A stretch of DNA of 64,000 nucleotides from Terrabacter sp. Ter38 (GTDB lineage Bacteria; Actinomycetota; Actinomycetes; Actinomycetales; Dermatophilaceae): the NCBI RefSeq assembly GCF_024519435.1, contig NZ_JALJRZ010000001.1, forward strand, positions 744,001 to 808,000, in the 5' to 3' direction. Both the position numbers and the translations under genes were made by a program. A model generated the notes under the pieces. The model searched no databases and had not been told where the DNA came from. It was given only the letters and a program-made list of their open reading frames with translations. Below, piece by piece: positions 1-64,000 of this stretch. The first letter of the stretch is position 1. Each line of letters starts with the position of its first letter.

Positions 1-180
1 CACCCGACGGGCGTCGCCGGCATCCTCGATGGTGCAGCAGCCGCGCGCCGACTCGCGCAGCGTCGCCGCGCTCTGGCTCAGGGCGAGGTGGACGCCGACG
101 ACCTCGTGACCGGCGTCGAGCATGCGGGCGGCGGCGACCGCCGAGTCGACGCCACCGCTCATCGCCGCCACGACCCTCAC
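1..180 (-). CDS. mnmA: tRNA 2-thiouridine synthase MnmA, N-terminal part
   Basis: Only the first 60 codons are in the window; the gene runs off the left edge. MnmA adenylates and thiolates U34 of Lys, Glu and Gln tRNAs using persulfide sulfur from a cysteine desulfurase. The PP-loop ATP pyrophosphatase motif SGGVDS sits at residues 8-13, followed by the family-typical RGCCTIEDA stretch near residues 47-55. The start is a GTG at 180 whose last two bases overlap the TGA of the upstream cysteine desulfurase (GTGA overlap), so the two are translationally coupled in a sulfur-transfer operon. Family assignment is firm; the rest of the protein cannot be seen. Confidence 0.93.
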
Positions 181-1367
181 GACGCGGTCGCCTCCCGCGC
201 GCGGCGCGCCCGCTCGATGGCAGCGGGCAGCGCGTCGACGAACGTGTCGACGTCGGCCTGGGTCGAGGTGTGCCCGAGCGTCAGGCGCAGCGCGCCCCGG
301 GCATCGCTCTCGGCGACCCCCATCGCGAGCAGCACGTGGCTGGGCTGCGGCACGCCGGCCTGGCACGCCGACCCCGTCGAGCAGGAGACCCCCGCGGCAT
401 CGAGCAGGTAGAGCAGGGAGTCACCGTCGCACCCGGGCACGAGCAGGTGCACGTTGCCGGGGAGCCGGCTCACGCCGTCGCCGCGGCGCCAGACCCCGGA
501 CGGCCGGATGTCAGGGGCGATCGCCATGGCCCGCTCGATGAGGTCGTCGCGCAGGGCGACGAGCCGGGCCGACTCGGCCTCGATCGAGGCCGTGGCCTCG
601 GTGAGCGCGGTGGCGAAGCCGACGATGGCCGGGGTGTCGAGGGTGCCGGACCGCACCTGCCGCTCCTGTCCCCCACCGTGCGTCAGCGGGACGAGCCTCG
701 CGTCACGGCGCAGCACGAGGGCGCCGACGCCGATGGGACCGCCGAGCTTGTGCGCCGTCACCGACATGAGGTCGGCGCCGCTCGCCTCGAAGTCGACCGC
801 CACGTGCCCGGCTGCCTGCACGGCGTCGGTGTGGAAGGGCACCCCGAACTCGTGGGCGACGTCGGCGATGGCGCGGACGTCCTGGACGGCCCCGACCTCG
901 TTGTTGGCCCACATGACCGTGACGAGGGCGACCGAGTCCGGGTCGGACTCGATGGCGGCGCGCACCGTCGCAGGCTCGATGACCCCCTCCGCGGTGCACT
1001 CGAGCCAGGTGACCTTGGCGCCCTCGTACGCGACGAGGAAGTCGACGCAGTCGAGCACGGCGTGGTGCTCGGTCGCGCCGACGAGGAGACGCACGCGAGC
1101 AGGGTCGCGGTCTCGGCGAGCCCAGTAGGTGCCCTTGACGGCGAGATTGTCCGACTCCGTGCCGCCCGAGGTGAAGACGATCTCGGAGGGTCGCGCCCCG
1201 AGGCAGCTGGCGATCCTCTCGCGCGACTCCTCGACGGCCCGGCGCGCGGCGCGACCCGTGCGGTGCAGGGACGAGGCGTTGCCCACGACCGCCAGCTGCT
1301 CCGTCATCGCCGCGAGGGCGGCGGGGAGCATCGGCGTGGTCGCCGCATGGTCGAGATAGGCAGTCAC
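177..1367 (-). CDS. Cysteine desulfurase (IscS/NifS family)
   Basis: PLP enzyme of 396 aa that removes sulfur from cysteine and passes it as persulfide. Seen in the protein: SGGTESDN near residues 67-74, the PLP-binding Asp in HTDAVQ (D181), the Schiff-base lysine in AHKLGGP (K207) and the catalytic cysteine in GSACQAG (C335). Length is normal for the family. The GTG start at 1367 is preceded by TAGAAT six bases upstream and no ribosome site, so transcription is probably leaderless. It overlaps mnmA by 4 bases, which argues that its main job here is tRNA thiolation, although it may also serve Fe-S assembly. IscS and NifS subtypes cannot be separated by eye. Confidence 0.93.
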
Positions 1368-1373
1368 CCACCG

Positions 1374-1379
1374 ATTCTA
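1374..1379 (-). promoter_or_regulatory. -10 box of a leaderless promoter, cysteine desulfurase
   Basis: TAGAAT on the minus strand ends six bases before the GTG at 1367, so the transcript would begin at the start codon. Confidence 0.6.
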
Positions 1380-1556
1380 GGACGCCCGGACACCCCGGCC
1401 GGACGGGCGCAGGACGAGGCCGCCCACCCGCTCCCGTGGGCGATGGCGTATGCCGTCCCGCCGGCACCCGCGCGTGACCTCCCACCACTCCCCCTCGTTG
1501 GCCTGTCACGTCGCCACCCTCCACTGACGTGGGGTGGCCCAGCAGAGAGGGATCTC

Positions 1557-3074
1557 ATGCGATCGACCGCCACACGCCGCCTCCGTCTCGGAGCGGCCAC
1601 CTTGGCAGCAGCCACCGCCCTGACCTCGGCCACGGTCGCCGCCGCCTCGCCGGCCTCGTCCGGCCCGCAGTCCGCGCCGTCCGGCGCCGCTGCCGGCCTG
1701 CTGAGCACCGGCCAGGGCCGCGCACCGCTGTCGAGGTGGCTCGCGCAGCACTGGTCGACCCTGTCCGCCGTCACGCCGACGACGGTGCTCGTCCACGCGA
1801 CGGACATCGGGGCCGCGCGCCGTGCCGCCACCGCGTCCGGGCTCACGGTCCGCGACACCTACGACAAGATCGGTGTCGTCGTCGCGGCCGGGCTCCCCGT
1901 GCAGATCGACGCCGTGCGCTCCGTCCCCGGCGTCACGTACGTCGAGGGCAACCAGCCCATCGACCTGTTCCTGTCGACGTCCAACACGGCCACCCGCGGC
2001 TCCGAGGCCCGGGCGACCCTCACGGGGGCGAACGGCACGGCCCTCGACGGCTCCGGCGTGAGCGTGGCCGTCATCGACTCCGGCGTCGACCCGACGCACC
2101 CCTTCCTCCAGAACGCCGACGGCAGCTCGGCCGTCGTGAGGAACCTCAAGATGGTGTGCGACCCGCTCGAGCTGCTCCCCTGCCAGCCCGTCGACGCCGG
2201 CAGCCTCAACACCGACCTGCTCGCCGCGGGCGGTCACGGCATGCACGTCTCCGGCATCGTCGCCGGACGCGACGTCACCCTGTCCGACGGCACGAGGATG
2301 CACGGGGCCGCCCCCGGCGCGAGCATCGTCAGCCTGAGCACCGGCGCCGTGCTGCTCATCGTCGGCGCCGACTCGGCGCTCAACTGGGTCCTCGAGCACC
2401 ACGCCGCGCCCTGCGGCGCGGGCGTCCCGGCCAGCACGTGCCCGCCGATCAAGGTCACGAGCAACTCCTACGGACCGACGGGCGGAGGCGAGTTCGACCC
2501 GAACTCGGCGACGGTCAAGCTCCAGCGCGCGCTCGTCAGCGAGGGCGTCGTCTCGGTCTGGGCCAACGGCAACGACGGCGGCGACGGCTCCGCCAACCTC
2601 TCCAACCCTCCCGGCCAGGACCCGACGGGCGGCATCATCTCCGTCGCGTCGTACAACGACCAGGACACCGGCACCCGCAGCGGCACGGTCAGCGACTTCA
2701 GCTCGCGCGGCCGCTCGGGACAGTTCGCCAGCTACCCCGACATCTCGGCGCCGGGTGAGGGCATCACGTCGTCGTGCCGCATCTACCTGCCGATCTGCAC
2801 GACGGGCGGCGACCCGCGCAACAACGGCGACTACAACACGATCAGCGGCACCTCCATGGCGACGCCGCACATCTCGGGCATCGTCGCGCAGCTCTTCCAG
2901 GCCAACCCGAGCGCGACGCCGGCCCAGGTCGAGGCCGTCATCAAGGCGACGGCCTGGAAGTACACCGACGGGGCCGCCTACGTCAGCGACCCGACCGGCA
3001 ACGGCACGACGTCGTTCGACAAGGGCCATGGCCTCGTCGACGTCGTCGCGGCGGCCACCGCGATCCGTCCCTGA
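1557..3074 (+). CDS. Secreted subtilisin-like serine protease (S8 family)
   Basis: 505-aa exported endopeptidase. Residues 1-29 form a signal peptide (Arg-rich N-terminus, then an Ala/Thr-rich core). About 115 residues follow that resemble an inhibitor I9-type propeptide (the VRSVPGVTYVEGN stretch). The catalytic triad is visible: Asp174 in VIDSGVDPTHP, His227 in GGHGMHVSG and Ser433 in SGTSMATPH, with the oxyanion Asn303 in SNSYG. The start is the ATG at 1557 after an AGAGAGG ribosome site; the reading frame stays open far upstream only because stops are rare at this GC. The gene stands alone between divergent and convergent neighbours. Substrate is unknown. Confidence 0.92.
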   Translation: MRSTATRRLRLGAATLAAATALTSATVAAASPASSGPQSAPSGAAAGLLSTGQGRAPLSRWLAQHWSTLSAVTPTTVLVHATDIGAARRAATASGLTVRDTYDKIGVVVAAGLPVQIDAVRSVPGVTYVEGNQPIDLFLSTSNTATRGSEARATLTGANGTALDGSGVSVAVIDSGVDPTHPFLQNADGSSAVVRNLKMVCDPLELLPCQPVDAGSLNTDLLAAGGHGMHVSGIVAGRDVTLSDGTRMHGAAPGASIVSLSTGAVLLIVGADSALNWVLEHHAAPCGAGVPASTCPPIKVTSNSYGPTGGGEFDPNSATVKLQRALVSEGVVSVWANGNDGGDGSANLSNPPGQDPTGGIISVASYNDQDTGTRSGTVSDFSSRGRSGQFASYPDISAPGEGITSSCRIYLPICTTGGDPRNNGDYNTISGTSMATPHISGIVAQLFQANPSATPAQVEAVIKATAWKYTDGAAYVSDPTGNGTTSFDKGHGLVDVVAAATAIRP

Positions 3075-3132
3075 GGCCGGAGGCAACACCAGCCGCGTCG
3101 CCCGTCCACCCCACCGGTGGGGCCGGTCTGCC

Positions 3133-3138
3133 TATGAT
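3133..3138 (+). promoter_or_regulatory. -10 box of a leaderless promoter
   Basis: TATGAT followed by seven bases and ATG at 3146; no Shine-Dalgarno sequence. It supports 3146, not the in-frame ATG at 3134, as the start. Confidence 0.6.
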
Positions 3139-3145
3139 CGGCCCC

Positions 3146-3619
3146 ATGGGTGGCAGGCACGAGGGCACCGGCGGCAGCCGGCTGCGTGCTCCTGCCGCTC
3201 ACCGGGCCGTCGCGGCCCTCGCCTGTCCCGTCATCGGCTACTTCGTGGCCCGCCTGCTCGTACGGCTCGTCCCGTCGCTGCCCGCGACGATCGCGTATGC
3301 CGTGTGCGTGGCCCTCGCTCTGGCGCTCGGCTGGCGGGCGTGGTCGGCCCGCATCGACCTCGGGACGAAGAGCCTGCGCGTCCACAACACGCTCGCGACG
3401 ACGACGATCGACCGGCGCCACGTCCGCCGTGTGACGTCGAGGGGACGCCTCGAGTGGCGGCGCGGCCAGGGCCGTCCCGTGCGCCTGCCGTCGGAGGCGC
3501 TGCGCGGAGCGTGGTGGACGGTCGGGACGGGGCGTTCGGCATACGCCTTCAACCGGCAGCGGCTCGAGAGCTGGATCCGGCTGTCGTCGCGGGTCGACCT
3601 CGACCCCGAGGCCGCCTGA
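3146..3619 (+). CDS. Small two-helix membrane protein, PH-like
   Basis: 157-aa protein. Two hydrophobic segments (roughly residues 19-37 and 43-60) are followed by a soluble half of about 90 residues with alternating beta-like stretches ([30 protein letters not shown]). This is the pattern of bacterial PH-domain membrane proteins such as the YdbS or DUF2244 type; I infer only this loose resemblance. No catalytic motif is visible. Start at 3146 is chosen because TATGAT lies seven bases upstream. It is convergent with etfA and separated from it by a strong hairpin. Function unknown. Confidence 0.7.
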
Positions 3620-3647
3620 GGCCGACCGGTCACGTGCTCGCACGACA

Positions 3648-3678
3648 GCGGCCCCCGACCACGATGGTCGGGGGCCGC
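3648..3678. terminator. Bidirectional terminator hairpin
   Basis: Perfect 13-bp stem GCGGCCCCCGACC with a 5-base loop (ACGAT), extended by three more pairs beyond one mismatch. It lies between the convergent 3146 gene and etfA. No U tract, as usual in high-GC actinobacteria. Confidence 0.75.
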
Positions 3679-3715
3679 CGTCGTGCGGCGTCGGGCACTC
3701 GGCCCGACGCGGCGG

Positions 3716-4681
3716 TCAGTCCTTGGCGGCCGTGATCGCCTCGGTCGCCTGCGGGAGGACGGTGAAGAGGTCGCCGACGACGCCGAAGTCGACGAGCTCG
3801 AAGATCGGGGCCTCGTTGTCCTTGTTGACGGCCACGATCGTCTTGGACGTCTGCATGCCGGCGCGGTGCTGGATGGCACCGGAGATGCCGCACGCGACGT
3901 AGAGCTGGGGGCTGACCTGCTTGCCCGTCTGGCCGACCTGGCTGGTGTGCGGGTACCAGCCGGCGTCGACCGCGGCACGCGAGGCGCCGACGGCGGCGCC
4001 GAGGCTGTCGGCGAAGTCCTCGACCGTGGAGAAGTCGCCACCGGTGCCACGGCCGCCGGAGACCACGATGGCGGCCTCGGTCAGCTCGGGGCGGCCGGTG
4101 GCCTGCTTCGGCTTGGACTCGGTGATCTTGGCGCCCTTGGCAGCCTCGGACGGGGTGAAGTCGAGCACCTCGTCCGCGGCCGCACCGGCGACCTCCTCGG
4201 GGGTGGCCGAGTTGGGCTTGACGGCCACGATGGGCGTGCCCTTCGTGACGGTGGCCGACACCGTGTAGGAGCCGGCGAAGACCGACTGCGTCGTCGCGAC
4301 ACCCCCGCTGCCGTCACCAGCGGCCTGGACGTCGACGGCGTCGGTGATCAGGCCCGACTCCGTCTTGACGGCGAGGCGGGCGGCGATCTCCTTGCCCTCC
4401 GGCGAGGACGGCACGAGGACCGCGGCCGGGGACGCCGAGGAGACGAGCTGGGCGAGCAGCTCGGCCTGCGGGACGACGAGGTGCTCGAGCACCTCGGGCG
4501 ACTCGACGCGGTAGACCTTCTCGGCGCCGAAGCGGGCGAGGGTGTCCTTGGCGGCGTCGAAGCCGGGGCCGATGAAGACGGCGGACGGCTCGCCGAGGCG
4601 GCGGGCGATCGTCAGCAGCTCCGAGGTGGTCTTGCGGACCTTGCCCTCGACGTGGTCGACGAGCACGAGTACTTCAGCCAT
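3716..4681 (-). CDS. etfA: Electron transfer flavoprotein alpha subunit
   Basis: 321-aa subunit that, with EtfB, accepts electrons from acyl-CoA and related dehydrogenases and passes them to the quinone pool. The N-terminal half matches the ETF alpha/beta fold ([15 protein letters not shown]). The C-terminal half carries the FAD-binding region: [17 protein letters not shown], the [17 protein letters not shown] stretch and the closing [15 protein letters not shown] segment. An AAAGGAG ribosome site precedes the ATG. It lies 41 bases downstream of etfB in the usual etfBA order. Co-expression with beta-oxidation or ethylmalonyl-CoA steps is likely. Confidence 0.96.
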
Positions 4682-4722
4682 GGTGCGGATCTCCTTTGCT
4701 GGCTGGGAAGGTCAGGGGCAGG

Positions 4723-5514
4723 TCAGACGAACTTGCGCTCGGTGAGGAACGCGGCGAGCTTGGCGCCGCCGTCGCCCTCGTCGGCGACGATCTCGCCCTG
4801 GCTGCGCGGGGGGCGCGCGGTGAAGGACTCGACCTTCGTCCAGGCGGCGTCGAGGCCGACCTGCGCGGCGTCCACGCCGAGGTCGGCCAGGCTCCACTGC
4901 TCGACGGGCTTCTTCTTCGCGGCCATGATCCCCTTGAAGGAGGGGTAGCGCGGCTCGTTGATCTGGTCGGTGACCGACACGAGGGCCGGCAGCGTGGCCG
5001 TGATCGTCTGGGTCGAGGCATCGCCGTCGCGGCGGATCGTCGCCGTGGAGCCCTCGACGGTCAGCTCGGACGCGAACGTCACGGCCGGCAGGCCGAGTCG
5101 CTCGGCGAGCATCGCGGGCACGACACCCATGGTGCCGTCGGTCGAGGCCATCCCGGTGACGACGAGGTCGACAGCCGTCTCAGCCCCGATCTTCTTGATG
5201 GCCTCGGCGAGGACGAGGGAGGTCGCGATGGCGTCGGAGCCGTGGATGGCGGCGTCGTTGACGTGCACGGCTTTGTGGGCGCCCATCTGCAGGGCCTTCT
5301 TGACGGCGTCGGCGGCGGCGTCGGGGCCCACCGTCAGGACGGTGACCTCACCCTCGCCGGCCTCGACGATCTTCAGGGCCTCCTCGACCGCGTACTCGTC
5401 GAGCTCCGACAGCAGACCGTCGACGTTCTCGCGGTCGGTCGTGTTGTCAGATGCGTTGAACGTGCGCTCGGCCTGGGCGTCCGGCACGTACTTGACACAG
5501 ACGACGATGTTCAT
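4723..5514 (-). CDS. etfB: Electron transfer flavoprotein beta subunit
   Basis: 263-aa AMP-binding partner of EtfA. It starts with MNIVVCVKYVPD, typical of the family, and shows the VVTGMASTDGTMG segment and the C-terminal ITDQINEPRYPSFKGIMAAK stretch expected of EtfB. The open frame extends to 5892, but the ATG at 5514 has a GGAAGAGGA ribosome site and matches the family N-terminus. First gene of etfBA. Its upstream region carries a perfect 18-bp palindrome (5596-5613) and a small leader hairpin (5559-5578), so repression by a dimeric regulator is likely. Confidence 0.96.
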   Translation of the reverse strand: MNIVVCVKYVPDAQAERTFNASDNTTDRENVDGLLSELDEYAVEEALKIVEAGEGEVTVLTVGPDAAADAVKKALQMGAHKAVHVNDAAIHGSDAIATSLVLAEAIKKIGAETAVDLVVTGMASTDGTMGVVPAMLAERLGLPAVTFASELTVEGSTATIRRDGDASTQTITATLPALVSVTDQINEPRYPSFKGIMAAKKKPVEQWSLADLGVDAAQVGLDAAWTKVESFTARPPRSQGEIVADEGDGGAKLAAFLTERKFV

Positions 5515-5595
5515 GGGTGAACGTCCTCTTCCGTTGCTGGTGGTGGTGCTCATGGAACTGCCGGAGGTCGCTCCGGCACTGCCGTCCATCCTCTC

Positions 5596-5613
5596 ACTGA
5601 GCGGCCGCTCAGT
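5596..5613. promoter_or_regulatory. 18-bp perfect palindrome, probable operator upstream of etfBA
   Basis: ACTGAGCGG followed directly by CCGCTCAGT, about 80 bases upstream of etfB and 170 upstream of the divergent SDR gene. Its form (ACTGA/TCAGT arms with an inner CGG/CCG) is like TetR-family operators. A TetR-type fatty-acid regulator is inferred; none is encoded next to it. Confidence 0.6.
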
Positions 5614-5687
5614 CCGCACGCCTCTGGCGTGACGCTCACCACCAGACCCTTGGCGTATGCCGCCCCTGTCGTCCGCGCGCACGCGGC

Positions 5688-5726
5688 GGGCCTGCCGGGT
5701 GGGCCTGCCGGGTGGGCCTGCCGGGT
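5688..5726. repeat. Three tandem 13-bp repeats
   Basis: The unit GGGCCTGCCGGGT occurs three times head to tail with no mismatch, then degenerates. It lies between divergent etfB and the SDR gene, 60 bases before the SDR start. Confidence 0.9.
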
Positions 5727-5785
5727 GGGCCCGGACGAGCAAAACCGGTTGTCGAGGGTGGTCCGACCTGCGGAGGATGGGCGCC

Positions 5786-6583
5786 ATGTCGTCCGCCTCT
5801 CCCGTCCCGTCCACGAGCCCCCGGGTCGCCCTCGTCACCGGGGTCGGCAGGCGCCGTTCGATCGGCTCCGAGCTCGCCCTCGGACTCGCCACGGACGGCT
5901 GGGACCTCGCCCTCGGCCACTGGCAGCCCTACGACGAGCGGCTCGGCTACGAGCGCGGCACCGATGACCCGGCGGCCGTCGCCGACGAGTGCCGAGCGCT
6001 GGGTCGCCGCGTCGAGCTCGTGCCCGGCGACCTCTCGGACCCGGCTGTCCCCGAGGCCCTCGTCGCCACGGCGACGGAGCGGCTCGGACCCGTGACCGGC
6101 CTGGTCATGTCGCACTGCGAGTCGGTCGACAGCGGGATCCTCACGACCTCGCTCGAGAGCTGGGAGCGGCACTACGCCGTCAACGCCCGTGCCACCTGGC
6201 TCCTCATCCGCGCGTTCGCCGAGCGGCTCCCCGAGCAGGCAGCGGGTGGCCCCGCAGCCGCGCACGTCGTGGCGCTGACGAGCGACCACACGGCGCACAA
6301 CCTGCCCTACGGCTCGAGCAAGGGCGCCCTCGACCGCATCGTCATCGCGGCGGCGATCGAGCTGGCCGCCCGCGGGGTGCGTGCCAACGTCATCAACCCC
6401 GGCCCGATCGACACGGGCTGGATGGACGACCGGCTCCGGGCCCTCGGCACCGCTGACACCCCCGCGGGCCGGCTCGGCACGCCGCGCGACACGGCCGACC
6501 TGGTGCGCTTCCTGCTCTCGGAGCAGGGCGGCTGGATCAACGGCCAGCTGCTCTACAGCAACGGCGGCTTCAAGACCTCCTGA
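5786..6583 (+). CDS. Short-chain dehydrogenase/reductase
   Basis: 265-aa NAD(P)-dependent oxidoreductase of the classical SDR family. The nucleotide motif is a loosened TGVGRRRSIG (residues 18-27), the catalytic pair is Y175 and K179 in YGSSK, and the NPGPIDTGWM segment follows. The glycine motif is longer than the usual TGxxxGIG, as in some FabG-like proteins annotated as 3-oxoacyl-ACP reductase. The ATG at 5786 is chosen because GGAGG lies nine bases upstream; 5777 is an in-frame alternative. It is divergent from etfBA, which hints at acyl metabolism, but the substrate is not readable from sequence. Confidence 0.88.
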   Translation: MSSASPVPSTSPRVALVTGVGRRRSIGSELALGLATDGWDLALGHWQPYDERLGYERGTDDPAAVADECRALGRRVELVPGDLSDPAVPEALVATATERLGPVTGLVMSHCESVDSGILTTSLESWERHYAVNARATWLLIRAFAERLPEQAAGGPAAAHVVALTSDHTAHNLPYGSSKGALDRIVIAAAIELAARGVRANVINPGPIDTGWMDDRLRALGTADTPAGRLGTPRDTADLVRFLLSEQGGWINGQLLYSNGGFKTS

Positions 6584-6637
6584 CCGCAACCGCGCCACGG
6601 CGAGTGTCCCGCGCCGGACCGCATACGTCCCCGCCAC

Positions 6638-6740
6638 GCCAACTGCGCCACGGCGCAGCAAGCGCGCCACATCTGCCCCACCGACCCTGCCAACTGCGCC
6701 ACGGCGCAACAGGCGCGCCAGATCTGCCCCCACCGACCCT
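6638..6740. repeat. Tandem ~52-bp repeat (two copies) with an internal palindrome
   Basis: Units 6638-6688 and 6689-6740 differ at three bases and one indel. Each contains the inverted repeat TGCGCC-AC-GGCGCA (7-bp arms in unit 1, 6643-6658). The repeat fills the gap between convergent genes; a related palindrome pair occurs at 53366-53444 in the same setting. Confidence 0.85.
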
Positions 6741-6773
6741 GCCTCCCAAGGGTCGGGTGACACGGACCGGCGG

Positions 6774-7121
6774 TCAGGCGGGGTCGACGTCGGCGGTCTC
6801 GAGGACGTGGAAGGCCGGCTCCTCGTAGGGGTGCGCGGCCCGGAGCGCGGCGACGACATCGGCCCGGAGCGCCCGGTCGAGGACGAGCTCGACGCGGTTC
6901 TCGGAGACCTTCTCGAGGTCACCGACCGTGCCGATCGTCGGTGTCGCGCCGGCAACCGGTCGGAACTGCCCCGTGCCGCGGGTGACGAAGGCGCACTCGC
7001 GGTAGTCGCCGACAGTCCCGGCCCCGGCGGCGAAGAGTGCCTCGAGCAACGCGTCGGTGTCACCGACGGGGACGTAGACGACGAGGACGTCGAGGGGCCG
7101 GCGGCCGGGCACGGCGGTCAC
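6774..7121 (-). CDS. NIF3-like C-terminal-domain protein (YqfO/CutA-like fold)
   Basis: 115-aa protein. It has the pattern of the central domain of NIF3/YqfO proteins and their stand-alone homologues: an N-terminal strand VLVVYVPVGDTDALLEALF, the GxGxxGDYRECAF segment, the TGQFRP block and a C-terminal AHPYEEPAFHV, where the HPYEEP signature is diagnostic. The GTG start at 7121 is preceded by GGGAGGA. It follows the enoyl-CoA hydratase with a 91-base gap on the same strand. The domain is known to bind metal or nucleotide in some relatives, but biochemical function is unknown. Confidence 0.8.
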   Translation of the reverse strand: MTAVPGRRPLDVLVVYVPVGDTDALLEALFAAGAGTVGDYRECAFVTRGTGQFRPVAGATPTIGTVGDLEKVSENRVELVLDRALRADVVAALRAAHPYEEPAFHVLETADVDPA

Positions 7122-7212
7122 GGCACAGTCCTCCCGAGCTCCCGGAGACGCCCGAGGCGGACCCACCGGCACGGGCGCCGCGGGCCCGCCTCGGGCGGCG
7201 TGCGGGTGAGGG

Positions 7213-7992
7213 TCATCGACCCTCGAACTGCGCCTTGCCGGGACCGTGCTCGACGAACGAGGACATGCCGATCTCCCGGTCCTTCGTCGCGAAGAGCGAG
7301 GCGAAGAGCAGCCGCTCGATCTCGAGCCCGGTCTCGAGGTCGACCTCGAGACCACGGTCGATGGCCTCCTTGGCGGCGCGGACGGCATACGACGCGGCAC
7401 CGACGAAGGTCGACGCCCACTCCCGAGAAGCGGTGTAGACGTCGGCGGCCGGCACGACCTTGTCGGCGAGGCCGATGGCGAGCGCCTCCCGGGCGTCGAC
7501 GAAGCGGCCGCTGAAGATGATCTCCTTGGCGCGCGAGGCTCCGACGAGACGCGAGAGGCGCTGCGTGCCGCCGGCCCCCGGGATGATGCCGAGGAGGATC
7601 TCGGGCTGGCCGAGCTTGGCGTCGTCGGCGACGACACGGAAGTCGCACGCGAGCGCCAGCTCGCAGCCGCCACCGAGCGCATACCCCGTGATCGCGGCGA
7701 TGACCGGCTTCGGGATGCGCGCCACGGCGCTGATCGAGCTCATGAGCGGACCGGAGCGCTCGACCATGTCGGTGTACGACATCGTCTGCATCTCCTTGAT
7801 GTCCGCGCCAGCGGCGAAGACCCGCTCACCGCCGTAGACGATGACCGCCTTGACGTCGGTGCGCGCGGTCGCCTCGGCGGCGGCCTCGCGGATCTCCTCC
7901 TGGACCTGGACGTTGAGGGCGTTCATCTTCGGCCGGTCGAGACGGATCGTGCCGACGCCGTCCTCGACCTCGAGCCGGACGAACTCGCCCAT
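7213..7992 (-). CDS. Enoyl-CoA hydratase (crotonase family)
   Basis: 259-aa hydratase adding water to trans-2-enoyl-CoA. Both catalytic glutamates of the rat crotonase type are present: E111 in GGGCELALACD and E131 in GQPEILLGIIPGAGG. The oxyanion-hole segment FAAGADIKEM lies at residues 59-69. In this genomic context it probably converts (S)-3-hydroxybutyryl-CoA and crotonyl-CoA between HBD and Ccr, or serves beta-oxidation. Its ATG overlaps the stop of the upstream YbjN-like gene by one base (TGATG), so the two are coupled, an unexplained pairing. Confidence 0.93.
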   Translation of the reverse strand: MGEFVRLEVEDGVGTIRLDRPKMNALNVQVQEEIREAAAEATARTDVKAVIVYGGERVFAAGADIKEMQTMSYTDMVERSGPLMSSISAVARIPKPVIAAITGYALGGGCELALACDFRVVADDAKLGQPEILLGIIPGAGGTQRLSRLVGASRAKEIIFSGRFVDAREALAIGLADKVVPAADVYTASREWASTFVGAASYAVRAAKEAIDRGLEVDLETGLEIERLLFASLFATKDREIGMSSFVEHGPGKAQFEGR

Positions 7993-8498
7993 CAGGCGTC
8001 GCCGGGAGCGGGCGCGTCGTCCATCGGCAGCCAGGACTGGAAGAAGAAGCCGACGCTCTGGAGGATGTGGTTGACCGACAGCGGCACGAGGATGTCGAGG
8101 TCGGCGTTGGGGGTCACGACGTGCTCGGCCGAGACGACGAGGCTCTCCTGGACGAGCGAGAGCTTGACGATGTTGAGCTGCATCGTCAGGTCGTTGCAGC
8201 GGGCGAGGCGCTCGTTGCGATCAGGCGAGACGGGCTCGGCCAGCTGCCACTGGCCGAAGAAGCGGACGAGGGCGAGGTCGCCCTCGGCGACGCGGGCGAA
8301 GAGGGTCGTGCTCGTGCCCTGGTCGTCGACGATGGCGAACTCGAGGTCGCCGTCGCCGTCGATGCTCGCCTCGATGCCGAGGCCCTTCAGCACGTCGAGG
8401 ATGCGGTCGCGCACGGGCGCGTCACTGACGGAGGCGCCGTTGGGGCCGGCGTCGGGGGCGCTCGGCATGAAGTTGGGCAGCGAAGTCGGATCGGTCAT
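7992..8498 (-). CDS. YbjN-domain protein (type III secretion chaperone-like fold)
   Basis: 168-aa acidic soluble protein. After a disordered Pro/Ser/Asp-rich start (residues 1-28) it has the features of actinobacterial YbjN proteins: VRDRILDVLKGLGIEASID, a strand pair around the DGDGDLEFAIVDDQG loop, then the ARCNDLTMQLNIVKLSL helix and the LDILVPLSVNHIL close. YbjN proteins share the fold of secretion chaperones and are thought to stabilise partners; none is identified. Start at 8498 is supported by TACGGT six bases upstream. It is coupled to the crotonase downstream. Confidence 0.75.
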   Translation of the reverse strand: MTDPTSLPNFMPSAPDAGPNGASVSDAPVRDRILDVLKGLGIEASIDGDGDLEFAIVDDQGTSTTLFARVAEGDLALVRFFGQWQLAEPVSPDRNERLARCNDLTMQLNIVKLSLVQESLVVSAEHVVTPNADLDILVPLSVNHILQSVGFFFQSWLPMDDAPAPGDA

Positions 8499-8504
8499 GC
8501 GCCA

Positions 8505-8510
8505 ACCGTA
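8505..8510 (-). promoter_or_regulatory. -10 box of a leaderless promoter, YbjN gene
   Basis: TACGGT on the minus strand, six bases before the ATG at 8498. Confidence 0.55.
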
Positions 8511-8563
8511 ACGAGCCTGCGCGGCGAGGTCGATCCGGCCCGGGGGTGCGATCGGCCACCCCC

Positions 8564-8569
8564 TACGCT
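8564..8569 (+). promoter_or_regulatory. -10 box of a leaderless promoter, glgX
   Basis: TACGCT, then seven bases and the ATG at 8577; no ribosome site. Confidence 0.6.
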
Positions 8570-8576
8570 CGGACAC

Positions 8577-10718
8577 ATGTGCCCGCCCTCTCCCGCGACG
8601 CCAGACCTGCCTCCCGAGCACGGGGTCCGGCTCACCGCCGAAGGAGCCCAGTTCTCCGTCTACGCCGGCCATGCCCGGGCCGTCGAGGTGTGCCTCTTCG
8701 ACACCGACGCCGACGGCGCCGAGACCGAGCGACGGGTGCCGCTGCGGCACCGGGCGCACGGCACGTGGTTCGACACCGTGCCGGGGGTCGGGGCGGGCCA
8801 GCGCTACGCCTTCCGCGTCGACGGCGACTGGGACCCCGACCGGTCCCTGCTGCACAACCCTGCCAAGCTGCTCCTCGACCCCTACGCCCGTGCCGTCGAG
8901 GGCGGCGTCCGGCTCGACCCGGCCGTCTACGCCCACCGCGTCGGCCCGGACCTACACGGTGACCTCTGGGTGCGTGACGACCGCGACTCAGCGCCACACA
9001 TGCCCCGCTGCGTCATCGTCGAGGACGAGTTCGACTGGGGCGCAGACGAGTTCCCACGACGCTCACTCACCGAGTCGATCATCTACGAGGTCCACGTCAA
9101 GAACGCCACCCGGCTGCACCCGGGCGTCCCCGAGGAGCTCAGGGGGACGTATGCCGGCCTCGCCCACCCCGCGTTCGTCGACCACCTGCTCGGGCTGGGT
9201 GTCACGGCCGTCGAGCTCCTGCCGGTGCACACCTTCACGCACGAGCCCGACCTGGTGCTCCGCGAGCTGACGAACCACTGGGGCTACAACACGCTCGGGT
9301 TCTTCTCCCCGCACGCCGCCTACGCGTCGACGGCAGACCCGCAGGGCGCCCTCGACGAGTTCAAGACGATGGTCAAGGACCTCCACGCGGCCGGTATCGA
9401 GGTCCTTCTCGACGTCGTCTACAACCACACGGCCGAGAACGCCCGCGAGGGGATGACGCTCTCGTGGCGCGGGCTCGACCAGCGGGCGTACTACCGCGTC
9501 GACGGTCGGGGCCGCGACATCGACGTCACCGGGTGCGGCAACACCCTCGACCTGACGCACCCCGTCGTCGCCCGGATGGTCCTCGACTCGCTGCGCTACT
9601 GGGTGCAGGAGTGCCACGTCGACGGCTTCCGCTTCGACCTCGCCGTCGCCCTCGGCCGCGGCAAGGACGACGGCTTCGACCGCGACCACCCGTTCCTCGT
9701 GGCCCTGCGCACCGACCCCGTCCTGTCCCGCGCCAAGCTCGTGGCCGAGCCGTGGGACCTCGGCATCCACGGCTGGCGCACCGGGCAGTTCCCGCCGCCG
9801 TTCTCGGAGTGGAACGACCGCTACCGCGACACGACCCGGACCTTCTGGCTGCGCGACCTCGCCGCCTCCGCGTTAGGAGGGGTCGGCCACGGCGTCCGCG
9901 AGCTGGCCACCCGCCTGGCCGGGTCGCAGGACCTCTTCGACCGACACGACCGCGGCACCATCGCCTCCGTCAACTTCGTGACAGCTCACGACGGCTTCAC
10001 GCTCGCCGACCTGACGACCTACGACACGAAGCACAACGGTGCGAACGGCCACAGCGGCGCCGACGGCTCCAACGACAACCGGTCGTGGAACCACGGCGTG
10101 GAGGGCCGCACCGACGACTGCGCCATCACGACCGCGCGGCGCCGCTCGATCCGCAACCTGCTCGGCACGCTCCTGCTGTCGACCGGCGTGCCCATGCTCA
10201 ACGCCGGTGACGAGCTGGGACGGAGCCAGCGCGGCAACAACAACCCCTACTCCCAGGACAACGAGATCAGCTGGATGTCCTGGGACCTCGAGCCATGGCA
10301 GGCCGACCTCCTCGACACGACGCGGCACCTCGTCCGACTGCGGCACGAACACCCCGTGCTCCGGCAACGGGCGTTCTTCTCCGGCAGGCAGATCCATGCG
10401 GATGGCTCGACCGACCTCGGGTGGTTCGCGGCCGACGGACACCCCATGGGCGATCGCTGGGACGGCCCTGCCGCCCACGTCCTGCAGGGCCTCTACGACG
10501 GTGCGCGCCTCTCCCAGCGGTCGGTGCTCATCGTCGTCAACGGCTCGGCGCACCCGGTCGAGGTCACCCTGCCGACGGCGCCCGGAGCGGCGGCCTACGA
10601 GCTGCTCTGGGACAGCGCCGAGGAGCGGCCCGCTCCCCCGTCGGATGCCGTCGACGCGGGCGTCCCCGTCATGATGGGTGCCGCATCGATGCGTGTCTGG
10701 CGCTCGACCGCCGACTGA
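8577..10718 (+). CDS. glgX: Glycogen debranching enzyme GlgX
   Basis: 713-aa GH13 enzyme that hydrolyses alpha-1,6 branches of (phosphorylase-trimmed) glycogen. An N-terminal CBM48-like beta domain (residues 10-110) precedes the barrel. Catalytic residues: D354 in GFRFDLA, E391 in VAEPWD and D472 in TAHDGF. The DELGRSQRGNNNPYSQDNE segment is typical of GlgX/TreX. The frame is open from 8067, but ATG 8577 fits the family N-terminus and has TACGCT seven bases upstream. It is convergent with glgP, across a long terminator, giving debranching and phosphorolysis side by side. Confidence 0.95.
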   Translation: MCPPSPATPDLPPEHGVRLTAEGAQFSVYAGHARAVEVCLFDTDADGAETERRVPLRHRAHGTWFDTVPGVGAGQRYAFRVDGDWDPDRSLLHNPAKLLLDPYARAVEGGVRLDPAVYAHRVGPDLHGDLWVRDDRDSAPHMPRCVIVEDEFDWGADEFPRRSLTESIIYEVHVKNATRLHPGVPEELRGTYAGLAHPAFVDHLLGLGVTAVELLPVHTFTHEPDLVLRELTNHWGYNTLGFFSPHAAYASTADPQGALDEFKTMVKDLHAAGIEVLLDVVYNHTAENAREGMTLSWRGLDQRAYYRVDGRGRDIDVTGCGNTLDLTHPVVARMVLDSLRYWVQECHVDGFRFDLAVALGRGKDDGFDRDHPFLVALRTDPVLSRAKLVAEPWDLGIHGWRTGQFPPPFSEWNDRYRDTTRTFWLRDLAASALGGVGHGVRELATRLAGSQDLFDRHDRGTIASVNFVTAHDGFTLADLTTYDTKHNGANGHSGADGSNDNRSWNHGVEGRTDDCAITTARRRSIRNLLGTLLLSTGVPMLNAGDELGRSQRGNNNPYSQDNEISWMSWDLEPWQADLLDTTRHLVRLRHEHPVLRQRAFFSGRQIHADGSTDLGWFAADGHPMGDRWDGPAAHVLQGLYDGARLSQRSVLIVVNGSAHPVEVTLPTAPGAAAYELLWDSAEERPAPPSDAVDAGVPVMMGAASMRVWRSTAD

Positions 10719-10754
10719 CGTCGAGACCCCGGCACACGGCATACGTCCTCGGAC

Positions 10755-10794
10755 GACGAGAGCCCGGACCCCACGCGGGGTCCGGGCTCTCGTC
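10755..10794. terminator. Bidirectional terminator, perfect 18-bp stem
   Basis: The arm 10755-10772 (GACGAGAGCCCGGACCCC) pairs perfectly with 10777-10794 around the loop ACGC, between convergent glgX and glgP. Confidence 0.85.
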
Positions 10795-10802
10795 AACGAG
10801 CC

Positions 10803-13391
10803 TCAGGCGTTGCGCGCGAGTCCCAGCTCGGCCGGCCCGGCGAGGCCGGGGTGCTTCGGGACGACGCGGACGCTGTAGCCGAACGACCCGGTGCGGCGCA
10901 GCGGCTGCGAGCCGGCGAACTGGTGCCGGCCGTCGGCGTAGGACTCGACGAGGGTGAGCGGGGCGACCTCCATGCCCCACAGCTCGTCGACGTCGTTGAC
11001 GTGTCCGTGGACGAGCTGCACCTCGACGTCGTCGGGGGTGAGCCCGTCGAGGGCGACGTAGGCGCGCAGGTCGAGGACGTCGCCGATCTGCGGCGAGTCC
11101 GACAGGCCCGAGGACTCGACGTGCTCGACCTTGACCTTGGGCCAGGCCGTGCGGATCTTCGTCTTGTAGGTGGCGAGGTCCTTGGCGCCGGCGAACTCCG
11201 ACCCGGACACCGAGCGCCCGGCTCCGGCGGCGGGGCTGTAGAGCTGCTCCGTGTAGTCCTGCACCATGCGGCTCGCGAGCACCTTCGGACCGAGCGTCTT
11301 GAGGGTGTGGGTCATCATGGCGATCCAGCCCTGCGGCAGACCCGCGGCGTCCCGGTCGTAGAACTTCGCGGCGACGTCGTTCTCGATGAGGTCGTAGAGC
11401 GCCGAGGCCTCGATGTCGTCACGCCGGTCGGCGTCCTCGACGCCGTCGGCGGTCGGGATCGCCCAGCCGTTGCGACCGTCGAACCACTCGTCCCACCACC
11501 CGTCGAGGATCGAGAGGTTGAGGCCACCGTTGAGAGCCGCCTTCATGCCCGACGTGCCGCACGCCTCGAACGGGCGCAGCGGGTTGTTGAGCCAGACGTC
11601 GCAGCCCGGGTAGAGGTGCTGGGCCATCGCGATGTCGTAGTTGGGCAGGAAGACGATGCGGTGACGCACCTCGGGGTCGTCGGCGAAGCGGACCATCTCC
11701 TGGATGAGGCGCTTGCCGGTCTCGTCGGCCGGGTGCGACTTGCCGGCGATGACGAGCTGCACCGGGCGCTCCGGGTGGAGCAGGAGGCGCTTGAGCCGCT
11801 CGGGGTCGCGCAGCATCAGGGTGAGGCGCTTGTACGTCGGGACGCGCCTGGCGAAGCCGATCGTCAGCACGTCGGGGTCGAGGATGTCCTCGACCCAGCC
11901 GAGCTCGGCGTCGCTCGCGCCACGCTTCTGCCACGAGGCCTTGACGCGACGCCGCGCGTCGGCGACGAGCTTCTCGCGCATCACGCGCTTGGTCGACCAC
12001 ACGGCGTCTGCGGGCACCTCGTCGATGCGTTCCCAGGCGTTCTCGCCGGAGATGTCGGTGGTGCCGAGGTGCTTGCGGGCCACGTCGTAGACGGCCCGGT
12101 CGACCCAGGTCGGGGCGTGGACACCGTTGGTGATGCTCGAGATCGGGACCTCGACGTCGTCGAAGCCCGGCCACAGTCCGTCGAACATCTCGCGGCTCAC
12201 GACGCCGTGCAGCTGGGACACGCCGTTGGCGCGCTGCGCGAGACGCAGGCCCATGACGGCCATGTTGAAGATGCCCGGCTGGCCACCCTCGTAGTCCTCG
12301 GCGCCGAGGGCGAGCAGGCGCTCGACCGGCACTCCGGGGATGGCGTTGGCGCCGCCGAAGAAGAGGTTGATCTTCGCGGCGTCGAAGCGGTCGATGCCGG
12401 CGGGCACGGGCGTGTGGGTCGTGAAGACCGTCGCGGCGCGCACGGCCTCGAGGGCCTCGTCGAAGGTCAGGCCGTGGTCGCGGACCAGCTCGGTGATGCG
12501 CTCGACGCCGAGGAAGCCGGCGTGGCCCTCGTTGGTGTGGTAGACCTCCGGCGTCGGGTCGCCGGACAGGCGGGACCACAGACGCAGGGCGCGGACACCA
12601 CCGATGCCGAGGAGCAGCTCCTGCTCGAGGCGGGTGTCGCCGCCGCCGCCGTAGAGCGACTCGGTGACCTTGCGGGTCTGCTCGTCGTTGCCGGGCACGT
12701 CGGAGTCGAGCAGCAGCAGGGGCACGCGGCCGACCTGCGCCTTCCAGACGTGGGCGTGCAGCTGGCGGCCCGCGGGCAGGCTCACGGTGACGACGGCAGG
12801 CGTGCCGTCCTCCTCGCGCAGCAGCGACAGCGGGAGACCGTCGGGGTCGAGGACGGGGTAGGTCTCGACCTGCCACCCGTCGCGGTTGAGCGACTGCTTG
12901 AAGTAGCCGGTCTTGTAGAAGAGCCCGACGCCGACGATCGGCACACCGAGGTCCGACGCGGTCTTGAGGTGGTCGCCGGCCAGGATGCCGAGGCCGCCGG
13001 AGTACTGCGGCAGCACGGACGTGATGCCGAACTCCGGGCTGAAGTACGCGATCGCGGCCGGGGCGGCCTTGCCGGCGGCCTCCTGCTCGCGGCTCCACGA
13101 CTGGTACCAGCGTTCGTCGGAGAGGTAGTGGTGCAGGTCCTCGTTGGCGGCCACGACACTGCCGACGAACTCGTCGTCGGCGGCCAGGGAGGCCAGCTCG
13201 TCGGAGGACAGGCGGGAGAGGAGCTTGACGGGGTCCTCACCGGCCTGGGCCCACTTGCGGGCGCTGATGCTCTCGAACAGGTCGCGGGTCGGCGGGTGCC
13301 AGGACCAGCGCAGGTTGCTCGCGAGGACGCCGAGTCCCTCGATGCGGCTCGGCAGGACGGTACGGACGCTGAAGCGACGGATGGCCTTCAC
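10803..13391 (-). CDS. glgP: Alpha-glucan phosphorylase
   Basis: 862-aa PLP-dependent phosphorylase releasing glucose-1-phosphate from glucan ends. It begins with a DUF3417-type segment (VKAIRRFSVRTVLPSRIEGL onward), diagnostic of the actinobacterial GlgP/MalP type, and carries the conserved PLP segment EACGTSGMKAALNG, in which the Lys of GMKA is the PLP lysine. The frame is open to 13586, but GTG 13391 matches the family start and TATGCT lies eight bases upstream. It is divergent from glgE and shares its 122-bp regulatory region, so breakdown and GlgE-dependent synthesis may be co-controlled. Confidence 0.93.
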   Translation of the reverse strand: MKAIRRFSVRTVLPSRIEGLGVLASNLRWSWHPPTRDLFESISARKWAQAGEDPVKLLSRLSSDELASLAADDEFVGSVVAANEDLHHYLSDERWYQSWSREQEAAGKAAPAAIAYFSPEFGITSVLPQYSGGLGILAGDHLKTASDLGVPIVGVGLFYKTGYFKQSLNRDGWQVETYPVLDPDGLPLSLLREEDGTPAVVTVSLPAGRQLHAHVWKAQVGRVPLLLLDSDVPGNDEQTRKVTESLYGGGGDTRLEQELLLGIGGVRALRLWSRLSGDPTPEVYHTNEGHAGFLGVERITELVRDHGLTFDEALEAVRAATVFTTHTPVPAGIDRFDAAKINLFFGGANAIPGVPVERLLALGAEDYEGGQPGIFNMAVMGLRLAQRANGVSQLHGVVSREMFDGLWPGFDDVEVPISSITNGVHAPTWVDRAVYDVARKHLGTTDISGENAWERIDEVPADAVWSTKRVMREKLVADARRRVKASWQKRGASDAELGWVEDILDPDVLTIGFARRVPTYKRLTLMLRDPERLKRLLLHPERPVQLVIAGKSHPADETGKRLIQEMVRFADDPEVRHRIVFLPNYDIAMAQHLYPGCDVWLNNPLRPFEACGTSGMKAALNGGLNLSILDGWWDEWFDGRNGWAIPTADGVEDADRRDDIEASALYDLIENDVAAKFYDRDAAGLPQGWIAMMTHTLKTLGPKVLASRMVQDYTEQLYSPAAGAGRSVSGSEFAGAKDLATYKTKIRTAWPKVKVEHVESSGLSDSPQIGDVLDLRAYVALDGLTPDDVEVQLVHGHVNDVDELWGMEVAPLTLVESYADGRHQFAGSQPLRRTGSFGYSVRVVPKHPGLAGPAELGLARNA

Positions 13392-13399
13392 AAGGGGAC

Positions 13400-13405
13400 A
13401 GCATA
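13400..13405 (-). promoter_or_regulatory. -10 box of a probable leaderless promoter, glgP
   Basis: TATGCT on the minus strand, eight bases before the GTG at 13391. Confidence 0.5.
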
Positions 13406-13500
13406 GGGGTCGCGATGACGGCTTCTTGCAACCCTTGCAGCGGGGTTTCACCCATCGGACGGGGCCTCGGCGCGTCATGGGCCAAACGCTGCAACTTCGA

Positions 13501-13506
13501 TACGGT
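13501..13506 (+). promoter_or_regulatory. -10 box of a leaderless promoter, glgE operon
   Basis: TACGGT, seven bases, then GTG 13514. Together with TATGCT at 13400-13405 it defines a compact divergent control region between glgP and glgE. Confidence 0.6.
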
Positions 13507-13513
13507 CGATCAC

Positions 13514-15718
13514 GTGACTGGCTCAGCGAAGAAGCCCCGTTCCAGCAAGCCGAACCGCGTGCGCAGCGCCGCTCCCCCAGCTCCACGACGCGACGATGCC
13601 ACCCCGACCGCAGACACCGCGTTCGTCGACGACACCGAGGCAGGAGCCGTCCACCTCGCCCCCGACCACCCCGTGAGCGCGCCGCCGACCGTCGAGGGCA
13701 TGCCGGGTGGCGCGCTCCCGATGGGCCGCATCCCCGTGAGCGACGTCCGCCCTCTCGTCGACGGCGGCACGCGCCCGGCGAAGTCGGTCGTCGGCGAGGA
13801 GTTCACCGTCCGGGCCAAGGTCTTCCGCGAGGGCCACGACGCGGTCAACGCGACCGCAGTGCTCACCGACCCTGACGGCACCGACCACTACTTCGCCATG
13901 CACAGCGTCAACCCCGGCCTGTCCGAGTGGGCCGCCACCGTCGTCGCCGACCGCGAGGGTTGGTGGACCTACCGCGTCGAGGGCTGGTCCGACCCGTACG
14001 CGACGTGGGTGCACGACGCCGGCATCAAGATCGCCGCCGGCGTCGACGAGGACCTCATGTGCGCCGAGGGCGTCCGCGTGCTCGAGCGTTTCGCCACGGC
14101 CGTCCGCGGCCTCGGCGTCGACGCCTCCGAGATCGACAAGGGTGTCGTCGCCCTGGGCGACAACCGGACCCCGGCCGCGCACCGCTTCGGCGCGGCGACG
14201 TCACCGGAGATCGCCGGCCTCGCCGCCCTCGTGCCGCTGCGGGAGTTCGTGTCGGCCTCACCGGCATACTCCCTGCTCGTCGAGCGCGAGCGCGCGCTCT
14301 ACGGCGCCTGGTACGAGATCTTCCCCCGGTCCGAGGGCGCCCACCGCGACGAGAAGACCGGCGAGTGGGTCTCGGGAACGTTCAGGTCCGCCGCCGAGCG
14401 GCTGCCCGCCATCGCCGACATGGGCTTCGACGTCGTCTACCTGACGCCGATCCACCCGATCGGGACGACGGCCCGCAAGGGCCGCAACAACTCGCTCGCG
14501 GCCCAGCCCGGCGACCCGGGATCCCCTTATGCCATCGGGTCGCCCGACGGCGGCCACGACGCGATCCACCCCGACCTCGGCACGTTCGAGGACTTCGACC
14601 ACTTCGTCGCCGAGACGCGACGGCTCGGCATGGAGGTGGCTCTCGACATCGCGTTGCAGGCCTCCCCCGACCACCCGTGGGTCCAGACCCACCCCGACCT
14701 CTTCACGACGCGGGCCGACGGCACCATCGCCTACGCCGAGAACCCGCCGAAGAAGTACCAGGACATCTACCCGCTCAACTTCGACAACGACCCGGCCGGG
14801 TCCTACGCCGAGGTACGCCGGGTCATCCAGGTGTGGCTCGACCACGGGGTGCGCATCTTCCGCGTCGACAACCCCCACACGAAGCCGGTCGCCTTCTGGC
14901 AGTGGCTGATCGCCGATGTCGCACAGAACCACCCCGACACCATCTGGCTGTCCGAGGCCTTCACCAAGCCGGCGATGATGCACCACCTCGCCAAGGCCGG
15001 CTTCCAGCAGAGCTACACCTACTACGCGTGGCGCAACGCGAAGTGGGAGCTCGAGGAGTACGGCACCGAGCTCGCGGGCGAGGACACCGGGTCGGCGTAC
15101 ATGCGCCCGGCCTTCTGGCCGACGACGCACGACATCCTCACCCCATACATGCAGTACGGCGGCCCCACCGCGTGGAAGCTGCGCGCCGCGGTCGCCGCGA
15201 CGATGGCCCCGACGTACGGCATCTACGCCGGCTACGAGCTGATGGAGCACGTGGCCCGTCCGGGGGCCGAGGAACAGCTCGACAACGAGAAGTACGAGTA
15301 CAAGGACCGCCAGTGGTACCTCTACGAGCCGGGCGGGCCCCTCGAGAGCCGCTCGCTCGCCTGGTACCTCAAGCGGCTCAACGACATCCGCTCCTGGCAC
15401 CCCGCGCTGCACTGGCTGCGCAACCTGCGCTTCCACGCCGCCGACGACGAGAACGTCATGGTCTTCAGCAAGTCCCGTGTCGTCGACCGGGCCACGGGCG
15501 AGCGCGACACCGTCCTCGTCATCGCCAACCTCGACCCGCACGCCACGCGTGAGACGTGGGTGCACCTCGACATGGAGGCACTGGGTATGGCCACGTGGTC
15601 GACGTTCGACGCACACGACCACATCACGAACCAGACGTGGGAGTGGCGCCAGGACAACTTCGTGCGGCTCGGTCCCGACTCCGAACCCGTCCACATCATC
15701 CACGTGAGGAGCCACTGA
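13514..15718 (+). CDS. glgE: Alpha-1,4-glucan:maltose-1-phosphate maltosyltransferase
   Basis: 734-aa GH13 transferase that extends alpha-1,4-glucan with maltosyl units from maltose-1-phosphate. After a disordered N-terminal tail (about residues 1-75) comes the family-typical GRIPVSDVRP and the immunoglobulin-like domain, then the barrel with nucleophile D452 in FRVDNPHTKP and acid/base E481 in LSEAF; both contexts are characteristic of GlgE rather than amylases. The frame is open from 13415, but GTG 13514 has TACGGT seven bases before it. First gene of glgE-treS-mak-glgB-pgm, the complete route from trehalose to branched glucan. Confidence 0.95.
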   Translation: MTGSAKKPRSSKPNRVRSAAPPAPRRDDATPTADTAFVDDTEAGAVHLAPDHPVSAPPTVEGMPGGALPMGRIPVSDVRPLVDGGTRPAKSVVGEEFTVRAKVFREGHDAVNATAVLTDPDGTDHYFAMHSVNPGLSEWAATVVADREGWWTYRVEGWSDPYATWVHDAGIKIAAGVDEDLMCAEGVRVLERFATAVRGLGVDASEIDKGVVALGDNRTPAAHRFGAATSPEIAGLAALVPLREFVSASPAYSLLVERERALYGAWYEIFPRSEGAHRDEKTGEWVSGTFRSAAERLPAIADMGFDVVYLTPIHPIGTTARKGRNNSLAAQPGDPGSPYAIGSPDGGHDAIHPDLGTFEDFDHFVAETRRLGMEVALDIALQASPDHPWVQTHPDLFTTRADGTIAYAENPPKKYQDIYPLNFDNDPAGSYAEVRRVIQVWLDHGVRIFRVDNPHTKPVAFWQWLIADVAQNHPDTIWLSEAFTKPAMMHHLAKAGFQQSYTYYAWRNAKWELEEYGTELAGEDTGSAYMRPAFWPTTHDILTPYMQYGGPTAWKLRAAVAATMAPTYGIYAGYELMEHVARPGAEEQLDNEKYEYKDRQWYLYEPGGPLESRSLAWYLKRLNDIRSWHPALHWLRNLRFHAADDENVMVFSKSRVVDRATGERDTVLVIANLDPHATRETWVHLDMEALGMATWSTFDAHDHITNQTWEWRQDNFVRLGPDSEPVHIIHVRSH

Positions 15719-15721
15719 CGC

Positions 15722-17427
<1,706 letters not shown>

Positions 17428-17428
<1 letters not shown>

Positions 17429-18855
17429 TGGCCATCGTGCACCAGGGCGCGACGATCGTGCCGACCAAGACCGAGATGGTCACCGAGTGGATGCCGCACC
17501 AGCGGTGGTACCACGGCAAGGGCCACGTGCCACAGCTGCGCCGTGTCGGCGGGTTCCGCTTCGAGGATCCCGAGGGCGAGGTGGGCTGCGAGACGCTGCT
17601 GCTCGCCGACGAGGCCGTGGCTCCGGCCGTCGTCTACCAGGTGCCCCTGACCTACCGCCCGGCCCCGCTCGAGGGCGCCGAGCACGCGCTGCTCGGCACG
17701 ATGGAGCACAGCGTCCTCGGCACGCGGTGGGTCTACGACGGACCGCACGACCCGGTCTACGTCAGCCAGCTCATGGCCACGATCCTCGGCGGTGGCGTCT
17801 CCGACGACGCGCAGGCCTCGGTCGGCAGCAACGCGCTCGCCAGGGGCTCCTCGACCGGACACGCCGAGGGGTCGGTGTCGTCGTCGACCGTGCTCAGCGG
17901 CGAACAGTCCAACACGTCGGTCATCTGCCGCATGACCGCTCCTCACGGCGGCCCGGCCGAGCCCGTCATCGTCAAGGTCTTCCGCACCCTGCAGGACGGC
18001 GACAACCCCGACGTCGTCGTCCAGTCCGCGCTGACCCAGGAGGGCTCGGACCGCGTCCCGACGGCCATCGGCCACCTGTCGGGGGCCTGGGACGCCCCGG
18101 GCGACGGCGCGACGATGCACGGCCACCTCGCCTTCGCGCAGGAGTTCATCCCCGGGGTCGAGGACGCGTGGCGGGTCGCGCTCGTCGCCGCTGCGTCGGG
18201 CACGGACTTCACCGACCGTGCCCGTGACCTCGGCGTCGTCACCGCGCAGATCCACACGGCGCTCGCGCACGCCCTCGGCACCCACGAGGTGACGCCCGAG
18301 GCGCGAGAGGCCGTCGTCACGTCGATGCGCCAGAGGTATGCCGCCGCCTTGGCGCTCGTGCCCGACCTCGCCTCCCGCTCGGCCGCCGTCGAACGCGTCG
18401 TCGCGTCCGTGCGCGACGTGCACTGGCCGTCGCTGCAGCGGATCCACGGCGACTACCACCTCGGCCAGGTGCTCGACGTGCCCGAGCGCGGGTGGGTGGC
18501 CCTGGACTTCGAGGGCGAGCCACTGCGCCCGCTCGCCGAACGCGTACTCCCCGATCTCACGGCGCGCGACGTCGCGGGGATGCTGCGCTCCTTCGACTAC
18601 GCCGCGGGCTCCGTGGCGCTGGCCGAGTCACCGGTCGACGCGACTGCCTGGGCGGCGGCCTGCCGGGCTGCCTTCCTCGACGGGTACGCCTCCGTCGCAG
18701 GGGCGCCCGACGCCGACGCGCAGGCACTGACCCGCGCGCTCGAGCTCGACAAGGCGCTCTACGAGGTGGTCTACGAGGCCCGCAACCGGCCCTCGTGGCT
18801 GCCGATCCCGCTCGGCGCCGTCGAGCGACTCACCACCGAGGAAGGCACGCCATGA
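17428..18855 (+). CDS. mak: Maltokinase
   Basis: 475-aa kinase (also called Pep2) that phosphorylates maltose to maltose-1-phosphate for GlgE. It has the aminoglycoside phosphotransferase-like catalytic motif HGDYHLGQ at residues 340-347, the downstream Mg-binding DFEGEP and the closing YEARNRPSWLPIPL. A glycine/serine-rich linker near residues 125-155 separates the N-terminal cap from the kinase core. Coupled to treS by TGATG and to glgB by ATGA, which fixes both ends. Product and order match the mycobacterial TreS-Mak-GlgE pathway. Confidence 0.94.
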
Positions 18856-21130
18856 CTACCGAGACCGCCCACGGTCCCTCCCTCGACGACGCCGCCATCA
18901 CGGCCTTCCTCCAGGGCCGCAACGGCCAGCCGCACGACCTGCTCGGCCACCACGTCGGGCCCGGCGGACTGACGATCACCGCCTACCGCCCCTTCGCCAC
19001 CCGGGTCGGCGCCCGGCTCGACTCGGGTGAGCGGGTCGAGCTGCAGCACGTCCGCGACGGCATCTGGTCGATGACCTCGCCCGACTTCGGCACGACCCAC
19101 GACTACCGCCTCCTCGTCGAGTACGGCGACGGCGTCGAGCACGAGCAGGACGACCCCTACCGCTTCGCCCCGACCCTCGGAGAGATCGACCGCCATCTCA
19201 TCAACGAGGGGCGCCACGAGCAGCTGTGGACCGTCCTGGGCGCGCACGTGCGCCACTACCCGGGTCCCCTCGGGGACGTGTGGGGCGTGTCCTTCGCGGT
19301 GTGGGCCCCACGCGCACGCGCCGTCCACGTCATCGGGGACTTCAACGACTGGGACCGCCGCTCGCACCCGATGCGGGCGCTCGGCGAGAGCGGCATCTGG
19401 GAGCTCTTCCTGCCCGGCGCCCAGGAGGGGATGAACTACCAGTTCGCCGTGCGCGGCCCCGACGAGCTCGTCCGGCTCAAGAGCGACCCCATGGCGCGGA
19501 TGACGGAGGTCGCGCCCAAACAGGCGGCCATCGTCACCGAGACCCACTACGACTGGCGCGACGACGACTGGATGGAGCGCCGCCGCACGGGAAACGCCCA
19601 CCAGGGTCCGATGAGCATCTACGAGGTCCACCTCGGCTCGTGGCGCCAGGAGCTCGGCTACCGCGGTCTCGCCGAGCACCTCGTCAACTACGTGCGCGAC
19701 CTCGGCTTCACGCACGTCGAGTTCCTGCCCGTCATGGAGCACCCGTACGTCCCGTCGTGGGGCTACCACGTGACCGGCTACTACGCCCCGAGCTCACGCT
19801 GGGGAAGCCCCGACGACTTCCGCTTCCTCGTCGACGAGCTTCACCGGGCCGGCATCGGGGTCCTGCTCGACTGGGTGCCCGGGCACTTCGCCACCGACGA
19901 GTGGGCCCTGGCTCGCTTCGACGGCCTGCCGCTCTACGAGCACCCGGACCCCCGCAAGGGCTGGCATCCCGAGTGGGGCTCCAACATCTTCGACTACGGC
20001 CGGCCCGAGGTGCGCAACTTCCTCGTCGCCAACGCCATCTACTGGCTCGAGGAGTTCCACCTCGACGGCCTACGCGTCGACGGCGTCGCCTCGATGCTCT
20101 ACCTCGACTACGCCCGCGACGCCGGTGCCTGGGTGCCCAACAAGGACGGCGGGCGCGAGAACCTCGAGGCGGTCGAGCTGCTCAAGGAGACGAACGGCAC
20201 CGCCTACAAGCGCGTCGGCGGGATCGTCACGATCGCCGAGGAGTCGACGACGTGGCCGGGCGTCACGAAGCCGACCAACGAGGGCGGCCTCGGTTTCGGC
20301 TTCAAGTGGAACATGGGCTGGATGAACGACTCGCTGAAGTACCTCGGCGAGGAGCCCATCTACCGCAGCTACCACCACGGCAAGCTCACCTTCTCGCTCA
20401 TGTACGCCTTCGACGAGAACTTCGTGCTGCCGATCAGCCACGACGAGGTCGTCCACGGCAAGGGCTCGCTGCTGCGCAAGTCGCGCGGCCCGCGCGAGGA
20501 GCAGGTCGCGACCCTCCGCGCCTTCCTCGCCTACCTCTGGTGCCACCCCGGCAAGCAGCTGCTCTTCATGGGCTGCGAGTTCGGCCAGGAGTCCGAGTGG
20601 TCCGAGGGACGCAGCCTCGACTGGTGGTTGCTCGAGCAGCCGCTGCACTACCGCGTCCACAACCTCGTCAAGGACCTCAACGGCATCTACCGGGGCAACC
20701 GGGCGCTGTGGGAGCTCGACGCCGACCGCTCGGGCTTCGAGTGGCTCGAGGCCGACGACGCAGCCCACAACACGTTCTCGTGGCTGCGCTTCGGCACGGG
20801 CGACCGGGCGACCGATGCCCCCGTCGTGGCGTGCGTCATGAACTTCAGCGGCGAGACGCAGCAGTCCTACCGCATCGGCCTGCCGCGCGGCGGGCGGTGG
20901 ACGGTCGTCCTCGACACGGCCGGCTACCACCCGGATGCCCCGAGCAGCACCGGCATCGTCGTCGAGGCGCGCGAGGAGGCCTGGCACCAGCAGCCGTATG
21001 CCGCCGACCTCACGGTCCCGCGCCTGTCGACCATCTGGCTCGTGCCCGTCGACGAGCCCTCCGTCCCGGCCGTCGTGGCCGGGACCGTCGCGAGCAGCGA
21101 CGCCGGCCCGAACCCGAACGGAGACCCCTC

Positions 21131-21134
<4 letters not shown>
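18852..21134 (+). CDS. glgB: 1,4-alpha-glucan branching enzyme
   Basis: 760-aa GH13 enzyme that makes alpha-1,6 branches in glucan made by GlgE. It has two N-terminal beta modules (about residues 20-115 and a CBM48 at 125-220), then the barrel with D410 in [10 protein letters not shown]463 in IAEEST and D531 in [11 protein letters not shown]. The long N-terminal form is usual in actinobacteria. The ATG at 18852 overlaps the mak stop by four bases and its own stop overlaps pgm by four. About 20 residues at the C-terminus after VPVDEP are low-complexity and probably dispensable. Confidence 0.96.
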
Positions 21135-22773
<1,639 letters not shown>

Positions 22774-22777
<4 letters not shown>

Positions 22778-23259
22778 GCGAGCTCGACGACCCTGGTCCG
22801 CGGGGCCGACTGGTGCTCGTGACGGCGGCCCGGGCCCCGGCCCGGGCCGTCCTCGCCTCAGCCGTCGCTGCCCGTCTCCAGCGGGCGGTCGTCGTCGACG
22901 GCGCGGCACTCGAGGCGGCCGTCACGAGCGGCGCCGTCCCCGGGTGGGACGAGCCACCGACGTCCGAACAGCTGCGGAGGCGGCTGCTGCGCTGGTCGGC
23001 GGCCCTGGCCGTCGCCGAGACCTACCAGCTCGAGGGCCTCGACGCGGTCGTCGCCGAGGACGCGCTCGGTGACCGGCTCGAGGACTTCCTCGACCTCGTC
23101 GAGCCGGAGCCGGTCCACGTGGTCGTCGTCCGAGACGGCGCCGACCCCGCGACCCCGCACTGGGGCCTGTGGGTCGACGGCACGGACCCGGTCGAGGCCA
23201 CGGCCGACGACGTGGTCAGCCGGCTGGCCGACGCCCTCGTCGTCACGTCGGCCACCTGA
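22774..23259 (+). CDS. Small protein with a degenerate P-loop-like N-terminus, last gene of the glg operon
   Basis: 161-aa protein that I do not recognise with confidence. It begins with a strand-loop-helix ([21 protein letters not shown], about residues 10-30) positioned like a nucleotide-kinase P-loop, but it lacks the GxxxxGK[ST] residues. Later strands ([26 protein letters not shown]) keep the general order of small P-loop kinases. A dead or highly divergent kinase fold is my inference. The ATGA overlap with pgm ties it to the glucan operon, and a terminator follows directly, so a role in sugar-phosphate metabolism is possible. Confidence 0.6.
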
Positions 23260-23288
23260 CGCCGACGGCGCGCAACCGCCCGCCGACA

Positions 23289-23331
23289 GCGCAGCGGGCC
23301 ACCCTCCGACGTGGAGGATGGCCCGCTGCGC
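23289..23331. terminator. Bidirectional terminator hairpin
   Basis: Stem GCGCAGCGGGCCA plus CCTCC around loop GACGT, with a single C/A mismatch. It separates the end of the glg operon from the convergent thioredoxin/TPR gene. Confidence 0.8.
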
Positions 23332-23340
23332 ATCTGCCCC

Positions 23341-24288
23341 TCAGAAGAGGGCGCTCATGAGGGACTTGCGTGCCTTCGCGACGCGCTCGTCGGTGACGCC
23401 GACGACCTCGAAGAGCTCGACGAGGTGCTCACGCGCCGTGTTGCGGTCGGCGTCCACCGTGACGCGCACCGTGTCGATGAGCCGCATGAAGGCGTCCTCG
23501 ACGTGACCACCGAGCAGGTCGAGGTCGGCGACGAGGATCTGCGCCTCGACGTCGGTCGGCGCAGCCGCCGCAGCGGCACGGGCGGCCTGGAGGTCGGCGC
23601 CCTGGGTGCGCTGCATGAGCCCGACCTGGGCGAGGCCGAGCTTGGCGTCGGTGTCGGCAGGGCTCTGAGCGAGGGCCTCACGGTAGGCCGAGGCGGCTCC
23701 GTCGAGGTCACCCGCCTCGATGGCGTCGAAGGCCTTCTGGTGCAGTGGCGGCAGCGGTTGCTCCACGTCGGCCTCGTCGGCCGACACCTGGGCGTCGTCC
23801 CCGACCGTGACGGTGCCGGTGACCCCGTGCTGGGCCGCGAGCTGGAGCACCTGGTCGATGACGGCCGTGACCTGGGCCTCGGGCTGCACGCCCTCGAACA
23901 GCGGCACGGGTTGGCTCTGGACGAAGGCGAAGCTCACCGGCACGGCCTGGACCTGGAAGGCCTGCAGGATCGTGGGGTTCGCGTCGACGTCGACGGTGAC
24001 GAGCTGGAAGCGACCCGCGTAGCGGCGGGCCACCGAGCCCATCGTCGTGACGAAGTCGGCCGACTCCTGCAGCCGCGGCGACCACAGCACCATGACGACG
24101 GGGTGCCGGTCGGACGCCGCGATGACGTCACGGATCGAGGCGTCAGTGCCCTCGATGACGAGGCCAGCACCGTCCGCGGAGGTGGAGGCCCCTTCGGATA
24201 CGGGGCCAGCCGGCTGGGCCGGACGCTTGAGCGATGACAGGTCGACGGCACCGCGAAGTGCTGCTGCGGTGAATGGCTGGTGACTCAT
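23341..24288 (-). CDS. Thioredoxin-fold/TPR protein (CnoX/YbbN-like)
   Basis: 315-aa soluble protein: a thioredoxin-like domain (about residues 45-155, with FQLVTVDVDANPTILQAFQV and the cis-Pro region VQAVPVSFAF) followed by tetratricopeptide-like helices (residues 175-315). This is the layout of the co-chaperone CnoX/YbbN. The expected WCxxC site reads WSPRLQES, so there is no redox cysteine pair; like other YbbN proteins it probably acts as a binding platform. A GGGAGGA ribosome site precedes the ATG. It lies 14 bases downstream of a lipoprotein gene, likely in one transcript. Confidence 0.85.
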   Translation of the reverse strand: MSHQPFTAAALRGAVDLSSLKRPAQPAGPVSEGASTSADGAGLVIEGTDASIRDVIAASDRHPVVMVLWSPRLQESADFVTTMGSVARRYAGRFQLVTVDVDANPTILQAFQVQAVPVSFAFVQSQPVPLFEGVQPEAQVTAVIDQVLQLAAQHGVTGTVTVGDDAQVSADEADVEQPLPPLHQKAFDAIEAGDLDGAASAYREALAQSPADTDAKLGLAQVGLMQRTQGADLQAARAAAAAAPTDVEAQILVADLDLLGGHVEDAFMRLIDTVRVTVDADRNTAREHLVELFEVVGVTDERVAKARKSLMSALF

Positions 24289-24302
24289 AGATCAATCCTC
24301 CC

Positions 24303-25295
24303 TCACCGACCCGAGCCGGCGACGAGCTGGTCCGAAGCGGCGACGATGCGCGCCTGTCCGGACGCAGGGATGACGATGGCGACGATCTCGTCGGAGGTGA
24401 GGTTCGCCTCGGTCGTGATCTGCTTGATGCCGGTCAGGAGCGTCAGGTCCTTGGCCGGGGTGAGCTTGACGGGCGTCCGCATGGCGATGGCGTCGCTGCG
24501 CACGAGGTGGGCGAAGACGATGGCGCCGTTGCCGTCCTTGAGGCGCAGGCCACCGATGACGCCCTTGGGCTCGTGCTCCTGGGTGAAGGCACCCTGGTTG
24601 TTCAGGGCCTGCGACTGCGCGCGCGCCGACTGGCGCAGCTGCTCCGAGAGCGGGTCGTCGGCCAGCACCTTGGTCGCCGTCGGGTCGGGGTACTTCACCG
24701 AGGCGGCGAACGCCGAGACGACGTCGTCCGGCTTGGCACTCAGGCCCTTGCCGTCGGCGATGGCGGCCGAGCCGTCGGTCGTCGGGTCGAGAGCATCGAG
24801 CTTGGCGTCCGGGAGCATCGGGGTGACCGCGGCCGCCTTGAACGGCGCTCCGGGCTGCCCACCGACGAGCAGCACGAGGACGGCCGCACCGGTCTTCTTC
24901 AACGTCGTCTGGGCGAGGATCTGCGCGGGGGCGTCGCCGGCGCGGGACAGCGCGAGCACCTTGACGCCGGTCGTGGCGAGCTCGGCGTCGGCCTTCTCCG
25001 CGGCGGTGCGCCCGGGCAACGTCTTGGCATACGCGTTCGCCGACGTGAGCGCGGCACCGACGAAGGCCTTGCTCCGAGCAGCCGCACCGGCGGCCGAGCC
25101 ATCGAGCGAGGATGTCGCTGCCGCACCGACGGCCGAGGCGGCGGTCGTGTCGGCAGCGTCTGCCGCTACGACAGGCGTCGCCGAGACGCCGGTGCCGGCC
25201 GTGCCGTCGTCGGAGTTGCCGGTGCAGGCGGAGAGCATGGCAGCGCAGGCGAGCGCGGCGGCAAGAGCACGTCGACGAGTCGCGGTGCGGGGCAT
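24303..25295 (-). CDS. Putative lipoprotein of unknown function
   Basis: 330-aa exported protein. The signal peptide (residues 1-24: RRR charge cluster, Ala/Leu core) ends in the lipobox LSAC, giving a lipid-anchored Cys24. An Ala/Thr/Asp-rich linker to about residue 75 resembles a wall-spanning spacer. The folded part contains VKVLALSRAGDAPAQILAQT and repeated hydrophobic strands; I recognise no family. Upstream, TATCGT (25350-25355) with TTGGGG 19 bases before it is a plausible promoter, and GAAAGG is the ribosome site. It stands between an ABC exporter operon and the CnoX-like gene and could serve either. Confidence 0.75.
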   Translation of the reverse strand: MPRTATRRRALAAALACAAMLSACTGNSDDGTAGTGVSATPVVAADAADTTAASAVGAAATSSLDGSAAGAAARSKAFVGAALTSANAYAKTLPGRTAAEKADAELATTGVKVLALSRAGDAPAQILAQTTLKKTGAAVLVLLVGGQPGAPFKAAAVTPMLPDAKLDALDPTTDGSAAIADGKGLSAKPDDVVSAFAASVKYPDPTATKVLADDPLSEQLRQSARAQSQALNNQGAFTQEHEPKGVIGGLRLKDGNGAIVFAHLVRSDAIAMRTPVKLTPAKDLTLLTGIKQITTEANLTSDEIVAIVIPASGQARIVAASDQLVAGSGR

Positions 25296-25515
25296 GGAAA
25301 AGCCTTTCGTGACGCAAGGGGACCGGCCGAGCGCGTTCGGCCGCGACCCACGATACGCACGGACCGTGCTGCATCCCCAATCCGCTGGTACGGCTCGCCG
25401 AGGACATTTCCGGACACTCCTGACGCAGTTCGTGCAGCGACGCGAGCCGATGTCAGACGGGTCACGCTCGGCGTCGCCACCTGATGCCCCTTATGCGCGG
25501 TTTGTCCTGCGCGCC

Positions 25516-26295
25516 TCAGGCGCGAGCGGTCCCTCGCCCGGCGTCGAGGACGATTCCGCGGTGGGCGCCGGCCGCGGCCTCGGGGTCGTTCGTCGCCATG
25601 ACGACGCACGCACCGCCGGAGGCCAGACCGGTGAGCAGGGCAAGGACCCGTTCGCGGTTGGCGTGGTCGAGCTCGGACGTGGGCTCGTCGGCGAGGAGCA
25701 CCGTCGGTCGGGCGGCGATCGCGCGAGCGACCGCGACGCGTTGCTGCTGCCCGCCCGACAGCTCCTCGACGAGGTGGTTGCCCGAGTCCTGCAGACCGAC
25801 CGCCTCCAGGGCCTGCGCCACGCGGGCCCGGGCCTCGCGGGCCGACACCCCTCCGTCGACGAGCGGCACGAGGCAGTTCTCCGCGGCCGTGAGGACTGCC
25901 GCCAGGCCGTTGCCCTGCGGGATCATCGCCACCCCGAGCGGCACGGTGCGCTCACGCGCGCCCCTGGGGTCGATGGCATCGCCGAGGACCGTCACCCGAC
26001 CGGACACGGCCGCGGCCGGGTCGAGTGCACCCGCGAGCGCCCAGAGCAGCGTCGTCTTGCCTGCGCCGGACGGTCCGCTGACCGCGACGAGCTCGCCGCG
26101 CACCGCGCTCATCGTCACGTCGACGAGCGCCGACAGCTCCCCGAAGCGGACCGACAGGGCCTCCGTCGCAACGCCCTCGTCGGCGGCGTCGGTCAGGCCG
26201 TCGGTCAGGCCGTCGGTCAGGCCGTCGGTCGCGGCGACGGCGCCGGGTCCGATCCACACGTCCCGTGCCCGCGGTCGTCGGTGTCGACCGGTCAT
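25516..26295 (-). CDS. ABC transporter ATP-binding protein (MacB/LolD type)
   Basis: 259-aa ATPase. Walker A GPSGAGKTT near residue 74, signature LSGGQQQR, Walker B VLLADEPTSELD and the downstream switch region are canonical, though the switch reads MATNDPE where many relatives have His. Before the domain lies an Asp/Gly/Leu/Thr repeat (DGLT three times) encoded by a 12-bp tandem repeat. Its ATG overlaps the stop of the other ATPase by four bases (ATGA), so both are made together with the 10-helix permease upstream. Likely a heterodimeric ATPase for a MacB-like, non-classical exporter. Confidence 0.88.
   Translation of the reverse strand: MTGRHRRPRARDVWIGPGAVAATDGLTDGLTDGLTDAADEGVATEALSVRFGELSALVDVTMSAVRGELVAVSGPSGAGKTTLLWALAGALDPAAAVSGRVTVLGDAIDPRGARERTVPLGVAMIPQGNGLAAVLTAAENCLVPLVDGGVSAREARARVAQALEAVGLQDSGNHLVEELSGGQQQRVAVARAIAARPTVLLADEPTSELDHANRERVLALLTGLASGGACVVMATNDPEAAAGAHRGIVLDAGRGTARA
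26191..26226. repeat. Three in-frame 12-bp tandem repeats
   Basis: The unit GGTCAGGCCGTC occurs three times perfectly (a partial fourth follows) and encodes the DGLT repeats in the N-terminus of the ATPase. Copy number could vary without a frameshift. Confidence 0.9.
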
Positions 26296-27242
26296 GTCCC
26301 GACCTCCCCCGACTCCGACGACCACGCCGCCCCTGCCGTCGGCGCGTCGTCCGATGCCCCTGCAGCGGCGTCGGACGACGAGGCCTGCTCACCCTCGAGG
26401 ACCCATGACGTCCCGTCGTGGCGCACCCGCACGAGGGAGCCGGGCGGGAAGTCGTCGAGCGCCGGCCCGGACAGGGGCAGGGAGCCGTCCGCGGACACGA
26501 CGGCATACTCCTCTCCCAACCGGCCCTCGGCACCCACCCGACCGTCACGGATCGTCACGGTGCGGGGCAAGCGCGCGGCGACGTCCGGGTCGTGCGTCAC
26601 GACGACGACGGTCGAGCCGACCTGCGTGTTCACGACGTGCAGGGCCTCGAGCACCCGGTCGCGCGACGCGTGGTCGAGCTGGCTCGTCGGCTCGTCGCCG
26701 AGCAGCAGGCCCGGGAAGCAGGCGATCCCGACAGCGATGGCGCACAGCTGCAGCTGCCCCGGCGACAGCGAGCCGAGCGGCCGGTCGGCGAGCGCGCGCA
26801 CCCCCAGCAGCCCGAGCACGTCGTCGACGTCCGGGACGGACCGACCGAGGCGCCTGGCCGCGCCCTGCGCGAAACCGACGTTCTGGTGGGGAGTCAGGTA
26901 GGGCAGCAGGTTGCGGCCGGCGCCCTGGAGCACGAGGCCGACGTCTCCGGCCCGGTAGGCGTCGAGCTGTTCGGGGCCCATCGCCTTGACGTCGTGGTGG
27001 CCGACGTGGACCTTGCCCGCACTCGGCTCGACGAGGCCGCCGAAGACCGTCAGCAGCGTCGACTTGCCGGCGCCGCTCGGGCCGAGCAGCCCCACGACCT
27101 CCCCCGCCGCGACGCGCAGGTCGACGCCGGAGAGAGCCGCCACGTCGTGCCCCTCGGAGCGGTAGATGACGACGAGGCCGCGAGTCGTCACGTCGAGACC
27201 CCGTCGCGCGGTGGAGGACGGAAGGACGACGGGCGCGCTCAT
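26292..27242 (-). CDS. ABC transporter ATP-binding protein with C-terminal extension
   Basis: 316-aa ATPase. Walker A GPSGAGKST near residue 53, Walker B LLLGDEPTSQLD and the switch His in VVTHDPD are canonical, but the signature reads LSPGQLQL in place of LSGGQ. About 90 residues follow the ATPase domain and contain a small beta module (VVSADGSLPLSGPALDD, SLVRVRHDG) resembling an AbrB-like hairpin, then a low-complexity tail. Start at 27242 by an ATGA overlap with the permease. The altered signature suggests an asymmetric pair with the 25516-26295 ATPase. Confidence 0.87.
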   Translation of the reverse strand: MSAPVVLPSSTARRGLDVTTRGLVVIYRSEGHDVAALSGVDLRVAAGEVVGLLGPSGAGKSTLLTVFGGLVEPSAGKVHVGHHDVKAMGPEQLDAYRAGDVGLVLQGAGRNLLPYLTPHQNVGFAQGAARRLGRSVPDVDDVLGLLGVRALADRPLGSLSPGQLQLCAIAVGIACFPGLLLGDEPTSQLDHASRDRVLEALHVVNTQVGSTVVVVTHDPDVAARLPRTVTIRDGRVGAEGRLGEEYAVVSADGSLPLSGPALDDFPPGSLVRVRHDGTSWVLEGEQASSSDAAAGASDDAPTAGAAWSSESGEVGT

Positions 27243-30200
27243 GTCGTCTCCCGGACCCGACCCACGACGGCACGTCCGGCGAGCCAGGTGCCGAGCGCGG
27301 CCGCAACGACCACGAGCCACAGCAGCGACCCGGCTGCCGCGGCCGCCATCGGCGCAAGCGCCGGACGGAGGTCCTGGACGAACGTGTCCGACGGCGTCGT
27401 GAAGAACGGCACGAGCCCGAGCGAGAGCCGCGCGCCGGCGGAGCCGCAGAGCGCGCCGACGACCGTGGCGAGGAGGATGACGATGACCTGCTCCGCCACG
27501 GTGACGCGGCGCAGCCGTCCCGGCGGGACGCCGGCCATGCGCAGGGAGGCGAGGTCCTTGGACCGTGAGCGCCACGACGTCACGGTGACGAGCACCAGGG
27601 CGAGCGCGGTGAGGAGCAGGGCCAGGACGGCCATGACGATCGCGAGTCTCAGGGACCAGGCCGAGGCGGACCGGTCGTAGGACTGTCGGAGATCCTCCAC
27701 GCCGGCCCTCGAGCGCACGGTGACCCCGGCGCCCTCGAGGGCGGCCTGGACGGCCGGGGCGAAGCCCGCGTCGCGGATCCAGACCTCGATCGACCCGCTC
27801 GCATAGAGGCGGCTGGCCTGCGCGGCCAGCGCGTCGTAGTCCACGACGGCCACGTTCGTGGCGTCGCCGGGAGCGACAGCGACGCGTCCCACCTCACGCA
27901 CCCGGACGGTCATGCCACCGAAGCCGACGATCCCGTCCGGGGGTCTCGTGCCTCCAGGGGCGCCGGAACCCTCGGGGTCGGTGTCGGGCGGCGGCACGAC
28001 GACGACCGGCAGGGGTGGTGGTCCCGTGACGAGGGAGACGATGCCCCCGGTGGACGCGAACGTGACCCGGATGCCGTCCGGGGCTCCCGGAGTCGCCGCG
28101 ACCGTCCCGAAGCCGGGCCGTCCCGGCTGGAGATCGCGCAGCGGGAAGGGAGTCCCGATCTGGTCCCAGGTCAGGTCGGACAGCGGGATCGCCGCCGAGC
28201 CGTCCGTGACCACGCTCGCGATCCGGAAGTGCCCGGCGACCAGACGCGTCTCGCTGTCGGCGCGGTCGACGTCGACACCGGTCAGGGTGCAGGAGGTGGT
28301 CTCGCACGGAATCGTCGCGGCGAGCCTCACGGGGCCCCGCGCCGTGAAGGGCACGGACCCGAGCGGGACGTTGACGTCGGCTCCGGTGCCGTCTCGGAGG
28401 GCGAGCCGGAAGGGAACGGCGTCGGGCCCGGTCCTGCCGCCTGTCTCGCCGGCGGCGACGTCGGCCCCGGGCGCCACCTTGTCGATGGCGAGGTCGGCGA
28501 TCGTCACCGAGACGGTGCGCCCGTGCAGCTCGGTCGAGCCCGCCGGCGGGGCGACGACGCGCCCCCAGTCGACGCCGGGCCCGGTGCTGCCTCCGGGGTC
28601 GAGCGCCACGGCCCGCATCGCGGCAGGGACGACGGCCATCGTGGCCAGGGACCCCGAGTCGGCGGCGGCGAGGTGCGCGACCGGCGCCGTCCGGTCGGAG
28701 CCCGGGTCGACCGTGCGCAGGACCTCGCGGACGAGGCGCGGCTCCTTCGAGTCCGTCTGCAGGACGACGTCCGCCCCCGCCTCGAGCGCCGCCCGCTGGC
28801 CCCGGTTGCGCTCCGCGACGAGGTAGGCGTCGGTGGCGAAGACGAGCAGCGCGGTCGCGACCGTGACGATGGCCACGAGTCGCCGCACGGCCGGCCGGCG
28901 GGCCAGCGACAGTGCCGTGAGCCCCGCAGGGACGTGGCCCCGCCGGAGCAGGACGTGCCCTAGGCCGGCCGAGACGGGCACGACGACGAGGGCGAGCAGC
29001 AGCCCGACCGCGAAGGCGAGGAGGGCCGGAGTCACCATCGCCAGCGGACCGGACACGCCGCCCGTGACGATGGTCAGCACGCCGGCACCGGCCACGGTGA
29101 TGACGACCGCGTCGAAGAGACCGACGACGAGAGAGCGCGGCCGCGGAGGCACTCGCCGCAGCAGCGACGGGATCGGTTCGCGGACCGGGCGCCGTGCCGC
29201 GAGCAGGACGGCGAGAAGGCCGGCGGAGAGAGCCAGACCGGCCGCGGCCCAAGCGCTCCTCGGGACGTCGAGGGGGGCGCCCTCGGGCAGCCAGCCGCGG
29301 GCCGCCACGACGTCGAGGCCGACCGCCAGGGCCGCCCCGAGGGGGACACCGAGGACGACGAGCGCCCCGAGCTCCGAGACCACGAGCCTCCGAGCGCCCG
29401 CGATGCCCTCACCACGCAGCCGGGCCAGCGCGATCTCGGGACGACGCTGCTCGACGGCGGCGGCCGAGGCGAGGCCGAGCACCACCACGGCGAGCAGGGC
29501 CAGCTGACCCATGAGGAGCGGGACGAGCAACGAGGCCTGCTCCTGCCCCAGCACGACCGTGTGCCCGATCTGGTCGAGCCCGGAGCGCAGCCGCGGAGCG
29601 GTGGGCCCGTCGGGCACGCGAACCTCGGCGGCCCGGACCCCGGACACGAGGCCGGCCAGCTCGTCGACCCCGAGGCGGTCGCGTCGGAGCAGGTAGGTGA
29701 GCGTCGTCGTGGTACCGGTCGGGCTCTGCTCGAAGAAGGCGGGCGCGACGACGGGGGCATCGACCTTCGGCACCGACGCGAGCCCGGCGACGGATCGCGT
29801 CCCGGCCCGGCCGGTCAGCCGCAGGCCGAACCACACGGCGTCGTCGATCCGCTGGTCGTAGGTGCCGACGAGCCGGACGTTCCGGTCGGTGGCTCGCGCC
29901 GACGGGCTCCCACCGGGGGCGGCCACGACCTCGAGAGTGTCGCCCACCCGCCATCCCTCGAAGGAGGCTTCCGCCGTCGAGACCATGACCTGCCCGCCGG
30001 CCGTCGGGCACACGCCGCCGGTGACGACGAGGCCGGTGCACCCAGCCAGGGGCGCGTATGCCGTGGTGAGCACGTCGACCCCGCCCCGACCTTCCGCCTG
30101 CCGCAGCACCACCTGACCCGAGAGGGTCGCCACGGGCTCGTCGAAGGCGCCGCGCAGCGAGGACGGCACGGCCTGGGCCACCGCGTCGGGGGATGGCACC

Positions 30201-30469
30201 GAGGTCTCGTCGGACTGCGCCTCGGCCACGAGCCCCGTCGTCATGACCGTGCTCCGGGCCAGGGCGTCCCGCAGGAGGCTGTGCTCGACCGACCGGGCAT
30301 ACAGCGGGCCGAAGACGGCCGAGGCGGTGACGAGCGCCGACAGGAGCACGAGGGAGACCGCCTGTGCCGGACGGTGCCTCGTCGCGCTGACGACGGTCCG
30401 CGCAGCCGTCGACCACCGACGCGCGAGACGGCCCGCAGGACGACGCCACGGTGAGGTGCGCGACGTCAC
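27239..30469 (-). CDS. FtsX-like ABC transporter permease, 10 predicted helices
   Basis: About 1076-aa membrane protein. A first helix near residue 35 (VSLVLLSALVTASAVFGPLY) is followed by a large extracytoplasmic region. A helix block then runs over about residues 345-560 (six segments), with a second extracytoplasmic region and three C-terminal helices (from SLRLAIVMAVLALLL). This is the duplicated MacB/FtsX permease plan. It is followed by two ATPase genes through ATGA overlaps. The start is uncertain: GTG 30469 is chosen because the open frame further upstream has no ATG or GTG before a TTG at 30628; no clear ribosome site is seen. Such systems export lipids, peptides or drugs, or transduce signals; the substrate is unknown. 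Confidence 0.8.
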   Translation of the reverse strand: MTSRTSPWRRPAGRLARRWSTAARTVVSATRHRPAQAVSLVLLSALVTASAVFGPLYARSVEHSLLRDALARSTVMTTGLVAEAQSDETSVPSPDAVAQAVPSSLRGAFDEPVATLSGQVVLRQAEGRGGVDVLTTAYAPLAGCTGLVVTGGVCPTAGGQVMVSTAEASFEGWRVGDTLEVVAAPGGSPSARATDRNVRLVGTYDQRIDDAVWFGLRLTGRAGTRSVAGLASVPKVDAPVVAPAFFEQSPTGTTTTLTYLLRRDRLGVDELAGLVSGVRAAEVRVPDGPTAPRLRSGLDQIGHTVVLGQEQASLLVPLLMGQLALLAVVVLGLASAAAVEQRRPEIALARLRGEGIAGARRLVVSELGALVVLGVPLGAALAVGLDVVAARGWLPEGAPLDVPRSAWAAAGLALSAGLLAVLLAARRPVREPIPSLLRRVPPRPRSLVVGLFDAVVITVAGAGVLTIVTGGVSGPLAMVTPALLAFAVGLLLALVVVPVSAGLGHVLLRRGHVPAGLTALSLARRPAVRRLVAIVTVATALLVFATDAYLVAERNRGQRAALEAGADVVLQTDSKEPRLVREVLRTVDPGSDRTAPVAHLAAADSGSLATMAVVPAAMRAVALDPGGSTGPGVDWGRVVAPPAGSTELHGRTVSVTIADLAIDKVAPGADVAAGETGGRTGPDAVPFRLALRDGTGADVNVPLGSVPFTARGPVRLAATIPCETTSCTLTGVDVDRADSETRLVAGHFRIASVVTDGSAAIPLSDLTWDQIGTPFPLRDLQPGRPGFGTVAATPGAPDGIRVTFASTGGIVSLVTGPPPLPVVVVPPPDTDPEGSGAPGGTRPPDGIVGFGGMTVRVREVGRVAVAPGDATNVAVVDYDALAAQASRLYASGSIEVWIRDAGFAPAVQAALEGAGVTVRSRAGVEDLRQSYDRSASAWSLRLAIVMAVLALLLTALALVLVTVTSWRSRSKDLASLRMAGVPPGRLRRVTVAEQVIVILLATVVGALCGSAGARLSLGLVPFFTTPSDTFVQDLRPALAPMAAAAAGSLLWLVVVAAALGTWLAGRAVVGRVRETT

Positions 30470-30667
30470 GGTCGGCGTCCCAGACCGTCGTGTGCGCGTC
30501 CCAGCGGAGTCCCCCGTCGCTTGTGCCGCGGTCGGACCGGTGCCGCCGTGCGGTACAGAGTCTGTCCCTTGACGCTCGGCGCGCGGGGCGTTCCGGCGGC
30601 GCACCCGTCGATCGTGACCGCTTCGCAACTCATCGTGCGGACGATGCCGGACGCGGCAGGCGGCCCG

Positions 30668-31189
30668 TCAGTTGCCCGTCGACCCGCGAGTACGACGGAC
30701 CATCCGGACCTCCGGGGTGCCCGTGGCCGGGTGGACGTCCCTGCCGCCCTCGTCGACGAAGCCACGCCGCGCGTAGAAGGCCCGGGCTCTCGCGTTGCCG
30801 TCGATGACCCACAAGGTCGCGTCGCGGTCGGCGAGGAGCTCATCGACGAGCCGGTCGGCGACGCCCGTGCCACGGGCGTGCGAAGCGAGGTTGACGGCAT
30901 ACAGCTCCCACTCGGTGGGGGCGTCCTCGTCTCGACTCGGGCCGGCGCTGCCGAAGCCCGCGAGCCGGCCGTCCGCGTCCACGACCACGAGGGTGCGCTG
31001 CGGAGCATCCGGCGGCAGGGCGACCCGCTCACGCCAGCGGTCCGCACAGCGCTCGTCACTCAGCCCGGCGAGGTAGTCGGCCGGCATGAGGTCGGCGTAC
31101 GCGTCGCGCCAGATGGCCATGTGCACGCGGCCCAGCTCGTCGCAGTCCTCGCGCGCGAGCGGGCGCAGGCCCCAGGCGTCCTCAGTCAT
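30668..31189 (-). CDS. GNAT-family N-acetyltransferase
   Basis: 173-aa acetyl-CoA-dependent acyltransferase. The acetyl-CoA-binding segment is LASHARGTGVADRLVDELL (about residues 112-130, RGTGVA loop), and the closing NARARAFYARRGFVDEGG is the typical GNAT end. WELYAVNL supplies the preceding strand. Its ATG at 31189 lies eight bases inside the end of the thiamine-binding-like gene, so translation is coupled. Substrate cannot be inferred from sequence. GTATGCC lies inside it (30896-30902). Confidence 0.88.
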   Translation of the reverse strand: MTEDAWGLRPLAREDCDELGRVHMAIWRDAYADLMPADYLAGLSDERCADRWRERVALPPDAPQRTLVVVDADGRLAGFGSAGPSRDEDAPTEWELYAVNLASHARGTGVADRLVDELLADRDATLWVIDGNARARAFYARRGFVDEGGRDVHPATGTPEVRMVRRTRGSTGN

Positions 31190-31496
31190 CCTGCTGACGG
31201 CCGAGCGCATCCTCGAGCCGCTCGAGCTTGCCGTCGAGCTCGCCCGTCCAGCCGGGACGGATGTCGGCCTTGAGCACGAGCCCGACACGCGGCGAGGTCT
31301 CCGCCAGCACGTCGCAGCACTGCTTCACGACAGCCATGCACTCGTCCCACTCCCCTTCGATGGTCGTGAACATCGCGTCGGTGCGGTGCGGCAGACCGGC
31401 GTCGCGCACGACGCGAATGGCTCGGGCGACGGCGTCCGACACGGATCCGGTGTCGTCGGCCGCGACGGTGGGGGCGACGGAGAAGGCGATCAGCAT
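31182..31496 (-). CDS. MTH1187/YqgV-family thiamine-binding-like protein
   Basis: 104-aa ferredoxin-like-fold protein of the MTH1187 (DUF77) family, some members of which bind thiamine. Visible features are MLIAFSVAPTV at the start, the ARAIRVVRDAGLPHRTDAMFTTIEG block and ECMAVVKQCCDVL. Start at 31496: TACGGT lies six bases upstream, and GGTGAGG overlaps it, so the gene could be leaderless or use a short leader. Overlaps the downstream GNAT gene by eight bases. Confidence 0.82.
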   Translation of the reverse strand: MLIAFSVAPTVAADDTGSVSDAVARAIRVVRDAGLPHRTDAMFTTIEGEWDECMAVVKQCCDVLAETSPRVGLVLKADIRPGWTGELDGKLERLEDALGRQQDD

Positions 31497-31502
31497 GGCC
31501 TC

Positions 31503-31508
31503 ACCGTA
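31503..31508 (-). promoter_or_regulatory. -10 box of a leaderless promoter overlapping a GGCATAC motif
   Basis: TACGGT on the minus strand, six bases before ATG 31496. It shares its first bases with the dispersed 7-mer at 31506-31512. Confidence 0.45.
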
Positions 31509-31555
31509 TGCCGCCCCCGCCGCCGTCACGCGAGCACCCCACCGCGCCGCTCGGT

Positions 31556-32563
31556 CTAGAAGGCCTTCTTCATCGTCAGTGCCTCCTCGATGATGGCGAA
31601 GCCCAGGTCCTTGTTGATCTGGACCATCCACGGGTTCTGCTCGTCGTTCATCGTCTGGACCGAACGCCGCTCTGGCGCAAGGCGGCACAGCTCCTTGAGG
31701 TTCGCGACCTTGACGGCCATGCCGAGCCGGTGGCCGCGGTGCTCGGGCAGCACGAGGGTGCCCCACTGGAAGACGACGTGCGGGTCCCCCGAGGGGATGG
31801 AGAGGTCGGTGTACGCCGCGACGACGCCGGACTCGCGGTGCACGGCGACCGCCGTGACCATCGTGCGACCGGTGTCGCGCAGATGCTGGAGCAGCGTCTC
31901 GTAGTCGTCGACGGTCATCGACTCGGGCTCGAACTCGACGTCGCCCGTGGGGGCGTCGAGGATGAGCCGGTTCGACGCGTCGCAGACGCCCTGCCGCAAC
32001 TCGGCGGGCACGCCGTCCACGTGGACGGTGAGCTCGTAGAGATCGCCCATGGCCTCGGCGGCACGACGCTCGTGCTCGGCCATGACATCGGCCGCGACCG
32101 GGAGCGGGATCGAGCGCACGATCTCGATGCTCGACACCGTGAATCCACGGCGGAGGGCGAACTCGCGGTCCGCATGCGACTCGCGGTCGCCCACCGGGAC
32201 GAAGACCTCCGTCAGGAGCATGTCCCGGCCTGCTGCCCGGGCCTGCTGCTCCATCCAGCCGACGAGGGCGGTCCCGACGCCCTGCCGGCGGTGCTGGGGG
32301 TCGACCTCGAGGTGCGACCAGCACTTGTCGAGGTTGTCGCGCTCGGGGAAGAACACGCGAGCCCAGCCGACCGGTGAGCCGTCGACGACCGCGACCACGC
32401 TCTCCTCGCGCTCGCCGGGGAACGAGAAGCGCACCATCTTGAGGAACTCGTCCTCGGTGCGCTGGACCGGCTGCACGCGCGAGACGGACTCGCTGCGCGT
32501 GGCCACGCCGAAGAGCTCCTTGAGCATGACGTCGTCGTCATGGTCGAGCGGGATGATGTCCAT
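31556..32563 (-). CDS. Two-domain GNAT acetyltransferase
   Basis: 335-aa protein with two GNAT folds. The first has its acetyl-CoA loop at HRRQGVGTALVGWM (about residues 90-105); the second at PEHRGHRLGMAVKVANLKEL (about residues 265-285), followed by NDEQNPWMVQINKDLGF. This paired layout is shared with mycothiol synthase and related actinobacterial enzymes, but the sequence is not close enough for me to call mshD. Start is uncertain: ATG 32563 opens a natural-looking N-terminus (MDIIPLDHDDD); ATG 32599 would add 12 residues. It stands alone, divergent from the AbiEi-like gene. Confidence 0.85.
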   Translation of the reverse strand: MDIIPLDHDDDVMLKELFGVATRSESVSRVQPVQRTEDEFLKMVRFSFPGEREESVVAVVDGSPVGWARVFFPERDNLDKCWSHLEVDPQHRRQGVGTALVGWMEQQARAAGRDMLLTEVFVPVGDRESHADREFALRRGFTVSSIEIVRSIPLPVAADVMAEHERRAAEAMGDLYELTVHVDGVPAELRQGVCDASNRLILDAPTGDVEFEPESMTVDDYETLLQHLRDTGRTMVTAVAVHRESGVVAAYTDLSIPSGDPHVVFQWGTLVLPEHRGHRLGMAVKVANLKELCRLAPERRSVQTMNDEQNPWMVQINKDLGFAIIEEALTMKKAF

Positions 32564-32783
32564 CCCTCGACGGTGACACCGCGGCGTCCCCAGCGCCATC
32601 CATTTACGTCCTCTGCCCGCTCCCCCGCGTCCGTCTGCGGCCTAGTTCCCCCACGCCCGTATGCCGCCGCCTCACCCTGCCCGCCGTCCCCACCCACGAG
32701 ACCTCGCGCGCCCTGCGAACGGGCCCCACGACACAGCAAGCACCAGCGCGTGCTCGCCCCACGCAGGGCCTCGGCCGCCAACG

Positions 32784-32797
32784 CCGACTTCATGTGT
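32784..32797. repeat. 14-bp direct repeat, left copy
   Basis: CCGACTTCATGTGT, identical to 33774-33787. It lies in the loop of an 8-bp inverted repeat (CAGGGCCT 32764-32771 with AGGCCCTG 32802-32809), upstream of the AbiEi/DUF559-like gene. Confidence 0.85.
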
Positions 32798-32855
32798 TCT
32801 CAGGCCCTGTGGACAGCGCGCTCGAGACCGATCGACGGCTCGGCAGGCTGGCGAC

Positions 32856-33752
32856 GTGGATCCTGTGGTGGACGCGCTGCGGCGCCTCGGCGGCGTGGCG
32901 ACGCATGCCGAGCTGCGCTCCTTCGTCTCGAAGAGGCAGCTTCGACGCGCGGTGGCGCAGGGGCGTGTCCTGCGCCCGCGTCCCGGCCGATACCTGCTCC
33001 GCGATGTCGACGCCGCCACGGCCGTGGCGCACGAGCTGAGTGCCATCGTCTCGCACCGCTCCGCGGCGCTCGCGCACGGCTGGAAGGTCAAGACGGTGCC
33101 GCCGAAGCCAGAGATCACCGTTCCTCGTGGGCGCAAGATCGCGGTCGACGTTCGGCCGCGGGCGCGGATCCGGTCCTCCCTGATAGACCCAGGGGACGCG
33201 GCCGAGGGCATCACGTCACCGGTCCGCACCGTGGTGGACTGCGCCCGTCACCTTCCCTTCGACGAGGCTCTCGCCATCGCCGACTCCGCGCTTCGGTCCC
33301 GTCGGGTGGCGGCCCGTGACCTCGCGACGGCGGCGCAGCAGGTTCGCGGCCCCGGACGACCGCGCGTGCTTCGTGTCCTCGCGCACGCGTCGAGCAAGGC
33401 GGCCAACCCGTTCGAGTCCGTGCTGCGTGCCATCGCGCTCGACGTGCCCGGTCTCGACCTCCGCCCCCAGGTCGGCATCGCCGTGGCCGGCGGCGAGCGG
33501 GTGACCCCGGACCTCGTCGACGTGGCGCTGGGAATCGTCGTCGAGGCAGACAGCCACGAGTTCCACACCGGCAGAGAGCAGCTCGTCGTCGACTGCTGGC
33601 GGTACGACGAGCTGACGCTGGCCGGCTGGGACGTCTACCGGTTCACCCACGAGCAGGTGATGTGGCGTCAGGGCTGGGTCGCCTCGGTGCTCCTCCGCGC
33701 TGAGGCGAAGGCCCGCGCGACACAGCAGCTCCACGCAGCTCTCCAGCACTGA
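32856..33752 (+). CDS. AbiEi/DUF559-type protein: winged-helix N-terminus, PD-(D/E)xK-like C-terminus
   Basis: 298-aa protein. Residues 1-50 form an AbiEi-like winged helix (VVDALRRLGGVATHAELRS, then RRAVAQGRVLRPRPGRYLL). The middle is typical of the family (SHRSAALAHGW, ITSPVRTVVDCAR). The C-terminal 100 residues resemble DUF559/Vsr nucleases: NPFESVLR, TPDLVDVALGIVVEADSHEFH, then DCWRYDELTLAGWDVYRF. The acidic residues of FES, PDLVDV and EADS fit a metal-binding nuclease site. No adjacent toxin gene exists, so it is an orphan relative of AbiE antitoxins. GTG 32856 is the chosen start (CAGGCT six bases upstream). Identical 14-bp repeats flank it. Confidence 0.75.
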   Translation: MDPVVDALRRLGGVATHAELRSFVSKRQLRRAVAQGRVLRPRPGRYLLRDVDAATAVAHELSAIVSHRSAALAHGWKVKTVPPKPEITVPRGRKIAVDVRPRARIRSSLIDPGDAAEGITSPVRTVVDCARHLPFDEALAIADSALRSRRVAARDLATAAQQVRGPGRPRVLRVLAHASSKAANPFESVLRAIALDVPGLDLRPQVGIAVAGGERVTPDLVDVALGIVVEADSHEFHTGREQLVVDCWRYDELTLAGWDVYRFTHEQVMWRQGWVASVLLRAEAKARATQQLHAALQH

Positions 33753-33762
33753 GCGCGAGCTG

Positions 33763-33794
33763 CACCGCGACACCCGACTTCATGTGTCGCGGTG
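33763..33794. terminator. 11-bp perfect hairpin whose loop begins the 14-bp repeat
   Basis: CACCGCGACAC pairs with GTGTCGCGGTG around a 10-base loop. The right copy of the 14-bp repeat spans the loop and the first four bases of the right arm. It lies between convergent genes and probably terminates both. Confidence 0.65.
33774..33787. repeat. 14-bp direct repeat, right copy
   Basis: CCGACTTCATGTGT, identical to 32784-32797; the two copies bracket the AbiEi/DUF559-like gene at a spacing of 990 bases. Confidence 0.85.
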
Positions 33795-33817
33795 GACCTT
33801 CAGACCGAAACCGCCGC

Positions 33818-34783
33818 TCAGGGCCCGAGCTGCTCGACGAGACGGTCGGCGGCGGCATACGGGTCGGTGCGCCCGGCGATGACGTCACGCGCCAGCGCGT
33901 CGACGCCCTCGTGACCGCCGACGTGCCCGAGCCGGGCGCGCAGGGTCGTCAGCGCGATCGTCTCGATCTCGTCGGCGACGCGACGCTCACGGCGGCGGGC
34001 CAGCTCGCCGTTCTCCTCGACGAACGCCCGGTGCTTGTCGAGGGCCTCCATCACCTCGTCAATGCCGACCTTCTGTGCCGCAACGGTTTTCACGACCGGA
34101 GGCCGCCACAGCCCCGGCTCGGTGCGGTCGCCGAGCGAGATCATGTGGCGCAGGTCGCGGACCGTCGCATCGGCACCGTCGCGGTCGGCCTTGTTGACGA
34201 CGAAGACGTCACCGATCTCGAGGATGCCGGCCTTGGCGGCCTGGATGCCGTCACCCATGCCGGGCGCGAGCAGCACGACCGACGTGTCGGCGAGCCCGGC
34301 GATCTCGACCTCGGACTGCCCCACCCCGACGGTCTCGACGAGCACGACGTCGCACCCGGCGGCGTCGAGCACCCGGATGGCCTGCGGTGTCGTGAACGAC
34401 AGCCCGCCGAGATGGCCGCGTGAGGCCATCGAGCGGATGTAGACCTCGGGGTCGAGGGCGTGGTCCTGCATGCGGACGCGGTCGCCGAGCAGCGCCCCGC
34501 CCGAGAACGGCGAGCTCGGGTCGACCGCGAGCACGCCGACGCGCAGGCCGCGCTCGCGGAAGGCGCCGACGAGCGCAGTCGTCGTCGTCGACTTGCCGAC
34601 GCCCGGCGAGCCGGTGAGACCGATGACCCACGCGTTGCCGGCGTGCGGCGCGAGGGCCGACATCACCACGCGGAGGGACTCGTGGCCGTCCTCGACGAGG
34701 GAGATGAGGCGGGCGACGGCGCGCGGCGAACCTGCCCTGGCCGACTCGACCAGGGCGGGGACGTCGACGGATCGGCGCGCCAC
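33818..34783 (-). CDS. meaB: Methylmalonyl-CoA mutase-associated GTPase (MeaB/ArgK)
   Basis: 321-aa G3E-type GTPase that loads and protects the adenosylcobalamin cofactor of acyl-CoA mutases. P-loop GSPGVGKS at residues 58-65; VDPSSPFSGGALLGDRVRM switch region, VETVGVGQSE Mg-binding segment and NKAD base-recognition motif follow. The start is probably the GTG at 34783, 21 bases after the thiolase stop; there is no strong ribosome site, so an earlier non-ATG start is possible. No mutase lies beside it; the natural partner in this window is the ethylmalonyl-CoA mutase at 48643-50724. Confidence 0.94.
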   Translation of the reverse strand: MARRSVDVPALVESARAGSPRAVARLISLVEDGHESLRVVMSALAPHAGNAWVIGLTGSPGVGKSTTTTALVGAFRERGLRVGVLAVDPSSPFSGGALLGDRVRMQDHALDPEVYIRSMASRGHLGGLSFTTPQAIRVLDAAGCDVVLVETVGVGQSEVEIAGLADTSVVLLAPGMGDGIQAAKAGILEIGDVFVVNKADRDGADATVRDLRHMISLGDRTEPGLWRPPVVKTVAAQKVGIDEVMEALDKHRAFVEENGELARRRERRVADEIETIALTTLRARLGHVGGHEGVDALARDVIAGRTDPYAAADRLVEQLGP

Positions 34784-34803
34784 GCGGTGCAGGACCCGGG
34801 CGA

Positions 34804-36009
34804 TCAGGCGGTCGCGGGCACGCGGACGATGAGGGCGTCACCCTGGCCGCCGCCACCGCAGAGGGCAGCCGCGCCGACACCGCCGCCGCGACGCTTCAGC
34901 TCGAGCGCGAGGTGCAGGGCGATGCGGGCACCCGACATGCCGATCGGGTGGCCGAGGGCGATGGCGCCGCCGTTGACGTTGACCTTGTCGACGTCGATCC
35001 CGAGCTCCTTGGCCGACGCGAGTCCGACGGCCGCGAAGGCCTCGTTGATCTCGACGAGGTCGAGGTCGGCGGGCGTGATGCCCTCCTTCTCGCAGGCCCG
35101 GGCGATGGCGCGAGCGGGCTGCTGCTGGAGCGTCGAGTCGGGCCCGGCGACCATGCCGTGCGCGCCGATCTCGGCGAGCCACGTGAGTCCGAGCTCCTCG
35201 GCCTTCGCCTTGCTCATGACGACGACCGCGGCGGCACCGTCGGAGATCTGCGACGCCGAGCCGGCCGTGATCGTGCCGTCCTTGCTGAACGCCGGGCGCA
35301 GGCCGCCGAGCGACGCGGTCGTCGTGTCGGCGCGGATGCCCTCGTCGTTCTTGAAGACGACCGGGTCGCCCTTGCGCTGCGGGATGCTCACCGGGACCAC
35401 CTCGTCGTCGAAGAGGCCGTCCTTCCACGCCTTGGCCGCGAGCTGGTGGCTGCGCGCCGAGAACTCGTCCTGCTCCTCGCGGGTGAAGGCCTGCTCGCCC
35501 GTGTTGGCCTGCTCGGTGAGCAGACCCATGGCCTGGTCGGTGAAGGCGTCCCAGAGGCCGTCGAAGGCCATGTGGTCGCGCATCGTGACGTCGCCGTACT
35601 TGTAGCCCTCGCGCGACTTCGTCATGAGGTGCGGCGCGTTGGTCATCGACTCCTGGCCACCGGCGACGACGACGTCGCACTCGCCCGCGCGGATGAGCTG
35701 GTCGGCCATGGCGATGGCGTTGATGCCGGAGAGGCAGACCTTGTTGATGGTCAGGGCCGGGACGGTCATCGGGATGCCGGCGGCGTGCGCGGCCTGCCGG
35801 GCCGGGATCTGGCCGGCGCCGGCCTGCAGCACCTGGCCCATGATGACGTAGTCGACCTGCTCCGGGGCGACGCCCGCCTTCTCGAGGGCCCCCTTGATGG
35901 CGACGCCACCGAGGTCGGACCCGGAGAAGTCCTTGAGCGAGCCGAGCAGCCGACCCATGGGGGTGCGGGCGCCCGCGACGATCACGGAGGTGGGACGGTC
36001 AGCAGTCAT
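34804..36009 (-). CDS. Acetyl-CoA acetyltransferase (thiolase)
   Basis: 401-aa type II thiolase condensing two acetyl-CoA to acetoacetyl-CoA or the reverse. Nucleophile C92 in NKVCLSG, H354 in [11 protein letters not shown] and C384 in CGGGGQG form the classical active site. The frame is open to 36099, but ATG 36009 fits the family start and has GGAAGAGG upstream; the leader closely resembles that of etfB. A TAGAGT box at 36051-36056 is the likely -10. Followed by meaB on the same strand; divergent from the epimerase. It would supply the ethylmalonyl-CoA pathway. Confidence 0.95.
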
Positions 36010-36099
36010 GGGTGAAGCCTCTTCCGACGTCATGGGGGATGTCGCCGTCAACTCTAGTCGCGCCCCCTGCAGGCCCCCGACGAGCATGACCAAGCGCAC

Positions 36100-36124
36100 A
36101 CGGCATACCGCAGCCGTATGCCGT
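36100..36124. repeat. Inverted pair of the GTATGCC motif (9-bp stem, 7-base loop)
   Basis: ACGGCATAC (36100-36108) and GTATGCCGT (36116-36124) form a perfect hairpin between the divergent thiolase and epimerase genes. It ends ten bases before the epimerase -10 box, so it could act as an operator or structural signal. Confidence 0.8.
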
Positions 36125-36134
36125 CACGCCGCCC

Positions 36135-36140
36135 TACGTT
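36135..36140 (+). promoter_or_regulatory. -10 box of a leaderless promoter, epimerase
   Basis: TACGTT, six bases, then ATG 36147. Confidence 0.6.
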
Positions 36141-36146
36141 GGGACC

Positions 36147-36590
36147 ATGAGCGCGACTCCCGACCCCCTCTTCACCCACATCGACCACGTCGGCATCGCG
36201 GTCCCCGACCTCGACGCGGCCATCGCGTTCTACGAGGGGACGTACGGCATGCGGATGCTCCACGAGGAGACGAATGCGGAGCAGGGAGTCCGCGAGGCGA
36301 TGATGGGCGTCGGCGACTCGGGCTCGTGCATCCAGCTGCTCGCGCCGCTCTCCCCCGAGTCGACGATCGCGAAGTTCCTCGACCGCAGCGGGCCGGGCAT
36401 CCAGCAGCTCGCCTACCGCGTCACCGACATCGACGCCGTGTGCGCGACGCTTCGCGAGCGCGGCCTCCGGCTGCTCTACGACACCCCGAAGCGCGGCACG
36501 AGCGACAGCCGCGTCAACTTCATCCACCCCAAGGACGCCGGAGGCGTCCTCGTCGAGCTCGTCGAGCCGTCAGCCCACACCGGGCACTGA
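36147..36590 (+). CDS. mce: Methylmalonyl-CoA/ethylmalonyl-CoA epimerase
   Basis: 147-aa vicinal-oxygen-chelate enzyme that racemises the alpha carbon of 2-methyl- or ethylmalonyl-CoA. The metal-binding start HIDHVGIAVPDL (His14), the repeated half with IQQLAYRVTDIDA and the metal Glu in VLVELVEP are visible; length is normal. The gene is leaderless by its TACGTT box. Neighbouring thiolase and meaB support a role in the ethylmalonyl-/methylmalonyl-CoA route. Its 3' end overlaps the convergent GH15-like gene by 21 bases. Confidence 0.93.
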   Translation: MSATPDPLFTHIDHVGIAVPDLDAAIAFYEGTYGMRMLHEETNAEQGVREAMMGVGDSGSCIQLLAPLSPESTIAKFLDRSGPGIQQLAYRVTDIDAVCATLRERGLRLLYDTPKRGTSDSRVNFIHPKDAGGVLVELVEPSAHTGH

Positions 36591-37823
36591 CGTCAGGCCC
36601 GCACCCGAGCGGTGCGCCGCCAGCTCGGCCTCGGTGAGGACGACGAGAGCCGCCGTCCAGGCGAGCGGCGCCGGTCCTGCGGGGCTCCCGTCCGGCAGGA
36701 CCTTCTCGGGCAGGCTCCCCCACGACGTGCAGTGCCCAGCGAGCCACGTCAGCCAATGCTCTGCCAGGAGAGGGTGGCCGGACGCCGCGGCCGTGTAGGC
36801 GACCATGGCGGTCTCGGGCGTCCACGAGACACCGTCGGACTTCCACTCGACACCGGGGGCGAGGCCGCCCGCGGCCCGCAGGGCGAGCACCGGGTAGTGC
36901 TCCCAGGCACGCTCCGCGGCCACGTCGCCCACGGCGGCGAAGGGTGGCATGAGCATGGTGACGCCCGCATCGAGCCCTCCGGACCGCCCGTGCCGCTCGT
37001 ACGCGGGCCCGAGCTCCGCACGGATCAGGGACCGCAGCCCACGCGCCGCCCGCCTGGCCAGGTCCTCCAAGCCGGTGTCTCCCTCGGCCGCCAAGGTCCC
37101 GGCCGCGGCCTCGAGGCCGGCCGCGAGCGGAGCCGCCGTCCCGAGGGTGACCTGTCGCTCCGGCACCTCCCAGTAGTCGGGCGACACCTCGGGCAGCCGG
37201 GTGCCCGTCGCCGTCTGTGCCAGGACGAATCGGAAGGCCCGGTCGCGCAGCCCGCGCAGGCCTGCCGGTAAGACTCGGCCGGGGCTCGCCATCCTGACCT
37301 GCTCGAGGGACCAGAGCACCCACCCCGCGCCGTCGCTCTGGCGAGGACGGTCGTCCGGCGGACCGGCTCCGTCGAGCCGGTAGCGCGCCTCGAAGCCGCC
37401 GTCCGGCCGCTGCACGCGTGCGAGGAAACCCAGGACGCGCTCGGCGTCGGCCAGGTGTCCGGTCTCGGCGTAGGCCACGGCGACGAAGGCGGAGTCCCGC
37501 GGCCACGCGTACGCCCACGGGGCGTCGGGTCCGGCGGCGACGGCCCCGTTCGCTCGGGTCAGGGCGTGCAGGTCCTGGAGCGCCTGGGCCGCGACGCGTG
37601 TGCGCGCGCCGGCCGCGGGGACCGTGCCGTCGACGAGCCAGAGGGCTTCGGCCAGCGGCTCCACGAGCCGGTCGCCGAGCGCGGCAGGCGCGAGGACGGA
37701 CGTCGCGCGCCAGCCCGCGCCGTTGCGCAGGACCGGCAGCGGGTCTTCGGCGACGAGCAGCGGGACGAGTCCGGCACCGGCCATCACGACCGCAGCCAGA
37801 GCGCCCACCACGGCACGCCGCAC
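36570..37823 (-). CDS. Secreted GH15-like glycoside hydrolase
   Basis: About 417-aa exported (alpha/alpha)6-barrel protein. The chosen start, GTG 37823, has GGAGG five bases upstream and opens a textbook signal sequence (RRAVVGALAAVVMAGAGLVPL); the frame is open to 38042, and an ATG at 37937 would overlap the start codon of the divergent gene. Glucoamylase-like signatures are AYAWPRDSAFVAVAY (about residue 100), SWTPETAMVAYTAAA and WGSLPEKVLPDG, where E of PEKV is a candidate catalytic base. Substrate is uncertain; it may act on alpha-glucan or trehalose-like sugars outside the cell. Paired divergently with a polysaccharide deacetylase. Confidence 0.75.
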   Translation of the reverse strand: MRRAVVGALAAVVMAGAGLVPLLVAEDPLPVLRNGAGWRATSVLAPAALGDRLVEPLAEALWLVDGTVPAAGARTRVAAQALQDLHALTRANGAVAAGPDAPWAYAWPRDSAFVAVAYAETGHLADAERVLGFLARVQRPDGGFEARYRLDGAGPPDDRPRQSDGAGWVLWSLEQVRMASPGRVLPAGLRGLRDRAFRFVLAQTATGTRLPEVSPDYWEVPERQVTLGTAAPLAAGLEAAAGTLAAEGDTGLEDLARRAARGLRSLIRAELGPAYERHGRSGGLDAGVTMLMPPFAAVGDVAAERAWEHYPVLALRAAGGLAPGVEWKSDGVSWTPETAMVAYTAAASGHPLLAEHWLTWLAGHCTSWGSLPEKVLPDGSPAGPAPLAWTAALVVLTEAELAAHRSGAGLTSVPGVG

Positions 37824-37921
37824 GTCCACCTCCGTCCACCCGCGGTCGACCTCCCCGTCGACCGGGCGCCAGTGTGGCACGCGTGGTGCCGACTCGCCCG
37901 AGGATCGTGGCGGTCTGCCCG

Positions 37922-37927
37922 TAGCAT
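37922..37927 (+). promoter_or_regulatory. -10 box of a probable leaderless promoter, polysaccharide deacetylase
   Basis: TAGCAT followed by eight bases and the ATG at 37936. Confidence 0.5.
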
Positions 37928-37935
37928 CGGCTGAC

Positions 37936-38751
37936 ATGGAGGTCACACGCCGGCAGGCCCTGACCGCGGCGGCCGGTGCAGCCGTCGGGGCAGCCGGGGC
38001 CGTCGGAGCCGTGCGACTCGTGGAGCGGCTCGACGAGAACACCCCGCTGCCCTTCTACGGCAGCCCGGTCAGCGCCGTGCGTCCCGACCGATCCACCCCC
38101 TCGGCGACAGCCACGTCGGTCGTCTGGGCGGGTGCGGGCCATCAGCGCCGCGTCGCACTGACCTTCGACGACGGTCCGCACCCCGACTGGACCCCACGGG
38201 TCCTGGCCGCGCTCGAGGCGGAGGACGTGCCGGCCACGTTCTTCTGCCTCGGGCGCAACGTGCGCGACCACGGCGCGCTGCACCACGACAGCGTCGGTCG
38301 GCACGAGCTCGCGAACCACACCTTCGAGCACCCCGACCTCGGTCGCCTCGACTGGTCCCGGTGCACGGACGAGATCACGAGGACGACCCGGCTCATGGCC
38401 GAGACGTACGGCGTGGCGCCGACGCTCTTCCGGCCGCCGTACGGACACGTCGGCGGCGCCGGTCTCCTCGCAGCGGCGGAGTCGGGCCTCACGACGGTGC
38501 TGTGGTCGGCCCAGGCCCGCGAGGACCTCGTGGCACCCCATCCGGACGGCATCGTCGACGACATCGCGTCGCAGGTGCGTCCCGGCTCGATCATCCTCGC
38601 CCACGACACGGGCTCGGACGACCGGCTCATCACCATCGACCGGCTCGTCGCGATCATCCGCAGGCTCCGCGACGACGGCTACACCTTCGCGACCGTCTCC
38701 GACCTCCTGGCGACGAGCAGCGCCCAGGCGACCACGGCCAGCCACGGGTAG
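37936..38751 (+). CDS. Tat-exported polysaccharide deacetylase (NodB homology)
   Basis: 271-aa CE4-type enzyme removing N- or O-acetyl groups from polysaccharide or peptidoglycan. A twin-arginine signal (TRRQAL, residues 4-9, then an Ala/Gly core) indicates folded export. NodB motifs: TFDDGPH with D78/D79, metal histidines H128 and H132 in NHTFEH, RPPYGH and the C-terminal LAHDT. It starts 113 bases from the divergent GH15-like gene, so both could modify the same surface glucan. The last 73 bases overlap the convergent DUF998 gene. Confidence 0.9.
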   Translation: MEVTRRQALTAAAGAAVGAAGAVGAVRLVERLDENTPLPFYGSPVSAVRPDRSTPSATATSVVWAGAGHQRRVALTFDDGPHPDWTPRVLAALEAEDVPATFFCLGRNVRDHGALHHDSVGRHELANHTFEHPDLGRLDWSRCTDEITRTTRLMAETYGVAPTLFRPPYGHVGGAGLLAAAESGLTTVLWSAQAREDLVAPHPDGIVDDIASQVRPGSIILAHDTGSDDRLITIDRLVAIIRRLRDDGYTFATVSDLLATSSAQATTASHG

Positions 38752-39332
38752 GTCGGCCACAGGGCGAGGCGCTCGAGGGCACCGGACCACGTCGGGTCCC
38801 CCAGACGCAGCCCGAACGCGGCGGCCGCGGCCACCATGAGCCCGCCGAGCACGAGACCCGACACGGCGACGACCCGTGACACGGCGCGTGACCGCCGCAG
38901 CGCCTCGGCCGTGACGAGGACGGCGAGCGGCTGCAGGACGAAGACGGGAAGCGCCACGACCGCGTGCCACCCGGGGTGCTGGTCGACGGGCACGAGTCCG
39001 ACGGCAGCGGCGAAGAGCGCAGACCCGACCCAGAGCCAGACGGCGGCCAGCGCCCATCCGCCGGCGCCGAGACGCGGTCGCAACAGCACGGCGCCCGCGG
39101 CGCGCAGGAGGCCGAAGACGATGAACGCGACGTCGAGCACGGCATGGGCCGAGGAGCAGACGTCGATCGTCGCACCCGCGTGACCGGGTGCGCACGTCAG
39201 CATCCCGAGCGCGCTGATCGTGTCGTCGCGCAGGCTGTAGGCCGCCGAGGCGCCTGCTGCCACGACGAGCTCGACGAGCAGGTAGGCCGGCTGGACGAGC
39301 CAGCAGCCGAGACCCGCCGTCGTCCGTCGCAC
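38679..39332 (-). CDS. DUF998-family membrane protein
   Basis: 217-aa integral membrane protein with six likely helices. The DDTISALGMLTCAPGHAG loop after helix 1 and the following HAVLDVAFIVFGLLRAAGA helix match DUF998. No catalytic motif is seen. The frame is open to 39647, but GTG 39332 has TACGGT six bases upstream. The 3' end overlaps the deacetylase gene by 73 bases on the opposite strand, a large convergent overlap. Function unknown. Confidence 0.82.
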   Translation of the reverse strand: MRRTTAGLGCWLVQPAYLLVELVVAAGASAAYSLRDDTISALGMLTCAPGHAGATIDVCSSAHAVLDVAFIVFGLLRAAGAVLLRPRLGAGGWALAAVWLWVGSALFAAAVGLVPVDQHPGWHAVVALPVFVLQPLAVLVTAEALRRSRAVSRVVAVSGLVLGGLMVAAAAAFGLRLGDPTWSGALERLALWPTYPWLAVVAWALLVARRSETVAKV

Positions 39333-39338
39333 GCGCCG

Positions 39339-39344
39339 ACCGTA
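39339..39344 (-). promoter_or_regulatory. -10 box of a leaderless promoter, DUF998 gene
   Basis: TACGGT on the minus strand, six bases before GTG 39332. Confidence 0.6.
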
Positions 39345-39473
39345 TCCCGCGGGCTCCCGCCCAGAGCGACCGGACCGCCACCACGTGCGCGCGGCGGACG
39401 CCCACGGTCGGCGGCGACACCGCATACGACGTCGTGGCGGTCCGTCGGCACACCCGGAGCACGACACGGGGCC

Positions 39474-39487
39474 GTGACCCAGGTCAC
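39474..39487. promoter_or_regulatory. 14-bp palindrome upstream of ccr, possible operator
   Basis: GTGACC-CA-GGTCAC, 120 bases before the ccr start and about 45 bases before a candidate -10 (TACGTT, 39534-39539). The binding protein is unknown. Confidence 0.4.
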
Positions 39488-39606
39488 CTGTGGTGGCCGT
39501 CTCAGAAGGGGCTGCCCGCGGGTCGCGTCTCGCTACGTTCGGGGGCACACCGCACGGGTTCGACCTGTCTCGACCCACCAATGACGCTGCGACGTAAGGA
39601 CCTTCA

Positions 39607-40947
39607 ATGCAGGCCATCCGCGACGCCATCCTCTCCGGCGACCGCACCCAGGAGACCTACGCGAACATCGAGATCCCCGCCACGTACCGCGGGGCGACCG
39701 TCCACAAGGACGAGGTCGGCATGTTCGAGGGACTCGCCACGCGCGACAAGGACCCGCGCAAGTCGCTGCACATCGACGAGGTACCCGTGCCGGAGCTCGC
39801 ACCGGGCGAGGCGCTCGTCGCCGTCATGGCCAGCGCGATCAACTACAACACGGTGTGGACCTCGATCTTCGAGCCGGTCTCGACCTTCGGCTTCCTCGAG
39901 CGCTACGGCCGCATGTCGGAGTTCTCCAAGCGCCACGACCTGCCGTACCACGTCGTCGGATCGGACCTCGCCGGCGTCATCCTGCGCACCGGCCCCGGCG
40001 TCACGAAGTGGAAGCCGGGCACCGAGGTCGTCGCCCACTGCCTCTCGGTCGAGCTCGAGGACGCCGAGGGCCACGACGACACGATGCTCGACCCGCAGCA
40101 GCGCATCTGGGGCTTCGAGACGAACTTCGGCGGACTCGCCGAGCTCGCGATCGTCAAGGCCAACCAGCTGATGCCCAAGCCCGGCCACCTGACGTGGGAG
40201 GAGGCCGCCTCCCCCGGGCTCGTCAACAGCACCGCCTACCGCCAGCTCATCTCCAAGAACGGTGCCGCCATGAAGCTCGGCGACCGGGTGCTCATCTGGG
40301 GCGCGTCCGGCGGCCTCGGCTCCTACGCCACGCAGATGGCCCTTGCCGGCGGCGCGACCCCGATCTGCGTGGTCTCCTCGCCCGAGAAGGCCGAGATCTG
40401 CCGAGCCATGGGCGCCGAGCTCATCATCGACCGCAACGCCGAGGACTACCGCTTCTGGAACGACGAGGGCACCGAGCAGAACCCGCGCGAGTGGCAGCGG
40501 CTCGGCAAGAAGATCCGTGAGCTGACCGGCGGCTACGACGTCGACATCGTCTTCGAGCACCCGGGCCGGGAGACCTTCGGCGCGAGCGTCTACGTGGCGC
40601 GCAAGGGCGGCACCATCGTCACCTGCGCCTCGACGTCGGGCTACATGCACGAGTACGACAACCGGTACCTCTGGATGAACCTCAAGCGCATCGTCAGCTC
40701 GCACTTCGCCAACTACCGCGAGGCGTGGGAGGCCAACGAGCTCGTCAACCGCGGGCTCATCCACCCGACCCTGAGCAAGACCTACACGCTCGACGAGGTG
40801 GGCCAGGCGGCGCTCGACGTCCACCGCAACGCCCACCAGGGCAAGGTCGGCGTGCTGACGCTCTCCCCCGAGCCGGGCCTCGGGGTCACCGACCCGGAGA
40901 AGCGCGCAGGCTTCGAGTCGGCGATCAACCGCTTCGCCGACCAGTAG
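39607..40947 (+). CDS. ccr: Crotonyl-CoA carboxylase/reductase
   Basis: 446-aa medium-chain dehydrogenase/reductase that uses NADPH and CO2 to turn crotonyl-CoA into (2S)-ethylmalonyl-CoA. The CO2-pocket residues known from the Kitasatospora enzyme are present at matching places: N81 in NYNTVW, F170-E171 in WGFETNFGG and a His at 366 in SSHFAN. The Rossmann segment is WGASGGLGSYATQ. The ATG has TAAGGA upstream. Dedicated enzyme of the ethylmalonyl-CoA pathway, or a supplier of ethylmalonyl-CoA for polyketides; the presence of ecm, mce and thiolase favours the former. Confidence 0.96.
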   Translation: MQAIRDAILSGDRTQETYANIEIPATYRGATVHKDEVGMFEGLATRDKDPRKSLHIDEVPVPELAPGEALVAVMASAINYNTVWTSIFEPVSTFGFLERYGRMSEFSKRHDLPYHVVGSDLAGVILRTGPGVTKWKPGTEVVAHCLSVELEDAEGHDDTMLDPQQRIWGFETNFGGLAELAIVKANQLMPKPGHLTWEEAASPGLVNSTAYRQLISKNGAAMKLGDRVLIWGASGGLGSYATQMALAGGATPICVVSSPEKAEICRAMGAELIIDRNAEDYRFWNDEGTEQNPREWQRLGKKIRELTGGYDVDIVFEHPGRETFGASVYVARKGGTIVTCASTSGYMHEYDNRYLWMNLKRIVSSHFANYREAWEANELVNRGLIHPTLSKTYTLDEVGQAALDVHRNAHQGKVGVLTLSPEPGLGVTDPEKRAGFESAINRFADQ

Positions 40948-40964
40948 CCGTCCTGCGGCACGCC

Positions 40965-40999
40965 CGAGGGCCGGCCCCATGGTGGCAGGGCCGCCCTCG
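40965..40999. terminator. Bidirectional terminator hairpin
   Basis: CGAGGGCCGGCCC pairs with GGGCCGCCCTCG (one-base bulge) around a 10-base loop, between convergent ccr and the SRPBCC gene. Confidence 0.65.
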
Positions 41000-41008
41000 T
41001 CGGTGGCG

Positions 41009-41440
41009 TCAGCGGGACTCGAGCACCCGGGTCAGCTGTTCCTCGGTGTCGTTCGCGAGCTTCTCGAAGACGAGCTTCATGGCGGGCGCGGCGAGGTTGG
41101 CGAGTCCGTGCATGTCGAGGTCGGCCTGATAGGTGATCTCGCTGCCCTCACCCGAGGGCAGGACGGTGATCGTGTCGGTCGACGTCGCGCTGTCGTTGCG
41201 CCCGACGAGGACGATCCGCGTGTCGGTGAGCTCGGTCAGCTCGTAGTCGAGCTCGGTGGTCACGCCGGCGATCTTCGAGACGTTGTGCCACCGTGCGCCG
41301 ACCGCGACCGGGCCGTCGCCGAGCCGCGTGCACGACTCGGTGCCGGGATCCCACTCCTCGGCGTTCGCGAAGTCCTTGAGGTAGTCGACGACGACGGCGG
41401 GCGCGGGATGGACGGTGAAGCTGCGGGTCACGCTGGGCAC
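41009..41440 (-). CDS. SRPBCC-family (START-like) protein
   Basis: 143-aa helix-grip protein. The pattern SVTRSFTVHPAPAVVVDYLKDFANAEEWDPG is the usual first strand and helix of polyketide-cyclase-like SRPBCC proteins, and the C-terminal helix LAAPAMKLVFEKLANDTEEQL closes the cavity. Such proteins bind hydrophobic ligands; the ligand is unknown. GTG 41440 is chosen because GAGGAG lies seven bases upstream and the N-terminus then matches the fold. Single gene, divergent from the AI-2E-type permease. Confidence 0.8.
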   Translation of the reverse strand: MPSVTRSFTVHPAPAVVVDYLKDFANAEEWDPGTESCTRLGDGPVAVGARWHNVSKIAGVTTELDYELTELTDTRIVLVGRNDSATSTDTITVLPSGEGSEITYQADLDMHGLANLAAPAMKLVFEKLANDTEEQLTRVLESR

Positions 41441-41615
41441 GGGTGCTCCTCGAGCTGGTCGGGTGGGTGAGCCACCCGCCGCGGCGGGGGGCCGTCGTGT
41501 TCTCCTGCACCTGTCCCGTGCCCGTATGCCGTCCCGCGCGGGCCGCGGGCGCGCACCGCGACGTGGCCCGGGCTGACACGCCACGGGCAACCGTCGCCCC
41601 GGCGCGTGCCTGACG

Positions 41616-41621
41616 TAGGCT
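41616..41621 (+). promoter_or_regulatory. -10 box of a leaderless promoter, AI-2E-type permease
   Basis: TAGGCT, seven bases, then GTG 41629. Confidence 0.6.
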
Positions 41622-41628
41622 CGCGGAC

Positions 41629-43020
41629 GTGAGCATCTGGGGACGCTGGACGCGGTACCGACGCGCCCAGCGCGCCCGGATGGACGAGTTCCGGGCCCGC
41701 GACCTGGGCTTCGACGAACGCGCGTCGCGGGCCGCGTACGGCGAGCCCCCGCCGTCGCCCGACGGGCCGCCCGACCTCCTCACGACCACGCTCCCGCTCG
41801 GGGTCGGGGAGTCGGACACGACCGAGCCCGCCGGCGCTCCGCCGCCCGGTGCCCGGCCCGACGCCTCCGGCCCCACCGCCGGGTCCCACGCCGCGAGCGC
41901 TGCCGACCCGGCCCTCTCGGGGACGGGCAGCGGCAAGCGGAGCAAGGGCGGCCGGCGCGACTTCGGTCAGAGCGGCACGCCGTTCAACCGCCAGTCGCCC
42001 TTCTACATCGGCTTCGTCGGTGCCGTCGGCGTGCTCACGGCGTATGCCGTCGTGCAGGCCGTCGGCCGTCTCGGCACGGTCATCACGCTGCTCGTCATCT
42101 CCTTCTTCCTCACGCTCTCGCTCGACCCGCTCGTCGAGGCGCTGGCCCGCCGCAGGCTGCGCCGGGGCTGGGCCGTCACCCTCGTCTTCCTCGGCGTGCT
42201 CGCCGTCTTCGCGCTCGTAGCCTGGGTCGTCATCCCCCCGGTGGCCGACCAGGGCAGCGAGCTCGCCACGAACGCCCCCCGGCTCTTCGACAACCTCCTG
42301 GCGAACCCGTGGGTGCAGGACGTCGACCACCGATACCAGCTCGTCCAGCGCATCCAGGAGGAGGTCAACAAGCGCGTCGCCGACGGCAACCTGTGGGCGG
42401 GCGTCTTCGGCGGCGTCCTCGACGCCGGCAAGGTCATCGCGACCGGCGTCTTCAGCGTGTTGACCGTCCTCGTCCTCACCCTCTACTTCCTCGCCTCCCT
42501 CCCGGCGGTCAAGCAAGGGGCCTACGCCCTCGTCCCCGCCAGCCGGCGCCCGCGCACCGTCTCGCTCGCCGAGGAGGTGATGCGCCGGGTCGGGTCGTAT
42601 GCCATCGGCCAAGTCGCCGTCGCCGCGATCAACGCGTTCTTCGCCTGGATCATGATGAGCCTCATCGGGCTCCAGTTCGCCGCCGTGCTGGCGGTGCTCG
42701 TCGGCTTCCTCGGGCTCATCCCGATGATCGGCGCGACGCTCGGGGCGACCGTCGTCGCCATCGTCGCCTTCTTCGACGAGCCCAAGAAGGCGCTCATCGT
42801 CATCATCTACTTCATCGTCTACCAGCAGATCGAGAACTACGCCGTCATGCCGCGCATCATGCAGCGCACCGTGGCGGTCCCCGGCGCCGTGACGGTCGTC
42901 GCCGCGCTCGCCGGTGGAGCGCTGCTCGGCATCCTCGGCGCGCTGCTCGCGATCCCGTTCGCCGCCGGAGCGCTGCTGCTCTACGAGGAGGTGCTCGTCC
43001 CCCGCCAGCGCCGGCACTAG
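41629..43020 (+). CDS. AI-2E family transporter (UPF0118)
   Basis: 463-aa membrane protein. About 125 hydrophilic residues (basic start, then Pro/Ala/Gly-rich) precede the conserved core: paired helices (YIGFVGAVGVLTAYAVVQAV, TVITLLVISFFLTLSLDPLVEAL), the third helix with AWVVIPPV, a soluble segment, and the C-terminal cluster containing the family-typical GLIPMIGATLGA and YQQIENYAVMPRIM. Exporters of this family have been linked to AI-2 or Na+/Li+; the substrate here is not known. GTG start by the TAGGCT box. Its stop shares CTAG with that of the convergent dehydrogenase. Confidence 0.9.
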   Translation: MSIWGRWTRYRRAQRARMDEFRARDLGFDERASRAAYGEPPPSPDGPPDLLTTTLPLGVGESDTTEPAGAPPPGARPDASGPTAGSHAASAADPALSGTGSGKRSKGGRRDFGQSGTPFNRQSPFYIGFVGAVGVLTAYAVVQAVGRLGTVITLLVISFFLTLSLDPLVEALARRRLRRGWAVTLVFLGVLAVFALVAWVVIPPVADQGSELATNAPRLFDNLLANPWVQDVDHRYQLVQRIQEEVNKRVADGNLWAGVFGGVLDAGKVIATGVFSVLTVLVLTLYFLASLPAVKQGAYALVPASRRPRTVSLAEEVMRRVGSYAIGQVAVAAINAFFAWIMMSLIGLQFAAVLAVLVGFLGLIPMIGATLGATVVAIVAFFDEPKKALIVIIYFIVYQQIENYAVMPRIMQRTVAVPGAVTVVAALAGGALLGILGALLAIPFAAGALLLYEEVLVPRQRRH

Positions 43021-43958
43021 CCGTGGTCCCTCCCCGAGGGCGTATGCCGTGTGGCGGGACCCGACGAGACCCTCCCTGCGCGGCCGGTGTCCTGCCGCTC
43101 CAGCGCCGTCACGACGGCCGCCATGTCGAGCGCCCCCAGGCCGGCGGCCTCGGTCTCGCGGAACAGCTCACGGGTCGCCTCGAGCACCGGGCTGTGCACC
43201 CCGGCCGCCCGGGCCGCGTCGGCGATGAGCCTGGTGTTGGTGTGGACGTCGCGCACCGCCGCCTGGGCCTCGAAGTCACGGGCCACGAGCTTGGCGAGCT
43301 TGACGGCGGACACCGCGCTGGCCATCGGACCGGAGTCGAGGGCACGCCGGAAGACCTCGAGGTCGAGGTCGAGACGGTCGGCGAGGTGGAAGGCCTCCGC
43401 GAGCCCGGCGACCATCGTGCAGAGGTAGAGGTTGACGGCGAGCTTGGTGCCCGTCCCCGCGGGTACGTCGCCGCACCGGACGACCTCGCGGCACATCGCA
43501 CCGAGCAGCGGCTCCACCCGGGCGACGACGTCCGGTCGGCCGCCGACGAGGGCCACGAGCTCCGCCCGCTCGGCCGGGATGCGCGACCCGGAGACGGGCG
43601 CCTCGACGTAGTCGCCGTCGACCGCCTCGACGTCCCGCCCGAGCGCGGCCGAGAAACCGGGAGAGGTCGTGCCGAGGTGCACGAGCGCGCGCCCCGACAC
43701 CATGCGGACGAACGCCTCGCTCCCCCGCTGCAGCACCTCGTCGACCGCTGCCTCGTGGGCGAGCATGAGCAGGACCACGTCACTCGCCTCGAAGACCGCA
43801 GACGGTGTGGGACGCACCACGGCGCCGAGGCTCGCCAGGTCAGCCGCGGCTCGGGGTGACCGGTTCCACACGGTGAGAGGAAGACCCGCGCGCCGGAGGT
43901 TGGCGGCCATTGGTCGTCCCATGATGCCGAGACCGATGAACCCGACCCGTGTCTCCAT
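43017..43958 (-). CDS. Beta-hydroxyacid dehydrogenase (3-hydroxyisobutyrate dehydrogenase/GLYR family)
   Basis: 313-aa NAD(P)-dependent oxidoreductase. Rossmann motif GFIGLGIMGRPMAANL at residues 6-21, substrate-binding EAPVSGSR equivalent (YVEAPVSGSRI) and the catalytic Lys in GTGTKLAVNLYL are in place. GGAGG precedes ATG 43958. It is divergent from a TetR gene across two operators, so it is probably the repressed target. The last residues are encoded by a 22-bp sequence that recurs at 47536-47557. Substrate unknown; glyoxylate, hydroxyisobutyrate or tartronate semialdehyde are possible. Confidence 0.87.
   Translation of the reverse strand: METRVGFIGLGIMGRPMAANLRRAGLPLTVWNRSPRAAADLASLGAVVRPTPSAVFEASDVVLLMLAHEAAVDEVLQRGSEAFVRMVSGRALVHLGTTSPGFSAALGRDVEAVDGDYVEAPVSGSRIPAERAELVALVGGRPDVVARVEPLLGAMCREVVRCGDVPAGTGTKLAVNLYLCTMVAGLAEAFHLADRLDLDLEVFRRALDSGPMASAVSAVKLAKLVARDFEAQAAVRDVHTNTRLIADAARAAGVHSPVLEATRELFRETEAAGLGALDMAAVVTALERQDTGRAGRVSSGPATRHTPSGRDHG
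43034..43055. repeat. 22-bp exact repeat, copy 1
   Basis: Identical to 47536-47557 and centred on CGTATGCCGTGTG. This copy lies in the 3' end of the dehydrogenase gene. Confidence 0.9.
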
Positions 43959-43983
43959 GGCAACCTCCGAGCGCTCTCATCTT

Positions 43984-44001
43984 CTATGACATTCGTCATA
44001 G
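43984..44001. promoter_or_regulatory. Probable TetR operator 1
   Basis: CTATGAC-ATTC-GTCATAG, 7-bp arms. It overlaps a candidate -10 (TACTAT on the minus strand) of the dehydrogenase gene. Confidence 0.7.
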
Positions 44002-44012
44002 TAGCGCTTTGG

Positions 44013-44030
44013 TCATGACAGATGTCATAG
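44013..44030. promoter_or_regulatory. Probable TetR operator 2
   Basis: ATGAC-AGAT-GTCAT core with the same flanking AG as operator 1; the shared core is ATGAC-N4-GTCAT. It ends 31 bases before the TetR start. Confidence 0.7.
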
Positions 44031-44061
44031 TCGAGACCCACGCCATCGCAGGAGAGGTGTC

Positions 44062-44640
44062 ATGTCAGCCAGCACGCACGGACCCCGCGAGCGCATCGTC
44101 TACGAGGCCGCCCAGCACCTGCGACGCACCGGAGTCGCCGGCACGGGGCTGCGGGAGGTCGTGGTGGCGGCGGGTGCACCGCGGGGCTCCCTCCAGCACT
44201 ACTTCCCTGGCGGCAAGGACCAGATCGTCGGCGAGGCGCTCGAGTGGTCCGGCGCCTGGGCCGCCGCCCGGGTGCAGGAGCACGTCGCGCGGATGCGTCG
44301 GCCGACGCCCGGGCACCTCTTCACGGCGATCGTCGACGACTGGGCCGCCGACCTCGCGTCCCGTGACTTCGAACGAGGCTGCCCGGTCGCCGCCGCGGTC
44401 GTCGACTGTGCGGACGCGAACGACGCCGTCCGACAGGCGGCGAACTTGGCCCTGCAGACGTGGCAGCGCCCGATCACCGAGGCCCTCGTCGCGATGGGCC
44501 GTGGCCCGCGACGGGCCCAGGTCCTCTCGACCCTCATGCTGTGTGCCCTCGAGGGAGCCGTCGTGCTGGCCAGGGCCCAGCGCGACACCGCTCCCCTGCG
44601 CCTCGTGGCCCGCGAGCTCGCCCCCGTCCTCGACGCGTGA
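44062..44640 (+). CDS. TetR/AcrR-family regulator (LmrA/YxaF-like)
   Basis: 192-aa repressor. The N-terminal helix-turn-helix spans about residues 10-55 (RERIVYEAAQHL, GLREVVVAAGAPRGSLQHYF). The ligand domain contains RGCPVAAAVVD, a signature of the LmrA/YxaF branch of TetR. An AGGAGAGG ribosome site precedes ATG 44062. Two near-identical palindromes lie between it and the divergent dehydrogenase gene, implying autoregulation and control of that gene. Its ligand may be the dehydrogenase substrate or product. Confidence 0.92.
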   Translation: MSASTHGPRERIVYEAAQHLRRTGVAGTGLREVVVAAGAPRGSLQHYFPGGKDQIVGEALEWSGAWAAARVQEHVARMRRPTPGHLFTAIVDDWAADLASRDFERGCPVAAAVVDCADANDAVRQAANLALQTWQRPITEALVAMGRGPRRAQVLSTLMLCALEGAVVLARAQRDTAPLRLVARELAPVLDA

Positions 44641-44646
44641 CGCAGG

Positions 44647-44955
44647 TCAGCGGTAGGAGTTGCCGCTCGGACGCGCGTCGCGCTTCTGCCAGCAGCCGGT
44701 GTGCCAGTGCCGCCGGTCCCCCAGCCCGCCCACGCCCTCGGCCGGCCACACGACGACGTGTGGGAGGCCCGGGGGAATGTCCTGCTGGCAGCCCGGACAC
44801 AGGTAGTCACGGGTGGCGGACGCGCCGCTCACCGAGCGCACGGTCCAGCGCGTGCCGGCATACGACTCCTCACGGGTCGAGCCGCCCTGGATCCGCGTCA
44901 CGTCGAGCGGCACGTGCTCGCGCGCGTGCTTGCTGGGACGTCGACGCGAGGGCAT
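44647..44955 (-). CDS. Small zinc-ribbon-like protein
   Basis: 102-aa basic protein, often annotated only as ATP/GTP-binding in actinobacteria. The N-terminal 20 residues are Arg/Lys-rich. A metal-site-like arrangement is seen near the C-terminus: YLCPGCQQDI, then HVVVW and HWHTGCW (two Cys, then His/Cys ligands). No nucleotide-binding motif is visible. ATG 44955 is supported by TACGCT six bases upstream. It lies 16 bases downstream of the HBD gene but probably has its own transcript. Role unknown; nucleic-acid binding is plausible. Confidence 0.72.
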   Translation of the reverse strand: MPSRRRPSKHAREHVPLDVTRIQGGSTREESYAGTRWTVRSVSGASATRDYLCPGCQQDIPPGLPHVVVWPAEGVGGLGDRRHWHTGCWQKRDARPSGNSYR

Positions 44956-44961
44956 GGCTCC

Positions 44962-44967
44962 AGCGTA
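44962..44967 (-). promoter_or_regulatory. -10 box of a leaderless promoter
   Basis: TACGCT on the minus strand, six bases before ATG 44955; it lies just beyond the HBD stop. Confidence 0.55.
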
Positions 44968-44971
44968 GGTG

Positions 44972-46750
44972 TCAGGCGTAGGTGCGGAAGCCACGTCCCG
45001 TCTTGCGGCCGAGGTAGCCGGCCGTGACGAGGTGCTCGAGCAGCGGCGCCGGCGCGTAGCCGCGCTCACGGAACTCGAGGTAGAGCTCGCGCTCGATCGC
45101 GAGGGACACGTCGAGGCCGACGACGTCGAGCAGCTCGAACGGGCCCATCGGCAGCCCACAGCCGGTCTTCATGGCCGTGTCGATGTCGTCGGCCGTCGAG
45201 TAGTTGGCCTCGAGCATCTTCACGGCGTCGTTGAGGTAGGGGAAGAGCAGGGCGTTGACGATGAAGCCCGCGCGGTCGCCGCACGTCACGGCGTGCTTGC
45301 CGACCGTCGCGCAGAGGGCCTGCACGGTGGCGATGACGTCGTCGGCGGTCGAGACCGTGTGCACGACCTCGACGAGCCTCATGACCTGGGCCGGGTTGAA
45401 GAAGTGCATGCCGATGACGTCCTGGGGACGCTTCGTGGCGGCCGCGCACTCGACGACGGGCAGGGAGCTCGTCGTCGTCGCGAGGATGGCGCCCGGGCGA
45501 CAGATCTCGTCGAGGTTCTCGAAGAGCGCGCGCTTGACGGTGAGGTCCTCGACGACGGCCTCGACGACGAGGTCGACCTGCGCGAGGTCCTCGAGGCGGG
45601 TCGTGCCGCGCACGTGGGCGAGCGCCGCCTCGCGGTCCTCCTCGGTGGCCTTGCCGCGCTGGACGGCCTTCTCGAGGCTCGTGGCGAGCGCGGCCCGGAC
45701 CGCCTCCACCTTGGCGTCGCTGCGGGCCACGAACGTCACGTCGAGGCCGGCCTTGGCGAAGACCTCGACCATCCCCGTGGCCATCGTGCCGGAGCCCACG
45801 ACGCCGACCGTCCGGACCGGGCGGGTGCCGGCCGTCGAGTCACCAGCGGCAGCCGGCGTCAGCGCGTCGTCGACGACCGCCGAGCTGCCCGGTGCGGCAT
45901 ACGTGTAGAAACCGCGGCCGCTCTTGCGACCCTTGAGCCCTGCGCTGACCATCTGCTTGATGATCGGGCTCGGCGCGTGCAGGCGGTCACGGCCCTGCTT
46001 GTACATGGTGTCGAGGATCTCGTAGGCGGTGTCGAGGCCGATGAGGTCCATGAGGGCGAGTGGCCCCATGGGGTAGCCGCAGCCGAGCTTCATCGCGGCG
46101 TCGATGTCCTCGCGGGTGGCGTACTTGCTCTCGTACATCGCGACGGCGTGGTTGAGGTAGCCGAAGAGCAGCGCGTTGGCGATGAAGCCGGCCTTGTCTC
46201 CGACGATGACCGGCTTCTTGCCGAGCCGCTCGGCGAGCGCCTTGACGTCCTCGAAGGTCTCGTCGCTCGTGATGACGGTCTTGATGACCTCGACGAACTG
46301 GAGCACGGGGGCCGGGTTGAAGAAGTGCATGCCGACGACGCGCTTGGGGTTGATCGTCGCGACGGCGATCTCGGTGACGGGCAGCGAGCTCGTGTTCGTC
46401 GCGAGGATCGCGTCGTCGGCGACGATCGCGTCGAGCTTGGCGAAGATGTCCTTCTTGAGGTGGAGGTGCTCGGGCACCGCCTCGACGACGAGCTGGCACT
46501 CCTTGAGGTCGGCCATGTCGCTCGTGAAGCCGACCCGGGCGTGCAGCGCGGCCTGGTCCTCGGCAGCGAGCTTGCCGCGCGACACGGCCCGGTCGGTCGA
46601 GTGCTGCAGGACGCCCTTGCCCTTCTCGACCGCCTCGTCGGTGACCTCCACCGCGACGACGTCGATGCCGTTGCGTGCGAAGACCTCGACGATGCCGGCA
46701 CCCATGGTGCCGAGTCCGATGACGCCAACCTTGGTGAACTCACGAGCCAT
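44972..46750 (-). CDS. Tandem-duplicated 3-hydroxybutyryl-CoA dehydrogenase
   Basis: 592-aa protein made of two complete HBD units: residues about 8-290 and 316-592. Each has a Rossmann loop (GLGTMGAG; GSGTMATG), the VVEAV segment with catalytic Glu (VPEHL; VVEDL), the catalytic His block GMHFFNPA and the C-terminal GCGxPMGP and GLKGRKSGRGFYTY-like end. The usual enzyme is about 285 aa. No hydratase domain is present. ATG 46750 follows GAGACT by seven bases, a weak leaderless pattern. It converts acetoacetyl-CoA and 3-hydroxybutyryl-CoA, between thiolase and crotonase. Confidence 0.94.
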   Translation of the reverse strand: MAREFTKVGVIGLGTMGAGIVEVFARNGIDVVAVEVTDEAVEKGKGVLQHSTDRAVSRGKLAAEDQAALHARVGFTSDMADLKECQLVVEAVPEHLHLKKDIFAKLDAIVADDAILATNTSSLPVTEIAVATINPKRVVGMHFFNPAPVLQFVEVIKTVITSDETFEDVKALAERLGKKPVIVGDKAGFIANALLFGYLNHAVAMYESKYATREDIDAAMKLGCGYPMGPLALMDLIGLDTAYEILDTMYKQGRDRLHAPSPIIKQMVSAGLKGRKSGRGFYTYAAPGSSAVVDDALTPAAAGDSTAGTRPVRTVGVVGSGTMATGMVEVFAKAGLDVTFVARSDAKVEAVRAALATSLEKAVQRGKATEEDREAALAHVRGTTRLEDLAQVDLVVEAVVEDLTVKRALFENLDEICRPGAILATTTSSLPVVECAAATKRPQDVIGMHFFNPAQVMRLVEVVHTVSTADDVIATVQALCATVGKHAVTCGDRAGFIVNALLFPYLNDAVKMLEANYSTADDIDTAMKTGCGLPMGPFELLDVVGLDVSLAIERELYLEFRERGYAPAPLLEHLVTAGYLGRKTGRGFRTYA

Positions 46751-46823
46751 GGGCGAAAGTCTCGCAGAGGGTGTGCGCCGCCCACACCCGCCCGGGGCGT
46801 GACGCTGCCCACGCACCCTCCTC

Positions 46824-46829
46824 TAGGGT
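46824..46829 (+). promoter_or_regulatory. -10 box of a leaderless promoter, nucS
   Basis: TAGGGT, six bases, then GTG 46836. Confidence 0.6.
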
Positions 46830-46835
46830 GGACCG

Positions 46836-47531
46836 GTGCGTCTCGTCATAGCCCGGTGCAGCGTCGACTACGACGGTCGCCTCACCGCCCACCTCCCGCT
46901 CGCGACCCGCCTGCTCGTCGTCAAGGCGGACGGCTCGGTGCTCGTCCACAGCGACGGCGGCTCGTACAAGCCGCTCAACTGGATGTCGCCGCCCTGCACG
47001 ATGGCCGAGGTGGAGCCCGAGGAGGTCCAGGCCGCCGAGGGGGTCGTCGCGGTGTGGCGGGTCCAGCACGCCAAGAGCGAGGACCGCCTCACCGTCCTGC
47101 TGCACGAGGTCCTCCACGACTCGGACCACGAGCTCGGCGTCGACCCGGGCCTCGTCAAGGACGGCGTCGAGGCGCACCTGCAGAAGCTGCTCGCCGAGCA
47201 CATCCACACCCTCGGCCACGGCTGGTCACTCGTGCGTCGCGAGTACATGACGGCCATCGGTCCGGTCGACATCCTCGCGAAGGACTCGGCGGGCACGAGC
47301 GTCGCCGTGGAGATCAAGCGCCGCGGCGAGATCGACGGCGTCGAGCAGCTGACCCGCTACCTCGAGCTGATGAACCGCGACCCGCACCTCGCACCTGTCA
47401 CCGGTGTCTTCGCCGCCCAGCAGATCAAGCCGCAGGCACGCACGCTCGCCGAGGACCGCGGCATCCGCTGCGTCGTGCTCGACTACGACGCCCTCAAGGG
47501 CATCGACGACGCGGAGTCCCGTCTCTTCTGA
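46836..47531 (+). CDS. nucS: Mismatch-specific endonuclease NucS (EndoMS)
   Basis: 231-aa nuclease of the non-canonical mismatch-repair system of actinobacteria and archaea, which lack MutS/MutL. The N-terminal DNA-binding domain begins [15 protein letters not shown] and contains [12 protein letters not shown]. The RecB-like nuclease site is GPVDILAKD (D145) with VEIKRRG (E159, K161), followed by QLTRYLE. Length is normal, although the usual C-terminal beta-clamp tail is not obvious. It is leaderless by TAGGGT. It sits beside an AlkD-like gene, convergent, making a small DNA-maintenance pair. Confidence 0.95.
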
Positions 47532-47535
47532 CCCA

Positions 47536-47557
47536 CCGAGGGCGTATGCCGTGTGGC
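47536..47557. repeat. 22-bp exact repeat, copy 2
   Basis: Identical to 43034-43055; here it lies four bases after the nucS stop, between convergent genes. Confidence 0.9.
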
Positions 47558-47585
47558 CGCCCCAGGCACACCGCGCGGCGGGTCG

Positions 47586-48275
47586 TCACACCCAGCGCGA
47601 CCGAAGGTCCGACGGCAGCTTCTCGACGGCGAGCCGGACGGCTGGACGCGGCATCCCCTCGACATGCTCCTCGAGGAAGGTCACCAGCCGGTCTCGGTCA
47701 CGCTCACCTGCATGCTTGGCGAAGATGCCGACGGGCTTGTGCACCAACGGATCCCGGTCGGTCGCGAGCTGGGCGGCGAGCTCCCAGCCGACCTCCACGT
47801 CGTCGGTGTCGAGGAAGCCGAGCGGCGCCGTCATGGCGGTGCGCCGACGCAGCGGCTCGGGCGAGAGCGCGAGGTCGCGCAGGATCTGCTTGTCACGACC
47901 GACGAGCCACTGGCCGATGACGCGCGGTGCAGCCCGGTCGACCATGTCCCACGTCGTGATCCGGTCGTGGTGACCGAGGTAGGTCCGGGCGAGGGTGCCG
48001 CGACCGTGACCGTCGATCCGTTTGCGCCGGGCCTTGAAGTCGAGGATGCAGAGGGCAGCGAGCCGAGGTTCGTAGGCCGGGTGGGCGAGCAGCCGCTGCA
48101 CCTCGCTGAGCGGTAGCGCCGTCTGTCGCTTGGCGACGGCGAAGACCGTGCCCATCCGCACGCCCAGGGCCTCCTCGTCGGGGGCGAGGCGCGTGCGCAC
48201 CGATGCGAGCGCCTCCGGCGAGCCCTCGGCCTCGAGCTCGGCGACCACGGCCGCGGCCGTCGCCACCGACGCCAT
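47586..48275 (-). CDS. AlkD-like DNA alkylation repair protein (HEAT-repeat glycosylase fold)
   Basis: 229-aa all-helical protein. Recognisable AlkD-family features are a repeat helix with LSEVQRLLAHPAYEPRLAAL, the conserved DFKARRK, and the WDMVDRAAPRVIGQWLVGRDK block, whose Trp and Asp match the position of the substrate-binding aromatic and acid of AlkD. A later helix carries WELAAQLATDRDPLVHKPVG. AlkD removes N3/N7-alkylated purines without base flipping; activity here is inferred. ATG 48275 overlaps the upstream stop by one base (TGATG). Confidence 0.86.
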   Translation of the reverse strand: MASVATAAAVVAELEAEGSPEALASVRTRLAPDEEALGVRMGTVFAVAKRQTALPLSEVQRLLAHPAYEPRLAALCILDFKARRKRIDGHGRGTLARTYLGHHDRITTWDMVDRAAPRVIGQWLVGRDKQILRDLALSPEPLRRRTAMTAPLGFLDTDDVEVGWELAAQLATDRDPLVHKPVGIFAKHAGERDRDRLVTFLEEHVEGMPRPAVRLAVEKLPSDLRSRWV

Positions 48276-48622
48276 CAGGACAGGCCCTCGATCGGCTGGG
48301 CGGTGACGCCGTCTGCGTCGACGAGCAGCATGAGCGGGTCGGGTGCCTCCCCTCCGCGCACGACGACGACGGTCTCGCCGCGGTGCCGGTCGACGAGCTC
48401 CTCGAGTCCGGACGACCCGTCGTGGAGGTCGCCGTGCCCGAGGTGCGAGGGGACGCCGAGGTCGTCGGCCAGCGACTCGACCGGGCCGGTGTCGGGGACG
48501 TCGTCAGCGGCATACACCGCCTGGACCTTCTCGAGGTGGATCGCGGACGCCAGCCAGGCGACGTCGGAGAGCGCCGGAGGGTTGACGACGATGACGCGCG
48601 CGGCGCACTGCAGGTCGCTCAT
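48275..48622 (-). CDS. Hypothetical protein coupled to the AlkD-like gene
   Basis: 115-aa acidic protein that I do not recognise. It shows an alternating alpha/beta pattern: RVIVVNPPALSDVAWLASAI, then VQAVYAADDVPDTGPVE, a central GHGDLHDGSSG loop and ETVVVVRGGEAPDPLML near the end. The pattern recalls truncated histidine-phosphatase or NUDIX-like folds, but catalytic residues are missing, so no function is claimed. ATG 48622 has TAGCGT seven bases upstream. Its stop overlaps the AlkD-like start (TGATG), so the pair is one unit. Confidence 0.65.
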   Translation of the reverse strand: MSDLQCAARVIVVNPPALSDVAWLASAIHLEKVQAVYAADDVPDTGPVESLADDLGVPSHLGHGDLHDGSSGLEELVDRHRGETVVVVRGGEAPDPLMLLVDADGVTAQPIEGLS

Positions 48623-48629
48623 ACCTGCG

Positions 48630-48635
48630 ACGCTA
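48630..48635 (-). promoter_or_regulatory. -10 box of a leaderless promoter
   Basis: TAGCGT on the minus strand, seven bases before ATG 48622; it separates this unit from ecm upstream. Confidence 0.55.
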
Positions 48636-48642
48636 CGCCTGC

Positions 48643-50724
48643 TCAGACGGGCGCGGACTCGAGGGGCACCAGGCCCCGCGCGGCGCGGATGACACCCACC
48701 ATCTCGCCCATGATGTCGTTGAGGCCGAAGTCCTTCGGCGTGAAGACCATGGCGACGCCGGCGGCCCGCAGTGCCGCGGCGTCGGACTCGGGGATGATGC
48801 CTCCGACGATGACCGGTACGTCGCCGGCACCCGCCTCGCGCAGGCCCCGGAGGACCTCGGGCACGAGCTCCATGTGCGAGCCGCTGAGGATCGAGAGGCC
48901 GACGAGGTGGACGTCCTCGGCCACGGCGGCCGCGACGATCTGCTCGGGCGTCAGCCGGATCCCCTGGTAGACGACCTCGAACCCGGCGTCGCGGGCCCGC
49001 ACCGCGACCTGCTCGGCGCCGTTGCTGTGGCCGTCGAGGCCGGGCTTGCCGACGAGGATGCGCAGCTTCTCGCCGAGCTCCTCGCCGGTGCGTGCCACGA
49101 GCCGGCGTACGTGGGACAGGGCGTCGCCGGGCTCGCTCGAGCCGACGCCCACCGAGCCGGAGACCCCGGTGGGTGCGCGGTATTCGCCGAACTGCTCGCG
49201 CAGTGCGGCGGCCCACTCTCCCGTCGTCACCTCGGCACGGGCGCACTCGAGCGAGGCTGCCATGAGGTTGACGTCGGTGGCCGCGTCGGCGCGCAGACGC
49301 TCGAGGGCCGCCGCGGCGCGCGCCCGGCGCTGGGGCTCGGCGTCGCGCGTCGCGCGCCACGCGCGTACGGCCTCGGAGGCGTGGCGCTCGACGTCGGCGT
49401 CGACGGTCTGGATCGCGGTGTCGAGGTCGGCGGTGAGGGGGTTGGGCTCGGTGGTCTCGAAGCGGTTGAGGCCGACGATGACGGCCTCCCCCGCCTCGAT
49501 GCGACGACGACGCTCGGCGTGGGAGGCGACGAGCGCGGACTTCATGTAGCCGGACTCGACGGCAGCGACGGCGCCGCCCATCTCCTCGACCCGGGCCATC
49601 TCCGCCTTCGCCCCGGCCACGAGCTCGGCGACCTTGGCCTCGACGACGACCGACCCGGTGAAGAGGTCGTCGTGCTCGAGCAGGTCGGACTCGTAGGCGA
49701 GCACCTGCTGCATGCGCAGGCTCCACTGCTGGTCCCACGGGCGCGGCAGGCCGAGCGCCTCGTTCCACGCCGGCAGCTGGATGGCGCGGGCCCTGGCGTC
49801 CTTGGAGAGCGTCACGGCGAGCATCTCGAGGACGATGCGCTGGACGTTGTTCTCGGGCTGGGCCTCGGTGAGGCCCAGGCTGTTGACCTGCACGCCGTAG
49901 CGGAAACGGCGGGCCTTCGGGTCGGTCACGCCGTAGCGCTCCCGGGTCAGCTCGTCCCACAGCTGCACGAAGGCGCGCATCTTGCACATCTCCTCGACGA
50001 ACCGCACGCCGGCGTTGACGAAGAAGGAGATCCGGGCGACGACGCTGGCGAACTCCTCGGGCGGCACCTGCCCCGAGTCGCGCACGGCGTCCAGCACGGC
50101 GACCGCCGTCGACATGGCGTACGCGATCTCCTGCACGGGGGTCGCCCCGGCCTCCTGCAGGTGGTAGCTGCAGATGTTGATGGGGTTCCACTTCGGGATC
50201 TCGCGCACGGTGTAGGTGACCATGTCCGTGATGAGCCGGAGCGACGGCGCGGGCGGGAAGACGTAGGTCCCGCGCGAGAGGTACTCCTTGATGATGTCGT
50301 TCTGGGTCGTGCCCGCGAGCTCGTGCACCCAGGCAGCCGGGTCCTCGCCGGCGGCCTCCGCCTGGCGCTCGGCGGCGACCTGGTAGAGCGCGAGCATCCA
50401 CATCGCCGTCGCGTTGATCGTCATCGAGGTGTTCATCTCGCGCAGCGGGATGGCGTCGAAGAGGGCTGCCATGTCGCCGATGTGGCTGATCGGGACCCCG
50501 ACCTTGCCGACCTCGCCGCGAGCGAGGACGTGGTCCGGGTCGTAGCCCGTCTGGGTCGGCAGGTCGAAGGCGACGGACAGACCCGTCTGGCCCTTGGAGA
50601 GGTTGCGGCGGTAGAGCTCGTTGCTCGCGGCGGCACTCGAGTGACCGGCGTACGTGCGCATGACCCACGGCCGGTCGGGCGTCACCCGGGCGGCCGGATG
50701 CGGCGTGCTCTCCGTCGAAGACAT
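48643..50724 (-). CDS. ecm: Ethylmalonyl-CoA mutase
   Basis: 693-aa adenosylcobalamin enzyme converting ethylmalonyl-CoA to methylsuccinyl-CoA (also known as MeaA). The barrel domain has the Ecm-type segment FDLPTQTGYDPDH, then RGEVGKVGVPISHIGDM and MNTSMTINATAMWMLALYQ; methylmalonyl-CoA mutases differ here (DLATHRGYDSD, SMTMNGAV). The B12 domain is fused at the C-terminus, with DGHSNG giving the cobalt ligand His566 and the SILSGSHMELVPEVL and GGIIPESD loops. ATG 50724 has TACCGT six bases upstream. It pairs functionally with ccr, mce, meaB and the adenosyltransferase. Confidence 0.94.
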   Translation of the reverse strand: MSSTESTPHPAARVTPDRPWVMRTYAGHSSAAASNELYRRNLSKGQTGLSVAFDLPTQTGYDPDHVLARGEVGKVGVPISHIGDMAALFDAIPLREMNTSMTINATAMWMLALYQVAAERQAEAAGEDPAAWVHELAGTTQNDIIKEYLSRGTYVFPPAPSLRLITDMVTYTVREIPKWNPINICSYHLQEAGATPVQEIAYAMSTAVAVLDAVRDSGQVPPEEFASVVARISFFVNAGVRFVEEMCKMRAFVQLWDELTRERYGVTDPKARRFRYGVQVNSLGLTEAQPENNVQRIVLEMLAVTLSKDARARAIQLPAWNEALGLPRPWDQQWSLRMQQVLAYESDLLEHDDLFTGSVVVEAKVAELVAGAKAEMARVEEMGGAVAAVESGYMKSALVASHAERRRRIEAGEAVIVGLNRFETTEPNPLTADLDTAIQTVDADVERHASEAVRAWRATRDAEPQRRARAAAALERLRADAATDVNLMAASLECARAEVTTGEWAAALREQFGEYRAPTGVSGSVGVGSSEPGDALSHVRRLVARTGEELGEKLRILVGKPGLDGHSNGAEQVAVRARDAGFEVVYQGIRLTPEQIVAAAVAEDVHLVGLSILSGSHMELVPEVLRGLREAGAGDVPVIVGGIIPESDAAALRAAGVAMVFTPKDFGLNDIMGEMVGVIRAARGLVPLESAPV

Positions 50725-50730
50725 GGCTCG

Positions 50731-50736
50731 ACGGTA
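50731..50736 (-). promoter_or_regulatory. -10 box of a leaderless promoter, ecm
   Basis: TACCGT on the minus strand, six bases before ATG 50724. Confidence 0.6.
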
Positions 50737-50764
50737 GCGGCGGGGTGCAGCCGCGGGGAGGCGC

Positions 50765-51133
50765 TCAGGCGGTGAGAGGCGCCACAGTCAGACTCGCCGG
50801 AGCCGGGTGGCGCGGGGCGAGGATGCGCTCGAGGCGGCAGCCGCGCAGCAGACGCGTCGTGCGGTCGCTCGCGTCGACGAGCACCAGCCGACGCTCGGCG
50901 CGGGTGGCCCGCCGGTGGAGGTGGACGATGACACCGAGGCCCGTCGCGTCGCCGATCTCGGCGCCGCCGAGGTGCAGGCGCAGCTCCCCCGGACCCTGGA
51001 TGATGACCGCGTGGATCGCGTCGCGGATGTCGGGCACCGTGTGGACGTCGAGACGCCCCTCGATGATGACATCGTGGCCGTCGGGTGCGTCGAGCACTCT
51101 GACCGGACCCCTGCGGTGGGTGTTCAGCGTCAT
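50765..51133 (-). CDS. STAS-domain protein (anti-sigma factor antagonist-like)
   Basis: 122-aa single STAS domain. The strand-helix order and the block IIEGRLDVHTVPDIRDAI, then LRLHLGGAEIGDATGLGVIV, fit anti-anti-sigma factors; the usual phosphorylatable Ser/Thr would lie in the GDATGLG segment (the Thr). It closes with RRLVLVDASDRTTRLLRGCRLERIL. ATG 51133 has GAGAGGGG upstream. No kinase or sigma gene is adjacent. The upstream gap is unusually AT-rich, with two TTGAC boxes on the minus strand at 51202-51218, the likely control region. Partner unknown. Confidence 0.82.
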   Translation of the reverse strand: MTLNTHRRGPVRVLDAPDGHDVIIEGRLDVHTVPDIRDAIHAVIIQGPGELRLHLGGAEIGDATGLGVIVHLHRRATRAERRLVLVDASDRTTRLLRGCRLERILAPRHPAPASLTVAPLTA

Positions 51134-51179
51134 GTAGACCCCTCTCAACGCTGTGCCGTCACCATGATGACGCCTCAGC

Positions 51180-51247
51180 CAGCCAAAACGTTGCCCCTAG
51201 GAGTCAAGAAGTGGTCAAGAAAATACGAACATCAAGCGAACAACCCC
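51180..51247 (-). promoter_or_regulatory. AT-rich control region upstream of the STAS gene
   Basis: Marked local drop in GC. On the minus strand: TTGACC (51213-51218), TTGACT (51202-51207) and TAGGGG (51194-51199). Spacing does not fit a standard sigma-70 promoter exactly, so an alternative sigma factor is possible. Confidence 0.4.
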
Positions 51248-51340
51248 GGCGGCCTCGGTGCCTCCATTGAGCGCTCCTGACACAGCGACGATCCGCCCCC
51301 CGCAACCGCGGAATCGGCGTGGCGTGTGTCCGAGGTTCGG

Positions 51341-52627
51341 CTACTCGAACGGGGGCTCGTCGTCAGGCTCGCGCGTCACGTCGGCACCGAGGGCGCGCAG
51401 CGCCTGCTCGAACCGCGGGTAGCCGCGGTCGATGTGGTGGACACCGCTGACGAGGGTGTCCCCTTCGGCCACGAGGCCGGCGATGACCAGGGCGGCGCCG
51501 GAGCGGATGTCGCTGCTCTCGACGGGGGCGCCGGACAGCAACGGAACACCGTGCGTCATCACGTGGTGCCCGTCGATCTGCGCGTCGGCGCCGAGACGTG
51601 CGAGCTCCTGGACCGTGCGGAAGCGGGCCTCGAAGAGGTTCTCCGTGACCATGGCGGAGCCGTCTGCGACGGCGTTGTACGAGAGCGCGAAGGGCTGCAG
51701 GTCGGTCGGGAAGCCCGGGTAGGGCAGCGTCGCGACGTCGAAGGCACGCGGGCGCCGGTCGACGGCCGACACCCTGAACCCGCGAGGCGTGACCTCCACG
51801 TGGCACCCGGCCTCCTCGAGGGCGCCCAGCGGCGCCCGGAGATGCTCGGCGACCCCACCGACGACCTCGATGTCTCCCCGCGTGGTGGCGGCAGCGAAGG
51901 CCCACGTGCCGGCCGCGATCCGGTCGGAGACGACGGCGTGCTCGGTCGGGACGAGGGCCTCGACGCCATGGACGGTGATGCGTGACGTGCCGGCGCCCTC
52001 GAGCTCGGCGCCCATCGACACGAGCATCTCGGCGATGTCGATGATCTCCGGCTCCTTGGCGACGTTGTCGATGGTTGTCGTGCCGCGGGCCAGGACGGCC
52101 GCCGTGAGGATGTTCTCGGTGGCCCCGACGCTCGGGAAGTCGAGGCGGATGTCGGCGCCGCACAGGCCGCCCGGAGCCGTGGCCACGAGGTAGCCGTGCG
52201 TCACGTGCACCTTGGCGCCGAGGGCCTCGAGGCCGGCCGCGTGCAGGTCGAGGCCACGCGAGCCGATCGCGTCGCCACCCGGGACGGCGACGTCGGCCTC
52301 GCCGACGCGGGCCACGAGGGGGCCCAGCACCGAGATGGAGGCGCGCAGCGCCCGGACGAGCTCGTAGTCGGCCCGGTGGCCGATGCGCTCGGGCACGTCG
52401 AGGACGACGACGCCCGCGGCCGGGTCGTAGTCGACGCCCACCCCGAGCCGGCGCAGCAGCTCGGCCATGATCGTCACGTCGGCGATCGCCGGCACGTTCG
52501 TCAGAGTCGTGCGGCCCACGGCCAACAGGGCCACGGCCATCAGCTTCAGGGCGCTGTTCTTGGCGCCGACGACGGCGACCTCGCCCACGAGGTGGGCGCC
52601 ACCGACGACACGGAATCGCTCTCTCAC
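51341..52627 (-). CDS. murA: UDP-N-acetylglucosamine 1-carboxyvinyltransferase (MurA), Asp variant
   Basis: 428-aa enzyme of the first committed peptidoglycan step, transferring enolpyruvate to UDP-GlcNAc. The [10 protein letters not shown] loop (residues 21-30), the SVGATEN block and the C-terminal [17 protein letters not shown] are typical. The active-site loop reads [14 protein letters not shown], with Asp119 in place of the Cys of E. coli MurA; this variant is known to confer fosfomycin resistance in mycobacteria. The frame is open to 53371, but GTG 52627 has TAGGGT seven bases upstream. Divergent from the adenosyltransferase. Confidence 0.95.
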
Positions 52628-52634
52628 CCACCGA

Positions 52635-52640
52635 ACCCTA
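52635..52640 (-). promoter_or_regulatory. -10 box of a leaderless promoter, murA
   Basis: TAGGGT on the minus strand, seven bases before GTG 52627. Confidence 0.6.
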
Positions 52641-52693
52641 TCGGGGCACCGACCCACCGACGGCGCCTCCACGACGGGTGAGAGAGTGGCCCC

Positions 52694-53338
52694 ATGGTCA
52701 ACCTGACGCGGATCTACACACGCACCGGCGACGACGGCACGACGAGCCTCGGCGACTTCTCGCGCGTCAGCAAGAACGACGCCCGGCTGCACGCCTACGC
52801 CGACTCCAACGAGGCCAACGCCGCCATCGGCATCGCCGTCGCGTGCGGCGACCTGCCCGACGAGGTCAGGGCCACCCTCCAGCGCGTGCAGAACGAGCTC
52901 TTCGACGTCGGCGCCGACCTGTCGACGCCACTGCGGCACTCGTACGACTACCCGCCCCTGCGCGTCGAGCAGCCCTGGATCGACGACCTCGAGGCGGACT
53001 GCGACCACTACCTCGAGCAGGTCGAGAAGCTCCGGTCCTTCATCCTCCCCGGAGGCACGGCCGGGTCGGCGCACCTGCACCTCGCGACGACCATCGTGCG
53101 TCGCGCCGAGCGTTCCGCGTGGGCGGCCGCCGAGCAGCACGGCACCGAGCCGGCCCCCGAGGACACGGACGCGCGGGGCGTCGGCGGCGTCAACGTCCTC
53201 ACGGCGAAGTACCTCAACCGCCTCTCGGACCTGCTCTTCATCCTCGCCCGGATCGCCAACAAGCCGATCGGCGGCGACGTGCTGTGGCAGCCCGGTGGCG
53301 GCCGCGTCGAGAAGCCCGAGCGCACGAAGAAGCACTGA
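52694..53338 (+). CDS. Cob(I)alamin adenosyltransferase (PduO/MMAB type)
   Basis: 214-aa trimeric enzyme making adenosylcobalamin, the cofactor of Ecm and related mutases. The ATP-binding N-terminus [22 protein letters not shown], the [10 protein letters not shown] helix, the [12 protein letters not shown] segment and the C-terminal [12 protein letters not shown] are diagnostic of the PduO type. About 25 residues near 150-165 form an acidic insert between helices. ATG 52694 follows GAGAGT by six bases, a weak leaderless pattern. Its presence supports active B12 chemistry in this organism. Confidence 0.94.
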
Positions 53339-53365
53339 CCCGCCCGCCGTGCGGTCGACGCGCCG

Positions 53366-53444
53366 CGGCACGGATGTGCGCCACGGCGCGGTTGCGCACG
53401 TTCAGGCGGCCGCATTCGGCACGGAAGTGCGCCAAGGCGCAGTT
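53366..53444. repeat. Two 28-bp near-copies with a TGCGCC/GGCGCA palindrome
   Basis: Units 53366-53393 and 53417-53444 differ at about four bases. Each contains TGCGCCA(C/A)GGCGC, the palindrome also found at 6643-6709. They lie between the convergent adenosyltransferase and DUF2550 genes and may act as weak terminators or REP-like elements. Confidence 0.75.
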
Positions 53445-53462
53445 TCGGGCCGAACGGCGGCG

Positions 53463-53900
53463 TCAGGCGACGTTGACGTTGTAGCCGGGGGGTGCGGCTT
53501 CCTGCCACGAGCGCAACGCGGTGTAGGCGGGCCCCTGGAGGGCCAGCTCGAAGTCGCTGCCGCCGTCGCTGCAGGGGACCCGGCTCGCGTCGGGCAACAG
53601 CGGGATCGAGTCGCTCGCGCTCAGCGGCTCAGGGGCGTCGAGCAGCAGGCGCTGACGCAGCCAGCGGTGCTTGGGGCGCACGGAGACGCCCCCGAGGGCA
53701 TACCACTCGAGGGCGTTGTCGCCGAACCTGATGAGACCCAGGCGCCAGCGGTCGGACTCCGTGCGGCGCATGCCGCAGAGGGTCAGGGGCAGACCCTTGG
53801 CGATGTAGCGCCGGCGCAGGTAGGTCGTCGCGAGGACGACCACCGCGACCACCAGGAGCATGCCGATCACGATCTCGGTCGAGGCGAGAACGGACGGCAC
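53463..53900 (-). CDS. DUF2550-family membrane protein
   Basis: 145-aa protein. One N-terminal helix (STEIVIGMLLVVAVVVLATTYL, residues 7-28) is followed by a soluble domain with the family-typical RWRLGLIRFGDNALEWYALGGVSVRPKHRW. DUF2550 genes commonly follow atpC in actinobacteria, as here: atpC ends eight bases upstream. GTG 53900 has TGAGG upstream. Function unknown. Confidence 0.86.
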   Translation of the reverse strand: MPSVLASTEIVIGMLLVVAVVVLATTYLRRRYIAKGLPLTLCGMRRTESDRWRLGLIRFGDNALEWYALGGVSVRPKHRWLRQRLLLDAPEPLSASDSIPLLPDASRVPCSDGGSDFELALQGPAYTALRSWQEAAPPGYNVNVA

Positions 53901-53908
53901 GCGGGGCC

Positions 53909-54184
53909 TCAGCTCGTCTGCAGGGATGAGGCGTCGACGTGCTCGGCGACGATGGTCACGACGTCGGAGTCGACCGAGAGGAACCCACCGTCGACCGTCA
54001 CCGTGCGACGCTCGCCCTCGAGGGACTCGATGGAGACCTCGCCCTCGACGAGGACACCGAGCAACGGGGTGTGGCCGGGCAGGATACCCAGCTCGCCCGA
54101 GATGGACCGGGCGCGTACGAACTTGGCCTCGCCCTCCCAGACCTTCCGGTCGGCGGCAACCATCTCAACCTTGAGCGAACTCAC
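53909..54184 (-). CDS. atpC: F1 ATP synthase epsilon subunit, short form
   Basis: 91-aa subunit of the rotor stalk. The beta-sandwich domain is complete (SLKVEMVAADRKVWEGEA, the GELGILPGHTPLLG loop and VDGGFLSVDSDVVTIVAE), but the protein ends there. The two C-terminal helices that inhibit ATP hydrolysis in longer epsilon subunits (about 120-140 aa) are absent. GTG 54184 has CGGAGGAAA upstream. Unlike the usual operon, it does not follow atpD: about 4 kb with three other genes intervene, and it has its own -10 box (TAAACT, 54216-54221). It is followed by DUF2550. Confidence 0.94.
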   Translation of the reverse strand: MSSLKVEMVAADRKVWEGEAKFVRARSISGELGILPGHTPLLGVLVEGEVSIESLEGERRTVTVDGGFLSVDSDVVTIVAEHVDASSLQTS

Positions 54185-54215
54185 GTTTCCTCCGGATCGT
54201 GGGGGTGTGCTCTGC

Positions 54216-54221
54216 AGTTTA
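54216..54221 (-). promoter_or_regulatory. -10 box of an atpC promoter
   Basis: TAAACT on the minus strand, 31 bases upstream of the atpC GTG. No convincing -35 is seen. It would let atpC be transcribed apart from the rest of the ATP synthase genes. Confidence 0.5.
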
Positions 54222-54301
54222 GTGCCTCTGCGAGGATGCTCCGTACGCGAGGTGGCGCAGGCCGCCCGCACCGATTCCCATCCTCCACAGGAGTCCCATC
54301 C

Positions 54302-54739
54302 ATGAGCACTGCCGTGTCCGACGCCCTTCTCGAACCGACCCGCCGCCCGGTGGCCGTCGAGACCCTGACCGACGTCATCGACGCCGAGGTGGCCGACAAG
54401 TCCGGGCTGGGCGGAGCCGCCGTCAAGGCCGGCTACGCCGCCGCCAGGAAGCTCGGTGGCAACTTCGTCACGAGCGCCACCGACCGTCTGCTGCCCCAGT
54501 TCGCGAACGCCCTCGACTCCTTCTGGGCGACCAAGGGTGACACGTCGTTCGGTGCGCACCTCGCGGCCCAGCCCGACGCTGCGGCCGACGCCCTCCTCGC
54601 GGTGACCGACGCGAAAGCCGCCAGGACCTCGCACGGCTCGGCCGCCAAGGTCTACGGCTCGCTGCGCGGCAAGGCCAAGGGCCACGTCGTCGCCGCACTC
54701 CCCCGCCTCGGCGCCGCCGTGGAGCGCCTCGTCCCCTGA
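54302..54739 (+). CDS. DUF6918-like conserved actinobacterial protein
   Basis: 145-aa soluble, mostly helical protein. The block ADKSGLGGAAVKAGYAAARK, then ATDRLLPQFANALDSFW, SFGAHLA and a closing VVAALPRLGAAVERLVP match a conserved actinobacterial family (DUF6918, from memory). Its role is unknown. AGGAG lies ten bases before ATG 54302. It is the only plus-strand gene between atpC and atpD and is divergent from atpC. Confidence 0.72.
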   Translation: MSTAVSDALLEPTRRPVAVETLTDVIDAEVADKSGLGGAAVKAGYAAARKLGGNFVTSATDRLLPQFANALDSFWATKGDTSFGAHLAAQPDAAADALLAVTDAKAARTSHGSAAKVYGSLRGKAKGHVVAALPRLGAAVERLVP

Positions 54740-54787
54740 CGCGTCCCCGGCGCGCGCCCGCGGGCACGACGCCGACCACGTATGCCG

Positions 54788-54818
54788 CCGGGCCGGCTCC
54801 CTCGGGGAGCCGGCCCGG
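54788..54818. terminator. Bidirectional terminator, perfect 14-bp stem
   Basis: CCGGGCCGGCTCCC pairs with GGGAGCCGGCCCGG around the loop TCG. It lies between the convergent DUF6918-like and NDH-2 genes, right after a GTATGCC motif. Confidence 0.85.
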
Positions 54819-54846
54819 TCGTGGGTCCCCGTCGCAGCCGGGCCGG

Positions 54847-56226
54847 TCAGGACTCGTCGTGCGCGCGGTCCGTCGCGATGCGCGGCAGCTCGGGACTGAA
54901 CTCCGAGCCGAGGTCGGCGATCGCCTGCCGGGCGAACACCTGCTGCTCGGTGACGACGCGCTCGGACCGACCGCGTCCGATGAAGGTGACGGCCCAGTGC
55001 AGCAGCGTCGTGATCCGGTGCTTGAAGCCGATGATGTAGACGAGGTGCACCGCCAGCCACAGGATCCAGGCGAAGAACCCGCTGAACTGCGCCTTGCCGA
55101 CCGACGCGACGGCCGAGAAGCGCGAGATCGTGGCCATCGACCCCTTGTCGAAGTACTCGAACGGTCCCTTGGGCTCCTTGCCGTCGAGGCGTCGCTCGAT
55201 CTGCTCGGCGGCGTAGCGACCGCCCTGGATGGCGACCTGGGCGACGCCCGGCAGCCCGTCGAGCGCCATCATGTCGCCGACGACGAAGACCTCGGGGTGG
55301 CCCGGCAGCGTGAGGTCGTCGCGGACCTCGACGCGGCCGGCCCGGTCCAGGCGGGCGCCGGACTGCTCGGCGAGCTGGCGACCGAGCGGCGAAGCGCTGA
55401 CGCCCGCGGCCCACACCTTGCACACCGACTCGATGCGCTCGCGGCTGCCGTCGCCGTGCTCCACCTCGATCCCGGTCGCGTCGACGTCGACGACCTTGGC
55501 GCCGAGGCGCACCTCGACGCCCATCTCGGTCAGGCGCTCGACAGCACGGTCGCCGAGCTTCTCGCCGAAGGAGCCGAGCACCGCGGGAGCCGCGTCGAGC
55601 AGGACGACCCGGGCCTTCGTCGGGTCGATCCGCCGGAAGTCGCGCTTGAGGGTGCGTCGCGCGAGCTCGGAGATCTGGCCCGCCATCTCGACACCGGTGG
55701 GACCCGCACCGACGACGACGAACGTCATGAGGCGGTCGACCTCGGCCTGCGTCGTGGCGAGCTCGGCGAGCTCGAACGAGCCGAAGATGCGACCGCGCAG
55801 CTCGAGGGCGTCGTCGATCGACTTCATGCCGGGGGCGTGCCGGGCGAACTGGTCGTTGCCGAACCACGACTGCCCGGCGCCGGCGGCGACGATGAGCGAG
55901 TCGTAGGGGGTGACCGTCTCCCTGCCGACCGCGGTGTGGGTCACGGTGCGCGCCTCGAGGTCGATCGTCTCGACGTCACCGAGCAGCACCTTCGCGTTGT
56001 CCTGGCGGTGCAGCACCTCGCGGGTCGACGGGGCGATCTCGCCCTCGGAGAGGATGCCGGTGGCCACCTGGTAGAGCAACGGCTGGAAGAGGTGGTGCGT
56101 CGTGCGGGCGATGAGGGTCACGTCGACGTCGGCGCGCTTCAGCTTCTGCGTGCTGAACAGACCGCCGAAACCCGATCCGATGACCACGACCCGGTGGCGC
56201 GGGGCCTGCTGGGTGGGCGTGCTCAC
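54847..56226 (-). CDS. ndh: Type II NADH dehydrogenase (NDH-2)
   Basis: 459-aa single-subunit NADH:quinone oxidoreductase on the inner face of the membrane; it does not pump protons. The FAD motif IGSGFGG spans residues 16-22, the NAD motif VVVGAGPTGVEMAGQ is near residue 168, and the C-terminal FVVGDMM, with AIQGGRYAA, contacts FAD and quinone. A hydrophobic stretch (FSGFFAWILWLAVHLVYII) near the C-terminus is the usual membrane anchor. GTG 56226 has AAGGAG upstream. It is placed inside the split ATP synthase locus, so respiration and ATP synthesis genes lie together. Confidence 0.95.
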   Translation of the reverse strand: MSTPTQQAPRHRVVVIGSGFGGLFSTQKLKRADVDVTLIARTTHHLFQPLLYQVATGILSEGEIAPSTREVLHRQDNAKVLLGDVETIDLEARTVTHTAVGRETVTPYDSLIVAAGAGQSWFGNDQFARHAPGMKSIDDALELRGRIFGSFELAELATTQAEVDRLMTFVVVGAGPTGVEMAGQISELARRTLKRDFRRIDPTKARVVLLDAAPAVLGSFGEKLGDRAVERLTEMGVEVRLGAKVVDVDATGIEVEHGDGSRERIESVCKVWAAGVSASPLGRQLAEQSGARLDRAGRVEVRDDLTLPGHPEVFVVGDMMALDGLPGVAQVAIQGGRYAAEQIERRLDGKEPKGPFEYFDKGSMATISRFSAVASVGKAQFSGFFAWILWLAVHLVYIIGFKHRITTLLHWAVTFIGRGRSERVVTEQQVFARQAIADLGSEFSPELPRIATDRAHDES

Positions 56227-56395
56227 GATTCTCCTTGTCCTTGAGCTGTGTCCTGGTGCGAGGTGGTGGGCTCGTCGGCGCTGACGGGTGCATCTGTGTC
56301 AACACCATGAGTCGTACCCGCATGCCCCGTGGGCGACGCCGAGGGCCTCCACGGGCTGCGGTTCTCGTCACACCCGGCGCGGTTGGTCGCTCGTC

Positions 56396-58183
56396 TCATC
56401 CGGCCCGCCTCAGGACGACGATCTGCGAGGTCTGTGACACGACGCGGTAGTGGGCGACGACCCAGTCACGCAACGGGTCGGCCTCGTGGACGTAGCGGTG
56501 GTGGCCGTACCCCGGCCAGAAGTCCCGGGCCGCCACCACGCACTCCGGCACGCGTCCCGAGCGCTGCATCCAGTCGAGCACGTCCTGGCTCGTCGTGCCG
56601 AAGAAGTCCATCCAGACGATCGGGGTGTCGAAGCGGAGGTCGGCATAGAGGAAGGCCGCCGGGTGGATGTAGTCGAGCGCCCCGTCCCCGGGCCGTGCGC
56701 ACGCGTGCACGGCCTGCTCGTTGGCCTCGAGCTCGGCACGGTGCGGCTCGGTGGTCCGGAGCCCGGCGAAGGCACCGCCCGGGGCGTCCGCCACGAGGGC
56801 GGTCGGTGGCCCGTCGCGGAAGCTGTTGAGCGCGTGGACCGTCCCGAAGGACGCGAGGAGGAGACCTGCCACCGCCACCTTCGCCGGGCGCGTGCCGACG
56901 TGCACGAGTGCGGCGACGGTCACGGCGAGCAGCCCGGGCGCCAGCACCGCCGCCGTCGCCCCCCACACCGGGCCGGAGGAGGTGAACGCGGCGAGGAAGG
57001 GCATGCCGACGAGCGTGGGTGTCAGGCCGAGAAGGGTCAGGCGGGCCACGGGTCCCCGGGTCCGTACCGCGACGACGACGAGGACCGGCAGCAGGACGAC
57101 GACCAGGACGGTGCCGAGCAGCGGGGTGAGCCACGACAGCACGGTGTACGTCGTCGAGACCACCCCGCTCTGGAGGGCCTGGACCGTGACCGCACCGACG
57201 GCGAGGAGCACGAGCGGCACCCTCAGGCGTCGCGCAGCGGGAACCGCAGCGAGCAGGGCGAGTGGCACCGCGAGCAGGACCCACGGGCTCGCGAGGGCGG
57301 TCCCGACCTGGGAGGTCCACCGCCCGAGCCGGTCCCAGCGACTCGGGCGCGCGGCCTGGTAGGCGTCGGTGAAGGCCACGGTCGCCGAGATGTCGGCCGG
57401 GCCCCAGACCACGAGGGCGAGGACCCCGACGACCGCACCGACGACGAGTGCACCGCACGCGACCGCCAGCACTCCGCGCCGCGCCGAGACGAGGTCGAGC
57501 GCGCCGGGACGCCGTTCGCCGGGCGCGCGACCCGACCTCGAGGTCGCCGCGTCGAGGCGCCAGAGCAGCACGCCGAGCACGACGAGGAGCGCGGCTGCCG
57601 CTGGGGCTGTCACGGGGTGGCTCACCGCCCCGAGCGCGGTCGCCGCCCCCGCCGACACGGCATACGGGCGCGCGCAGCGGACGCAGCGGATGGCGGCGCC
57701 CAGCCCGCAGCACACGGCGAGGAGGTACATCAGCGCCGGGGTCGTGTTGTACGACACGACCTGCTGGTTGTATGCCGCCGGCAGCAGCGCCACGGCCAGC
57801 GCGCACGCGCTCGTGCCCCGACCGAACGCCGGTGCGATCGCGCGCCAGCACACGGCCCCCACGCCGGCGCAGACGAGCACGAACCACACCCGCGAGGCGA
57901 GCACGAGGCCGTCGAGCCCGACGACGTGTTCCCAGATCCACACGAACGGGACCGCGGGCCAGGCACCGAGCGCCTGGACGTTCATCTCGTCCCGGAACGG
58001 GACGTCACCCTGGGCGAGCCGGAGCGCCAGCTCCACGGCGTGCGAGCTGTCGCTGAGGTCCACCCCGTAGCGGGCGCGGGCGATCGCGACGGCCACGACG
58101 GCCACCGCGAAGCACGGCACCCAGAGACGACGAACGGGGAGGGCCCCAAGGGCACCTCCCCGTCGTCGGGTGAATCGATCCAT
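56396..58183 (-). CDS. Polytopic membrane protein, GT-C glycosyltransferase-like
   Basis: About 595-aa protein with roughly ten to twelve hydrophobic helices over residues 15-430 and a soluble C-terminal domain (about 430-595). The first loop contains YGVDLSDSSHAVELALRLAQGDVPFRDEM; its acidic pair resembles the first periplasmic loop of GT-C mannosyl-/arabinosyltransferases. The C-terminal part has FYADLRFDTPIVWMD-like strands. Donor and acceptor are unknown. ATG 58183 begins five bases after the atpD stop, so it occupies the place normally held by atpC; a longer start at 58246 would overlap atpD. No strong ribosome site; coupling to atpD is likely. Confidence 0.72.
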   Translation of the reverse strand: MDRFTRRRGGALGALPVRRLWVPCFAVAVVAVAIARARYGVDLSDSSHAVELALRLAQGDVPFRDEMNVQALGAWPAVPFVWIWEHVVGLDGLVLASRVWFVLVCAGVGAVCWRAIAPAFGRGTSACALAVALLPAAYNQQVVSYNTTPALMYLLAVCCGLGAAIRCVRCARPYAVSAGAATALGAVSHPVTAPAAAALLVVLGVLLWRLDAATSRSGRAPGERRPGALDLVSARRGVLAVACGALVVGAVVGVLALVVWGPADISATVAFTDAYQAARPSRWDRLGRWTSQVGTALASPWVLLAVPLALLAAVPAARRLRVPLVLLAVGAVTVQALQSGVVSTTYTVLSWLTPLLGTVLVVVLLPVLVVVAVRTRGPVARLTLLGLTPTLVGMPFLAAFTSSGPVWGATAAVLAPGLLAVTVAALVHVGTRPAKVAVAGLLLASFGTVHALNSFRDGPPTALVADAPGGAFAGLRTTEPHRAELEANEQAVHACARPGDGALDYIHPAAFLYADLRFDTPIVWMDFFGTTSQDVLDWMQRSGRVPECVVAARDFWPGYGHHRYVHEADPLRDWVVAHYRVVSQTSQIVVLRRAG

Positions 58184-58188
58184 CCAGA

Positions 58189-59676
<1,488 letters not shown>

Positions 59677-60615
59677 TTACTTCTTGGCGTCGGCGAGGGC
59701 GTTGGCGCCGCCCACGATTTCGCTGATCTCTTGGGTGATGCCGGCCTGACGGGCCTGGTTGGCGAGGCGCTGGTAGGTCTTGATCAGCTCCGTCGCGTTG
59801 TCGGTGGCCGACTTCATCGCCCGCTGGCGGGCGGCGAGCTCGGAGGCCGCCGAGCTGAGCAGCGCGGTGAAGATGCGGTTGCGGACGTACTTCGGCAGCA
59901 GCAGGTCGAGGACCTCGGCAGCGCTCGGCTCGAAGGAGTACTCCGGCGGGATCTGGCCGTCCTCGTAGCGGTTGACGCTGAGGTCGAGGCTCTCGTCGTC
60001 GCCCGCCGCGTCGGCCTCGACGACCTCGAGCGGCAGCAGGCGCAGCACGAAGGGGTCCTGGCGGACCATCGAGCGGAAGCGGGTGAACACGACGTGGATC
60101 TCGTCGTGACCGCCCTCCTCCGTGGGCTTGAGGAAGTCGGCCGTGATGCGGTCGGCGATCTCCTTGGCGTTCTCGAAGGTCGGGGCGTCGGAGAAACCGG
60201 TCCACTCGGCGGCGTAGTCGCGCTTGCGGAACTTGAAGTAGCTCACGGCCTTGCGACCGACGAGGTAGGGCACGACCTCCTTGCCCTCGGCGGTCAGCTT
60301 GGAGATCAGCTCCGCGCTCTCCTTGATCGCCGCGACGGAGTAGGCACCGGCAAGTCCGCGGTCCGCCGTGATGATGACGACGCCGGCCCGCTTCGCGGTC
60401 TCCTTCGCCGTCGTCAACGGGTGGTCCTCGTTCGTGTTGGTCGCCACCGCGGACACGGCACGCGTCAGCGCGGTCGTGTACGGCATCGCCTCGGTGGCCC
60501 GCTGGCGGGCCTTGACGACGCGTGCGGCCGCGATCAGCTCCATCGCGTTGGTGATCTTCTTGATGGAGTTGACGGACTTGATGCGCTGGCGGTAGATCCG
60601 CATCTGCGCTCCCAT
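59677..60615 (-). CDS. atpG: F1 ATP synthase gamma subunit
   Basis: 312-aa central stalk subunit. The N-terminal coiled-coil start [30 protein letters not shown], the [11 protein letters not shown] block and the C-terminal helix [39 protein letters not shown] are diagnostic. An insert of about 20 residues (EAGGHDEIH-like and [10 protein letters not shown] regions) is common in actinobacteria. GAGGCGGAG precedes the ATG. A strong hairpin lies in the 105-base gap that separates it from atpA. Confidence 0.97.
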
Positions 60616-60676
60616 GTGCTCCGCCTCTCTTGGTCTGTAAAAGTCTGTGGTTGCCTGCGGGGTGGGCTCACGCCCG

Positions 60677-60716
60677 CTTCCGTCTGCCGCCCGGCTGGCC
60701 GGGCGGCATACGGAAG
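60677..60716 (-). other. Intercistronic hairpin between atpA and atpG
   Basis: An 18-bp stem with a single mismatch and loop CTGG: 60677-60694 against 60699-60716. One arm carries the GTATGCC motif (60705-60711). It lies inside the operon, 62 bases before atpG, with no U tract, so it may be an attenuator or an mRNA processing/stability site. Confidence 0.7.
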
Positions 60717-60720
60717 GTGG

Positions 60721-62352
60721 TCACTTCTGCTTGACGATCTTCGCCTGGGTGATCTGGTCGTCGGCGATCTCGTCGAACTCCTCGTTGCCGGCCTCGAGGC
60801 CGTCCTTGCCGGTGCCCCGGAAGGTGAACTTGACCTCGTCCACGACCTTGGACAGGGCCGTCTCGGTGTCCTCGTCGAGCTTGAGGGTCTCGCGGATCGT
60901 CTGGAGGATCTTGCCGTCCCGACGCAGCGTCTCGAGCAGCTCGGCTTCGAAGTTGCGCACGTCCTCGACGGCGACGTCGTCGAGCTTGCCGGTCGTGCCG
61001 GTCCAGATCGAGACGACCTGCTCCTCGACGGGGTACGGCGAGCTCTGCGGCTGCTTGAGCAGCTCGACGAGGCGCGCACCACGGGCGAGCTGGGCCCGCG
61101 AGGCCGGGTCGAGGTCGGAGGCGAACATCGCGAACGCCTCCATGGCGCGGAACTGCGCGAGGTCGAGCTTGAGTCGACCGGCGACGGACTTCATCGCCTT
61201 GATCTGCGCGGCTCCGCCGACTCGGGAGACCGAGACACCCACGTCGATCGCGGGACGCACGTTGGCGTTGAACAGGTCGGCCTGGAGGTAGATCTGGCCG
61301 TCCGTGATCGAGATGACGTTGGTCGGGATATAGGCCGAGACGTCGCCGGCCTTGGTCTCGATGATCGGCAGACCCGTCATCGAGCCGTGGCCGAGGTCGT
61401 CGGACAGCTTCGCGCAACGCTCGAGGAGGCGGCTGTGCAGGTAGAAGACGTCACCCGGGTAGGCCTCGCGGCCCGGCGGACGGCGCAGCAGCAGGGACAC
61501 GGCGCGGTAGGCCTCGGCCTGCTTGCTCAGGTCGTCGAAGACGATGAGGACGTGCTTGCCCTGGTACATCCAGTGCTGGCCGATGGCCGAGCCGGTGTAG
61601 GGCGCGAGGTACTTGAAGCCCGCCGAGTCGGACGCGGGGGCCGCGACGATCGTGGTGTACTCCAGCGCGCCGGCCTCTTCGAGCGTGCCGCGGACCGACG
61701 CGATGGTCGAGCCCTTCTGGCCGATGGCGACGTAGATGCAGCGGACCTGGGCGTCGGGGTCGCCCGACTCCCAGTTGCGCTTCTGGTTGATGATCGTGTC
61801 GATCGCGACCGTCGTCTTGCCGGTCTGGCGGTCGCCGATGATGAGCTGGCGCTGGCCGCGGCCGATCGGCGTCATCGCGTCGATCGACTTGATGCCGGTC
61901 TGGAGCGGCTCGTGGACCGACTTGCGCTGGACGACGTTGGGGGCCTGCAGCTCGAGGGCACGACGCTGCTCGGACTTGATGTCGCCGAGACCGTCGATGG
62001 GGTTGCCGAGCGGGTCGACGACGCGACCGAGGAAGTCGTCACCGACCGGGACCGAGAGGACCTCGCCCGTGCGCTTGACGGTCTGGCCCTCCTCGATGCC
62101 GGCGAAGTCACCGAGGACGACGACGCCGATCTCGTGGACGTCGAGGTTGAGCGCGAGGCCGAGCGTGCCGTCCTCGAACTGGAGCAGCTCGTTGGTCATG
62201 GCCGAGGGCAGACCCTCGACGTGAGCGATGCCGTCACCGGCGTCGGTGACGCGGCCGACCTCTTCGCGGGAGGCCGCGCCGGGCTCGTAGGACTGGACGA
62301 ACGAGTCCAGTGCGTCCCGGATCTCCTCCGGACGGATCGAAAGCTCCGTCAT
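60721..62352 (-). CDS. atpA: F1 ATP synthase alpha subunit
   Basis: 543-aa regulatory nucleotide-binding subunit. The Walker A GDRQTGKT at residues 173-180, the [11 protein letters not shown] segment and the arginine-finger region [10 protein letters not shown]-like ([12 protein letters not shown]) with [13 protein letters not shown] are canonical. The C-terminal extension after about residue 510 (charged, ending in IVKQK) is of the kind seen in mycobacterial AtpA, where it suppresses ATP hydrolysis; its effect here is inferred. GAGGAG precedes the ATG. Confidence 0.98.
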
Positions 62353-62421
62353 GTCAGATCTTCTCCTCGGTTTCGACCCGCAGGACGGGCCGGTGGTTGA
62401 TCACAGCTGGTGGTGGGTGCC

Positions 62422-63234
62422 TCAGGCACCCATGGCCCGGCGGGCCGCGTCGAGCTTGCGGATGACGGTTCCGTCGATGAGCTCGTCACCGATCTCGACC
62501 TTGACCCCGCCCATGACCCGGGGGTCCACGACGGTGTTGACGTGGACCGTGCCGCCGTAGATGGCAGCCAGGCCCGCTGCGAGGCGGGCACGGTCGTCGT
62601 CGGTGAGCGGGACGGCCGAGGTGACGGTGGCCGTCTGCTGCTCGCGGCGGCTCGAGGCCGTCTCGAGGTACTTCTCGAGGACCCGGTCGAAGCGCAGGCC
62701 GCGCGGGGCGACCACGGCCTGACGGGCCAGCACGAGGGTCTCGGGTGCGACCTTCTCCCGAAGGAGCGAGGACACGAGGTCGGCCCGCTTGTCGGCGGGC
62801 GCCTGCGAGTCGGCCAGCGCCGAGCGCAGCGGGGCGTCGGCCGCCACGATGCGCTCGAAGCGGAACAGCTCGTCCTCGACGCGGTCGGCGCGACCCTGGG
62901 TCTCCGCCTCGGCGATGACGGCCTCGACGGCATACGACTCGACGGTGTCGGTCAGGTCACGCTCGGAGCTCCAACGCTGCCCGAAGGCACCCTTGAGCAC
63001 GACGAGCGTCTCGGCGCTGACCTTGCCCGCGAAGAGACGCTCGGCGAGCTGGGCCTTGTCGACACCGTCGCGGGACGGATCGGCCACGGCGCGACGCAGG
63101 GTCGCGCTGCCGTCGATGATCCCGACGACCGCGAAGAGCTCCTCGGCCAACCGCGAACGGTCGGCACCGGCAGCGAGGACGCCGGTGAGAGCCTCGCGGC
63201 TCGCCGCCGCTGCTGCGCGTGAGGGTCCCTGCAT
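62422..63234 (-). CDS. atpH: F1 ATP synthase delta subunit
   Basis: 270-aa peripheral stalk subunit. N-terminal helical bundle typical of OSCP/delta (SREALTGVLAAGADRSRLAEELFAV), a duplicated-looking middle, and the C-terminal strand pair with VTSAVPLTDDDRARLAAGLA and VDPRVMGGVKVEIGDELIDG. At 270 aa it is longer than the E. coli delta (177 aa) but normal for actinobacteria that do not fuse b and delta. Its ATG overlaps the atpF stop by one base (TGATG). Confidence 0.97.
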   Translation of the reverse strand: MQGPSRAAAAASREALTGVLAAGADRSRLAEELFAVVGIIDGSATLRRAVADPSRDGVDKAQLAERLFAGKVSAETLVVLKGAFGQRWSSERDLTDTVESYAVEAVIAEAETQGRADRVEDELFRFERIVAADAPLRSALADSQAPADKRADLVSSLLREKVAPETLVLARQAVVAPRGLRFDRVLEKYLETASSRREQQTATVTSAVPLTDDDRARLAAGLAAIYGGTVHVNTVVDPRVMGGVKVEIGDELIDGTVIRKLDAARRAMGA

Positions 63235-63836
63235 CAGGCGTCCCCGCCCTGGCTGCCGGCGGCGCCGCCGACCTTCTCGCGCACGACGTCGCCCGACTCG
63301 AGCTCGGCGAGGAAACGCTCGACGATGCCCTTCTGACGGGTCTCCTCGTGCAGGGACTCGCCGACGATGCGGCTCGCGAGGTCGGTCGAGATGCGGCCGA
63401 CGTCACTGCGGAGCGAGACGACCGCCTGCTGGCGCTCGGCCTCGATCTGCTTGTGCGCCGTCTCGGTGATCCGAGAGGCCTCGGACGCCGCGTGCTCGCG
63501 CATCTCGGCGATGATCTGCGCGCCCTGGGCCTTCGCGTCCTCACGGATGCGGGCGGCCTCGGAGCGGGCCTCGACGAGCTGCGCCTGGTACTGCTCGAGC
63601 GCGGCCTGGGCCTGCGCCTGGGCCTCCTCGGCCTTGTTCATCCCGCCCTCGATCGCAGCAGTGCGCTCGGCGTAGATCTGCTCGAGGCGCGGCACGACCT
63701 TCTGCTTCACGACGACGTAGAGAATCGCGAAGCACGCCAGGCCGAAGAAGAACTCGAGCGGGTGCGGGATGATCGGTGCCGCGGTGGCCCAGAAGCCGCC
63801 CTCGCCGCCCTCGGCGGTCACGGTCACTGCTTGCAT
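63234..63836 (-). CDS. atpF: Fo ATP synthase b subunit
   Basis: 200-aa stator subunit: one membrane helix (HPLEFFFGLACFAILYVVV, about residues 25-43), then a long charged coiled coil (VPRLEQIYAERTAAIEGGMN onward, with Ala/Gln/Glu repeats) that reaches F1. Ends with a Gly/Ser-rich tail. TAGGAGAA precedes the ATG. It is coupled to atpH by TGATG and lies 56 bases downstream of atpE. Confidence 0.97.
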   Translation of the reverse strand: MQAVTVTAEGGEGGFWATAAPIIPHPLEFFFGLACFAILYVVVKQKVVPRLEQIYAERTAAIEGGMNKAEEAQAQAQAALEQYQAQLVEARSEAARIREDAKAQGAQIIAEMREHAASEASRITETAHKQIEAERQQAVVSLRSDVGRISTDLASRIVGESLHEETRQKGIVERFLAELESGDVVREKVGGAAGSQGGDA

Positions 63837-63892
63837 GAGGTTCTCCTAGAGAGAAAGACGATCGATGCTTCGGGCTGCCCCGGAAAGGGGCG

Positions 63893-64000
63893 TCAGCCCT
63901 TGAAGACGAACGCGAGCGCGATACCGAAGATGGCGAGCGCCTCGGTGATGGCCATGCCCAGGAAGGCGATCGGCTGCAGCATGCCGCGAGCCTCGGGCTG
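63893..64000 (-). CDS. atpE: Fo ATP synthase c subunit, C-terminal part
   Basis: The last 35 codons are in the window; the gene continues past the right edge. The sequence ARGMLQPIAFLGMAITEALA and IFGIALAFVFKG is the second helix of subunit c, with the ion-binding Glu in ITEALAIFG. The loop residues before it (QPEARG) are the conserved polar loop. First visible gene of the atp operon here; atpB is expected further right. Confidence 0.95.
   Translation of the reverse strand, partial: QPEARGMLQPIAFLGMAITEALAIFGIALAFVFKG

Follow-up and report, generated by a model that had tools for sequence, protein, structure and literature searches.

The heptamer GTATGCC is maintained as a DNA word in the genome of Terrabacter sp. 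Ter38. This conclusion, which a preliminary description had reached from the sequence alone, is strongly supported by a codon-aware null and by the comparison of codons between species. As far as tested, the word is confined to one family, the Dermatophilaceae, Gram-positive bacteria of soil and water in which copies run into the thousands per genome and different lineages carry different words. By analogy with the DNA uptake sequences of Neisseria and Haemophilus, we lean towards a self-DNA tag as the explanation. To our knowledge, Gram-positive bacteria are regarded as taking up DNA unspecifically.

Abundance and maintenance of the word

The window, the whole stretch of 64,000 nucleotides that was analysed, holds 36 exact copies of GTATGCC, 17 forward and 19 reverse, all at the coordinates and on the strands first reported. 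Dinucleotide shuffles of the window contain a mean of 1.59 and a maximum of 7 (n=100), and a third-order Markov model expects 4.05 copies (1.95 for GTATGCCG), so the initial estimate of about six was too high. The extensions counted by hand were recovered, 31 copies reading GTATGCCG and 24 CGTATGCCG. By gene calls, intergenic copies lie on the forward strand at 1448-1454, 5655-5661, 32659-32665, 41524-41530, 47544-47550 and 54780-54786, and on the reverse strand at 10738-10744 and 60705-60711. An inverted pair at 36102-36122 has its left arm on the reverse strand (36102-36108), its right arm on the forward strand (36116-36122), and divergent called genes on either side. The other forward copies are at 3295-3301, 9149-9155 (identical in the alignment in 7/7 other genomes of the genus), 18336-18342, 20996-21002, 30056-30062, 31506-31512, 42042-42048, 42597-42603, 43042-43048 and 57770-57776. 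The other reverse copies are at 3538-3544, 7384-7390, 14263-14269, 22468-22474, 25026-25032, 26502-26508, 30296-30302, 30896-30902, 33854-33860, 44857-44863, 45896-45902, 48509-48515, 53697-53703, 57659-57665, 58796-58802 and 62929-62935. Both the excess and the strand balance extend to the whole genome, which has 2185 copies (1091 forward and 1094 reverse) against 349 (173/176) of the reversed word, a control count that is itself inflated by the usual flank of GTATGCC.

Genes were called with a home-made, under-calling ORF scorer, which gave 83% coding over 464 kb. In the window, called genes cover 90% of the sequence and contain 26 of the 36 words, and the 10 intergenic copies obtained with these crude calls compare with 11 in the preliminary description; in the window's genome, the density is 0.73 per kb between genes and 0.36 within them. 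The use of rare codons to spell the word had been claimed for both TAT and GCA. It is confirmed for TAT, with 18 of 26 such codons of the window's called genes and 93/170 over 464 kb falling inside the word, whereas GCA was overstated: the called genes of the window use it 98 times, so it cannot be called rare, and only 6 of these codons are within the word. Neither of the two outcomes that the preliminary description named as refuting its idea is borne out: the genome-wide counts lie well above the reversed-word control, and TAT is concentrated in the word.

An artefact of mutation or codon context could in principle account for such a pattern, since 125 of 148 genic copies fall on Tyr-Ala or Ala-Tyr. 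However, the 137 genic copies of GTATGCCG (out of 199 in all) far exceed the 12.8 given by per-gene synonymous shuffles (maximum 22, n=200) and the 7.3 given by pooled ones. Genic word frequency is 11-19 times above what codon usage allows, and the excess over pooled codon shuffles is 6-27 fold, varying by word and by genome. Codon usage alone is thus ruled out. The higher intergenic density of the window's genome also speaks against the artefact, although GTATGCCG in another genome, G125, is no denser between genes than within them. In addition, TAC is replaced by TAT more often where the change creates the word, and word-free relatives of similar base composition exist. This explanation is already largely refuted and deserves hardly any credence. 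A REP-like element is ruled out as well, because most copies are single genic words, with little conserved flank around them.

Comparisons between species agree with maintenance at the codon level. Between related species, TAT is retained in 76-80% of cases inside the word and in 11-31% elsewhere, and TAT, GCA and ATA are all better kept inside it than outside (for ATA, from one region only). Whole words give a mixed answer. In the window region, one of two compared, GTATGCC is retained in 292/442 cases, above the 92/281 of GTACGCC, but no better than other 7-mers with three A/T (66%). In the window's genome, words one mismatch away from GTATGCC show hardly any enrichment, with the exception of GGATGCCG (112 against 48 in a second-order model, and 88 against 53 in codon shuffles). 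The scarcity of this halo counts against an uptake drive, which we would expect to leave one.

Spacing, strand and hairpin pairs

Copies had been described as fairly evenly spaced. When both strands are taken together this does not hold, the coefficient of variation (CV) being 1.03 and thus no more even than random, but it does strand by strand, with a CV of 0.84 when eight genomes are pooled, random placement giving 0.99 on average. At distances below about 1 kb, pairs of copies on the same strand are depleted, whereas pairs on opposite strands by and large are not. The avoidance, an unexpected result, was found in 8/8 sampled genomes and for all three words (GTATGCC, GGATGCCG and CGAAGGGGG), which suggests that whatever reads the word is probably orientation-specific, the spacing being an indirect sign of this. 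Loci from other Terrabacter are orthologous and for this reason do not enter the pooled pair counts; among them, +- pairs closer than 1 kb are likewise scarce (3 against 8.2 expected), and in genome G072 so are -+ pairs (6 against 11.7).

Chi is a short, asymmetric, over-represented word that is read orientation-specifically, and GTATGCC resembles it in being short, asymmetric and over-represented. The word could be an orientation-dependent signal for recombination or repair, either a Chi-like site that stops an enzyme of the AdnAB/RecBCD type or one that marks a strand for mismatch repair, which would need a site every ~1-2 kb on each strand. The same-strand avoidance below 1 kb, with opposite strands largely independent, would fit, as would a supply of both strands that is locally more even than chance (chi-square 19.3 over 52 segments) and the word-poor mobile DNA described below. 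In E. coli, Chi sites show a strong skew to one strand relative to replication; here there is no such skew, as a 75:25 imbalance would give a chi-square near 229, and a Chi with E. coli-like skew is ruled out by the strand balance. Furthermore, a recombination or repair signal leaves the hairpin pairs, another difference from Chi, unexplained, and single-site selection without drive would hardly keep a 6-27 fold excess. We consider such a signal unlikely.

The hairpin pairs arise from inverted copies of the word. Within 60 bp there are 24 +- pairs against 7.8 expected, 8 of which have a perfect stem of at least 10 bp, and one hairpin has a predicted fold of -49.9 kcal/mol (z -8). Such terminator-like hairpins made of inverted word pairs are also characteristic of DNA uptake sequences (DUS) and uptake signal sequences (USS). 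Among 41 GGATGCCG sites of genome G178, no hairpin pair was found. At locus L020, two copies of one 37-bp hairpin resemble each other.

The preliminary description had also listed a nucleoid or segregation site among its three candidates. A site bound by a nucleoid-associated protein, or by one that organises the chromosome, would agree with dispersal over the whole genome, intergenic copies included (10/36 in the window). It fits poorly because spacing depends on orientation: a protein that binds double-stranded DNA is not expected to make copies in the same orientation alone repel each other. Word density in the sampled contig also varies little, apart from a few word-poor stretches of 20 kb. 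We therefore give this candidate very little weight.

One word-poor region, which carries a relaxase element and also a Tad cluster, holds 5 words in 40 kb, compared with 161 in 340 kb (p 0.0005). A 20-kb stretch, L009, has 3 copies and is just as poor, and no mobile-element family was recognised in the two of its proteins that were scanned. One Ornithinimicrobium plasmid, counted by itself, carries 11 words in 100 kb. A search of viral contigs with one window ORF, listed mechanically and possibly no gene, gave no match.

Dialects within the family

At least 600 copies of GTATGCC occur in 108 of 186 family genomes (range 657-4856 among those 108), although five of them (G013, G014, G017, G049 and G050) have less than twice their own reversed-word control. 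A survey of 347 genomes included 318 outside the family, drawn from 19 others of the same order, and none of these has at least 100 GTATGCCG per strand. Within the family, GGATGCCG serves as the word in 7/184 genomes and CGAAGGGGG in 19/184, none of the latter among the 108 rich in GTATGCC; these counts and those of gene families cover 184 genomes, a set that does not contain the incomplete G130 and G138. Two genomes have both GTATGCC and GGATGCCG, and in one of them the two words occur together in 4/4 contigs examined. The dialects comprise variants of the flank and of the core, and CGAAGGGGG has no evident core in common with the other words. In 54/186 genomes, many with com genes, none of the three word thresholds is reached. 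The words cluster on a ComEC tree, as expected of the clade-specific dialects that mark DUS and USS. The tree was built quickly from a single gene; it has 69 rows and leaves 18 inner branches open, G076 was dropped from it (no ComEC) and G122 was kept (a fragment of 486 residues); named loci without genome counts are labelled by the copies in the fetched locus.

Some weaker signals were not counted as words. GTACGCCG exceeds codon shuffles in genes 4.5 fold in G097 and 3.8 fold in G010, GTACGACG is also raised in G097, and GGATGCCG is mildly raised in two g47 genomes. Rows for Nocardioides and Streptomyces pool orthologous loci and are unusable for word finding.

Switching of words also has a parallel in methylation. 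As proposed for cyanobacterial HIP1, an orphan methyltransferase might recognise the word, methylation-dependent repair or another process would raise its frequency, and a switch of dialect would be a switch of methyltransferase. HIP1 is likewise strongly over-represented and replaced by other words in some relatives, and alternate HIP words are reported to be accompanied by methyltransferases that match them, so that word switching would be expected here too (Elhai, 2015, PMC4390886). However, HIPs are palindromic and nearly coextensive with their methyltransferases, whereas GTATGCC, GGATGCCG and CGAAGGGGG are asymmetric and spaced per strand. Nor is it obvious why methylation should lead to hairpin pairs or make same-strand copies avoid each other up to 1 kb. 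The search for enzymes covered a single methyltransferase family, the MmeI type, a scope that works in favour of this explanation. Methyltransferases of that type make asymmetric marks. Matches to MmeI_Mtase occur in 68/184 family genomes, few of them strong; eight of nine genomes of the window's genus have none, and the ninth has one at E 2e-4, under the cut-off. MmeI-type methylation is not supported, since the window's own genome is without a match. Methylation is thus an improbable explanation, about on a par with the recombination or repair signal.

A candidate self-DNA tag and its machinery

Of the three candidates first put forward, an uptake-sequence-like repeat fits best, owing to the clade-specific dialects, the hairpin pairs and the one word-poor mobile element. 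The surface DNA receptor of the competence machine would prefer DNA carrying the word, and such fragments would enter and recombine more often. This biased import and recombination could write copies in and keep them, even against codon preference. After changes of the receptor, lineages would have passed from one word to another (GTATGCCG with variable flanks, GGATGCCG, CGAAGGGGG), thereby separating their gene pools. The uptake machine itself would be the reader and would act in one orientation, for instance by choosing the imported strand or a side of the word, and the reach of about 1 kb may correspond to how long a piece of DNA each import event uses.

Known uptake sequences offer a close precedent. 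DUS and USS are words of about 8-12 bp in strong genome-wide excess on both strands, and the present word shows such an excess. In Neisseriaceae, DUS are short asymmetric words, genic and intergenic on both strands and thousands per genome, with terminator-like inverted pairs, clade dialects, one species with two of them and relatives with none, all features found here (Frye et al., 2013, PMC3630211). In contrast to DUS, the present hosts are Gram-positive actinobacteria, no neisserial-type pilus machine is recognised in the window's genome, and one lineage has a word (CGAAGGGGG) that shares no evident core. We know of no same-strand avoidance below 1 kb for DUS. As for USS of Pasteurellaceae, those of Haemophilus influenzae lie on average about 1 kb apart and form hairpin pairs at the ends of genes (PMC7811141), and dialects are described within the family (PMC12616744), as in Dermatophilaceae. 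USS differ in the word itself, in hosts that carry an outer membrane, and in a receptor predicted to be a type IV minor pilin. One statement in that literature limits self-specific uptake through enriched words to two proteobacterial families (PMC12616744).

It is an evenly balanced question whether Dermatophilaceae have the first Gram-positive system of self-DNA uptake words, with at least three words, one without an evident common core, in a single actinobacterial family, and with an orientation-specific machine that has a reach of about 1 kb and finds each strand separately and evenly supplied. Should the words prove to be uptake tags, sexual isolation based on DNA "dialect" would also have evolved in a large actinobacterial family, which offers many species for comparison, including close relatives that lack the word or have switched it. 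The strand-specific spacing rule offers a new clue to how such words are read.

No receptor for the word was found by comparing gene families, neighbourhoods and residues in the family. Across 184 genomes, none of ComEC (179/184), HHH_3, the DNA-binding domain of ComEA (181/184), T2SSE (183/184) and PilM_2 separates word-bearing from word-free genomes. The comEA/comEC import genes expected of an uptake system are present but not diagnostic, as word-free genomes have them too. PilM_2, a part of the type IVa pilus, occurs in 7/184 genomes and is absent from that of the window, which makes a machine of the neisserial ComP type improbable here. No gene separates the two groups in the neighbourhood of comEA-comEC (20 loci) or within one kind of Tad locus (20 loci), and no DNA-binding residue of the ComEA HhH, compared by eye in 43 of 44 loci, tracks the word. 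Genomes with and without the word both have Tad genes, and Tad-type genes are conserved in 20/20 loci, these having been chosen for a T2SSE match.

Abundance and retention of GTATGCC

All 36 GTATGCC sites listed for the window in the preliminary description proved exact in position and strand (17 forward, 19 reverse; shuffle mean 1.59), and the extensions claimed for them were also right, with 31/36 copies continuing to the 8-mer GTATGCCG and 24/36 to the 9-mer CGTATGCCG. The top-scoring 8-mer of the window is GTATGCCG, observed 31 times vs 1.95 expected under a third-order Markov model. The excess stands in a larger sample of 464 kb (the window and 20 fetched stretches of 20 kb from the same genome), where the same model predicts 10.9 copies of GTATGCCG and 199 are present. 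Genome-wide, in 4.83 Mb on 54 contigs, GTATGCC occurs 1091 times forward and 1094 times reverse. The backward-read control word CCGTATG is found 173 and 176 times on the two strands, a count itself inflated because this control overlaps the usual flank of GTATGCC.

At the word sites the DNA itself, and not just the protein, is kept. The count of GTATGCCG in 412 crudely called genes is 137, vs 12.8 after per-gene synonymous codon shuffling (maximum 22 in 200) and 7.3 after pooled synonymous shuffling. The concentration of TAT codons in the word, also claimed previously, is borne out in these genes (93/170), and 13 of their 27 ATA codons lie inside it. Codon retention was compared among eight genomes of the genus, over two regions and only where the amino acid is kept. 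In these comparisons, which are non-independent as they share genomes and sites, in-word TAT is retained in 82/108 and 183/229, and TAT outside the word in 8/75 and 43/139. GCA is retained in 108/121 and 83/121 comparisons in the word and in 257/1387 and 327/1132 elsewhere. The TAC of GTACGCC, one step off the word, is retained in 109/130 and 110/143, less than TAC elsewhere (3991/4063 and 7937/8046). The contrast between TATGCC and TACGCC raised in the preliminary description is clear in the comEC region, where the whole word is retained in 346/406 comparisons vs 142/273 for GTACGCC and 53% for other three-A/T 7-mers. In the window region the word again outdoes GTACGCC (92/281) but does not outdo other three-A/T 7-mers (66%). 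Whole-word retention in that region is just 292/442, and thus word sites turn over.

Distribution and dialects in the family

GTATGCC is abundant in each of the nine genomes of the genus. In the family, a threshold of 600 copies is reached by 108/186 genomes (range 657-4856), and the other 78 hold up to 553; word-poor species occur within word-rich genera (genomes G016, G092, and G122). Elsewhere in the order, none of 318 genomes from 19 other families exceeds 94 copies of GTATGCCG per strand. A survey of 80 named loci around comEC showed the word to be frequent in those of Terrabacter, Intrasporangium oryzae, Humibacillus, Knoellia remsis, Phycicoccus elongatus, and several Ornithinimicrobium. 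No copy was found at the comEC loci of Intrasporangium flavum and Janibacter indicus, and those of Nocardioides, Streptomyces, and Kribbella have 0-3 copies each. Genomes identified by name are Terrabacter sp. Root85 (G005), Humibacillus xanthopallidus DSM 21776 (G047), Phycicoccus elongatus Lp2 (G173), Arsenicicoccus bolidensis DSM 15745 (G013), Ornithinimicrobium tianjinense (G144), Intrasporangium flavum (G107), and Dermacoccus abyssi (G028).

Words were also counted de novo in 40-100 kb samples from 20 family genomes plus that of Ter38. The preferred word is CGTATGCCGT in Ter38, GTATGCCG in G047 and G087, GGTATGCCGCG in G150 and G173, GGTATGCC in G125 (where the base after it is freer), GGATGCCG in G178, and CGAAGGGGG in the Janibacter-like G072; in most remaining word-poor samples, no word of comparable strength emerged. 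Pooled codon shuffles back each word, with observed vs expected counts of 28 vs 4.6 for GGATGCCG in G178, 46 vs 6.3 for CGAAGGGGG in G072, 83 vs 3.6 for GTATGCCG in G150, and 56 vs 2.1 for GGTATGCC in G125. In whole-genome counts, CGAAGGGGG reaches 396-985 per strand in 19/184 genomes (16 from genus g27, three from g36) and never exceeds 40 in the remaining 165. GGATGCCG reaches 983-2258 per strand in 7/184 (genera g9, g51, and g15) and no more than 674 in any other genome. At least one of the three word thresholds is reached by 132/186 genomes, and none by 54/186. GTATGCC and GGATGCCG are both abundant in two genomes, G044 and G045. The two words co-occur in all four G044 contigs fetched for that purpose, which makes a mixed bin unlikely.

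The words are clustered on a quickly built ComEC tree (69 rows), which requires one change for CGAAGGGGG, two for GGATGCCG, and 10 for GTATGCC vs a shuffled mean of 23.3. The G044/G045 pair is sister to a GGATGCCG pair, and the two sampled g27 genomes group with Janibacter indicus. Word switches are predicted as well for a HIP-like word linked to methylation (PMC4390886), an explanation that we consider unlikely here.

Weaker excesses were seen elsewhere. In G097 (L049, L060-L063) and G010 (L208, L209), GTACGCCG stands at about four times the codon-shuffle expectation, which may reflect a further dialect (GTAYGCCG) or a wider GTACGNCG preference. In G092 (L040, L064-L067), which is without the three words, GTACGGCG and TTGGCCAG exceed the codon-shuffle expectation by a factor of about 3-4.

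Orientation, spacing, and hairpin pairs

Word copies are spread along the full length of genes in both senses, and their spacing depends on strand. In 772 sites pooled from eight genomes (1.17 Mb), no same-strand pairs are seen at 8-60 bp vs 14.3 expected. The observed/expected ratio is 0.32, 0.37, 0.48, 0.73, and 0.55 in successive bins from there to 1 kb, and is back to 1.06 at 1-1.5 kb. Hairpins aside, opposite-strand ratios are 0.86-1.27 up to 1 kb. The exceptions are -+ pairs in G072 (6 vs 11.7 expected) and +- pairs in orthologous Terrabacter loci excluded from the pool (3 vs 8.2). Same-strand depletion below 1 kb is present in all eight genomes (0.40-0.58) and for all three words; for five control words in the six GTATGCC genomes, the same-strand ratio is 0.88-2.08. 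Strand counts per segment are evener than binomial (chi-square 19.3, 52 segments), and the "fairly even" spacing of the preliminary description applies strand by strand (CV of same-strand gaps 0.84 vs 0.99). The word's reader thus appears to see orientation, to act over about 1 kb, and to make no distinction between GTATGCC, GGATGCCG, and CGAAGGGGG, so that the three words are linked to a single kind of process.

An mRNA effect was ruled out as the cause of the spacing: the 339 sense and 250 antisense copies form 148 mixed pairs within single genes, beside which both sense-sense (51) and antisense-antisense (25) pairs are rare.

There are 24 inverted pairs, in which the complement follows the word within 60 bp, vs 7.8 expected (eight genomes, three words), and eight of the 24 are hairpins with a perfect stem of at least 10 bp. 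Uptake and an orientation-dependent recombination or repair signal would fit the spacing rule equally well, but the latter leaves these hairpins unaccounted for, and we judge it improbable. In the Ter38 sample, the seven close inverted pairs are all intergenic by the gene calls used, and two of them follow a gene end at 12 and 19 bp. One of these two (L020:7161-7197) is within a 66-nt stretch folding at -49.9 kcal/mol (z -8).

Identical 37-bp word-based hairpins are found 5.4 kb apart at L020:7161-7197 and L020:12580-12616, a layout that resembles a duplicated terminator. In G072, five places have a pair of palindromic elements, each about 32 bp long (AACYCTGCARRACCCTAGGGTYYTGCAGRGTT, a by-eye consensus) and the two about 42 bp apart: L068:16470 and 16512, and L071:530/573, 1742/1784, 16844/16886, and 18535/18577.

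Self-preferring uptake as a candidate process

Among the processes known to us, DNA uptake with self-preference explains most of the features, and the balance tips slightly toward the word being a putative tag for such uptake. Biased import of self-DNA would drive copies into the genome by the thousand in spite of codon preference. It could also account for the dialects and the intermediates that carry two of them, for the absence of the word from some species that have lost it, for the hairpin pairs, and for the scarcity of the word in mobile DNA, seen in one region and one plasmid. Orientation-specificity would follow if the imported strand or side were set by the word, because one strand passes ComEC, as described for H. 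influenzae (PMC7811141). ComEC and the ComEA domain are both nearly universal in the family, as is T2SSE, so import equipment is present in word-bearing and word-free groups alike. Searches of the family genomes found no receptor for the word. In Liberibacter, Tad pili are reported to take part in DNA uptake (PMC8513845). Searches of the open-access literature for uptake sequences in Actinobacteria or the 7-mer, and for Terrabacter competence, Janibacter DNA uptake, or over-represented motifs in Intrasporangiaceae, turned up no such words.

Window positions 25536-30000 encode ABC transporter ATPases and an FtsX-type permease of 1036 aa; since there is no long match among those listed from the eight other genomes of the genus, this segment is probably accessory. 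Two stretches have few words and a GC content of 67-68%: G000:C11:1-20000 (L001), with a TrwC relaxase-primase protein, and G000:C11:40001-60000 (L002), with a Tad-type cluster. Together they are perhaps an integrated conjugative element or a plasmid.
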